From contig OY754471.1 of assembly GCA_963575645.1 (NCBI GenBank), positions 30,140,401 to 30,204,400 of the forward strand: a stretch of DNA of 64,000 nt, written 5' to 3'. The translations under genes and the position numbers were made by a program. Positions 1 through 64,000 of this stretch are shown here, in pieces. The DNA comes from Xanthostigma xanthostigma (Eukaryota; Arthropoda; Insecta; Raphidioptera; Raphidiidae). Under the pieces are notes generated by a model. The model ran no database searches. It was not told the DNA's origin and worked only from the letters and a program-made list of their open reading frames with translations. Position 1 is the first letter of the stretch; each line of letters starts with the position of its first letter.

Positions 1-1
1 C

Positions 2-166
2 AATTGTCGTGAAGCATGTAAAAACTGCTTGTTTGTGTTAAAATAATGGTTAATATGCAGTTTGCAATTTCTTATGAGAGAATGATCCAAACCTGAATTG
101 TATAGTGTAAATAGACTGACCTTCATGAAATAAAGCAATTTTTCCTATAAAGACTCATTTGCACCT
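2..166 (+). repeat. Example 165-bp monomer defining the phase
   Basis: This is the first complete monomer, running from aattgtc to the base before the next aattgtc at 167. Monomers differ mainly at four places. The left edge reads acgcaattgtcgtgaag, acctaattgtcataaag, acctaattgtcgtaaag or cccctaattgtcataaag. The 31-58 block reads ttaaaataatggttaat or tgaaaatgatagtaaat. The 101-130 block contains taccctcatgaaat, tacctttgtaaaat or gaaagtagacttaccttt. The 141-150 block reads tgcctataag, tgcttataag, tgccgataag, tggctattaag or tgcctttaag. These recur in fixed neighbour combinations, which is what reveals the higher-order structure. Confidence 0.95.
65..84. other. 20-bp imperfect palindrome present in nearly every monomer (first instance)
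   Basis: The consensus cattttcttatgagagaatg (monomer 64-83) has the reverse complement cattctctcataagaaaatg and agrees at 16 of 20 positions, that is 8 of 10 symmetric pairs. It recurs in almost all ~388 monomers; exceptions include ttttcaatgagag and ttttctaatgagag forms. This first instance reads caatttcttatgagagaatg, one base off consensus. Short dyads are known in several centromeric satellites and may form hairpins or bind dimeric proteins. Either role here is inference. Confidence 0.7.
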
Positions 167-1089
167 AATTGTCGTAAAGCATGAAAAAAATGCTTGTCTG
201 CGTTTAAATAATGGTTAATATGCTGTTTGCATTTTCTTATGAGAGAATGATCCAAACCTGAATGTTATAGTGTAAATTGACTAACCCTCATGAAATAAAG
301 CAATTTTGCCTATAAAGACTCATTTGCACCTAATTGTCATAAAGCATGTAAAAACTGCTTGTATGCGTTAAAATAATGGTTAATATGCAGTTTGCATTTT
401 CTTATGAGAGAATGATCCAAACCTGAATGTTATAATGTAAATAGACCTACCTTTGTAAAATAAAGCAATTTTGCCTATAAGGACTCATTTGCACGCAATT
501 GTCGTGAAGCATGTAAAAACTGCTTGTCTGCGTGAAAATGATAGTAAATATGCAGTTTGCATTTTCTTATGAGAGAATGATCCAAACCTGAATGTTATAG
601 TTTTAATAGACTTACCCTCATGAAATAAAGCAATTTTGGCTATAAAGACTCATTTGCACCTAATTGTCGTAAAGCATGTAAAAACTGCTTGTCTTTGTGA
701 AAATGATAGTCAATATTCAGTTTGCATTTTCAATGAGAGAATATGCCAAACCTGAATGTTATAGTGTAAATAGACTAACCTGCATGAAATAAAGCATTTT
801 TGCCTATAAGGACCCATTTGCCCCTAATTGTCATAAAGCATGTAAAAACTGCTTGTATGCGTTAAAATAATGGTTAATATGCAGTTTGCATTTTCTTATG
901 AGAGAATGATCCAAACCTGAATGTTATAGTGTAAAAAGACTTACCCTCATGAAATAAAGCAATTTTGCCTATAAGGACTCATTTGCACCTAATTGTCATA
1001 AAGCATGTAAAAACTGCTTGTCTGCGTTAAAATAAAAGTTAATATGCAGTTTGCATTTTCTTATGAGAGAATGATACAAACCTGAATGT

Positions 1090-1260
1090 TTTAGTGAAAG
1101 TAGACTTACCTTTGTGAAATAAAACAATTTTGCCTTTAAGGACTTATTTCCACCTAATTGTCGTAAAACATGTGAAAACTGCTTGTCTGCGTGAAAATGA
1201 TAGTAAATATGCAGTTTGCATTTTCTTATAAGAGAATGATCCAAACCTGAATGTTATAGT
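1090..1260 (+). repeat. Divergent monomer class with gaaagtagac and gcctttaagg
   Basis: This class reads gaaagtagacttaccttt, gtgaaataaaacaatttt and tgcctttaaggactta, usually with tttccacc and gtaaaacatgtg to its right. It recurs roughly 38 times by eye, for example near 1096, 6541, 7370, 8521, 12650, 14957, 20070, 24851, 28480, 32768, 35078, 44650, 46625, 52400, 54375 and 63118. It is the most distinct subfamily. On the minus strand the change from ctataag to ctttaag removes an in-frame stop, which is why most of the longer open frames begin or run through it. Confidence 0.85.
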
Positions 1261-1320
1261 GTAAATAGACTTACCTTTGCAAAATAAAGCAATTTTGCTT
1301 ATAAGGACTCATTTGCACGC

Positions 1321-4300
1321 AATTGTCGTGAAGCATGTAAAAACTGCTTGTCTGCGTTTAAATAATGGTTAATATGCAGTTTGCATTTTCTTATGAGAGA
1401 ATGATCCAAACCTGAATGTTATAGTGTAAATAGACTTACCTTCATAAAATAAAGCAATTTTGACGATAAGGACTCATTTGCCCCTAATTGTCATAAAGCA
1501 TGTAAAAACTGCTTGTCTGCGTTAATATAATGGTTAATATGCAGTTTACATTTTCTTATGAGAGAATGATCCAAACCTGAATGTTATAGTGTAAATAGAC
1601 TTACCTTTGTAAAATGAAGCAATTTTGCCTATAAGGACTCATTTGCACCTAATTGTCATAAAACATGTAAAAACTGCTTGTATGCGTTAAAATAATGGTT
1701 AATATGCAGTTTGCATTTTCTTATGAGAGAATGATCCAAACCTGAATGTTATAGTGAAAGTAGACTTACCTTTGTAAAATAAAGCAATTTTGCCTATAAG
1801 GACTCATTTGCACGCAATTGTCGTGAAGCATGTAAAAACTGCTTGTCTGCGTGAAAATGATAGTTAATATGCAGTTTGCATTTTCTTATGAGAGAATGAT
1901 CCAAACCTGAATGTTATAGTTTAAATAGACTTACCCTCATGAAATAAAGCAATTTTGGCTATTAAGACTCATTTGCACCTAATTGTCGTAAAGCATGTAA
2001 AAACTGCTTTCCTGCGTTTAAATAATGGTTAATATGCAGTTTGCATTTTCATATGAGAGAATGATCCAAACCTGAATGTTATAGTGTAAATAGACTTACC
2101 TTCATAAAATAAAGCAATTTTGACGATAAGGACTCATTTGCCCCTAATTGTCATAAAGCATGTAAAAACTGCTTGTCTGCGTTAATATAATGGTTAATAT
2201 GCAGTTTACATTTTCTTATGAGAGAATGATCCAAACCTGAATGTTATAGTGTAAATAGACTTACCTTTGTAAAATGAAGCAATTTTGCCTATAAGGACTC
2301 ATTTGCACCTAATTGTCATAAAACATGTAAAAACTGCTTGTATGCGTTAAAATAATGGTTAATATGCAGTTTGCATTTTCTTATGAGAGAATGATCCAAA
2401 CCTGAATGTTATAGTGAAAGTAGACTTACCTTTGTAAAATAAAGCAATTTTGCCTATAAGGACTCATTTGCACGCAATTGTCGTGAAGCATGTAAAAACT
2501 GCTTGTCTGCGTGAAAATGATAGTTAATATGCAGTTTGCATTTTCTTATGAGAGAATGATCCAAACCTGAATGTTATAGTTTAAATAGACTTACCCTCAT
2601 GAAATAAAGCAATTTTGGCTATTAAGACTCATTTGCACGCAATTGTCGTGAAGCATGTAAAAACTGCTTGTCTGCGTTTAAATAATGGTTAATATGCAGT
2701 TTGCATTTTCTTATGAGAGAATGATCCAAACCTGAATGTTATAGTGTAAATAGACTTACCTTCATAAAATAAAGCAATTTTGACGATAAGGACTCATTTG
2801 CCCCTAATTGTCATAAAGCATGTAAAAACTGCTTGTCTGCGTTAATATAATGGTTAATATGCAGTTTACATTTTCTTATGAGAGAATGATCCAAACCTGA
2901 ATGTTATAGTGTAAATAGACTTACCTTTGTAAAATGAAGCAATTTTGCCTATAAGGACTCATTTGCACCTAATTGTCATAAAACATGTAAAAACTGCTTG
3001 TATGCGTTAAAATAATGGCTAATATGCAGTTTGCATTTTCTTATGAGAGAATGATCCAAACCTGAATGTTATAGTGAAAGTAGACTTACCTTTGTAAAAT
3101 AAAGCAATTTTGCCTATAAGGACTCATTTGCACGCAATTGTCGTGAAGCATGTAAAAACTGCTTGTCTGCGTGAAAATGATAGTTAATATGCAGTTTGCA
3201 TTTTCTTATGAGAGAATGATCCAAACCTGAATGTTATAGTTTAAATAGACTTACCCTCATGAAATAAAGCAATTTTGGCTATTAAGACTCATTTGCACCT
3301 AATTGTCGTAAAGCATGTAAAAACTGCTTTCCTGCGTTTAAATAATGGTTAATATGCAGTTTGCATTTTCTTATGAGAGAATGATCCAAACCTGAATGTT
3401 ATAGTGTAAATAGACTTACCTTCATAAAATAAAGCAATTTTGACGATAAGGACTCATTTGCCCCTAATTGTCATAAAGCATGTAAAAACTGCTTGTCTGC
3501 GTTAATATAATGGTTAATATGCAGTTTACATTTTCTTATGAGAGAATGATCCAAACCTGAATGTTATAGTGTAAATAGACTTACCCTCATGAAATAAAGC
3601 AATTTTGCCTATAAGGACTCATTTGCACCTAATTGTCATAAAACATGTAAAAACTGCTTGTATGCGTTTAAATAATGGTTAATATGCAGTTTGCATTTTC
3701 TTATGAGAGAATGATCCAAACCTGAATGTTATAGTGAAAGTAGACTTACCTTTGTAAAATAAAGCAATTTTGCCTATAAGGACTCATTTGCACGCAATTG
3801 TCGTAAAGCATGTAAAAACTGCTTGTCTGCGTGAAAATGATAGTTAATATGCAGTTTGCATTTTCTTATGAGAGAATGATCCAAACCTGAATGTTATAGT
3901 TTAAATAGACTTACCCTCATGAAATAAAGCAATTTTGGCTATTAAGACTCATTTGCACCTAATTGTCGTAAAGCATGTAAAAACTGCTTTCCTGCGTTTA
4001 AATAATGGTTAATATGCAGTTTGCATTTTCTTATGAGAGAATGATCCAAACCTGAATGTTATAGTGTAAATAGACTTACCTTCATAAAATAAAGCAATTT
4101 TGACGATAAGGACTCATTTGCCCCTAATTGTCATAAAGCATGTAAAAACTGCTTGTCTGCGTTAATATAATGGTTAATATGCAGTTTACATTTTCTTATG
4201 AGAGAATGATCCAAACCTGAATGTTATAGTGTAAATAGACTTACCTTTGTAAAATGAAGCAATTTTGCCTATAAGGACTCATTTGCACCTAATTGTCATA

Positions 4301-4740
4301 AAACATGTAAAAACTGCTTGTATGCGTTAAAATAATGGTTAATATGCAGTTTGCATTTTCTTATGAGAGAATGATCCAAACCTGAATGTTATAGTGAAAG
4401 TAGACTTACCTTTGTAAAATAAAGCAATTTTGCCTATAAGGACTCATTTGCACGCAATTGTCGTGAAGCATGTAAAAACTGCTTGTCTGCGTGAAAATGA
4501 TAGTAAATATGTAGTTTGCATTTTCTTATGAGAGAATGATCCAAACCTGAATGTTATAGTTTAAATAGACTTACCCTCATGAAATAAAGCAATTTTGGCT
4601 ATTAAGACTCATTTGCACCTAATTGTCGTAAAGCATGTAAAAACTGCTTTCCTGCGTTTAAATAATGGTTAATATGCAGTTTGCATTTTCTTATAAGAGA
4701 ATGATCCAAACCTGAATGTTATAGTGTAAATAGACTTACC
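1321..4740 (+). repeat. 660-bp higher-order repeat (4 monomers), ~5.2 tandem units
   Basis: The diagnostic tgacgataag variant recurs at 1461, 2121, 2781, 3441 and 4101, exactly 660 bp apart, and the surrounding hundreds of bases are almost identical. Units run 1321-1980, 1981-2640, 2641-3300, 3301-3960 and 3961-4620, then a partial unit to 4740, where the variant changes to tgccgataag. Units starting at 1321 and 2641 open with gtcgtgaag and cttgtctg. Those at 1981, 3301, 3961 and 4621 open with gtcgtaaag and ctttcctg. Single differences mark units, for example ggctaat near 3018, ccctcatgaaat near 3585 and tatgtagtttg near 4508. The same four-monomer set occurs only once or twice per copy elsewhere (near 13.9-14.6, 34.0-34.7, 35.4-36.0 and 57.0-57.6 kb), so the expansion is local. 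Confidence 0.93.
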
Positions 4741-7600
4741 TTCATGAAATAAAGCAATTTTGCCGATAAGGACTCATTTGCCCCTAATTGTCATAAAGCA
4801 TGTAAAAACTGCTTGTATGCGTTAAAATAATGGTTAATATGCAGTTTGCATTTTCTTATGAGAGAATGATCCAAACCTGAATGTTATAGTGAAAATAGAC
4901 TTACCTTTGTAAAATAACGCAATTTTGCCTATAAGGACTTATTTGCACGCAATTGTCGTAAAGCATGTAAAAACTGCTTGTCTGCGTGAAAATGATAGTA
5001 AATATGCAGTTTGCATTTTCTTATGAGAGAATGATCCAAACCTGAATGTTATAGTGTAAATAGACTCACCTTTGTAAAATAAAGCAATTTTGCTTATAAG
5101 GACTCATTTGCACGCAATTGTCGTGAAGCATGTAAAAACTGCTTGTCTGCGTTAAAATAATGGTTAATATCCAGTTTGCATATTCTTATGAGAGAAAGAT
5201 CCAAACCTGAATGTTATAGTGTAAATAGACTTACCTTTGTAAAATAAAGCAATTTTGCTTATAAGGACTCTTTTGCACGCAATTGTCGTGAAGCATGTAA
5301 AAACTGCTTGTCTGCGTTAAAATAATGGTTAATATCCAGTTTGCATATTCTTATGAGAGAAAGATCCAAACCTGAATGTTATAGTGTAAATAGACTTACC
5401 CTCATGAAATAAAGCAATTTTGCCTATAAGGACTCATTTGCACCTAATTGTCATAAAGCATGTAAAAACTGCTTGTATGCGTTAAAATAATGGTTAATAT
5501 GCAGTTTGCATTTTCTTATGAGAGAATGATCCAAACCTGAATGTTATAGTGTAAATAGACTTACCTTTGTAAAATAAAGCAATTTTGCTTATAAGGAGTC
5601 ATTTGCACGCAATTGTCGTGAAGCATGTAAAAACTGCTTGTCTGCGTTAAAATAATGGTTAATATCCAGTTTGCATATTCTTATGAGAGAAAGATCCAAA
5701 CCTGAATGTTATAGTGTAAATAGACTTACCCTCATGAAATAAAGCAATTTTGCCTATAAGGACTCATTTGCACCTAATTGTCATAAAGCATGTAAAAACT
5801 GCTTGTATGCGTTAAAATAATGGTTAATATGCAGTTTGCATTTTCTTATGAGAGAATGATCCAAACCTGAATGTTATAGTGTAAATAGACTTATCTATGT
5901 AAAATAAAGCAATTTTGCCTATAAGGACTCATTTGCACGCAATTGTCGTGAAGCATGTAAGAACTGCTTGTCTGCGTGAAAATGATAGTAAATATGCAGT
6001 TTGCATTTTCTTATGAGAGAATGATCCAAACCTGAATGTTATAGTGTAAATAGACTTACCCTCATGAAATAAAGCAATTTTGCCTATAAACTCTCATTTG
6101 CCCCTAATTGTCGTAAAGCATGTAAAAACTGCTTGTCTGCGTTTAAATAATGGTTAATATGCAGTTTGCATTTTTTTATGAGAGAAAGATCCAAACCTGA
6201 ATGTTATAGTGTAAATAGACTTACCTTCATGAAATAAAGCAATTTTGCCTATAAGGACTCATTTGCCCCTAATTGTCATAAAGCATGTAAAAACTGCTTG
6301 TACGCGTTAAAATAATGGTTAATATGCAGATTGCATTTTCTTATGAGAGAATGACCCAAACCTGAATGTTATAGTGTAAATAGACTAACCTATGTAAAAT
6401 AAAGCAATTTTGCCTATAAGGACTCATTTGCACGCAATTGTCGTGAAGCATGTAAAAACTGCTTGTCTGCGTTAAAATAATGGTTAATATGCAGATTGCA
6501 TTTTCTTATGAGAGAATGATCCAAACCTGAATGTTATAGTGAAAGTAGACTTACCTTTGTGAAATAAAACAATTTTGCCTTTAAGGACTTATTTGCACCT
6601 AATTGTCGTAAAACATGTGAAAACTGCTTGTCTGCGTGAAAATGATAGTAAATATGCAATTTGCATTTTCTTATGAGAGAATGATCCAAACTTGAATGTT
6701 ATAGTGTAAATAGACTTACCTTTGTAAAATAAAGCAATTTTGCTTATAAGGACTCATTTGCACGCAATTGTCGTGAAGCATGTAAAAACTGCTTGTCTGT
6801 GTTAAAATAATGGTTAATATGCAGTTTGCATTTTCTTATGAGTGAATGATCCAAACCTGAATTGTATAGTGTAAATAGACTGACCCTCATGAAATAAAGC
6901 AATTTTGCCTATAAAGACTCATTTGCACCTAATTGTCGTAAAGCATGAAAAAAATGCTTGTCTGCGTTTAAATAATGGTAATATGCAGTTTGCATTTTCT
7001 TATGAGAGAATGATCCAAACCTGAATGTTATAGTGTAAATAGACTTAGCTTTGTAAAATAAAGCAATTTTGCCTATAAGGACTCATTTGCCCCTAATTGT
7101 CATAAAGCATGTAAAAACTGCTTGTATGCGTTAAAATAATGGTTAATATGCAGTTTGCATTTTCTTATGAGAGAATGATCCAAACCTGAATGTTATAGTG
7201 AAAATAGACTTACCTTTGTAAAATAACGCAATTTTGCCTATAAGGACTTATTTGCACGCAATTGTCGTAAAGCATGTAAAAACTGCTTGTCTGCGTTAAA
7301 ATAATGGTTAATATGCAGTTTGCATTTTTTTATGAGAGAATGATCCAAACCTGAATGTTATAGTGAAAGTAGACTTACCTTTGTGAAATAAAACAGTTTT
7401 GCCTTTAAGGACTTATTTCCACCTAATTGTCGTAAAACATGTGAAAACTGCTTGTCTGCGTGAAAATGATAGTAAATATGCAGTTTGCATTTTCTTATGA
7501 GAGAATGATCCAAACCTGAATGTTTTAGTGTAAATAGACTTACCCTCATGAAATAAAGCAATTTTGCCTATAAAGACTCATTTGCACCTAATTGTCATAA
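4741..7600 (+). repeat. Mixed satellite monomers right of the 660-bp array
   Basis: Ordinary 165-bp monomers without a long regular higher-order period. The stretch includes the tccagtttgcatattc variant cluster at 5.1-5.7 kb, a tgcagattgca variant near 6.3-6.5 kb, and gaaagtagac/aaacaatttt monomers near 6541 and 7370. Parts match 14.7-17 kb of copy B. No gene, RNA or non-satellite element is visible. Confidence 0.85.
5101..5890 (+). repeat. Local 165- and 330-bp duplication with tccagtttgcatattc variant
   Basis: Three nearly identical monomers begin (aattgtcgtg) at 5116, 5281 and 5611, each carrying ccagtttgcatattc and agagaaagatcc. The first two are adjacent (165 bp). The third is 330 bp on, and about 5218-5560 matches about 5548-5890. 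The catattc form is rare elsewhere in the window, so this looks like a private local amplification in copy A. Confidence 0.85.
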
Positions 7601-8894
7601 AGCATGTAAAAACTGCTTGTATGCGTTAAAATGATAGTAAATATGCAGTTTGCATTTTCTTATGAGAAAATGATCCAAACCTGAATGTTATAGTGTAAAT
7701 AGACTTACCCTCATGAAATAAAGCAATTTTGCCTATAAGGACTCATTTGCACGCAATTGTCGTAAAGCAGGTAAAAACTGCTTGTCTGCGTTAAAATAAT
7801 GGTTAATATGCAGTTTGCATTTTCTTATGAGAGAATGATCCAAACCTGAATGTTTTAGTGTAAATAGACTTACCCTCATGAAATAAAGCAATTTTGCCTA
7901 TAAAGACTCATTTGCCCCTAATTGTCGTAAAGCATGTAAAAAACTGCTTGTCTGCGTTTAAATAATGGTTAATATGCAGTATACATTTTCTAATGAGAGA
8001 AAGATCCAAACCTGAATGTTATAGTGTAAATAGACTTACCCTCATGAAATAAAGCAATTTTGCCTATAAAGACTCATTTGCACCTAATTGTCGTAAAGCA
8101 TAAAAAAACTGCTTGTCTGCGTTTAAATAATGGTTAATATGCAGTTTGCATTTTCTTATGAGAGAATGATCCAAACCTGAATGTTATAGTGTAAATAGAC
8201 TTACCTTTGTAAAATAAAGCAATTTTGCCTATAAGGACTCATTTGCACGCAATTGTCGTGAAGCATGTAAAAACTGCTTGTCTGCGTGAAAATGATAGTA
8301 AATATGCAGTTTGCATTTTCTTATGAGAGAATGATCCAAACCTGAATGTTATAGTGTAAATAGACTAAACCTCATAAAATAAAGCAATTTTGCCTATAAG
8401 GACTCATTTGCACGCAATTGTCGTAAAGCATGTAAAAACTGCTTGTATGCGTTAAAATAATGGTTAATATGCAGTTTGCATTTTCTTATGAGAGAAAGAT
8501 CCAAACCTGAATGTTATAGTGAAAGTAGACTTACCTTTGTGAAATAAAACAATTTTGCCTTTAAGGACTTATTTCCACCTAATTGTCGTAAAACATGTAA
8601 AAACTGCTTGTCTGCGTTAAAATAATGGTTAATATGCCGTTTGCATTTTCTTATGAGAGAATGATCCAAACCTGAATTGTATAGTGTAAATAGACTGACC
8701 CTCATGAAATAAAGCAATTTTGCCTATAAGGACTCATTTGCACCTAATTGTCATAAAGCATGTAAAAACTGCTTGTATGCGTTAAAATAATGGTTAATAT
8801 GCAGTTTGCATTTTCTTATGTGAGAATGATCCAAACCTGAATGTTATAGTGTAAATAGACTAACCCTCATGAAATAAAGCAATTTTGCCGATAA

Positions 8895-9050
8895 GGACTC
8901 ATTTTCCCCTAATTGTCATAAAGCATGTAAAAACTGCTTGTATGCTTTAAAATAATGGTTAATATGCAGTTTGCTTTTTCTTATGAGAGAATGATCCAAA
9001 CCTGAATGTATAGTGTAAATAGACTTACCTTTGTAAAATGAAGCAATTTT
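8895..9050 (+). repeat. Landmark monomer pair: cattttcccctaattg + gctttttc + gaatgtatagtg
   Basis: A linked set of rare variants (cattttcccc, tatgctttaaaat, gctttttcttatg, and gaatgtatagtg with one base missing) marks one monomer and its right neighbour. It recurs about 12 times, near 8.9, 18.3, 20.6, 25.2, 28.9, 40.2, 42.2, 45.2, 47.2, 52.9, 61.4 and 63.7 kb. In nearly every case it is followed by gaagcaattttg and ataagcactc. It is a convenient anchor for aligning higher-order units. No function is implied. Confidence 0.85.
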
Positions 9051-9370
9051 GCCTATAAGCACTCATTTGCACGCAATTGTCGTGAAGCATGTAAAAACTG
9101 CTTGTCTGCGTTAAAATAATGGTTAATATGCAGTTTGCATTTTCTTATGAGAGAATGATCCAAACCTGAATGTTATAGTGTAAATAGACTTACCCTCATG
9201 AAATAAAGCAATTTTGCCTATAAGGACTCATTTGCACCTAATTGTCATAAAGCATGTAAAAACTGCTTGTATGCGTTAAAATAATGGTTAATATGCAGTA
9301 TGCATTTTCTTATGAGAGAATGATCCAAACCTGAATGTTATAGTGTAAATAGACTTATCTATGTAAAATA

Positions 9371-10200
9371 AAACAATTTTGCCTATAAGGACTCATTTGC
9401 ACGCAATTGTCGTGAAGCATGTAAGAACTGCTTGTCTGCGTGAAAATGATAGTAAATATGCAGTTTGCATTTTCTTATGAGAGAATGATCCAAACCTGAA
9501 TGTTTTAGTGTTAATAGGCTTACCCTCATGAAATAAAGCAATTTTGCCTATAAGGACACATTTGCACGCAATTGTCGTAAAGCATGTAAAAACTGCTTGT
9601 CTGCGTTAAAATAATGGTTAATATGCAGTATGCATTTTCTTATGAGAGAAAAATCCAAACCTGAATGTTATAGTGTAAATAGACTTACCCTCATGAAATA
9701 AAGCAATTTTGCCTATAAAGACTCATTTGCACCTAATTGTCGTAAAGCATGAAAAAACTGCTTGTCTGCGTTTAAATAATAGTTAATTGCAGTTTGCATT
9801 TTCTTATGAGAGAATGATCCAAACCTGAATGTTATAATGTAAATAGACTTAACTTTGTAAAATAAAGCAATTTTGCCTATAAGGACTCATTTGCACGCAA
9901 TTGTCGTGAAGCATGTAAAAACTGCTTGTCTGCGTGAAAATGATAGTAAATATGCAGTTTGCATTTTCTTTTGAGAGAATGATCCAAACCTGAATGTTTT
10001 AGTGTTAATAGGCTTACCCTCATGAAATAAAGCAATTTTGCCTATAAGGACACATTTGCACGCAATTGTCGTAAAGCATGTAAAAACTGCTTGTCTGCGT
10101 TAAAATAATGGTTAATATGCAGTATGCATTTTCTTATGAGAGAAAAATCCAAACCTGAATGTTATAGTGTAAATAGACTTACCCTCATGAAATAAAGCAA
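9371..10200 (+). repeat. Local ~494-bp (3-monomer) tandem duplication
   Basis: The rare block tgttttagtgttaatagg at 9501 recurs at 9995, and each is followed by ggacacatttgcacgc, a cagtatgcatt monomer and agagaaaaatcc. About 9371-9706 matches about 9865-10200. The spacing is one base short of three monomers because the intervening monomer reads gttaattgcag instead of gttaatatgcag. The corresponding part of the next super-repeat (29.3-30.3 kb) has a different arrangement. Confidence 0.85.
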
Positions 10201-12839
10201 ATTTGCCTATTAAGACTCATTTGCACCTAATTGTCTCAAAGCATGTAAAAACTGCTTGTCTGCGTTAAAATAATGGTTAATATGCAGTTTTCAATTTCTT
10301 ATGAGAGAATGATCCAAACCTGAATGTTATAGTGAAAGTAGACTTACCTTTGTGAAATAAAGAAATTTTGCCTATAAGGACTCATTTGCCCCTAATTGTG
10401 ATAAAGCATGTAAAAACTGCTTGTCTGCGTTAAAATAGTGGTTAATATGCAGTTTGCATTTTCTTATGAGAGAATGATCCAAACCTGAATGTTATAGTGA
10501 AAATAGACTTACCTTTGTATTATAACGCAATTTAGCCAATAAGGACTCATTTGCAGGCAATTGTCGTGAAGCATGTAAAAACTGCTTGTCTGCGTTAAAA
10601 TAAAGGTTAATATGCAGTTTGCATTTTCTTATGAGAGAATGATCCAAACCTGAATGTTTTAGTGTAAATAGACTTACCCTCATGAAATAAAGCAATTTTG
10701 CCTATATAGACTCATTTGCACCTAATTGTCATAAAGCATGTAAATACTGCTTGTATGCGTTAAAATGATAGTAAATATGCAGTGTGCATTTTCTTATAAG
10801 AGAATGATCCAACACTGAATGTTATAGTGTAAATAGACTTACCTTTGTAAAATAAAGCAATTTTGCCTATAAGGACTCATTTGCACCTAATTGTCATAAA
10901 GCATGTAAAAACTGCTTGTATGCGTTAAAATAATGGTTAAGATGCAGTTTGCATTTTCTTATGAGAGAATGATCCAATCCTGAATGTTATAGTGAAAGTA
11001 GACCCTACCTTTGTGAAATAAAACAATTTTGCCTTTAAGGACTTATTTCCACCTAATTGTCGTAAAACATGTGAAAACTGCTTGTCTGCGTGAAAAAGAT
11101 AGTAAATATGCAGTTTGCATTTTCTTATGAGAGAATGATCCAAACCTGAATTTTATAGTGTAAATAGACTTACCTTTGTAAAATAAAGCAATTTTGCTTA
11201 TAAGGACTCATTTGCACGCAATTGTCGTGAAGCATGTAAAAACTTCTTGTATGCGTTAAAATAATGGTTAATATGCAGTTTGCATTTTCTTATGAGAAAA
11301 TGATCCAAACCTGAATTGTATAGTGTAAATAGACTGACCCTCATGAAATAAAGCAATTTTGCCTATAAAGACTCATTTGCACCTAATTGTCATAAAGCAT
11401 GTAAAAACTGCTTGTATGCGTTAAAATAATGGTTAATATGCAGTTTGCATTTTCTTATGAGAGAATGATCCAAACCTGAATGTTATAGTGAAGGTAGACT
11501 TACCTTTGTAAAATAAAGCAATTTTGCTTATAAGGAATCATTTGCACGCAATTGTCGTGAAGCATGTAAAAACTGCTTGTTTGTGTTAAAATAATGGTTA
11601 ATATGCAGTTTGCATTTTCTTATGAGAGAATGATCCAAACCTGAATTGTACAGTGTAAATAGACTGACCTTCATGAAATAAAGCAATTTTTCCTATAAAG
11701 ACTCATTTGCACCTAATTGTCGTAAAGCATGAAAAAAATGCTTGTCTGCGTTTAAATAATGGTTAATATGCAGTTTGCATTTTCTTATGAGAGAATGATC
11801 CAAACCTGAATTGTATAGTGTAAATTGACTAACCCTCATGAAATAAAGCAATTTTGCCTATAAAGACTCATTTGCACCTAATTGTCATAAAGCATGTAAA
11901 AACTGCTTGTATGCGTTAAAATAATGGTTAATATGCAGTTTGCATTTTCTTATGAGAGAATGATCCAAACCTGAATGTTATAATGTAAATAGACTTACCT
12001 TTGTAAAATAAAGCAATTTTGCCTATAAGGACTCATTTGCACGCAATTGTCGTGAAGCATGTAAAAACTGCTTGTCTGCGTGAAAATGATAGTAATTATG
12101 CAGTTTGCATTTTCTTATGAGAGAATGATCCAAACCTGAATGTTATAGTTTAAATAGACTTACCCTCATGAAATAAAGCAATTTTGGCTATAATGACTCA
12201 TTTGCACCTAATTGTCGTAAAGCATGTAAAAACTGCTTGTCTTCGTGAAAATGATAGTCAATATTCAGTTTGCATTTTCAATGAGAGAATAATCCAAACC
12301 TGAATGTTATAGTGTAAATAGACTAACCTGCATGAAATAAAGCAATTTTGCCTATAAGGACCCATTTTGCCCCTAATTGTCATAAAGCATGTAAAAACTG
12401 CTTGTATGCGTTAAAATAATGGTTAATATGCAGTTTGCATTTTCTTATGAGAGAATGATCCAAACCTGAATGTTATAGTGTAAATAGACTTACCCTCATG
12501 AAATAAAGCAATTTTGCCTATAAGGACTCATTTGCACCTAATTGTCATAAAGCATGTAAAAACTGCTTGTCTGCGTTAAAATAAAGGTTAATATGCAGTT
12601 TGCATTTTCTTATGAGAGAATGATACAAACCTGAATGTTTTAGTGAAAGTAGACTTACCTTTGTGAAATAAAACAATTTTGCCTTTAAGGACTTATTTCC
12701 ACCTAATTGTCGTAAAACATGTGAAAACTGCTTGTCTGCGTGAAAATGATAGTAAATATGCAGTTTGCATTTTCTTATGAGAGAATGATCCAAACCTGAA
12801 TGTTATAGTGTAAATAGACTTACCTTTGCAAAATAAAGC

Positions 12840-13740
12840 AATTTTGCTTATAAGGACTCATTTGCACGCAATTGTTGTGAAGCCTGTAAAAACTGCTTGT
12901 CTGCGTTAAAATAATGGTTAATATCCAGTTTGCATTTTCTTATGAGAGAAAGATCCAAACCTAAATGTTATAGTGTAAATAGACTTACCTTTGTAAAATA
13001 AAGCTATTTTGCTTATAAGGATTCATTTGCACGCAGTTGTCGTGAAGCATGTAAAAACTGCTTGTCTGCGTTCAAATAATGGTTATAATGCAGTTTGCAT
13101 TTTCTTATGAGAGAATGATCCAAACCTGAATGTTATAGTGAAAGTAGACTTACCTTTGTGAAATAAAACAATTTTGCCTTTAAGGACTTATTTCCACCTA
13201 ATTGTCGTAAAACATGTAAAAACTGCTTGTCTGCGTTAAAATAATGGTTAATATGCAGTTTACATTTTCTTATGAGAGAATGATCCAAACCTGAATGTTA
13301 TAGTGTAAATAGACTTACCTTTGTAAAATAAAACAATTTTGCTTATAAGGACTCATTTGCACATAATTGTCGTGAAGCATGTAAAAACTGCTTGTCTGCG
13401 TTAAAATAATGGTTAATATCCAGTTTGCATTTTCTTATGAGAGAAAGATCCAAACCTGAATGTTATAGTGTAAATAGACTTACCTTTGTAAAATAAAGCT
13501 ATTTAGCTTATAAGGATTCATTTGCACGCAGTTGTCGTGAAGCATGTAAAAACTGCTTATCTGCGTTAAAATAATGGTTAATATGCAGTTTGCATTTTCT
13601 TATGAGAGAATGATCCAAACCTGAATGTTATAGTGAAAGTAGACTTACCTTTGTAAAATAAAGCAATTTTGCCTATAAGGACTCATTTGCACGCAATTGT
13701 CGTGAAGCATGTAAAAACTGCTTGTCTGCGTGAAAACGAT
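12840..13740 (+). repeat. Variant cluster with gcagttgtcgtg monomers
   Basis: Monomers carrying gcagttgtcg occur at 13033 and 13528, 495 bp (three monomers) apart, next to the gttgtgaagcctg landmark near 12875. In copies C and D the same cluster has three gcagttgtcg monomers with spacings of 330 and 165 bp (33155, 33485, 33650 and about 54764, 55094, 55259). Copy B reads acataattgtcgtg at the middle position (about 13363). The cluster is thus shared by all three copies, but C and D are closer to each other here. Confidence 0.8.
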
Positions 13741-13860
13741 AGTAAATATGCAGTTTGCATTTTCTTATGAGAGAATGATCCAAACCTGAATGTTATAGTT
13801 TAAATAGACTTACCCTCATGAAATAAAGCAATTTTGGCTATTAAGACTCATTTGCACCTA

Positions 13861-14640
13861 ATTGTCGTAAAGCATGTAAAAACTGCTTTCCTGCGTTTAA
13901 ATAATGGTTAATATGCAGTTTGCATTTTCTTATGAGAGAATGATCCAAACCTGAATGTTATAGTGTAAATAGACTTACCTTCATAAAATAAAGCAATTTT
14001 GACGATAAGGACTCATTTGCCCCTAATTGTCATAAAGCATGTAAAAACTGCTTGTCTGCGTTAATATAATGGTTAATATGCAGTTTACATTTTCTTATGA
14101 GAGAATGATCCAAACCTGAATGTTATAGTGTAAATAGACTTACCTTTGTAAAATGAAGCAATTTTGCCTATAAGGACTCATTTGCACCTAATTGTCATAA
14201 AACATGTAAAAACTGCTTGTATGCGTTAAAATAATGGTTAATATGCAGTTTGCATTTTCTTATGAGAGAATGATCCAAACCTGAATGTTATAGTGAAAGT
14301 AGACTTACCTTTGTAAAATAAAGCAATTTTGCCTATAAGGACTCATTTGCACGCAATTGTCGTGAAGCATGTATAAACTGCTTGTCTGCGTGAAAATGAT
14401 AGTAAATATGCAGTTTGCATTTTCTTATGAGAGAATGATCCAAACCTGAATGTTATAGTTTAAATAGACTTACCCTCATGAAATAAAGCAATTTTGGCTA
14501 TTAAGACTCATTTGCACCTAATTGTCGTAAAGCATGTAAAAACTGCTTTCCTGCGTTTAAATAATGGTTAATATGCAGTTTGCATTTTCTTATGAGAGAA
14601 TGATCCAAACCTGAATGTTATAGTGTAAATAGACTTACCT
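13861..14640 (+). repeat. Unexpanded counterpart of the 660-bp unit in copy B
   Basis: The ctttcctgcg, tgacgataag and gttaatataatgg monomers appear here in the order seen in the 1321-4740 array, but for one unit plus the first monomer of a second. The second run changes to tgccgataag at about 14661. A further tgacgataag monomer occurs near 15650. Confidence 0.85.
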
Positions 14641-14827
14641 TCATGAAATAAAGCAATTTTGCCGATAAGGACTCATTTGCCCCTAATTGTCATAAAGCAT
14701 GTAAAAACTGCTTGTATGCGTTAAAATAATGGTTAATATGCAGTTTGCATTTTCTTATGAGAGAATGATCCAAACCTGAATGTTATAGTGAAAATAGACT
14801 TACCTTTGTAAAATAACGCAATTTTGC

Positions 14828-15103
14828 CTATAAGGACTTATTTGCACGCAATTGTCGTAAAGCATGTAAAAACTGCTTGTCTGCGTTAAAATAAAGGTTA
14901 ATATGCAGTTTGCATTTTCTTATGAGAGAATGATACAAACCTGAATGTTTTAGTGAAAGTAGACTTACCTTTGTGAAATAAAACAATTTTGCCTTTAAGG
15001 ACTTATTTCCACCTAATTGTCGTAAAACATGTGAAAACTGCTTGTCTGCGTGAAAATGATAGTAAATATGCAGTTTGCTTTTTCTTATGAGAGAATGATC
15101 CAA
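14828..15103 (-). other. Stop-free run in the satellite (91 codons), not considered a gene
   Basis: This is one of the longest open frames. It opens at a TTG codon (rc of caa at 15101-15103) and crosses two monomers. 165 bp is 55 codons, so this minus-strand frame stays in phase from monomer to monomer. The consensus carries two in-frame stops per monomer, TAA from monomer bases 99-101 and TAG from 144-146, and here variant bases remove them. The product would be low-complexity repeats around HSLIRKCKLHI with no recognised domain. Identical or nearly identical runs lie at 34950-35225, 36105-36380, 56392-56667 and 57712-57987, as expected from repeat copying. I see no promoter or other coding signal. 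Confidence 0.85.
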
Positions 15104-18100
15104 ACCTGAATGTTATAGTGTAAATAGACTTACCTTTGTAAAATAAAGCAATTTTGCATATAAGGACTCATTTGCACGCAATTGTCGTGAAGCATGTAAA
15201 AACTGCTTGTCTGCGTTAAAATAATGGTTAATATCCAGTTTGCATTTTCTTATGAGAGAATGATCCAAACCTGAATGTTATTGTGAAAGTAGACTTACCT
15301 TTGTAAAATAAAGCAATTTTGCCTATAAGGACTCATTTGCACGCAATTGTCGTGAAGCATGTAAAAACTGCTTGTCTGCGTTTAAATAATGGTTAATATG
15401 CAGTTTGCATTTTCTTATGAGAGAATGATCCAAACCTGAATGTATAGTGTAAATAGACTTACCTTCATGAAATAAAGCAATTTTGCATATAAGGACTCAT
15501 TTGCCCCTAATTGTCATAAAGCATGTATAAACTGCTTGTATGCGTTAAAATAATGGTTAATATGCAGATTGCATTTTCTTATGAGAGAATGATCCAAACC
15601 TGAATGTTATAGTGTAAATAGACTTACCTTCATAAAATAAAGCAATTTTGACGATAAGGACTCATTTGCCCCTAATTGTCATAAAGCATGTAAAAACTGC
15701 TTGTCTGCGTTAATATAATGGTTAATATGCAGTTTACATTTTCTTATGAGAGAATGATCCAAACCTGAATGTTATAGTGTAAATAGACTTACCTTTGTAA
15801 AATGAAGCAATTTTGCCTATAAGGACTCATTTGCACCTAATTGTCATAAAACATGTAAAAACTGCTTGTATGCGTTAAAATAATGGTTAATATGCAGTTT
15901 GCATTTTCTTATGAGAGAATGATCCAAACCTGAATGTTATAGTGTAAATAGACTTACCTTTGTAAAACAAAGCAATTTTGCCTATAAGGATTCATTTGCA
16001 CGCAATTGTCGTAAAGCATGTAAAAACTGCTTGTCTGCGTTAAAATAATGGTTAATATGCAGTTTGCATTTTCTTATGAGAGAATGATCCAAACCTGAAT
16101 GTTATAGTGTAAATAGACTTACCTTTGTAAAATAAAGCAATTTTGCCTATAAGGACTCATTTGCACGCAATTGTCGTGAAGCATGTAAAAACTGCTTGTC
16201 TGTGTTAAAATAAAGGTTAATATGCAGTTTGCATTTTCTTATGAGAGAATGAACCAAACCTGAATGTTATAGTGTAAATAGACTTACCTTTGTAAAATAA
16301 AGCAATTTTGCTTATAAGGACTCATTTGCACGCAATTGTCGTGAAGCATGTAAAAACTGCTTGTCTGCGTTAAAATAATGGTTAATATCCAGTTTGCATT
16401 TTCTTATGAGAGAATGATCCAAACCTGAATGTTATAGTGAAAGTAGACTTACCTTTGTGAAATAAAACAATTTTGCCTTTAAGGACTTATTTGCACCTAA
16501 TTGTCGTAAAACATGTGAAAACTGCTTGTCTGCGTGAAAATGATAGTAAATATGCAATTTGCATTTTCTTATGAGAGAATGATCTAAACTTGAATGTTAT
16601 AGTGTAAATAGACTTACCTTTGTAAAATAAAGCAATTTTGCTTATAAGGACTCATTTGCACGCAATTGTCGTGAAGCATGTAAAAACTGCTTGTCTGTGT
16701 TAAAATAATGGTTAATATGCAGTTTGCATTTTCTTATGAGAGAATGATCCAAACCTGAATTGTATAGTGTAAATAGACTGACCCTCATGAAATAAAGCAA
16801 TTTTGCCTATAAAGACTCATTTGCACCTAATTGTCGTAAAGCATGAAAAAAATGCTTGTCTGCGTTTAAATAATGGTTAATATGCAGTTTGCATTTTCTT
16901 ATGAGAGAATGATCCAAACCTGAATGTTATAGTGTAAATAGACTTAGCTTTGTAAAATAAAGCAATTTTGCCTATAAGGACTCATTTGCACCTAATTGTC
17001 ATAAAACATGTAAAAACTGCTTGTATGCGTTAAAATAATGGTTAATATGCAGTTTGCATTTTCTTATGAGAGAATGATCCAAACCTGAATGTTATAGTGA
17101 AAGTAGACTTACCTTTGTAAAATAAAGCAATTTTGCCTATAAGGACTCATTTGCACGCAATTGTCGTGAAGCATGTAAAAACTGCTTGTCTGGGTGAAAA
17201 TGATAGTAAATATGCAGTTTGCATTTTCTTATGAGAGAATGATCCAAACCTTAATGTTATAGTTTAATTAGACTTACCCTCATGAAATAAAGCAATTTTG
17301 GCTATTAAGACTCATTTGCACCTAATTGTCGTAAAGCATGTAAAAACTGCTTTCCTGCGTTTAAATAATGGTTAATATGCAGTTTGCATTTTCTTATGAG
17401 AGAATGATCCAAACCTGAATGTTATAGTGTAAATAGACTTACCTTCATGAAATAAAGCAATTTTGCCGATAAGGACTCATTTGCCCCTAATTGTCATAAA
17501 GCATGTAAAAACTGCTTGTATGCGTTAAAATAATGGTTAATATGCAGTTTGCATTTTCTTATGAGAGAATGATCCAAACCTGAATGTTATAGTGAAAATA
17601 GACTTACCTTTGTAAAATAACGCAATTTTGCCTATAAGGACTTATTTGCACGCAATTGTCGTAAAGCATGTAAAAACTGCTTGTCTGCGTTAAAATAATG
17701 GTTAATATGCAGTTTGCATTTTCTTATGAGAGAAAGATCCAAACCTGAATGTTATAGTGTAAATAGACTTACCCTCATGAAATAAAGCAATTTTGCCTAT
17801 AAGGACTCATTTGCACCTAATTGTCATAAAGCATGTAAAAACTGCTTGTATGCGTTAAAATAATGGTTAATATGCAGTTTGCATTTTCTTATGAGAGAAT
17901 GACCCAAACCTGAATGTTATAGTGTAAATAGACTAACCTATGTAAAATAAAGCAATTTTGCCTATAAGGACTCATTTGCACGCAATTGTCGTGAAGCATG
18001 TAAAAACTGCTTGTCTGCGTTAAAATAATGGTTAATATCCAGTTTGCATTTTCTTATGAGAGAAAGATCCAAACCTGAATGTTATAGTGTAAATAGACTT

Positions 18101-21100
18101 ACCTTTGTAAAATAAAGCTATTTTGCTTATAAGGACTCATTTGCAGGCAATTGTCGTGAAGCATGTAAAAACTGCTTGCCTGCGTTAAAATAATGGTTAA
18201 TATCCAGTTTGCATTTTCTTATGAGAGAAAGATCCAAACCTGAATGTTATAATGTAAATAGAATTACCTTCATGAAATAAAGCAATTTTGCCGATAAGGA
18301 CTCATTTTCCCCTAATTGTCATAAAGCATGTAAAAACTGCTTGTATGCTTTAAAATAATAATTAATATGCAGTTTGCTTTTTCTTATGAGAGAATGATCC
18401 AAACCTGAATGTATAGTGTAAATAGACTTACCTTTGTAAAATGAAGCAATTTTGCCTATAAGCACTCATTTGCACGCAATTGTCGTGAAGCATGTAAAAA
18501 CTGCTTGTCTGCGTTAAAATAATGGTTAATATGCAGTTTGCATTTTCTTATGAGAGAATGATCCAAACCTTAATGTTATAGTGTAAATAGACTTACCTTT
18601 GTAATATAAAGCAATTTTGCCTATAAGGACTCATTTGCACGCAATTGTCGTGAAGCATGTAAGAACTGCTTGTCTGCGTAAAAATGATAGTAAATATGCA
18701 GTTTGCATTTTCTTATGAGAGAATGATCCAAACCTGAATGTTTTAGTGTAAATAGACTTACCCTCATGAAATAAAGCAATTTTGCATATAAAGACTCATT
18801 TGCACCTAATTGTCATAAAGCATGTAAAAACTGCTTGTATGCGTTAAAATGATAGTAAATATGCAGTTTGCATTTTCTTATGAGAAAATGATCCAAACCT
18901 GAATGTTATAGTGTAAATAGACTTACCCTCATGAAATAAAGCAATTTTGCCTATAAGGACTCATTTGCACCTAATTGTCATAAAGCATGTAAAAACTGCT
19001 TGTCTGCGTTAAAATAATGGGTAATATGCAGTTTGCATTTTCATATGAGAGAATGATCCAAACCTGAATGTTATAGTGTAAATAGACTTACCTTTGTAAA
19101 ACAAAGCAATTTTGCCTATAAGGACTCATTTGCACGCAATTGTCGTAAAGCATGTAAAAACTGCTTGTCTGCGTTAAAATAATGGTTAATATGCAGTTTG
19201 CATTTTCTTATGAGAGAATGATCCAAACCTGAATGTTTTAGTGTAAATAGACTTACCCTTATGAAATAAAGCAAATTTGCCTATAAAGACTCATTTGCCT
19301 CTAATTGTCGTAAAGCATGTAAAAACTGCTTGTCTGCGTTTAAATAATAGTTAATATGCAGTATACATTTTCTAATGAGAGAAAGATCCAAACCTGAATG
19401 TTATAGTGTAAATAGACTTACCCTCATGAAATAAAGCAATTTTGCCTATAAAGACTCATTTGCACCTAATTGTCGTAAAGCATAAAAAAACTGCTTGTCT
19501 GCGTTTAAATAATGGTTAATATGCAGTTTGCATTTTCTTATGAGAGAATGATCCAAACCTGAATGTTATAGTGTAAATAGACTTACCTTTGTAAAATAAA
19601 GCAATTTTGCCTATAAGGACTCATTTGCACGCAATTGTCGTGAAGCATGTAAAAACTGCTTGTCTGCGTGAAAATGATAGTAAATATGCAGTTTGCATTT
19701 TCTTATGAGAGAATGATCCAAACCTGAATGTTATAGTGTAAATAGACTAAACCTCATGAAATAAAGCAATTTTGCCTATAAGGACTCATTTGCACCTAAT
19801 TGTCATAAAGCATGTAAAAACTGCTTGTATGCGTTAAAATAATGGTTAATATGCAGTTTGCATTTTCTTATGAGAGAATGATCCAAACCTTAATGTTATA
19901 GTGTAAATAGACTTACCTTTGTAAAACAAAGCAATTTTGCCTATAAGGACTCATTTGCACGCAATTGTCGTAAAGCATGTAAAAACTGCTTGTATGCGTT
20001 AAAATAATGGTTAATATGCAGTTTGCATTTTCTTATGAGAGAAAGATCCAAACCTGAATGTTATAGTGAAAGTAGACTTACCTTTGTGAAATAAAACAAT
20101 TTTGCCTTTAAGGACTTATTTCCACCTAATTGACGTAAAACATGTAAAAACTGCTTGTCTGCGTTAAAATAATGGTTAATATGCCGTTTGCATTTTCTTA
20201 AGAGAGAATGATCCAAACCTGAATTGTATAGTGTAAATAGACTGACCCTCATGAAATAAAGCAATTTTGCCTATAAAGACTCATTTGCACCTAATTGTCG
20301 TAAAGCATGAAAAAACTGCTTGTCTGCGTTTAAATAATGGTTAATATGCAGTTTGCATTTTCTTCTGAGAGAATGATCCAAACCTGAATGTTATAGTGTA
20401 AATAGACTAACCCTCATGAAATAAAGCAATTTTGCCTATAAGGACTCATTTGCACCTAATTGTCATAAAGCATGTAAAAACTGCTTGTATGCGTTAAAAT
20501 AATGGTTAATATGCAGTTTGCATTTCCTTATGAGAGAATGATCCAAACCTGAATGTTATAGTGTAAATAGACTAACTATCATGAAATAAAGCAATTTTGC
20601 GATAAGGACTCATTTTCCCCTAATTGTCATAAAGCATGTAAAAACTGCTTGTATGCTTTAAAATAATGGTTAATATGCAGTTTGCTTTTTCTTATGAGAG
20701 AATGATCCAAACCTAAATGTATAGTGTAAATAGACTTACCTTTGTAAAATGAAGCAATTTTGCCTATAAGCACTCATTTGCACGCAATTGTCGTGAAGCA
20801 TGTAAAAACTGCTTGTCTGCGTTTAAATAATGGTTAATATGCAGATTGCATTTTCTTATGAGAGAATGACCCAAACCTGAATGTTATAGTGTAAATAGAT
20901 TTACCTATGTAAAATAAAGCAATTTTGCCTATAAGGACTCATTTGCACGCAATTGTCGTGAAGCATGTAAAAACTGCTTGTCTGCGTTAAAATAATGGTT
21001 AATATGCAGATTGCATTTTCTTATGAGAGAATGATCCAAACCTGAATGTTATAGTGTAAATAGACTAACCTTCATGAAATAAAGCAATTTTGCCTATAAG

Positions 21101-21780
21101 GACCCATTTGCCCCTAATTGTCATAAAGCATGTAAAACCGTTTGTATGCGTTAAAATAATGGTTAATATGCAGTTTGCATTTTCTTATGAGAGAATGATC
21201 CAAACCTGAATGTTATAGTGTAAATAGACTTACCCTCTTGAAATAAAGCAATTTTGCCCATAAGGACTCATTTGCACCTAATTGTCATAAAGCATGTAAA
21301 AACTGCTTGTATGCGTTAAAAAAATGCTTAATATGCAGTTTGCATTTTCTTATGAGAGAATGATCCAAACCTGAATGTTATAGTGTAAATAGACTTACCC
21401 TCATGAAATAAAGCAATTTTGCCTATTAGGACTCATTTGCACCTAATTGTCATAAAACTTGTAAAAACTGCTTGTATGCGTTAAAATAATAGTTAATATG
21501 CAGTTTGCATTTTCTTATGAGAGAATGATCTAAATCTGAATGTTATAGTGTAAATAGACTTACCTTCATGAAATAAAGCAATTTTGCATATAAGGACTCA
21601 TTTGACCTAATTGTCATAAAGCTTGTAAAAACTGCCTGTATGCGTTAAAATGATAGTAAATATGCAGGTTGCATTTTCTTACGAGAGAATGATCCAAACC
21701 TGAATGTTATAGTGTAAATAGACTAACCTATGTAAAATAAAGCAATTTTGCCTATAAGGACTCATTTGCACGCAATTGTC

Positions 21781-24700
21781 GTGAAGCATGTAAAAACTGC
21801 TTGTCTGCGTTAAAATAATGGTTAATATGCAGTTTGCATTTTCTTATGAGAGAATGATCCAAACCTGAATGTTATAGTGAAAGTAGACTTACCTTTGTGA
21901 AATAAAACAATTTTGCCTTTAAGGACTTACTTGCACCTAATTGTCGTAAACCATGTAAAAACTGCTTGTCTGCGTGAAAATGATAGTCAATATTCAGTTT
22001 GCATTTTCTTATGAGAGAATGATCTAAACCTGAATGTTATAGTGTAAATAGACTAAACCTCATGAAATAAAGCAATTTTGCCTATAAGGACTCATTTGCA
22101 CCTAATTGTCATAAAGCATGTAAAAACTGCTTGTATGCGTTAAAATAATAGTTAATATGCAGTTTGCATTTTCTTGTTAGAGAATGATCCAAACCTGAAT
22201 GTTATAGCGTAAGTAGACTTACCCTCATGAAATAAAGCAATTTTGCCTATAAGGACTCATTTGCACATAATTGTCATAAAGCATGTAAAAACTGCTTGTA
22301 TGCGTTAAAATAATGGTTAATATGCAGTTTGCATTTTCTTATGAGAGAATGATCCAAATCTGAATGTTATAGTGTAAATAGACTTACCTATGTAAAATAA
22401 AGCAATTTTGCCTATTAGGACTCATTTGCACGCAATTGTCGTGAAGCATGTAAGAACTGCTTGTCTGCGTGAAAATGATAGTAAATATGCAGTTTGCATT
22501 TTCTTATGAGAGAATGATCCAAACCTGAATGTTATAGTGTAAATAGACTTACTTTTGTAAAATAAAGCAATTTTGCTTATAAGGACTCATTTGCACGCAA
22601 TTGTCGTGAAGCATGTAAAAACTGCTTGTCTGCGTGAAAATGATAGTAAATATGCAGTTTGCATTTTCTTATGAGAGAATGATCCAAACCTGAATGTTAT
22701 AGTTTAAATAGACTTACCCTCATGAAATAAAGCAATTTTGCCTATAAAGACTCATTTGCACCTAATTGTCGTAAAGCATGTAAAAACTGCTTTCCTGCGT
22801 TTAAATAATGGTTAATATGCTGTTTGCATTTTCTTATGAGAGAATGATCCAAACCTGAATGTTATAGTGTAAATAGACTAACCTTTGTAAAATAAAGCAA
22901 TTTTGCTTATAGGGACTCATTTGCACGCAATTGTCGTAAAGCATGAAAAAACTGCTTGTCTGCGTTTAAATAATGGTTAATATGCAGTTTGCATTTTCTT
23001 ATGAGAGATAGATCTAAACCTGAATGTTATAGTGTAAATAGACTTACCCTAATGAAATAAAGCAATTTTGCCTATAAGGACTCATTTGCACCTAATTGTC
23101 ATAAAGCTTTTAAAAACTGCTTGTATGCGTTAAAATAATAGTTAATATGCAGTTTGCATTTTCTTATGAGAGAATGATCCAAACCTGAATGTTATAGTGT
23201 AAATAGACTTACCCTCATGAAATAAAGCAATTTTGCCCATAAGGACTCATTTGCACCTAATTGTCATAAAGCATGTAAAAACTGCTTGTATGCGTTAAAA
23301 TAATGGTTAATATGCAGTTTGCATTTTCTTATGAGAGAATGATCCAAACCTGAATGTTATAGTGTAAATAGACTTACCTTTGTAAAATAAAGCAATTTTG
23401 CCTATAAGGACTCATTTGCACCTAATTGTCATAAAGCTTTTAAAAACTGCTTGTATGCGTTAAAATAATAGTTAATATGCAGTTTGCATTTTCTTATGAG
23501 AGAATGATCCAAACCTGAATGTTATAGTGTAAATAGACTTACCCTCATGAAATAAAGCAATTTTGCCCATAAGGACTCATTTGCAGGCAATTGTCGTGAA
23601 GCATGTAAAAACTGCTTGTCTGCGTTAAAATAATGGTTAATATGCAGTTTGCATTTTCTTATGAGAGAATGATCCAAACCTTAATGTTATAGTGTAAATA
23701 GACTTACCTTTGTAATATAAAGCAATTTTGCCTATAAAGACTCATTTGCACCTAATTGTCATAAAGCATGTAAAAACTGCTTGTATGCGTTAAAATGATA
23801 GTAAATATGCAGTTTGCATTTTCTTATGAGAAAATGATCCAAACCTGAATGTTATAGTGTAAATAGACTTACCCTCATGAAATAAAGCAATTTTGCCTAT
23901 AAGGACTCATTTGCACCTAATTGTCATAAAGCATGTAAAAACTGCTTGTCTGCGTTAAAATAATGGGTAATATGCAGTTTGCATTTTCATATGAGAGAAT
24001 GATCCAAACCTGAATGTTATAGTGTAAATAGACTTACCTTTGTAAAACAAAGCAATTTTGCCTATAAGGACTCATTTGCACGCAATTGTCGTAAAGCATG
24101 TAAAAACTGCTTGTCTGCGTTAAAATAATGGTTAATATGCAGTTTGCATTTTCTTATGAGAGAATGATCCAAACCTGAATGTTTTAGTGTAAATAGACTT
24201 ACCCTCATGAAATAAAGCAATTTTGCCTATAAAGACTCATTTGCCCCTAATTGTCGTAAAGCATGTAAAAAACTGCTTGTCTGCGTTTAAATAATGGTTA
24301 ATATGCAGTATACATTTTCTAATGAGAGAAAGATCCAAACCTGAATGTTATAGTGTAAATAGACTTACCCTCATGAAATAAAGCAATTTTGCCTATAAAG
24401 ACTCATTTGCACCTAATTGTCGTAAAGCATAAAAAAACTGCTTGTCTGCGTTTAAATAATGGTTAATATGCAGTTTGCATTTTCTTATGAGAGAATGATC
24501 CAAACCTGAATGTTATAGTGTAAATAGACTTACCTTTGTAAAATAAAGCAATTTTGCCTACAAGAACTCATTTGCACGCAATTGTCGTGAAGCATGTAAA
24601 AACTGCTTGTCTGCGTGAAAATGATAGTAAATATGCAGTTTGCATTTTCTTATGAGAGAATGATCCAAACCTGAATGTTATAGTGTAAATAGACTAAACC

Positions 24701-25410
24701 TCATAAAATAAAGCAATTTTGCCTATAAGGACTCATTTGCACGCAATTGTCGTAAAGCATGTAAAAACTGCTTGTATGCGTTAAAATAATGGTTAATATG
24801 CAGTTTGCATTTTCTTATGAGAGAAAGATCCAAACCTGAATGTTATAGTGAAAGTAGACTTACCTTTGTGAAATAAAACAATTTTGCCTTTAAGGACTTA
24901 TTTCCACCTAATTGTCGTAAAACATGTAAAAACTGCTTGTCTGCGTTAAAATAATGGTTAATATGCCGTTTGCATTTTCTTATGAGAGAATGATCCAAAC
25001 CTGAATTATATAGTGTAAATAGACTGACCCTCATGAAATAAAGCAATTTTGCCTATAAGGACTCATTTGCACCTAATTGTCATAAAGCATGTAAAAACTG
25101 CTTGTATGCGTTAAAATAATGGTTAATTTGCAGTTTGCATTTTCTTATGTGAGAATGATCCAAACCTGAATGTTATAGTGTAAATAGACTAACCCTCATG
25201 AAATAAAGCAATTTTGCCGATAAGGACTCATTTTCCCCTAATTGTCATAAAGCATGTAAAAACTGCTTGTATGCTTTAAAATAATGGTTAATATGCAGTT
25301 TGCTTTTTCTTATGAGAGAATGATCCAAACCTGAATGTATAGTGTAAATAGACTTACCTTTGTAAAATGAAGCAATTTTGCCTAAAAGCACTCATTTGCA
25401 CGCAATTGTC
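21781..25410 (+). repeat. 3630-bp tandem duplication, first copy (22 monomers)
   Basis: Every line I compared from here matches the sequence 3630 bases downstream. Rare shared markers include ggacttacttgcacc near 21925/25555, cttgttagagaatg near 22173/25803, atagcgtaagtag near 22205/25835, cttatagggactc near 22895/26525, tacaagaactc near 24560/28190 and ggttaatttgcag near 25120/28750. Left of about 21765 the match stops (ctaacctatgtaaaat versus cttacctttgtaaaatg). 3630 is exactly 22 x 165. Only three differences were seen between the copies. The boundary inside the junction monomer cannot be fixed exactly because both sides are satellite. Confidence 0.93.
23055..23585 (+). repeat. 330-bp dimer duplication with aaagctttt variant (first set)
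   Basis: ataaagcttttaaaaactgc lies at 23101 and again at 23431, 330 bp apart, each followed by ataatagttaat and gcccataagg monomers. The second run leaves the pattern at ttgcaggcaattg (23581). The set recurs in the second 3630-bp copy (26731, 27061) and near 51146/51476. Confidence 0.88.
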
Positions 25411-28400
25411 GTGAAGCATGTAAAAACTGCTTGTCTGCGTTAAAATAATGTTTAATATGCAGTTTGCATTTTCTTATGAGAGAATGATCCAAACCTGAAT
25501 GTTATAGTGAAAGTAGACTTACCTTTGTGAAATAAAACAATTTTGCCTTTAAGGACTTACTTGCACCTAATTGTCGTAAACCATGTAAAAACTGCTTGTC
25601 TGCGTGAAAATGATAGTCAATATTCAGTTTGCATTTTCTTATGAGAGAATGATCTAAACCTGAATGTTATAGTGTAAATAGACTAAACCTCATGAAATAA
25701 AGCAATTTTGCCTATAAGGACTCATTTGCACCTAATTGTCATAAAGCATGTAAAAACTGCTTGTATGCGTTAAAATAATAGTTAATATGCAGTTTGCATT
25801 TTCTTGTTAGAGAATGATCCAAACCTGAATGTTATAGCGTAAGTAGACTTACCCTCATGAAATAAAGCAATTTTGCCTATAAGGACTCATTTGCACATAA
25901 TTGTCATAAAGCATGTAAAAACTGCTTGTATGCGTTAAAATAATGGTTAATATGCAGTTTGCATTTTCTTATGAGAGAATGATCCAAATCTGAATGTTAT
26001 AGTGTAAATAGACTTACCTATGTAAAATAAAGCAATTTTGCCTATAAGGACTCATTTGCACGCAATTGTCGTGAAGCATGTAAGAACTGCTTGTCTGCGT
26101 GAAAATGATAGTAAATATGCAGTTTGCATTTTCTTATGAGAGAATGATCCAAACCTGAATGTTATAGTGTAAATAGACTTACTTTTGTAAAATAAAGCAA
26201 TTTTGCTTATAAGGACTCATTTGCACGCAATTGTCGTGAAGCATGTAAAAACTGCTTGTCTGCGTGAAAATGATAGTAAATATGCAGTTTGCATTTTCTT
26301 ATGAGAGAATGATCCAAACCTGAATGTTATAGTTTAAATAGACTTACCCTCATGAAATAAAGCAATTTTGCCTATAAAGACTCATTTGCACCTAATTGTC
26401 GTAAAGCATGTAAAAACTGCTTTCCTGCGTTTAAATAATGGTTAATATGCTGTTTGCATTTTCTTATGAGAGAATGATCCAAACCTGAATGTTATAGTGT
26501 AAATAGACTAACCTTTGTAAAATAAAGCAATTTTGCTTATAGGGACTCATTTGCACGCAATTGTCGTAAAGCATGAAAAAACTGCTTGTCTGCGTTTAAA
26601 TAATGGTTAATATGCAGTTTGCATTTTCTTATGAGAGATAGATCTAAACCTGAATGTTATAGTGTAAATAGACTTACCCTAATGAAATAAAGCAATTTTG
26701 CCTATAAGGACTCATTTGCACCTAATTGTCATAAAGCTTTTAAAAACTGCTTGTATGCGTTAAAATAATAGTTAATATGCAGTTTGCATTTTCTTATGAG
26801 AGAATGATCCAAACCTGAATGTTATAGTGTAAATAGACTTACCCTCATGAAATAAAGCAATTTTGCCCATAAGGACTCATTTGCACCTAATTGTCATAAA
26901 GCATGTAAAAACTGCTTGTATGCGTTAAAATAATGGTTAATATGCAGTTTGCATTTTCTTATGAGAGAATGATCCAAACCTGAATGTTATAGTGTAAATA
27001 GACTTACCTTTGTAAAATAAAGCAATTTTGCCTATAAGGACTCATTTGCACCTAATTGTCATAAAGCTTTTAAAAACTGCTTGTATGCGTTAAAATAATA
27101 GTTAATATGCAGTTTGCATTTTCTTATGAGAGAATGATCCAAACCTGAATGTTATAGTGTAAATAGACTTACCCTCATGAAATAAAGCAATTTTGCCCAT
27201 AAGGACTCATTTGCAGGCAATTGTCGTGAAGCATGTAAAAACTGCTTGTCTGCGTTAAAATAATGGTTAATATGCAGTTTGCATTTTCTTATGAGAGAAT
27301 GATCCAAACCTTAATGTTATAGTGTAAATAGACTTACCTTTGTAATATAAAGCAATTTTGCCTATAAAGACTCATTTGCACCTAATTGTCATAAAGCATG
27401 TAAAAACTGCTTGTATGCGTTAAAATGATAGTAAATATGCAGTTTGCATTTTCTTATGAGAAAATGATCCAAACCTGAATGTTATAGTGTAAATAGACTT
27501 ACCCTCATGAAATAAAGCAATTTTGCCTATAAGGACTCATTTGCACCTAATTGTCATAAAGCATGTAAAAACTGCTTGTCTGCGTTAAAATAATGGGTAA
27601 TATGCAGTTTGCATTTTCATATGAGAGAATGATCCAAACCTGAATGTTATAGTGTAAATAGACTTACCTTTGTAAAACAAAGCAATTTTGCCTATAAGGA
27701 CTCATTTGCACGCAATTGTCGTAAAGCATGTAAAAACTGCTTGTCTGCGTTAAAATAATGGTTAATATGCAGTTTGCATTTTCTTATGAGAGAATGATCC
27801 AAACCTGAATGTTTTAGTGTAAATAGACTTACCCTCATGAAATAAAGCAATTTTGCCTATAAAGACTCATTTGCCCCTAATTGTCGTAAAGCATGTAAAA
27901 AACTGCTTGTCTGCGTTTAAATAATGGTTAATATGCAGTATACATTTTCTAATGAGAGAAAGATCCAAACCTGAATGTTATAGTGTAAATAGACTTACCC
28001 TCATGAAATAAAGCAATTTTGCCTATAAAGACTCATTTGCACCTAATTGTCGTAAAGCATAAAAAAACTGCTTGTCTGCGTTTAAATAATGGTTAATATG
28101 CAGTTTGCATTTTCTTATGAGAGAATGATCCAAACCTGAATGTTATAGTGTAAATAGACTTACCTTTGTAAAATAAAGCAATTTTGCCTACAAGAACTCA
28201 TTTGCACGCAATTGTCGTGAAGCATGTAAAAACTGCTTGTCTGCGTGAAAATGATAGTAAATATGCAGTTTGCATTTTCTTATGAGAGAATGATCCAAAC
28301 CTGAATGTTATAGTGTAAATAGACTAAACCTCATAAAATAAAGCAATTTTGCCTATAAGGACTCATTTGCACGCAATTGTCGTAAAGCATGTAAAAACTG

Positions 28401-29040
28401 CTTGTATGCGTTAAAATAATGGTTAATATGCAGTTTGCATTTTCTTATGAGAGAAAGATCCAAACCTGAATGTTATAGTGAAAGTAGACTTACCTTTGTG
28501 AAATAAAACAATTTTGCCTTTAAGGACTTATTTCCACCTAATTGTCGTAAAACATGTAAAAACTGCTTGTCTGCGTTAAAATAATGGTTAATATGCCGTT
28601 TGCATTTTCTTATGAGAGAATGATCCAAACCTGAATTATATAGTGTAAATAGACTGACCCTCATGAAATAAAGCAATTTTGCCTATAAGGACTCATTTGC
28701 ACCTAATTGTCATAAAGCATGTAAAAACTGCTTGTATGCGTTAAAATAATGGTTAATTTGCAGTTTGCATTTTCTTATGTGAGAATGATCCAAACCTGAA
28801 TGTTATAGTGTAAATAGACTAACCCTCATGAAATAAAGCAATTTTGCCGATAAGGACTCATTTTCCCCTAATTGTCATAAAGCATGTAAAAACTGCTTGT
28901 ATGCTTTAAAATAATGGTTAATATGCAGTTTGCTTTTTCTTATGAGAGAATGATCCAAACCTGAATGTATAGTGTAAATAGACTTACCTTTGTAAAATGA
29001 AGCAATTTTGCCTATAAGCACTCATTTGCACGCAATTGTC
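25411..29040 (+). repeat. 3630-bp tandem duplication, second copy (22 monomers)
   Basis: This is a near-identical repeat of 21781-25410. Differences seen are gtttaatatg versus ggttaatatg near 25450/21820, cctataagga versus cctattagga near 26041/22411, and cctataagca versus cctaaaagca near 29011/25381. The gtttaatatg base also appears at about 29080, just past the end, which agrees with a break inside that monomer. After about 29130 the sequence changes to the taccctcatgaaat monomers that follow in copies A and C. An exact 3.6-kb pair is either a very recent exchange or an assembly duplication. Confidence 0.93.
26685..27215 (+). repeat. 330-bp dimer duplication with aaagctttt variant (second set)
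   Basis: This is the same 330-bp pair as at 23055-23585, carried along by the 3630-bp duplication, with the aaagctttt markers at 26731 and 27061. Confidence 0.88.
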
Positions 29041-32000
29041 GTGAAGCATGTAAAAACTGCTTGTCTGCGTTAAAATAATGTTTAATATGCAGTTTGCATT
29101 TTCTTATGAGAGAATGATCCAAACCTGAATGTTATAGTGTAAATAGACTTACCCTCATGAAATAAAGCAATTTTGCCTATAAGGACTCATTTGCACCTAA
29201 TTGTCATAAAGCATGTAAAAACTGCTTGTATGCGTTAAAATAATGGTTAATATGCAGTATGCATTTTCTTATGAGAGAATGATCCAAACCTGAATGTTAT
29301 AGTGTAAATAGACTTATCTATGTAAAATAAAACAATTTTGCCTATAAGGACTCATTTGCACGCAATTGTCGTGAAGCATGTAAGAACTGCTTGTCTGCGT
29401 GAAAATGATAGTAAATATGCAGTTTGCATTTTCTTATGAGAGAATGATCCAAACCTGAATGTTATAGTGTAAATAGACTTACCCTCATAAAATAAAGCAA
29501 TTTTGCCCATAAGGACTCATTTGCACCTAATTGTCATAAAGCATGTAAAAACTGCTTGTATGCGTTAAAATAATGGTTAATATGCAGTTTGCATTTTCTT
29601 ATGAGAGATTGATCCAAACCTGAATGTTATAGTCTAAATAGACTTACCTTTGTAAAATAAAGCAATTTTGCCTATAAGGACACATTTGCACGCAATTGTC
29701 GTAAAGCATGTAAAAACTGCTTGTCTGCGTTAAAATAATGGTTAATATGCAGTTTGCATTTTCTTATGAGAGAATGATCCAAACCTGAATGTTTTAGTGT
29801 TAATAGGCTTACCCTCATGAAATAAAGCAATTTTGCCTATAAAGACTCATTTGCCCCTAATTGTCGTAATACATGTAAATCTGCTTGTCTGCGTTTAAAT
29901 AATGGTTAATATGCAGTATGCATTTTCTTATGAGAGAAAGATCCAAACCTGAATGTTATAGTGTAAATAGACTTACCCTCATGAAATAAAGCAATTTTGC
30001 CTATAAAGACTCATTTGCACCTAATTGTCGTAAAGCATGAAAAAACTGCTTGTCTGCGTTTAAATAATAGTTAATTGCAGTTTGCATTTTCTTATGAGAG
30101 AATGATCCAAACCTGAATGTTATAGTGTAAATAGACTAACCCTCATGAAATAAAGCAATTTTGCCTATAAGGACTCATTTGCACCTAATTGTCATAAAGC
30201 ATGTAAAAACTGCTTGTATGCGTTAAAATAATGGTTAATATGCAGTTTGCATTTTCTTTTGAGAGAATGATCCAAACCTGAATGTTATAGTTTAAATAGA
30301 CTTACCCTCATGAAATAAAGCAATTTTGCCTATTAAGACTCATTTGCACCTAATTGTCGTAAAGCATGTAAAAACTGCTTGTCTGCGTTAAAATAATGGT
30401 TAATATGCAGTTTTCAATTTCTTATGAGAGAATGATCCAAACCTGAATGTTATAGTGAAAGTAGACTTACCTTTGTGAAATAAAGAAATTTTGCCTATAA
30501 GGACTCATTTGCCCCTAATTGTGATAAAGCATGTAAAAACTGCTTGTCTGCGTTAAAATAATGGTTAATATGCAGTTTGCATTTTCTTATGAGAGAATGA
30601 TCCAAACCTGAATGTTATAGTGAAAATAGACTTACCTTTGTAAAATAACGCAATTTAGCCAATAAGGACTCATTTGCACGCAATTGTCGTGAAGCATGTA
30701 AAAACTGCTTGTCTGCGTTAAAATAAAGGTTAATATGCAGTTTGCATTTTCTTATGAGAGAATGATCCAAACCTGAATGTTTTAGTGTAAATAGACTTAC
30801 CCTCATGAAATAAAGCCATTTTGCCTATAAAGACTCATTTGCACCTAATTGTCATAAAGCATGTAAATACTGCTTGTATGCGTTAAAATGATAGTAAATA
30901 TGCAGTGTGCATTTTCTTATAAGAGAATGATCCAACACTGAATGTTATAGTGTAAATAGACTTACCTTTGTAAAATAAAGCAATTTTGCCTATAAGGACT
31001 CATTTGCACCTAATTGTCATAAAGCATGTAAAAACTGCTTGTATGCGTTAAAATAATGGTTAAGATGCAGTTTGCATTTTCTTATGAGAGAATGATCCAA
31101 TCCTGAATGTTATAGTGAAAGTAGACCCTACCTTTGTGAAATAAAACAATTTTGCCTTTAAGGACTTATTTCCACCTAATTGTCGTAAAACATGTGAAAA
31201 CTGCTTGTCTGCGTGAAAAAGATAGTAAATATGCAGTTTGCATTTTCTTATGAGAGAATGATCCAAACCTGAATGTTATAGTGTAAATAGACTTACCTTT
31301 GTAAAATAAAGCAATTTTGCTTATAAGGACTCATTTGCACGCAATTGTCGTGAAGCATGTAAAAACTTCTTGTATGCGTTAAAATAATGGTTAATATGCA
31401 GTTTGCATTTTCTTATGAGAGAATGATCCAAACCTGAATTGTATAGTGTAAATAGACTGACCCTCATGAAATAAAGCAATTTTGCCTATAAAGACTCATT
31501 TGCACCTAATTGTCATAAAGCATGTAAAAACTGCTTGTATGCGTTGAAATAATGGTTAATATGCAGTTTGCATTTTCTTATGAGAGAATGATCCAAACCT
31601 GAATGTTATAGTGAAGGTAGACTTACCTTTGTAAAATAAAGCAATTTTGCTTATAAGGATTCATTTGCACGCAATTGTCTTGAAGCATGTAAAAACTGCT
31701 TGTTTGTGTTAAAATAATGGTTAATATGCAGTTTGCATTTTCTTATGAGAGAATGATCCAAACCTGAATTGTACAGTGTAAATAGACTGACATTCATGAA
31801 ATAAAGCAATTTTTCCTATAAAGACTCATTTGCACCTAATTGTCGTAAAGCATGAAAAAAATGCTTGTCTGCGTTTAAATAATGGTTAATATGCAGTTTG
31901 CATTTTCTTATGAGAGAATGATCTAAACCTGAATTGTATAGTGTAAATTGACTAACCCTCATGAAATAAAGCAATTTTGCCTATAAAGACTTATTTGCAC

Positions 32001-35000
32001 CTAATTGTCATAAAGCATGTAAAAACTGCTTGTATGCGTTAAAATAATGGTTTATATGCAGTTTGCATTTTCTTATGAGAGAATGATCCAAACCTGAATG
32101 TTATAATGTAAATAGACTTACCTTTGTAAAATAAAGCAATTTTGCCTATAAGGACTCATTTGCACGCAATTGTCGTGAAGCATGTAAAAACTGCTTGTCT
32201 GCGTGAAAATGATAGAAATTATGCAGTTTGCATTTTCTTATGAGAGAATGATCCAAACCTGAATGTTATAGTTTAAATAGACTTACCCTCATGAAATAAA
32301 GCAATTTTGGCTATAATGACTCATTTGCACCTAATTGTCGTAAAGCATGTAAAAACTGCTTGTCTTCGTGAAAATGATAGTCAATATTCAGTTTGCATTT
32401 TCAATGAGAGAATAATCCAAACCTGAATGTTATAGTGTAAATAGACTAACCTGCATGAAATAAAGCAATTTTGCCTATAAGGACCCATTTGCCCCTAATT
32501 GTCATACAGCATGTAAAAACTGCTTGTATGCGTTAAAATAATGGTTAATATGCAGTTTGCATTTTCTTATGAGAGAATGATCCAAACCTGAATGTTATAG
32601 TGTAAATAGACTTACCCTCATGAAATAAAGCAATTTTGCCTATAAGGACTCATTTGCACCTAATTGTCATAAAGCATGTAAAAACTGCTTGTCTGCGTTA
32701 AAATAAAGGTTAATATGCAGTTTGCATTTTCTTATGAGAGAATGATACAAACCTGAATGTTTTAGTGAAAGTAGACTTACCTTTGTGAAATAAAACAATT
32801 TTGCCTTTAAGGACTTATTTCCACCTAATTGTCGTAAAACATGTGAAAACTGCTTGTCTGCGTGAAAATGATAGTAAATATGCAGTTTGCATTTTCTTAT
32901 GAGAGAATGATCCAAACCTGAATGTTATAGTGTAAATAGACTTACCTTTGCAAAATAAAGCAATTTTGCTTATAAGGACTCATTTGCACGCAATTGTTGT
33001 GAAGCCTGTAAAAACTGCTTGTCTGCGTTAAAATAATGGTTAATATCCAGTTTGCATTTTCTTATGAGAGAAAGATCCAAACCTAAATGTTATAGTGTAA
33101 ATAGACTTACCTTTGTAAAATAAAGCTATTTTGCTTATAAGGATTCATTTGCACGCAGTTGTCGTGAAGCATGTAAAAACTGCTTGTCTGCGTTAAAATA
33201 ATGGTTAATATGCAGTTTGCATTTTCTTATGAGAGAATGATCCAAACCTGAATGTTATAGTGAAAGTAGACTTACCTTTGTGAAATAAAACTATTTTGCC
33301 TTTAAGGACTTATTTCCACCTAATTGTCGTAAAACATGTAAAAACTGCTTGTCTGCGTTAAAATAATGGTTAATATGCAGTTTACATTTTCTTATGAGAG
33401 AATGATCCAAACCTGAATGTTATAGTGTAAATAGACTTACCTTTGCAAAATAAAGCAATTTTGCTTATAAGGACTCATTTGCACGCAGTTGTCGTGAAGC
33501 ATGTAAAAACTGCTTATCTGCGTTAAAATAATGGTTAATATGCAGTTTGCATTTTCTTATGAGAGAAAGATCCAAACCTGAATGTTATAGTGTAAATAGA
33601 CTTACCTTTGTAAAATAAAGCTATTTTGCTTATAAGGATTCATTTGCACGCAGTTGTCGTGAAGCATGTAAAAACTGCTTATCTGCGTTAAAATAATGGT
33701 TAATATGCAGTTTGCATTTTCTTTTGAGAGAATGATCCAAACCTGAATGTTATAGTGAAAGTAGACTTACCTTTGTAAAATAAAGCAATTTTGCCTATAA
33801 GGACTCATTTGCACGCAATTGTCGTGAAGCATGTAAAAACTGCTTGTCTGCGTGAAAACGATAGTAAATATGCAGTTTGCATTTTCTTATGAGAGAATGA
33901 TCCAAACCTGAATGTTATAGTTTAAATAGACTTACCCTCATGAAATAAAGCAATTTTGGCTATTAAGACTCATTTGCACCTAATTGTCGTAAAGCATGTA
34001 AAAACTGCTTTCCTGCGTTTAAATAATGGTTAATATGCAGTTTGCATTTTCTTATGAGAGAATGATCCAAACCTGAATGTTATAGTGTAAATAGACTTAC
34101 CTTCATAAAATAAAGCAATTTTGACGATAAGGACTCATTTGCCCCTAATTGTCATAAAGCATGTAAAAACTGCTTGTCTGCGTTAATATAATGGTTAATA
34201 TGCAGTTTACATTTTCTTATGAGAGAATGATCCAAACCTGAATGTTATAGTGTAAATAGACTTACCTTTGTAAAATGAAGCAATTTTGCCTATAAGGACT
34301 CATTGGCACCTAATTGTCATAAAACATGTAAAAACTGCTTGTATGCGTTAAAATAATGGTTAATATGCAGTTTGCATTTTCTTATGAGAGAATGATCCAA
34401 ACCTGTATGTTATAGTGAAAGTAGACTTACCTTTGTAAAATAAAGCAATTTTGCCTATAAGGACTCATTTGCACGCAATTGTCGTGAAGCATGTAAAAAC
34501 TGCTTGTCTGCGTGAAAATGATAGTAAATATGCAGTTTGCATTTTCTTATGAGAGAATGATCCAAACCTGAATGTTATAGTTTAAATAGACTTACCCTCA
34601 TGAAATAAAGCAATTTTGGCTATTAAGACTCATTTGCACCTAATTGTCGTAAAGCATGTAAAAACTGCTTTCCTGCGTTTAAATAATGGTTAATATGCAG
34701 TTTGCATTTTCTTATGAGAGAATGATCCAAACCTGAATGTTATAGTGTAAATAGACTTACCTTCATGAAATAAAGCAATTTTGCCGATAAGGACTCATTT
34801 GCCCCTAATTGTCATAAAGCATGTAAAAACTGCTTGTATGCGTTAAAATAATGGTTAATATGCAGTTTGCATTTTCTTATGAGAGAATGATCCAAACCTG
34901 AATGTTATAGTGAAAATAGACTTACCTTTGTAAAATAACGCAATTTTGCCTATAAGGACTTATTTGCACGCAATTGTCGTAAAGCATGTAAAAACTGCTT

Positions 35001-37979
35001 GTCTGCGTTAAAATAAAGGTTAATATGCAGTTTGCATTTTCTTATGAGAGAATGATACAAACCTGAATGTTTTAGTGAAAGTAGACTTACCTTTGTGAAA
35101 TAAAACAATTTTGCCTTTAAGGACTTATTTCCACCTAATTGTCGTAAAACATGTGAAAACTGCTTGTCTGCGTGAAAATGATAGTAAATATGCAGTTTGC
35201 TTTTTCTTATGAGAGAATGATCCAAACCTGAATGTTATAGTGTAAATAGACTTACCTTCGTAAAATAAAGCAATTTTGCATATAAGGACTCATTTGCACG
35301 CAATTGTCGTGAAGCATGTAAAAACTGCTTGTCTGCGTGAAAATGATAGTAAATATGCAGTTTGCATTTTCTTATGAGAGAATGATCCAAACCTGAATGT
35401 TATAGTTTAAATAGACTTACCCTCATGAAATAAAGCAATTTTGGCTATTAAGACTCATTTGCACCTAATTGTCGTAAAGCATGTAAAAACTGCTTTCCTG
35501 GGTTTAAATAATGGTTAATATGCAGTTTGCATTTTCTTATGAGAGAATGATCCAAACCTGAATGTTATAGTGTAAATAGACTTACCTTCATAAAATAAAG
35601 CAATTTTGACGATAAGGACTCATTTGCCCCTAATTGTCATAAAGCATGTAAAAACTGCTTGTCTGCGTTAATATAATGGTTAATATGCAGTTTACATTTT
35701 CTTATGAGAGAATGATCCAAACCTGAATGTTATAGTGTAAATAGACTTACCTTTGTAAAATGAAGCAATTTTGCCTATAAGGACTCATTTGCACCTTATT
35801 GTCATAAAACATGTAAAAACTGCTTGTATTCGTTAAAATAATGGTTAATATGCAGTTTGCATTTTCTTATGAGAGAATGATCCAAACCTGAATGTTATAG
35901 TGAAAGTAGACTTACCTTTGTAAAATAAAGCAATTTTGCCTATAAGGACTCATTTGCACGCAATTGTCGTGAAGCATGTAAAAACTGCTTGTCTGCGTGA
36001 AAATGATAGTAAATATGCAGTTTGCATTTTCTTATGAGAGAATGATCCAAACCTGAATGTTATAGTGAAAATAGACTTACCTTTGTAAAATAACGCAAAT
36101 TTGCCTAAAAGGACTTATTTGCACGCAATTGTCGTAAAGCATGTAAAAACTGCTTGTCTGCGTTAAAATAAAGGTTAATATGCAGTTTGCATTTTCTTAT
36201 GAGAGAATGATACAAACCTGAATGTTTTAGTGAAAGTAGACTTACCTTTGTGAAATAAAACAATTTTGCCTTTAAGGACTTATTTCCACCTAATTGTCGT
36301 AAAACATGTGAAAACTGCTTGTCTGCGTGAAAATGATAGTAAATATGCAGTTTGCTTTTTCTTATGAGAGAATGATCCAAACCTGAATGTTATAGTGTAA
36401 ATAGACTTACCTTTGTAAAATAAAGCAATTTTGCTTATAAGGACTCATTTGCACGCAATTGTCGTGAAGCATGTAAAAACTGCTTGTCTGCGTTAAAATA
36501 ATGGTTAATATCCAGTTTGCATTTTCTTATGAGAGAATGATCCAAACCTGAATGTTATAGTGAAAGTAGACTTACCTTTGTGAAATAAAACAATTTTGCC
36601 TTTAAGGACTTATTTGCACCTAATTGTCGTAAAACATGTGAAAACTGCTTGTCTGCGTGAAAATGATAGTAAATATGCAATTTGCATTTTCTTATGAGAG
36701 AATGATCCAAACTTGAATGTTATAGTGTAAATAGACTTACCTTTGTAAAATAAAGCAATTTTGCTTATAAGGACTCATTTGCACGCAATTGTCGTGAAGC
36801 ATGTAAAAACTGCTTGTCTGTGTTAAAATAATGGTTAATATGCAGTTTGCATTTTCTTATGAGAGAATGATCCAAACCTGAATTGTATAGTGTAAATAGA
36901 CTGACCCTCATGAAATAAAGCAATTTTTCCTATAAAGACTCATTTGCACCTAATTGTCGTAAAGCATGAAAAAAATGCTTGTCTGCGTTTAAATAATGGT
37001 TAATATGCAGTTTGCATTTTCTTATGAGAGAATGATCCAAACCTGAATGTTATAGTGTAAATAGACTTAGCTTTGTAAAATAAAGCAATTTTGCCTATAA
37101 GGACTCATTTGCACCTAATTGTCATAAAACATGTAAAAACTGCTTGTATGCGTTAAAATAATGGTTAATATGCAGTTTGCATTTTCTTATGAGAGAATGA
37201 TCCAAACCTGAATGTTATAGTGAAAGTAGACTTACCTTAGTAAAATAAAGCAATTTTGCCTATAAGGACTCATTTGCACGCAATTGTCGTGAAGCATGTA
37301 AAAACTGCTTGTCTGGGTGAAAATAATAGTAAATATGCAGTTTGCATTTTCTTATGAGAGAATGATCCAAACCTTAATGTTATAGTTTAAATAGACTTAC
37401 CCTCATGAAATAAAGCAATTTTGGCTATTAAGACTCATTTGCACCTAATTGTCGTAAAGCATGTAAAAACTGCTTTCCTGCGTTTAAATAATGGTTAATA
37501 TGCAGTTTGCATTTTCTTATGAGAGAATGATCCAAACCTGAATGTTATAGTGTAAATAGACTTACCTTCATGAAATAAAGCAATTTTGCCGATAAGGACT
37601 CATTTGCCCCTAATTGTCATAAAGCATGTAAAAACTGCTTGTCTGCGTTAAAATAATGGTTAATATGCAGTTTGCATTTTCTTATGAGAGAAAGATCCAA
37701 ACCTGAATGTTATAGTGTAAATAGACTTACCCTCATGAAATAAAGCAATTTTGCCTATAAGGACTCATTTGCACCTAATTGTCATAAAGCATGTAAAAAC
37801 TGCTTGTATGCGTTAAAATAATGGTTAATATGCAGTTTGCATTTTCTTATGAGAGAATGACCCAAACCTGAATGTTATAGTGTAAATAGACTAACCTATG
37901 TAAAATAAAGCAATTTTGCCTATAAGGACTCATTTGCACGCAATTGTCGTGAAGCATGTAAAAACTGCTTGTCTGCGTT

Positions 37980-39240
37980 AAAATAATGGTTAATATGCAG
38001 TTTGCATTTTCTTATGAGAGAATGATCCAAACCTGAATGTTATAGTGAAAGTAGACTTACCTTTGTGAAATAAAACAATTTTGCCTTTAAGGACTTATTT
38101 GCACCTAATTGTCGTAAAACATGTGAAAACTGCTTGTCTGCGTGAAAATGATAGTAAATATGCAATTTGCATTTTCTTATGCGAGAATGATCCAAACTTG
38201 AATGTTATAGTGTAAATAGACTTACCTTTGTAAAATAAAGCAATTTTGCTTATAAGGACTCATTTGCACGCAATTGTCGTGAAGCATGTAAAAACTGCTT
38301 GTCTGTGTTAAAATAATGGTTAATATGCAGTTTGCATTTTCTTATGAGAGAATGATCCAAACCTGAATTGTATAGTGTAAATAGACTGACCCTCATGAAA
38401 TAAAGCAATTTTGCCTATAAAGACTCATTTGCACCTAATTGTCGTAAAGCATGAAAAAAATGCTTGTCTGCGTTTAAAATATGGTTAATATGCAGTTTGC
38501 ATTTTCTTATGAGAGAATGATCCAAACCTGAATGTTATAGGGAAAGTAGACTTACCTTTGTAAAATAAAGCAATTTTGCCTATAAGGACTCATTTGCACG
38601 CAATTGTCGTGAAGCATGTAAAAACTGCTTGTCTGGGTGAAAATGATAGTAAATATGCAGTTTGCATTTTCTTATGAAAGAATGATCCAAACCTGAATGT
38701 TATAGTTTAAATAGACTGACCCTCATGAAATAAAGCAATTTTGCCTATAAAGACTCATTTGCACCTAATTGTCGTAAAGCATGAAAAAAATGCTTGTCTG
38801 CGTTTAAAATATGGTTAATATGCAGTTTGCATTTTCTTATGAGAGAATGATCCAAACCTGAATGTTATAGTGAAAGTAGACTTACCTTTGTGAAATAAAA
38901 CAATTTTGCCTTTAAGGACTTATTTGCACCTAATTGTCGTAAAACATGTGAAAACTGCTTGTCTGCGTGAAAATGATAGTAAATATGCAATTTGCATTTT
39001 CTTATGCGAGAATGATCCAAACTTGAATGTTATAGTGTAAATAGACTTACCTTTGTAAAATAAAGCAATTTTGCTTATAAGGACTCATTTGCACGCAATT
39101 GTCGTGAAGCATGTAAAAACTGCTTGTCTGTGTTAAAATAATGGTTAATATGCAGTTTGCATTTTCTTATGAGAGAATGATCCAAACCTGAATTGTATAG
39201 TGTAAATAGACTGACCCTCATGAAATAAAGCAATTTTGGC
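37980..39240 (+). repeat. Nested 825-bp and 330-bp duplications
   Basis: About 37985-38410 matches about 38810-39235 at an offset of 825 (five monomers). Both carry gaaagtagac, tgcaatttgcatt and the rare cttatgcgagaatg (38181 versus 39006). Inside this, about 38391-38520 matches about 38721-38850 at an offset of 330, marked by cgtttaaaatatgg near 38471 and 38801. The same cgtttaaaatatgg and atagggaaagtag markers occur once in copy D (near 60244 and 60310), so the amplification is private to copy C or was lost in D. Confidence 0.87.
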
Positions 39241-41999
39241 TATTAAGACTCATTTGCACCTAATTGTCGTAAAGCATGTAAAAACTGCTTTCCTGCGTTT
39301 AAATAATGGTTAATATGCAGTTTGCATTTTCTTATGAGAGAATGATCCAAACCTGAATGTTATAGTGTAAATAGACTTACCTTCATGAAATAAAGCAATT
39401 TTGCCGATAAGGACTCATTTGCCCCTAATTGTCATAAAGCATGTAAAAACTGCTTGTATGCTTTAAAATAATGGTTAATATGCAGTTTGCATTTTCTTAT
39501 GAGAGAATGATCCAAACCTGAATGTTATAGTGAAAATAGACTTACCTTTGTAAAATAACGCAATTTTGCCTATAAGAACTTATTTGCACGCAATTGTCGT
39601 AAAGCATGTAAAAACTGCTTGTCTGCGTTAAAAAAATGGTTTATATGCAGTTTGCATTTTCTTATGAGAGAATGATCCAAACCTGAATGTTATAGTGAAA
39701 GTAGACTTACCTTTGTGAAATAAAACAATTTTGCCTTTAAGGACTTATTTCCACCTAATTGTCGTAAAACATGTGAAAACTGCTTGTCTGCGTGAAAATG
39801 ATAGTAAATATGCAGTTTGCATTTTCTTATGAGAGAATGATCCAAACCTGAATGTTATAGTGTAAATAGACTTACCTTTGTAAAATAAAGCAATTTTGCT
39901 TATAAGGACTCATTTGCACGCAATTGTCGTGAAGCATGTAAAAACTGCTTGTCTGCGTTAAAATAATGGTTAATATCCAGTTTGCATTTTCTTATGAGAG
40001 AAAGATCCAAACCTGAATGTTATAGTGTAAATAGACTTACCTTTGTAAAATAAAGCTATTTTGCTTATAAGGACTCATTTGCAGGCAATTGTCGTGAAGC
40101 ATGTAAAAACTGCTTGCCTGCGTTAAAATAATGGTTAATATCCAGTTTGCATTTTCTTATGAGAGAAAGATCCAAACCTGAATGTTATAGTGTAAATAGA
40201 ATTACCTTCAAGAAATAAAGCAATTTTGCCGATAAGGACTCATTTTCCCCTAATTGTCATAAAGCATGTAAAAACTGCTTGTATGCTTTAAAATAATAAT
40301 TAATATGCAGTTTGCTTTTTCTTATGAGAGAATGATCCAAACCTGAATGTATAGTGTAAATAGACTTACCTTTGTAAAATGAAGCAATTTTGCCTATAAG
40401 CACTCATTTGCACGCAATTGTCGTGAAGCATGTAAAAATTGCTTGTCTGCGTTAAAATAATGGTTAATATGCAGTTTGCATTTTCTTATGAGAGAATGAT
40501 CCAAACCTTAATGTTATAGTGTAAATAGACTTACCTTTGTAATATAAAGCAATTTTGCCTATAAGGACTCATTTGCACGCAATTGTCGTGAAGCATGTAA
40601 GAACTGCTTGTCTGCGTGAAAATGATAGTAAATATGCAGTTTGCATTTTCTTATGAGAGAATGATCCAAACCTGAATGTTTTAGTGTAAATAGACTTACC
40701 CTCATGAAATAAAGCAATTTTGCCTATAAAGACTCATTTGCACCTAATTGTCATAAAGCATGTAAAAACTGCTTGTATGCGTTAAAATGATAGTAAATAT
40801 GCAGTTTGCATTTTCTTATGAGAAAATGATCCAAACCTGAATGTTATAGTGTAAATAGACTTACCCTCATGAAATAAAGCAATTTTGCCTATAAGGACTC
40901 ATTTGCACCTAATTGTCATAAAGCATGTAAAAACTGCTTGTCTGCGTTAAAATAATGGGTAATATGCAGTTTGCATTTTCAAATGAGAGAATGATCCAAA
41001 CCTGAATGTTATAGTGTAAATAGACTTACCTTTGTAAAACAAAGCAATTTTGCCTATAAGGACTCATTTGCACGCAATTGTCGTAAAGCATGTAAAAACT
41101 GCTTGTCTGCGTTAAAATAATGGTTAATATGCAGTTTGCATTTTCTTATGAGAGAATGATCCAAACCTGAATGTTTTAGTGTAAATAGACTTACCCTTAT
41201 GAAATAAAGCAATTTTGCCTATAAAGACTCATTTGCCCCTAATTGTCGTAAAGCATGTAAAAACTGCTTGTCTGCGTTTAAATAATGGTTAATATGCAGT
41301 ATACATTTTCTAATGAGAGAAAGATCCAAACCTGAATGTTATAGTGTAAATAGACTTACCCTCATGAAATAAAGCAATTTTGCCTATAAAGACTCATTTG
41401 CACCTAATTGTCGTAAAGCATAAAAAAACTGCTTGTCTGCGTTTAAATAATGGTTAATATGCAGTTTGCATTTTCTTATGAGAGAATGATCCAAACCTGA
41501 ATGTTATAGTGTAAATAGACTTACCTTTGTAAAATAAAGCAATTTTGCCTATAAGGACTCATTTGCACGCAATTGTCGTGAAGCATGTAAAAACTGCTTG
41601 TCTGCGTGAAAATGATAGTAAATATGCAGTTTGCATTTTCTTATGAGAGAATGATCCAAACCTGAATGTTATAGTGTAAATAGACTAAACCTCATGAAAT
41701 AAAGCAATTTTGCCTATAAGGACTCATTTGCACCTAATTGTCATAAAGCATGTAAAAACTGCTTGTATGCGTTAAAATAATGGTTAATATGCAGTTTGCA
41801 TTTTCTTATGAGAGAATGATCCAAACCTTAATGTTATAGTGTAAATACACTAACCTTTGTAAAACAAAGCAATTTTGCCTATAAGGACTCATTTGCACGC
41901 AATTGTCGTAAAGCATGTAAAAACTGCTTGTATGCGTTAAAATAATGGTTAATATGCAGTTTGCATTTTCTTATGAGAGAATGATCCAAACCTGAATGT

Positions 42000-44030
42000 T
42001 ATAGTGTAAATAGACTAACCCTCATGAAATAAAGCAATTTTGCCTATAAGGACTCATTTGCACCTAATTGTCATAAAGCATGTAAAAACTGCTTGTATGC
42101 GTTAAAATAATGGTTAATATGCAGTTTGCATTTTCTTATGAGAGAATGATCCAAACCTGAATGTTATAGTGTAAATAGACTTACTATCATGAAATAAAGC
42201 AATTTTGCCGATAAGGACTCATTTTCCCCTAATTGCCATAAAGCATGTAAAAACTGCTTGTATGCTTTAAAATAATGGTTAATATGCAGTTTGCTTTTTC
42301 TTATGAGAGAATGATCCAAACCTGAATGTATAGTGTAAATAGACTTACCTTTGTAAAATGAAGCAATTTTGACTATAAGCACTCATTTGCACGCAATTGT
42401 CGTGAAGCATGTAAAAACAGCTTGTCTGCGTTAAAATAATGGTTAATATGCAATTTGCATTTTCTTATGAGAGAATGATCCAAACCTGAATGTTATAGTG
42501 TAAATAGACTTACCCTCATGAAATAAAGCAATTTTGCCTATAAGGACTCATTTGCACCTAATTGTCATAAAGCATGTAAAAACTGCTTGTATGCGTTAAA
42601 ATAATGGTTAATATGCAGTATGCATTTTCTTATGAGAGAATGATCCAAACCTGAATGTTATAGTGTAAATAGACTTATCTATGTAAAATAAAACAATTTT
42701 GCCTATAAGGACTCATTTGCACGCAATTGTCGTAAAGCATGTAAGAACTGCTTGTCTGCGTGAAAATGATAGTAAATATGCAGTTTGCATTTTCTTATGA
42801 GAGAATGATCCAAACCTGAATGTTATAGTGTAAATAGACTTACCCTCATGAAATAAAGCAATTTTGCCTATAAAGACTCATTTGCCCCTAATTGTCGTAA
42901 AGCATGTATAAACTGCTTGTCTGCGTTTAAATAATGGTTAATATGCAGATTGCATTTTCTTATGAGAGAATGACCCAAACCTGAATGTTATAGTGTAAAT
43001 AGAGTAACCTATGTAAAATAAAGCAATTTTCCCTATAAGGACTCATTTGCACGCAATTGTCGTGAAGCATGTAAAAACTGCTTGTCTGCGTTAAAATAAT
43101 GGTTAATATGCAGATTGCATTTTCTTATGAGAGAATGATCCAAACCTGAATGTTATAGTGTAAATAGACTAACCTTCATGAAATAAAGCAATTTTGCCTA
43201 TAAGGACCCATTTGCCCCTAATTGTCATAAAGCATGTAAAAACTGCTTGTATGCGTTAAAATAATGGTTAATATGCAGTTTGCATTTTCTTATAAGAGAA
43301 TGATCCAAACCTGAATGTTATAGTGTAAATAGACTTACCCTCTTGAAATAAAGCAATTTTGCCCATAAGGACTCATTTGCACCTAATTGTCATAAAGCAT
43401 GTAAAAACTGCTTGTATGCGTTAAAAAAATGCTTAATATGCAGTTTGCATTTTTTTATGAGAGAATGATCCAAACCTGAATGTTATAGTGTAAACAGACT
43501 TACCCTCATGAAATAAAGCAATTTTGCCTATTAGGACTCATTTGCACCTAATTGTCATAAAACTTGTAAAAACTGCTTGTATGCGTTAAAATAATAGTTA
43601 ATATGCAGTTTGCATTTTCTTATGAGAGAATGATCTAAATCTGAATGTTATAGTGTAAATAGACTTACCTTCATGAAATAAAGCAATTTTGCATATAAGG
43701 ACTCATTTGACCTAATTGTCATAAAGCTTGTAAAAACTGCTTGTATGCGTTAAAATGATAGTAAATATGCAGGTTGCATTTTCTTACGAGTGAATGATCC
43801 AAACCTGAATGTTATAGTGTAAATAGACTAACCTATGTAAAATAAAGCAATTTTGCCTATAAGGACTCATTTGCACGCAATTGTCGTGAAGCATGTAAAA
43901 ACTGCTTGTCTGCGTTAAAATAATGGTTAATATGCAGTTTGCATTTTCTTATGAGAGAATGATCCAAACCTGAATGTTATAGTGAAAGTAGACTTACCTT
44001 TGTGAAATAAAACAATTTTGCCTTTAAGGA
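42000..44030 (+). repeat. ~2.0-kb segment duplicated 4947 bp downstream (first copy)
   Basis: About 42000-44030 matches about 46947-48977 at an offset of 4947, close to 30 monomers. Shared markers are aaaaacagcttg (42415/47362), the tgcagattgcat pair, ctcttgaaataaag, aaaaaaatgcttaat, aaaacttgtaaaa, aaatctgaatg and tgcaggttgcattttcttacg. The same block also appears at about 20.3-21.9 kb in copy B. A few substitutions separate the copies. Confidence 0.85.
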
Positions 44031-44399
44031 CTTACTTGCACCTAATTGTCGTAAACCATGTAAAAACTGCTTGTCTGCGTGAAAATGATAGTCAATATTC
44101 AGTTTGCATTTTCTTATGAGAGAATGATCTAAACCTGAATGTTATAGTGTAAATAGACTAAACCTCATGAAATAAAGCAATTTTGCCTATAAGGACTCAT
44201 TTGCACCTAATTGTCATAAAGCATGTAAAAACTGCTTGTATGCGTTAAAATAATAGTTAATATGCAGTTTGCATTTTCTTGTTAGAGAATGATCCAAACC
44301 TGAATGTTATAGCGTAAGTAGACTTACCCTCATGAAATAAAGCAATTTTGCCTATAAGGACTCATTTGCACATAATTGTCATAAAGCATGTAAAAACTG

Positions 44400-45500
44400 C
44401 TTGTCGGCGTTAAAATAATGGTTAATATGCAGTTTGCATTTTCTTATGAGAGAATGATCCAAACCTGAATGTTATAGTGAAAATAGACTTACCTTTGTAA
44501 AATAACGCAATTTTGCCTATAAGGACTCATTTGCACGCAATTGTCGTAAAGCATGTAAAAACTGATTGTCTGCGTTAAAATAATGGTTAATATGCAGTTT
44601 GCATTTTCTTATGAGAGAAAGATCCAAACCTGAATGTTATAGTGAAAGTAGACTTACCTTTGTAAAATAAAACAATTTTGCCTTTAAGGACTTATTTCCA
44701 CCTAATTGTCGTAAAACATGTAAAAACTGCTTGTCTGCGTTAAAATAATGGTTAATATGCCGTTTGCATTTTCTTATGAGAGAATGATCCAAACCTGAAT
44801 TGTATAGTGTAAATAGACTGACCCTTATGAAATAAAGCAATTTTGCCTATAAAGACTCATTTGCACCTAATTGTCGTAAAGCATGAAAAAACTGCTTGTC
44901 TGCGTTTAAATAATGGTTAATATGCAGTTTGCATTTTCTTATGAGAGAATGATCCAAACCTGAATGTTATAGTGTAAATAGACTAACCCTCATGAAATAA
45001 AGCAATTTTGCCTATAAGGACTCATTTGCACCTAATTGTCATAAAGCATGTAAAAACTGCTTGTATGCGTTAAAATAATGGTTAATATGCAGTTTGCATT
45101 TTCTTATGAGAGAATGATCCAAACTCGAATGTTATAGTGTAAATAGACTAACCCTCATGAAATAAAGCAATTTTGCCGATAAGGACTCATTTTCCCCTAA
45201 TTGTCATAAAGCATGTAAAAACTGCTTGTATGCTTTAAAATAATGGTTAATATGCAGTTTGCTTTTTCTTATGAGAGAATGATCCAAACCTGAATGTATA
45301 GTGTAAATAGACTTACCTTTGTAAAATGAAGCAATTTTGCCTATAAGCACTCATTTGCACGCAATTGTCGTGAAGCATGTAAAAACTGCTTGTCTGCGTT
45401 AAAATAATGGTTAATATGCAGTTTGCATTTTCTTATGAGAGAATGATCCAAACCTGAATGTTATAGTGTAAATAGACTTACCCTCATGAAATAAAGCAAT
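44400..45500 (+). repeat. ~1.1-kb segment duplicated 7752 bp downstream (first copy)
   Basis: Markers actgattgtctgcg (about 44561 and 52313) and aaactcgaatg (45121 and 52873) give an offset of 7752, near 47 monomers. The intervening gaaagtagac/gccgtttgcatt monomers also match. The run includes the distinctive cattttcccctaattg and gctttttcttatg monomers. Confidence 0.83.
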
Positions 45501-46946
45501 TTTGCCTATAAGGACTCATTTGCACCTAATTGTTATAAAGCATGTAAAAACTGCTTGTATGCGTTAAAATAATGGTTAATATGCAGTTTGCATTTTCTTA
45601 TGAGAGAATGACCCAAACCTGAATGTTATAGTGTAAATAGACTAACCTATGTAAAATAAAGCAATTTTGCCTATAAGGACTCATTTGCACGCAATTGTCG
45701 TGAAGCATGTAAAAACTGCTTGTCTGCGTTAAAATAATGGTTAATATGCAGTTTGCATTTTCTTATGAGAGAATGATCCAAACCTGAATGTTATAGTGAA
45801 AGTAGACTTACCTTTGTGAAATAAAACAATTTTGCCTTTAAGGACTTATTTGCACCTAATTGTCGTAAAACATGTGAAAACTGCTTGTCTGCGTGAAAAT
45901 GATAGTAAATATGCAATTTGCATTTTCTTATGAGAGAATGATCCAAACTTGAATGTTATAGTGTAAATAGACTTACCTTTGTAAAATAAAGCAATTTTGC
46001 TTATAAGGACTCATTTGCACGCAATTGTCGTGAAGCATGTAAAAACTGCTTGTCTGTGTTAAAATAATGGTTAATATGCAGTTTGCATTTTCTTATGAGA
46101 GAATGATCCAAACCTGAATGGTATAGTGAAAGTAGACTTACCTTTGTGAAATAAAACAATTTTGCCTTTAAGGACTTATTTCCACCTAATTGTCGTAAAA
46201 CATGTGAAAACTGCTTGTCTGCGTGAAAATGATAGTAAATATGCAGTTTGCATTTTCTTATGAGAGAATGATCCAAACCTGAATGTTATAGTGTAAATAG
46301 ACTTACCTTTGTAAAATAAAGCAATTTTGCTTATAAGGACTCATTTGCACGCAATTGTCGTGAAGCATGTAAAAACTGCTTGTCTGCGTTAAAATAATGG
46401 TTAATATGCAGTTTGCATTTTCTTATGAGAGAATGATCCAAACCTTAATGTTATAGTGTAAATAGACTTACCTTTGTAAAACAAAGCAATTTTGCCTATA
46501 AGGACTCATTTGCACGCAATTGTCGTAAAGCATGTAAAAACTGCTTGTATGCGTTAAAATAATGGTTAATATGCAGTTTGCATTTTCTTATGAGAGAAAG
46601 ATCCAAACCTGAATGTTATAGTGAAAGTAGACTTACCTTTGTGAAATAAAACAATTTTGCCTTTAAGGACTTATTTCCACCTAATAGACGTAAAACATGT
46701 AAAAACTGCTTGTCTGCGTTAAAATGATGGTTAATATGCCGTTTGCATTTTCTTATGAGAGAATGATCCAAACCTGAATTGTATAGTGTAAATAGACTGA
46801 CCCTCATGAAATAAAGCAATTTTGCCTATAAAGACTCATTTGCACCTAATTGTCGTAAAGCATGAAAAAACTGCTTGTCTGCGTTTAAATAATGGTTAAT
46901 ATGCAGTTTGCATTTTCTTATGAGAGAATGATCCAAACCTGAATGT

Positions 46947-48980
46947 TATAGTGTAAATAGACTAACCCTCATGAAATAAAGCAATTTTGCCTATAAGGAC
47001 TCATTTGCACCTAATTGTCATAAAGCATGTAAAAACTGCTTGTATGCGTTAAAATAATGGTTAATATGCAGTTTGCATTTTCTTATGAGAGAATGATCCA
47101 AACCTGAATGTTATAGTGTAAATAGACTAACTATCATGAAATAAAGCAATTTTGCCGATAAGGATTCATTTTCCCCTAATTGTCATAAAGCATGTAAAAA
47201 CTGCTTGTATGCTTTAAAATAATGGTTAATATGCAGTTTGCTTTTTCTTATGAGAGAATGATCCAAACCTGAATGTATAGTGTAAATAGACTTACCTTTG
47301 TAAAATGAAGCAATTTTGCCTATAAGCACTCATTTGCACGCAATTGTCGTGAAGCATGTAAAAACAGCTTGTCTGCGTTAAAATAATGGTTAATATGCAG
47401 TTTGCATTTTCTTATGAGAGAATGATCCAAACCTGAATGTTATAGTGTAAATAGACTTACCCTCATAAAATAAAGCAATTTTGCCTATAAGGACTCATTT
47501 GCACCTAATTGTCATAAAGCATGTAAAAACTGCTTGTATGCGTTAAAATAATGGTTAATATGCAGTATGCATTTTCTTATGAGAGAATGATCCAAACCTG
47601 AATGTTATAGTGTAAATAGACTTATCTATGTAAAATAAAACAATTTTGCCTATAAGGACTCATTTGCACGCAATTGTCGTGAAGCATGTAAGAACTGCTT
47701 GTCTGCGTGAAAATGATAGTAAATATGCAGTTTGCATTTTCTTATGAGAGAATGATCCAAACCTGAATGTTATAGTGTAAATAGACTTACCCTCATGAAA
47801 TAAAGCAATTTTGCCTATAAAGACTCATTTGCCCCTAATTGTCGTAAAGCATGTATAAACTGCTTGTCTGCGTTTAAATAATGGTTAATATGCAGATTGC
47901 ATTTTCTTATGAGAGAATGACCCAAACCTGAATGTTATAGTGTAAATAGATTTACCTATGTAAAATAAAGCAATTTTGCCTATAAGGACTCATTTGCACG
48001 CAATTGTCGTGAAGCATGTAAAAACTGCTTGTCTGCGTTAAAATAATGGTTAATATGCAGATTGCATTTTCTTATGAGAGAATGATCCAAACCTGAATGT
48101 TATAGTGTAAATAGACTAACCTTCATGAAATAAAGCAATTTTGCCTATAAGGACCCATTTGCCCCTAATTGTCATAAAGCATGTAAAAACTGCTTGTATG
48201 CGTTAAAATAATGGTTAATATGCAGTTTGCATTTTCTTATGAGAGAATGATCCAAACCTGAATGTTATAGTGTAAATAGACTTACCCTCTTGAAATAAAG
48301 CAATTTTGCCCATAAGGACTCATTTGCACCTAATTGTCATAAAGCATGTAAAAACTGCTTGTATGCGTTAAAAAAATGCTTAATATGCAGTTTGCATTTT
48401 CTTATGAGAGAATGATCCAAACCTGAATGTTATAGTGTAAATAGACTTACCCTCATGAAATAAAGCAATTTTGCCTATTAGGACTCATTTGCACCTAATT
48501 GTCATAAAACTTGTAAAAACTGCTTGTATGCGTTAAAATAATAGTTAATATGCAGTTTGCATTTTCTTATGAGAGAATGATCTAAATCTGAATGTTATAG
48601 TGTAAATAGACTTACCTTCATGAAATAAAGCAATTTTGCATATAAGGACTCATTTGCCCTAATTGTCATAAAGCTTGTAAAACCTGCTTGTATGCGTTAA
48701 AATGATAGTAAATATGCAGGTTGCATTTTCTTACGAGAGAATGATCCAAACCTGAATGTTATAGTGTAAATAGACTTACCTATGTAAAATAAAGCAATTT
48801 TGCCTATAAGGACTCATTTGCACGCAATTGTCGTGAAGCATGTAAAAACTGCTTGTCTGTGTTAAAATAATGGTTAATATGCAGTTTGCATTTTCTTATG
48901 AGAGAATGATCCAAACCTGAATGTTATATAGAAAGTAGACTAACCTTTGTGAAATAAAACAATTTTGCCTTTAAGGACTT
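46947..48980 (+). repeat. ~2.0-kb segment, second copy within super-repeat C
   Basis: This is a repeat of 42000-44030. It is preceded by a monomer run (46.4-46.9 kb, with taatagacgtaaaac) that matches 19.9-20.3 kb and 63.0-63.4 kb (attgacgtaaaac), so the join is with sequence like that of copies B and D. It ends where tatatagaaagtagac and atttccacc replace agtgaaagtagac and acttgcacc. Confidence 0.83.
48430..48850 (+). repeat. ~0.4-kb segment with copy 2145 bp downstream
   Basis: The run gcctattaggactc, aaaacttgtaaaa, aaatctgaatg, gcatataagg and aaagcttgtaaaa at 48.43-48.85 kb recurs at 50.58-51.00 kb. The offset is 2145, which is 13 x 165 exactly. Confidence 0.83.
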
Positions 48981-50079
48981 ATTTCCACCTAATTGTCGTA
49001 AAACATGTGAAAACTGCTTGTCTGCGTGAAAATGATAGTAAATATGCAGTTTGCATTTTCTTATGAGAGAATGATCCAAACCTGAATGTTATAGTGTAAA
49101 TAGACTTACCTTTGTAAAATAAAGCAATTTTGCTTATAAGGACTCATTTGCACGCAATTGTCGTGAAGCATGTAAAAACTGCTTGTCTGCGTTAAAATAA
49201 TGGTTAATATGCAGTTTGCATTTTCTTATGAGAGAATGATCCAAACCTTAATGTTATAGTGTAAATAGACTTACCTTTGTAAAACAAAGCAATTTTGCCT
49301 ATAAGGACTCATTTGCACGCAATTGTCGTAAAGCATGTAAAAACTGCTTGTATGCGTTAAAATAATGGTTAATATGCAGTTTGCATTTTCTTATGAGAGA
49401 ATGACCCAAACCTGAATGTTATAGTGTAAATAGACTAACCTATGTAAAATAAAGCAATTTTGCCTATAAGGACTCATTTGCACGCAATTGTCGTGAAGCA
49501 TGTAAAAACTGCTTGTCTGCGTGAAAATGATAGTCAATATTCAGTTTGCATTTTCTTATGAGAGAATGATCTAAACCTGAATGTTATAGTGTAAATAGAC
49601 TTACCCTCATGAAATAAAGCAATTTTGCCTATAAGGACTCATTTGCACCTAATTGTCATAAAGCATGTAAAAACTGCTTGTATGCGTTAAAATAATAGTT
49701 AATATGCAGTTTGCATTTTCTTGTTAGAGAATGATCCAAACCTGAATGTTATAGCGTAAGTAGACTTACCCTCATGAAATAAAGCAATTTTGCCTATAAG
49801 GACTCATTTGCACATAATTGTCATAAAGCATGTAAAAACTGCTTGTATGCGTTAAAATAATGGTTAATATGCAGTTTGCATTTTCTTATGAGAGAATGAT
49901 CCAAATCTGAATGGTATAGTGTAAATAGACTTACCTATGTAAAATAAAGCAATTGTGCCTATAAGGACTCATTTGCACGCAATTGTCGTGAAGCATGTAA
50001 GAACTGCTTGTCTGCGTGAAAATGATAGTAAATATGCAGTTTGCATTTTCTTATGAGAGAATGATCCAAACCTGAATGT

Positions 50080-50575
50080 TATAGTGTAAATAGACTTACT
50101 TTTGTAAAAATAAAGCAATTTTGCTTATAAGGACTCATTTGCACGCAATTGTCGTGAAGCATGTAAAAACTGCTTGTCTGCGTGAAAATGATAGTAAATA
50201 TGCAGTTTGCATTTTCTTATGAGAGAATGATCCAAACCTGAATGTTATAGTTTAAATAGACTTACCCTCATGAAATAAAGCAATTTTGCCTATAAAGACT
50301 CATTTGCACCTAATTGTCGTAAAGCATGTAAAAACTGCTTTCCTGCGTTTAAATAATGGTTAATATGCAGTTTGCATTTTCTTATGAGAGAATGATCCAA
50401 ACCTGAATGTTATAGTGTAAATAGACTTACTTTTGTAAAATAAAGCAATTTTGCTTATAAGGACTCATTTGCACGCAATTGTCGTGAAGCATGTAAAAAC
50501 TGCTTGTCTGCGTGAAAATGATAGTAAATATGCAGTTTGCATTTTCTTATGAGAGAATGATCCAAACCTGAATGT
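50080..50575 (+). repeat. Local two-monomer duplication with acttacttttgtaaa variant
   Basis: The monomer marked tagacttacttttgtaaa occurs at about 50089 and 50420, and each is followed by gcttataagg and cgtgaaaatgatag monomers. The spacing is about 331 bp because the first copy carries one extra A (gtaaaaataaagc). That extra base is not in the related sequence near 22.55 or 26.18 kb. Confidence 0.8.
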
Positions 50576-51049
50576 TATAGTGTAAATAGACTTACCCTCA
50601 TGAAATAAAGCAATTTTGCCTATTAGGACTCATTTGCACCTAATTGTCATAAAACTTGTAAAAACTGCTTGTATGCGTTAAAATAATAGTTAATATGCAG
50701 TTTGCATTTTCTTATGAGAGAATGATCTAAATCTGAATGTTATAGTGTAAATAGACTTACCTTCATGAAATAAAGCAATTTTGCATATAAGGACTCATTT
50801 GCCCTAATTGTCATAAAGCTTGTAAAAACTGCTTGTATGCGTTAAAATGATAGTAAATATGCAGGTTGCATTTTCTTACGAGAGAATGATCCAAACCTGA
50901 ATGTTATAGTGTAAATAGACTTACCTATGTAAAATAAAGCAATTTTGCCTATAAGGACTCATTTGCACGCAATTGTCGTGAAGCATGTAAAAACTGCTTG
51001 TCTGCGTGAAAATGATAGTAAATATGCAGTTTGCATTTTCTTATGAGAG

Positions 51050-51635
51050 ATAGATCTAAACCTGAATGTTATAGTGTAAATAGACTTACCCTAATGAAAT
51101 AAAGCAATTTTGCCTATAAGGACTCATTTGCACCTAATTGTCATAAAGCTTTTAAAAACTGCTTGTATGCGTTAAAATAATAGTTAATATGCAGTTTGCA
51201 TTTTCTTATGAGAGAATGATCCAAACCTGAATGTTATAGTGTAAATAGACTTACCCTCATGAAATAAAGCAATTTTGCCCATAAGGACTCATTTGCACCT
51301 AATTGTCATAAAACATGTAAAAACTGCTTGTATGCGTTAAAATAATGGTTAATATGCAGTTTGCATTTTCTTATGAGAGAATGATCCAAACCTGAATGTT
51401 ATAGTGTAAATAGACTTACCTTTGTAAAATAAAGCAATTTTGCCTATAAGGACTCATTTGCACCTAATTGTCATAAAGCTTTTAAAAACTGCTTGTATGC
51501 GTTAAAATAATAGTTAATATGCAGTTTGCATTTTCTTATGAGAGAATGATCCAAACCTGAATGTTATAGTGTAAATAGACTTACCCTCATGAAATAAAGC
51601 AATTTTGCCCATAAGGACTCATTTGCACCTAATTG
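51050..51635 (+). repeat. 330-bp dimer duplication with aaagctttt variant (third set)
   Basis: aaagcttttaaaaactgc occurs near 51146 and 51476, as in the 23.1 and 26.7 kb sets. The surrounding monomers (agagatagatctaaacc, ccctaatgaaat, gcccataagg) are the same. This places 49.5-51.7 kb as a relative of the 22-23.6 kb part of copy B. Confidence 0.83.
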
Positions 51636-52149
51636 TCATAAAGCATGTAAAAACTGCTTGTATGCGTTAAAATAATGGTTAATATGCAGTTTGCATTTTC
51701 TTATGAGAGAATGATCCAAACCTGAATGTTATAGTGTAAATAGACTTACCTTTGTAAAATAAAGCAATTTTGCTTATAAGGACTCATTTGCACGCATTTG
51801 TCGTGAAGCATGTAAAAACTGCTTGTCTGCGTTAAAATAATGGTTAATATGCAGTTTGCAATTTCTTATGAGAGAATGATCCAAACCTGAATGTTAGAGT
51901 CAAAGTAGACTTACCTTTGTAAAATAAAGCAATTTTGCCTATAAGGACTCATTTGCCCCTAATTGTCATAAAGCATGTAAAAACTGCTTGTCTGCGTTAA
52001 AATAATGGTTAATATGCAGTTTGCATTTTCATATGAGAGAATGATCCAAACCTGAATGTTATAGTGTAAATAGACTTACCTTTGTAAAATAAAGCAATTT
52101 TGCCTATAAGGACTCATTTGCACGCAATTGTCGTGAAGCATGTAAAAAC

Positions 52150-53250
52150 TGCTTGTCTGCGTTAAAATAATGGTTAATATGCAGTTTGCATTTTCTTATG
52201 AGAGAATGATCCAAACCTGAATGTTATAGTGAAAATAGACTTACCTTTGTAAATTAACGCAATTTTGCCTATAAGGACTCATTTGCACGCAATAGTCGTA
52301 AAGCATGTAAAAACTGATTGTCTGCGTTAAAATAATGGTTAATATGCAGTTTGCATTTTCTTATGAGAGAAAGATCCAAACCTGAATGTTATAGTGAAAG
52401 TAGACTTACCTTTGTGAAATAAAACAATTTTGCCTTTAAGGACTTATTTCCACCTAATTGTCGTAAAACATGTAAAAACTGCTTGTCTGCGTTAAAATAA
52501 TGGTTAATATGCCGTTTGCATTTTCTTATGAGAGAATGATCCAAACCTGAATTGTATAGTGTAAATAGACTGACCCTTATGAAATAAAGCAATTTTGCCT
52601 ATAAAGACTCATTTGCACCTAATTGTCGTAAAGCATGAAAAAACTGCTTGTCTGCGTTTAAATAATGGTTAATATGCAGTTTGCATTTTCTTATGAGAGA
52701 ATGATCCAAACCTGAATGTTATAGTGTAAATAGACTAACCCTCATGAAATAAAGCATTTTTGCTTATAAGGACTCATTTGCACCTAATTGTCATAAAGCA
52801 TGTAAAAACTGCTTGTATGCGTTAAAATAATGGTTAATATGCAGTTTGCATTTTCTTATGAGAGAATGATCCAAACTCGAATGTTATAGTGTAAATAGAC
52901 TAACCCTCATGAAATAAAGCAATTTTGCCGATAAGGACTCATTTTCCCCTAATTGTCATAAAGCATGTAAAAACAGCTTGTATGCTTTAAAATAATGGTT
53001 AATATGCAGTTTGCTTTTTCTTATGAGAGAATGATCCAAACCTGAATGTATAGTGTAAATAGACTTACCTTTGTAAAATGAAGCAATTTTGCCTATAAGC
53101 ACTCATTTGCACGCAATTGTCGTGAAGCATGTAAAAACTGCTTGTCTGCGTTAAAATAATGGTTAATATGCAGTTTGCATTTTCTTATGAGAGAATGATC
53201 CAAACCTGAATGTTATAGTGTAAATAGACTTACCCTCATGAAATAAAGCA
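52150..53250 (+). repeat. ~1.1-kb segment, second copy (7752 bp from first)
   Basis: This is the second copy of 44400-45500. It carries actgattgtctgcg near 52313 and aaactcgaatg at 52873. Small differences include caatagtcgtaaag near 52292 and aaaaacagcttg near 52973, where the first copy reads caattgtcg and aaaaactgcttg. Confidence 0.83.
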
Positions 53251-53278
53251 ATTTTGCCCATAAGGACTCATTTGCACC

Positions 53279-56200
53279 TAATTGTCATAAAGCATGTAAA
53301 AACTGCTTGTATGCGTTAAAATAATGGTTAATATGCAGTTTGCATTTTCTTATGAGAGAATGATCCAAACCTGAATGTTATAGTGTAAATAGACTTATCT
53401 ATGTAAAATAAAACAATTTTGCCTATAAGGACTCATTTGCACGCAATTGTCGTGAAGCATGTAAAAACTGCTTGTCTGCGTGAAAATGATAGTAAATATG
53501 CAGTTTGCATTTTCTTATGAGAGAATGATCCAAACCTGAATGTTATAGTGTTAATAGACTTACCCTCATGAAATAAAGCAATTTTGCCCATAAGGACTCA
53601 TTTGCACCTAATTGTCATAAAGCATGTAAAAACTGCTTGTATGCGTTAAAATAATGGTTAATATGCAGTTTGCATTTTCTTATGAGAGAATGATCCAAAT
53701 CTGAATGTTATAGTGTAAATAGACTTACCTTTGTAAAATAAAGCAATTTTGCCTATAAGGACTCATTTGCACGCAATTGTCGTGAAGCATGTAAAAACTG
53801 CTTGTCTGCGTGAAAATGATAGTAATTATGCAGTTTGCATTTTCTTATGAGAGAATGATCCAAACCTGAATGTTATAGTTTAAATAGACTTACCCTCATG
53901 AAATAAAGCAATTTTGGCTATAATGACTCATTTGCACCTAATTGTCGTAAAGCATGTAAAAACTGCTTGTCTTCGTGAAAATGATAGTCAATATTCTGTT
54001 TGCATTTTCAATGAGAGAATAATCCAAACCTGAATGTTATAGTGTAAATAGACTAACCTGCATGAAATAAAGCAATTTTGCCTATAAGGACCCATTTGCC
54101 CCTAATTGTCATAAAGCATGTAAAAACTGCTTGTATGCGTTAAAATAATGGTTAATATGCAGTTTGCATTTTCTTATGAGAGAATGATCCAAACCTGAAT
54201 GTTATAGTGTAAATAGACTTACCCTCATGAAATAAAGCAATTTTGCCTATAAGGACTCATTTGCACCTAATTGTCATAAAGCATGTAAAAACTGCTTGTC
54301 TGCGTTAAAATAAAGGTTAATATGCAGTTTGCATTTTCTTATGAGAGAATGATACAAACCTGAATGTTTTAGTGAAAGTAGACTTACCTTTGTGAAATAA
54401 AACAATTTTGCCTTTAAGGACTTATTTCCACCTAATTGTCGTAAAACATGTGAAAACTGCTTGTCTGCGTGAAAATGATAGTAAATATGCAGTTTGCATT
54501 TTCTTATGAGAGAATGATCCAAACCTGAATGTTATAGTGTAAATAGACTTACCTTTGCAAAATAAAGCAATTTTGCTTATAAGGACTCATTTGCACGCAA
54601 TTGTTGTGAAGCCTGTAAAAACTGCTTGTCTGCGTTAAAATAATGGTTAATATCCAGTTTGCATTTTCTTATGAGAGAAAGATCCAAACCTAAATGTTAT
54701 AGTGTAAATAGACTTACCTTTGTAAAATAAAGCTATTTTGCTTATAAGGATTCATTTGCACGCAGTTGTCGTGAAGCATGTAAAAACTGCTTGTCTGCGT
54801 TAAAATAATGGTTAATATGCAGTTTGCATTTTCTTATGAGAGAATGATCCAAACCTGAATGTTATAGTGAATGTAGACTTACCTTTGTGAAATAAAACAA
54901 TTTTGCCTTTAAGGACTTATTTCCACCTAATTGTCGTAAAACATGTAAAAACTGCTTGTCTGCGTTAAAATAATGGTTAATATGCAGTTTACATTTTCTT
55001 ATGAGAGAATGATCCAAACCTGAATGTTATTGTGTAAATAGACTTACCTTTGTAAAATAAAGCAATTTTGCTTATAAGGACTCATTTGCACGCAGTTGTC
55101 GTGAAGCATGTAAAAACTGCTTATCTGCGTTAAAATAATGGTTAATATGCAGTTTGCATTTTCTTATGAGAGAAAGATCCAAACCTGAATGTTATAGTGT
55201 AAATAGACTTACCTTTGTAAAATAAAGCTATTTTGCTTATAAGGATTCATTTGCACGCAGTTGTCGTGAAGCATGTAAAAACTGCTTATCTGCGTTAAAA
55301 TAATGGTTAATATGCAGTTTGCATTTTCTTATGAAAGAATGATCCAAACCTGAATGTTATAGTGAAAGTAGACTTACCTTTGTAAAATAAAGCAATTTTG
55401 CCTATAAGGACTCATTTGCACGCAATTGTCGTGAAGCATGTAAAAACTGCTTGTCTGCGTGAAAACGATAGTAAATATGCAGTTTGCATTTTCTTATGAG
55501 AGAATGATCCAAACCTGAATGTTATAGTTTAAATAGACTTACCCTCATGAAATAAAGCAATTTTGGCTATTAAGACTCATTTGCACCTAATTGTCATAAA
55601 GCATGTAAAAACTGCTTGTCTGCGTTAATATAATGGTTAATATGCAGTTTACATTTTCTTATGAGAGAATGATCCAAACCTGAATGTTATAGTGTAAATA
55701 GACTTACCTTTGTAAAATGAAGCAATTTTGCCTATAAGGACTCATTTGCACCTAATTGTCATAAAACATGTAAAAACTGCTTGTATGCGTTAAAATAATG
55801 GTTAATATGCAGTTTGCATTTTCTTATGAGAGAATGATCCAAACCTGAATGTTATAGTGAAAGTAGACTTACCTTTGTAAAATAAAGCAATTTTGCCTAT
55901 AAGGACTCATTTGCACGCAATTGTCGTGAAGCATGTAAAAACTGCTTGTCTGCGTGAAAATGATAGTAAATATGCAGTTTGCATTTTCTTATGAGAGAAT
56001 GATCCAAACCTGAATGTTATAGTTTAAATAGACTTACCCTCATGAAATAAAGCAATTTTGGCTATTAAGACTCATTTGCACCTAATTGTCGTAAAGCATG
56101 TAAAAACTGCTTTCCTGCGTTTAAATAATGGTTAATATGCAGTTTGCATTTTCTTATGAGAGAATGATCCAAACCTGAATGTTATAGTGTAAATAGACTT

Positions 56201-59200
56201 ACCTTCATGAAATAAAGCAATTTTGCCGATAAGGACTCATTTGCCCCTAATTGTCATAAAGCATGTAAAAACTGCTTGTATGCGTTAAAATAATGGTTAA
56301 TATGCAGTTTGCATTTTCTTATGAGAGAATGATCCAAACCTGAATGTTATAGTGAAAATAGACTTACCTTTGTAAAATAACGCAATTTTGCCTATAAGGA
56401 CTTATTTGCACGCAATTGTCGTAAAGCATGTAAAAACTGCTTGTCTGCGTTAAAATAAAGGTTAATATGCAGTTTGCATTTTCTTATGAGAGAATGATAC
56501 AAACCTGAATGTTTTAGTGAAAGTAGACTTACCTTTGTGAAATAAAACAATTTTGCCTTTAAGGACTTATTTCCACCTAATTGTCGTAAAACATGTGAAA
56601 ACTGCTTGTCTGCGTGAAAATGATAGTAAATATGCAGTTTGCTTTTTCTTATGAGAGAATGATCCAAACCTGAATGTTATAGTGTAAATAGACTTACCTT
56701 TGTAAAATAAAGCAATTTTGCATATAAGGACTCATTTGCACGCAATTGTCGTGAAGCATGTAAAAACTGCTTGTCTGCGTTAAAATAATGGTTAATATCC
56801 AGTTTGCATTTTCTTATGAGAGAATGATCCAAACCTGAATGTTATAGTGAAAGTAGACTTACCTTTGTAAAATAAAGCAATTTTGCCTATAAGGACTCAT
56901 TTGCACGCAATTGTCGTGAAGCATGTAAAAACTGCTTGTCTGCGTGAAAATGATAGTAAATATGCAGTTTGCATTTTCTTATGAGAGAATGATCCAAACC
57001 TGAATGTTATAGTTTAAATAGACTTACCCTCATGAAATAAAGCAATTTTGGCTATTAAGACTCATTTGCACCTAATTGTCGTAAAGCATGTAAAAACTGC
57101 TTTCCTGCGTTTAAATAATGGTTAATATGCAGTTTGCATTTTCTTATGAGAGAATGATCCAAACCTGAATGTTATAGTGTAAATAGACTTACCTTCATAA
57201 AATAAAGCAATTTTGACGATAAGGACTCATTTGCCCCTAATTGTCATAAAGCATGTAAAAACTGCTTGTCTGCGTTAATATAATGGTTAATATGCAGTTT
57301 ACATTTTCTTATGAGAGAATGATCCAAACCTGAATGTTATAGTGTAAATAGACTTACCTTTGTAAAATGAAGCAATTTTGCCTATAAGGACTCATTTGCA
57401 CCTAATTGTCATAAAACATGTAAAAACTGCTTGTATGCGTTAAAATAATGGTTAATATGCAGTTTGCATTTTCTTATGAGAGAATGATCCAAACCTGAAT
57501 GTTATAGTGAAAGTAGACTTACCTTTGTAAAATAAAGCAATTTTGCCTATAAGGACTCATTTGCACGCAATTGTCGTGAAGCATGTAAAAACTGCTTGTC
57601 TGCGTGAAAATGATAGTAAATATGCAGTTTGCATTTTCTTATGAGAGAATGATCCAAACCTGAATGTTATAGTGAAAATAGACTTACCTTTGTAAAATAA
57701 CGCAATTTTGCCTAAAAGGACTTATTTGCACGCAATTGTCGTAAAGCATGTAAAAACTGCTTGTCTGCGTTAAAATAAAGGTTAATATGCAGTTTGCATT
57801 TTCTTATGAGAGAATGATACAAACCTGAATGTTTTAGTGAAAGTAGACTTACCTTTGTGAAATAAAACAATTTTGCCTTTAAGGACTTATTTCCACCTAA
57901 TTGTCGTAAAACATGTGAAAACTGCTTGTCTGCGTGAAAATGATAGTAAATATGCAGTTTGCTTTTTCTTATGAGAGAATGATCCAAACCTGAATGTTAT
58001 AGTGTAAATAGACTTACCTTTGTAAAATAAAGCAATTTTGCTTATAAGGACTCATTTGCACGCAATTGTCGTGAAGCATGTAAAAACTGCTTGTCTGCGT
58101 TAAAATAATGGTTAATATCCAGTTTGCATTTTCTTATGAGAGAATGATCCAAACCTGAATGTTATAGTGAAAGTAGACTTACCTTTGTGAAATAAAACAA
58201 TTTTGCCTTTAAGGACATTTTTGCACCTAATTGTCGTAAAACATGTGAAAACTGCTTGTCTGCGTGAAAATGATAGTAAATATGCAATTTGCATTTTCTT
58301 ATGAGAGAATGATCCAAACTTGAATGTTATAGTGTAAATAGACCTACCTTTGTAAAATAAAGCAATTTTGCTTATAAGGACTCATTTGCACGCAATTGTC
58401 GTGAAGCATGTAAAAACTGCTTGTCTGTGTTAAAATAATGGTTAATATGCAGTTTGCATTTTCTTATGAGAGAATGATCCAAACCTGAATTGTATAGTGT
58501 AAATAGACTGACCCTCATGAAATAAAGCAATTTTGCCTATAAAGACTCATTTGCACCTAATTGTCGTAAAGCATGAAAAAAATGCTTGTCTGCGTTTAAA
58601 TAATGGTTAATATGCAGTTTGCATTTTCTTATGAGAGAATGATCCAAACCTGAATGTTATAGTGTAAATAGACTTAGCTTTGTAAAATAAAGCAATTTTG
58701 CCTATAAGGACTCATTTGCACCTAATTGTCATAAAACATGTAAAAACTGCTTGTATGCGTTAAAATAATGGTTAATATGCAGTTTGCATTTTCTTATGAG
58801 AGAATGATCCAAACCTGAATGTTATAGTGAAAGTAGACTTACCTTTGTAAAATAAAGCAATTTTGCCTATAAGGACTCATTTGCACGCAATTGTCGTGAA
58901 GCATGTAAAAACTGCTTGTCTGGGTGAAAATGATAGTAAATATGCAGTTTGCATTTTCTTATGAGAGAATGATCCAAACCTTAATGTTATAGTTTAAATA
59001 GACTTACCCTCATGAAATAAAGCAATTATGGCTATTAAGACTCATTTGCACCTAATTGTCGTAAAGCATGTAAAAACTGCTTTCCTGCGTTTAAATAATG
59101 GTTAATATGCAGTTTGCATTTTCTTATGAGAGAATGATCCAAACCTGAATGTTGTAGTGTAAATAGACTTACCTTCATGAAATAAAGCAATTTTGCCGAT

Positions 59201-62200
59201 AAGGACTCATTTGCCCCTAATTGTCATAAAGCATGTAAAAACTGCTTGTATGCGTTAAAATAATGGTTAATATGCAGTTTGCATTTTCTTATGAGAGAAT
59301 GATCCAAACCTGAATGTTATAGTGAAAATAGACTTACCTTTGTAAAATAACGCAATTTTGCCTATAAGGACTTATTTGCACGCAATTGTCGTAAAGCATG
59401 TAAAAACTGCTTGTCTGCGTTAAAATAATGGTTAATATGCAGTTTGCATTTTCTTATGAGAGAAAGATCCAAACCTGAATGTTATAGTGTAAATAGACTT
59501 ACCCTCATGAAATAAAGCAATTTTGCCTATAAGGACTCATTTGCACCTAATTGTCATAAAGCATGTAAAAACTGCTTGTATGCGTTAAAATAATGGTTAA
59601 TATGCAGTTTGCATTTTCTTATGAGAGAATGACCCAAACCTGAATGTTATAGTGTAAATAGACTAACCTATGTAAAATAAAGCAATTTTGCCTATAAGGA
59701 CTCATTTGCACGCAATTGTCGTGAAGCATGTAAAAACTGCTTGTCTGCGTTAAAATAATGGTTAATATGCAGTTTGCATTTTCTTATGAGAGAATGATCC
59801 AAACCTGAATGTTATAGTGAAAGTAGACTTACCTTTGTGAAATAAAACAATTTTGCCTTTAAGGACTTATTTGCACCTAATTGTCGTAAAACATGTGAAA
59901 ACTGCTTGTCTGCGTGAAAATGATAGTAAATATGCAATTTGCATTTTCTTATGAGAGAATGATCCAAACTTGAATGTTATAGTGTAAATAGACTTACCTT
60001 TGTAAAATAAAGCAATTTTGCTTATAAGGACTCATTTGCACGCAATTGTCGTGAAGCATGTAAAAACTGCTTGTCTGTGTTAAAATAATGGTTAATATGC
60101 AGTTTGCATTTTCTTATGAGAGAATGATCCAAACCTGAATTGTATAGTGTAAATAGACTGACCCTCATGAAATAAAGCAATTTTGCCTATAAAGACTCAT
60201 TTGCACCTAATTGTCGTAAAGCATGAAAAAAATGCTTGTCTGCGTTTAAAATATGGTTAATATGCAGTTTGCATTTTCTTATGAGAGAATGATCCAAACC
60301 TGAATGTTATAGGGAAAGTAGACTTACCTTTGTAAAATAAAGCAATTTTGCCTATAAGGACTCATTTGCACGCAATTGTCGTGAAGCATGTAAAAACTGC
60401 TTTCCTGCGTTTAAATAATGGTTAATATGCAGTTTGCATTTTCTTATGAGAGAATGATCCAAACCTGAATGTTATAGTGTAAATAGACTTACCTTCATGA
60501 AATAAAGCAATTTTGCCGATAAGGACTCATTTGCCCCTAATTGTCATAAAGCATGTAAAAACTGCTTGTATGCTTTAAAATAATGGTTAATATGCAGTTT
60601 GCATTTTCTTATGAGAGAATGATCCAAACCTGAATGTTATAGTGAAAATAGACTTACCTTTGTAAAATAACGCAATTTTGCCTATAAGGACTTATTTGCA
60701 CGCAATTGTCGTAAAGCATGTAAAAACTGCTTGTCTGCGTTAAAAAAATGGTTTATATGCAGTTTGCATTTTCTTATGAGAGAATGATTCAAACCTGAAT
60801 GTTATAGTGAAAGTAGACTTACCTTTGTGAAATAAAACAATTTTGCCTTTAAGGACTTATTTCCACCTAATTGTCGTAAAACATGTGAAAACTGCTTGTC
60901 TGCGTGAAAATGATAGTAAATATGCAGTTTGCATTTTCTTATGAGAGAATGATCCAAACCTGAATGTTATAGTGTAAATAGACTAACCTTTGTAAAATAA
61001 AGCAATTTTGCTTATAAGGACTCATTTGCACGCAATTGTCGTGAAGCATGTAAAAACTGCTTGTCTGCGTTAAAATAATGGTTAATATCCAGTTTGCATT
61101 TTCTTATGAGAGAAAGATCCAAACCTGAATGTTATAGTGTAAATAGACTTACCTTTGTAAAATAAAGCTATTTTGCTTATAAGGACTCATTTGCAGGCAA
61201 TTGTCGTGAAGCATGTAAAAACTGCTTGCCTGCGTTAAAATAATGGTTAATATCCAGTTTGCATTTTCTTATGAGAGAAAGATCCAAACCTGAATGTTAT
61301 AGTGTAAATAGAATTACCTTCATGAAATAAAGCAATTTTGCCGATAAGGACTCATTTTCCCCTAATTGTCATAAAGCATGTAAAAACTGCTTGTATGCTT
61401 TAAAATAATAATTAATATGCAGTTTGCTTTTTCTTATGAGAGAATGATCCAAACCTGAATGTATAGTGTAAATAGACTTACCTTTGTAAAATGAAGCAAT
61501 TTTGCCTATAGCACTCATTTGCACGCAATTGTCGTGAAGCATGTAAAAACTGCTTGTCTGCGTTAAAATAATGGTTAATATGCAGTTTGCATTTTCTTAT
61601 GAGAGAATGATCCAAACCTTAATGTTATAGTGTAAATAGACTTACCTTTGTAATATAAAGCAATTTTGCCTATAAGGACTCATTTGCACGCAATTGTCGT
61701 GAAGCATGTAAGAACTGCTTGTCTGCGTGAAAATGATAGTAAATATGCAGTTTGCATTTTCTTATGAGAGAATGATCCAAACCTGAATGTTTTAGTGTAA
61801 ATAGACTTACCCTCATGAAATAAAGCAATTTTGCCTATAAAGACTCATTTGCACCTAATTGTCATAAAGCATGTAAAAACTGCTTGTATGCGTTAAAATA
61901 ATGGTTAATATGCAGTTTGCATTTTCTTATGAGAGAATGATCCAAACCTGAATGTTATAGTGTAAATAGACTTACCCTCATGAAATAAAGCAATTTTGCC
62001 TATAAGGACTCATTTGCACCTAATTGTCATAAAGCATGTAAAAACTGCTTGTCTGCGTTAAAATAATGGGTAATATGCAGTTTGCATTTTCATATGAGAG
62101 AATGATCCAAACCTGAATGTTATAGTGTAAATAGACTTACCTTTGTAAAACAAAGCAATTTTGCCTATAAGGACTCATTTGCACGCAATTGTCGTAAAGC

Positions 62201-64000
62201 ATGTAAAAACTGCTTGTCTGCGTTAAAATAATGGTTAATATGCAGTTTGCATTTTCTTATGAGAGAATGATCCAAACCTGAATGTTTTAGTGTAAATAGA
62301 CTTACCCTTATGAAATAAAGCAATTTTGCCTATAAAGACTCATTTGCCCCTAATTGTCGTAAAGCATGTAAAAACTGCTTGTCTGCGTTTAAATAATGGT
62401 TAATATGCAGTATACATTTTCTAATGAGAGAAAGATCCAAACCTGAATGTTATAGTGTAAATAGACTTACCCTCATGAAATAAAGCAATTTTGCCTATAA
62501 AGACTCATTTGCACCTAATTGTCGTAAAGCATAAAAAAACTGCTTGTCTGCGTTTAAATAATGGTTAATATGCAGTTTGCATTTTCTTATGAGAGAATGA
62601 TCCAAACCTGAATGTTATAGTGTAAATAGACTTACCTTTGTAAAATAAAGCAATTTTGCCTATAAGGACTCATTTGCACGCAATTGTCGTGAAGCATGTA
62701 AAAACTGCTTGTCTGCGTGAAAATGATAGTAAATATGCAGTTTGCATTTTCTTATGAGAGAATGATCCAAACCTGAATGTTATAGTGTAAATAGACTAAA
62801 CCTCATGAAATAAAGCAATTTTGCCTATAAGGACTCATTTGCACCTAATTGTCATAAAGCATGTAAAAACTGCTTGTATGCGTTAAAATAATGGTTAATA
62901 TGCAGTTTGCATTTTCATATGAGAGAATGATCCAAACCTTAATGTTATAGTGTAATTACACTTACCTTTGTAAAACAAAGCAATTTTGCCTATAAGGACT
63001 CATTTGCACGCAATTGTCGTAAAGCATGTAAAAACTGCTTGTATGCGTTAAAATAATGGTTAATATGCAGTTTGCATTTTCTTATGAGAGAAAGATCCAA
63101 ACCTGAATGTTATAGTGAAAGTAGACTTACCTTTGTGAAATAAAACAATTTTGCCTTTAAGGACTTATTTCCACCTAATTGACGTAAAACATGTAAAAAC
63201 TGCTTGTCTGCGTTAAAATAATGGTTAATATGCCGTTTGCATTTTCTTATGAGAGAATGATCCAAACCTGAATTGTATAGTGTAAATAGACTGACCCTCA
63301 TGAAATAAAGCAATTTTGCCTATAAAGACTCATTTGCACCTAATTGTCGTAAAGCATGAAAAAACTGCTTGTCTGCGTTTAAATAATGGTTAATATGCAG
63401 TTTGCATTTTCTTCTGAGAGAATGATCCAAACCTGAATGTTATAGTGTAAATAGACTAACCCTCATGAAATAAAGCAATTTTGCCTATAAGGACTCATTT
63501 GCACCTAATTGTCATAAAGCATGTAAAAACTGCTTGTATGCGTTAAAATAATGGTTAATATGCAGTTTGCATTTTCTTATGAGAGAATGATCCAAACCTG
63601 AATGTTATAGTGTAAATAGACTAACTATCATGAAATAAAGCAATTTTGCCGATAAGGACTCATTTTCCCCTAATTGTCATAAAGCATGTAAAAACTGCTT
63701 GTATGCTTTAAAATAATGGTTAATATGCAGTTTGCTTTTTCTTATGAGAGAATGATCCAAACCTGAATGTATAGTGTAAATAGACTTACCTTTGTAAAAT
63801 GAAGCAATTTTGACTATAAGCACTCATTTGCACGCAATTGTCGTGAAGCATGTAAAAACAGCTTGTCTGCGTTAAAATAATGGTTAATATGCAGTTTGCA
63901 TTTTCTTATGAGAGAATGATCCAAACCTGAATGTTATAGTGTAAATAGACTTACCCTCATGAAATAAAGCAATTTTGCCTATAAGGACTCATTTGCACCT
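53279..64000 (+). repeat. Super-repeat copy D (partial, runs off the right edge)
   Basis: Clear homology to copies B and C begins near 53.7 kb: tgatagtaattatgc near 53817 matches 12087 at an offset of 41730. It continues through gttgtgaagcctg (54604), the taacgcaattttg blocks (56.38 and 57.70 kb), gtctgggtgaaaat (58918), ttgcaggcaattg (61191) and aaaaacagcttg (63854). The 53279 start is projected from the copy C offset. Between 53.28 and 53.7 kb the sequence belongs to other monomers, so the real joint is nearer 53.7 kb. Confidence 0.78.
55550..55640 (+). other. In-register loss of one monomer in copy D
   Basis: In copies A, B and C, a ggctattaagactc monomer is followed by the ctttcctgcg monomer, then by the gttaatataatgg monomer. 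In copy D, the ggctattaag right end (about 55565) leads directly into gtcataaagcatg and gttaatataatgg. The middle monomer is missing and the fusion lies around 55590. The super-repeat offset falls by exactly 165 across this point. It rises by 165 again near 56.8 kb, where copy D has an extra ccagtttgcatt monomer relative to C. Confidence 0.85.

What the first reader, a model, noticed from the sequence alone, without database searches (positions are those of the whole stretch)
1..64000. Three-tier satellite: 165-bp monomer, local multi-monomer units, ~20-22 kb super-repeat
Multi-monomer marker orders recur at offsets of 20122-20123 (B to C) and about 21607 (C to D), over long stretches with few differences. 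A super-repeat of over 120 monomers is much longer than most described satellite higher-order repeats. It suggests that segments of ~20 kb, not only a few monomers, are copied as blocks.
Basis: seen in the sequence. Interest (0 to 1): 0.7.

Follow-up and report, generated by a model that had tools for sequence, protein, structure and literature searches.

The report
Snakefly satellite array with 20-kb duplications

Summary
The window is one uninterrupted 165-bp satellite array (388 monomers) on chromosome 8 of a genome matching the snakefly Xanthostigma xanthostigma. Offsets 20,122/20,123 and 21,607 are genuine: 5.1 kb repeats at 20,123 with 44 substitutions and one 1-bp indel, and 55 of 60 monomers repeat in order from C to D. 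Permuting 10-monomer blocks never reached the observed signal (0 of 200).

Copies A-D have unequal spacing and differ mostly by whole-monomer indels. The B-C offset contains a young 3,630-bp duplication; without it, it would be about 16.5 kb. In the next 50 kb downstream the 18.8-22.3 kb signal is zero, replaced by about 12.5, 16.8 and 24.4 kb. Units range from 3 to over 100 monomers. A similar 18.3-18.8 kb block copy lies on an unplaced scaffold; hit positions suggest a 24.1 kb one on chromosome 7.

Best reading: ordinary satellite evolution by in-register homologous exchange or break-induced replication, with a broad range of block sizes. Large duplications inside satellites are already reported. 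Centromere function is untested.

The parts
2..64000 (+). Uninterrupted 165-bp satellite array, 388 monomers, no insertion
   Evidence: no long open frame: longest 94 codons in six frames
1..6930 (+). Block A: partial copy of the first half of the super-repeat (continues upstream to about -2470); about 31.2-32.8 kb from C, mainly 9.9 and 11.5 kb from B; 97-99% identical
   Evidence: chains at lags 145-200 and 20-60
1321..4785 (+). Local four-monomer (660 bp) repeat, 5.25 units, 98.7% identical
7755..27713 (+). Block B (boundary phase arbitrary); 7755 pairs with 27714, 10064 with 30187, 11880 with 32003 and 53610
21774..29033 (+). Young tandem duplication of 22 monomers (3,630 bp), 99.92%, lying inside the B-C interval
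27714..52785 (+). Block C; 32003-41900 repeats in D at 21,112-21,772 bp, the second half at 74722-80657 outside the window
41901..48990 (+). Older 30-monomer (4,947 bp) duplication inside C; 13 monomers retained as a pair, 98.7%
52786..64000 (+). Block D, first part (5' boundary rests on five or six monomers at 98.4-98.5%); continues past the window to about 79833-80657
56744..64000 (+). First copy of a young 46-monomer (7,587 bp) tandem duplication; the second copy is 64331-71917 in window coordinates; 99.95%

Best explanation
The window is part of a ~2 Mb 165-bp satellite array, probably the centromeric or pericentromeric satellite of snakefly chromosome 8. It has no fixed higher-order unit in the 134 kb read. 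It grows and turns over by tandem block duplication and deletion through homology between monomers in register (unequal sister exchange or break-induced replication re-entering at an out-of-register monomer). Block sizes are broad, from about 3 to more than 100 monomers. The 20-22 kb pattern is what remains of a few large duplications (copies A to D), later edited by whole-monomer indels and by younger nested duplications. Shown: the array, the blocks, their offsets, identities and in-register indels. Inferred: the recombination route, the order of events and the centromere role.
For: Offsets and identities. Signal against permutation. Aligned copies need indels of exactly 165, 330, 495 and 4,947 bp plus a few of 1-2 bp, and in 134 kb no full monomer departs from 165 bp by more than 3 bp, so no breakpoint lost the register. 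The three youngest junctions lie in 21, 58 and 120 bp of near-identity beyond the unit length (my arithmetic on the mismatch positions). Unit sizes are broad. Simulation: with units capped at 34 monomers, 0 of 40 runs under each of two size laws gave a run of >=30 monomers at lag >=100; with units up to 150, 25 of 40 (log-uniform) and 38 of 40 (uniform) did; the value in the 134 kb is 30. Other loci: on scaffold C25, runs of 46 and 52 monomers (overlapping by two) repeat at 18,291 and 18,785 bp, 99.84% and 99.92% identical; on chromosome 7, a 24,082-bp offset is shared by seven of the seven hits in a 5.9-kb stretch (hits of one region, not independent, and not read as sequence).
Against: Unequal exchange and break-induced replication cannot be told apart here, and one paper's passages argue that simple unequal crossover does not explain the spread of new human HORs (PMC11062924). 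Longer forced alignments of B-C and C-D fall to 98.3% and 97.7%, so the copies are not perfectly collinear. The simulation is crude: matching is by label, sizes were chosen by me, and in a first version some arrays died out. The second half of D lies outside the window. Only 134 kb of the ~2 Mb chromosome 8 array was read contiguously. Repeated offsets among sparse hits on other chromosomes mostly did not beat an interval-shuffle null. No read-level check of the assembly was possible.
Confidence: 0.78

Rival explanations
1. A true third tier: a ~20-22 kb higher-order unit amplified as a regular super-repeat along the array.
For: In-window peak at lags of 114-135 monomers with second and third echoes. 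A marker block from the window also sits at 30,091,724 and 30,113,836, 22,112 bp apart, at about 95% identity.
Against: Downstream 50 kb: zero monomers in runs of five or more at 18.8-22.3 kb, against 98, 45 and 61 at 11.6-13.2, 15.2-16.8 and 24.3-25.9 kb. Spacing of copies varies, and the B-C offset includes a young 3,630-bp duplication.
Confidence: 0.1
2. Assembly artefact: false duplication or misjoin of HiFi contigs in a repeat longer than the reads.
For: Mean HiFi read about 11.3 kb (18.51 Gb / 1.64 million reads; PMC11871431, section 5), shorter than 20 kb; some copies are 99.95-100% identical; curation removed 13 haplotypic duplications, places not given.
Against: In cleanly aligned runs B, C and D differ by about 0.2-2% (mostly 0.5-1%) plus whole-monomer indels, that is tens of differences per read, while assembly QV is 66.1. 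A copied contig would be identical.
Confidence: 0.05
3. Re-integration of extrachromosomal circles or replication slippage, rather than exchange between chromatids or break-induced replication, produced the blocks.
For: Satellites are known to give circular DNA (PMC2543021, search listing with title and abstract start only); adjacent head-to-tail copies fit circles too.
Against: No test here separates it. Copies of the 20-kb class lie next to each other in collinear order, which needs no excised intermediate.
Confidence: 0.1
4. The block size is functional or constrained, for example set by chromatin loops or by the tract length of break-induced replication, so that 10-25 kb blocks are preferred genome-wide.
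For: Block copies at 12.5, 16.8 and 20.1-21.6 kb on C8, 18.3-18.8 kb on C25 and, from hit positions, 24.1 kb on C7.
Against: Units of 3-46 monomers also occur in the same 134 kb; long copies are easier to notice; a broad size law gives comparable signals in simulation.
Confidence: 0.1

Closest known systems
Human alpha satellite higher-order repeat arrays (including DYZ3 34/36-mer and DXZ1)
   Same: Monomer of near-nucleosomal length (about 171 bp, PMC11062924, passages), megabase array, multi-monomer blocks copied in register, layers of different age; large internal duplications (hundreds of kb in DXZ1, PMC9859433, passages)
   Different: Human arrays are organised into HOR units, the longest given as 34 monomers (PMC8997354, passages). 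Here no dominant unit was found in 134 kb; blocks of 3 to >100 monomers coexist.
Maize CentC arrays of centromere 10 with adjacent segmental duplications (PMC4806543, passages)
   Same: Higher-order repeats formed as adjacent segmental duplications of satellite; inverted array orientations
   Different: The youngest dated CentC example is a 10-monomer block, and the authors favour alternative end-joining; their 22.7-kb duplication is of retroelements. Here the blocks are pure satellite, larger, and in monomer register throughout the 134 kb.
Unequal exchange and break-induced replication models of satellite evolution (PMC8997354, passages)
   Same: Predict tandem in-register duplications and deletions, nested blocks and turnover
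   Different: The passages seen give no specific 20-kb size; neither model was tested directly here.

Membership tests
Satellite DNA | Head-to-tail tandem monomers in a long array | tested here: met
   388 monomers in 64 kb, 812 full monomers in 134 kb
Satellite DNA | Non-coding | tested here: met
   Six frames of the window: at least 1,014 stops each, longest open run 94 codons
Higher-order repeat (HOR) array in the strict sense | A multi-monomer unit, copies much more alike than adjacent monomers | tested here: met
   Block copies listed are 97-100% identical against 91% for adjacent monomers
Higher-order repeat (HOR) array in the strict sense | One unit repeated regularly over most of the array | tested here: not met
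   No dominant lag over the 134 kb read; the 20-22 kb signal is absent downstream. The rest of the ~2 Mb array was only sampled.
Centromeric satellite | One main array per chromosome at an internal site | tested here: inconclusive
   Clustered hits at internal sites on C1-C10 and C12; none listed on C11 or X (C13); two isolated hits on C1; the lists are capped or incomplete, so absences prove nothing
Centromeric satellite | Bound by centromeric histone or kinetochore proteins | not testable with these tools
   Needs ChIP, CUT&RUN or FISH; some insects lack CenH3 (recalled). A related order, Neuroptera, has a species described as having localized centromeres (PMC12734326, passages)
Alpha satellite | CENP-B box | tested here: not met
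   No match to a CENP-B-box core in the consensus, either strand (motif recalled)
Alpha satellite | Sequence homology to primate alpha satellite | not tested
   No comparison was made; not expected in an insect

The most novel reading that the evidence does not exclude
In this snakefly, centromeric-type arrays are renewed largely by copying blocks of about 10-25 kb (60-150 monomers) on several chromosomes, a copy scale above that of regular human alpha satellite units, perhaps set by the tract length of break-induced replication or by chromatin loops.
Probability: 0.15. Interest if true: 0.6.

Novelty: new member of a known kind. Interest (0 to 1): 0.33.

Why it matters
It gives a well-resolved example, from an insect order for which the one search made found only two papers holding both 'Raphidioptera' and 'satellite DNA', of satellite sequence built without a dominant higher-order unit. 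Young, in-register junctions at known positions make the competing recombination models testable by comparing individuals.

Tried and rejected
Tried: (1) a fixed 20-22 kb period along the array, rejected for the downstream 50 kb. (2) A short dominant HOR in the window: none, since the top 25 monomer lags by mean identity are all 122 monomers or more and adjacent identity (0.909) is below the overall mean (0.914); by share of monomers at >=97%, lags of 22 and 30 also enter the top 25, at 0.063 and 0.061. (3) Repeated offsets in sparse pattern hits on other chromosomes (groups with fewer than five hits left out; the list showed 100 of 122 places): of eight contig/strand groups, C3 minus reached its top count (11,210 bp, three pairs) in 1 of 500 interval shuffles, C6 plus (18,298 bp, three pairs) in 38 of 500, the other six in 80 to 500 of 500; I claim none of these. 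For 98 C1 array hits no offset dominated and no null was run. (4) Hit lists as a census: one search missed a 99.9% copy on C25 that one search had shown, so absences in such lists are not used. (5) Outward polarity of arrays as a rule: weakened by C1 and C3. (6) A first organism guess from memory (chiton) was wrong; mitochondrial genes pointed to an insect and the genome note matched. (7) No CENP-B-box core; one 7-bp inverted repeat in the monomer among those of 7 bp or more with arms within 40 bp.
Full report
What and where. The window is G000:C8:30140401-30204400 of a 623,323,696-base, 28-contig genome. The contig lengths seen (C1 84.21, C2 69.27, C6 50.87, C8 49.42, C12 23.97, C13 18.36 Mb, and a 17,745-base mitochondrial contig) match the tables of the genome note of the snakefly Xanthostigma xanthostigma, assembly irXanXant1.1 (PMC11871431; abstract and sections 5 and 12 read). 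The mitochondrial contig carries insect-type COX1 and, by my reading, COX2 and ND2 frames under code 5. C8 would be OY754471.1 and C13 the X.

The array. The whole window is a 165-bp, 32% GC tandem array without insertion. On C8, 24 of 24 sampled stretches between 29.000 and 30.953 Mb are satellite, one of them (L012) with a 1.6-kb insertion; a stretch at 28.900 Mb is retroelement and one at 31.000 Mb is other sequence. A consensus hit at 28.886 Mb puts some satellite beyond that retroelement. The minus strand carries the repeat left of about 30.02 Mb and the plus strand from 30.05 Mb. A 37-base consensus word occurs 61,891 times in the genome (31,834 forward, 30,057 reverse) and 167 times in the window's 388 monomers. 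If that ratio holds elsewhere, this is about 144,000 monomers or 24 Mb; an estimate.

At each lag from 100 to 59,999 I counted 500-bp windows with >=97% identity: 21,607 ranks first of 271 lags with any such window; 20,122 and 20,123 are fourth and fifth, behind 3,630 and 660. Monomer by monomer, the longest block in the window is 31 monomers at 122 monomers' distance (20,123 bp, 99.14%). A local alignment of monomer order restricted to lags of 95-145 gives eleven ordered runs from B to C (87 of 114 monomers of the B stretch aligned, 83 of them at >=97%) and five from C to D in the first half (55 of 60, all at >=97%). Most of the second half of C (41901-53609) finds its D partner at 74722-80657, outside the window; the young 7,587-bp duplication lies between.

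Is it more than chance? In the window, lags of 116-137 monomers hold 122 monomers in runs of five or more at >=97% identity. Permuting single monomers gives none in 200 trials; permuting 10-monomer blocks gives mean 20.6 and at most 57 in 200. Bands at 40.6-44.1 kb (52 monomers) and, weakly, 51.5-54.9 kb (21 monomers) are also raised, as expected for several successive copies.

Why it is not a fixed tier. (a) Offsets drift in whole monomers, give or take 1-2 bp: B-C main runs 19,959, 20,123, 21,938, 22,104 (chain extremes 19,794 and 23,917); C-D 21,112, 21,442, 21,607, 21,772. (b) The B-C interval contains a 22-monomer duplication, 21774-25403 and 25404-29033, 99.92% identical. The segment 7755-9074 matches its first copy at 16,329 bp (99.55%), so the interval was about 16.5 kb before that event (20,123 minus 3,630; inference). 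(c) Block A is mainly 9.9 and 11.5 kb from B. (d) In the 50 kb downstream the 18.8-22.3 kb bands are empty, while about 12.5, 16.8 and 24.4 kb are strong. (e) Upstream I read only 20 kb beyond the window, too little to test the period there; one marker pair at 30.092 and 30.114 Mb is 22,112 bp apart, which keeps the rival alive.

Anatomy of the duplications. Tandem lags with at least 1.6 units in the 134 kb are 3, 4, 5, 6, 7, 8, 9, 11, 12, 22, 26, 46 and 76 monomers; several share one place (4/8/12 at 1321-4785; 4/6/7/9/11 around -11.7 to -8.1 kb) and are not independent. The youngest are 99.9-100% identical (22, 26 and 46 monomers); runs of the A-D class are mostly 98-99.8%. Alignments of paired blocks need gaps of 165, 330, 495 and 4,947 bp and a few of 1-2 bp. 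Some forced longer alignments (10064-17983 against 30187-37941, 98.3%; 32003-41900 against 53610-63011, 97.7%) score lower because they run through stretches without a good partner; they count against perfect collinearity. Two of 812 full monomers depart from 165 bp by more than 2 bp, both 168 bp.

Mechanism. Constant register, whole-monomer indels and junctions lying in 21-120 bp of near-identity (my arithmetic) fit homologous exchange out of register, or break-induced replication re-entering at another monomer. Alternative end-joining as argued for maize centromere 10 (PMC4806543, passages) would not be expected to keep the register every time; this is inference. A label-based simulation, tuned to the observed number of >=97% partners, gave a run of >=30 monomers at lag >=100 in 0 of 40 replicates under each of two laws capped at 34 monomers, and never the 346 monomers in runs of >=12 seen in the 134 kb (maxima 84 and 27). 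With units up to 150 monomers, 25 of 40 (log-uniform) and 38 of 40 (uniform) reached 30, and 7 and 28 of 40 reached 346. An earlier version pointed the same way for the capped laws, but some of its long-unit arrays died out.

Elsewhere in the genome. On the 83-kb unplaced scaffold C25, 4436-12004 repeats at 18,291 bp (46 monomers, 99.84%) and 11675-20253 at 18,785 (52 monomers, 99.92%), two runs overlapping by two monomers. On chromosome 7, all seven hits between 33,821,654 and 33,827,594 have a partner of similar score 24,082 bp away; the sequence there was not read. Smaller hit groups share offsets on C3, C4, C6, C7, C8 and C15 (three or four hits each); C9 had none. Hit lists are incomplete (one search missed a known copy).

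Relation to known systems. The passages read describe unequal exchange and break-induced replication as models for nested blocks and give 34 monomers as the longest human HOR (PMC8997354); report a 36-mer variant and DXZ1 duplications of hundreds of kb in two genomes (PMC9859433); and argue that new human HORs spread by saltatory amplification rather than simple unequal crossover (PMC11062924). So large block copying inside a satellite is known; sequence without a dominant unit and with blocks from 3 to over 100 monomers is a further example. In the listings of my paper searches (at most 20 titles each) I saw no paper on this satellite; most subscription journals are not held, and the genome note sections I read do not mention it.

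Limits. No reads, alternate haplotype or protein-binding data were available.

Noticed in passing
C8 28.89-30.95 Mb; arrays on C1-C10 and C12: Array orientation: the leftmost listed hits are on the minus strand and the rightmost on the plus strand on 9 of 11 chromosomes (C2, C4 to C10, C12; on C4 a 248-bp inverted piece is leftmost); C1 (plus/plus) and C3 (minus/minus) are exceptions. This order does not depend on how the chromosome is drawn. Sparse, capped and post hoc data.
   Followed up: partly
C8 between 30,021,026 and 30,050,001: The satellite switches strand there, about 90-120 kb left of the window; it may be a real inversion or a scaffolding join (58 gaps in the whole assembly).
   Followed up: no
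L012 1779-3350 (C8:29551779-29553350): A retroelement piece inside the minus-strand array, with a reverse transcriptase domain (PF00078) in a 463-codon open frame.
   Followed up: partly
L035 1-3000 (C8:28900001-28903000): Retroelement with RNase H and integrase zinc-binding domains (PF17917, PF17921) near the left edge of the array.
   Followed up: partly
C25 1-40000 (L046-L048, L059): Unplaced 83-kb satellite scaffold; among the hits listed, the best matches to one 1,650-bp block outside the scaffold are on C8 at 30.26 and 30.295 Mb (97%), so it may belong to the C8 array or its other haplotype. It carries odd 155/157/173-bp monomers in recurring sets.
   Followed up: partly
L041, L044, L045 (starts of C1, C12, C13): Three of five contig starts looked at (C25, all satellite, not counted) begin with short tandem repeats that differ between contigs (for example CCTTTTTTTAGCTCC on C1) rather than the TTAGG expected for many insects (recalled).
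   Followed up: no
C6:1195571-1196020 and C2:16906869-16907126: Nuclear pieces resembling mitochondrial COX1, with stops, probably nuclear mitochondrial insertions.
   Followed up: no
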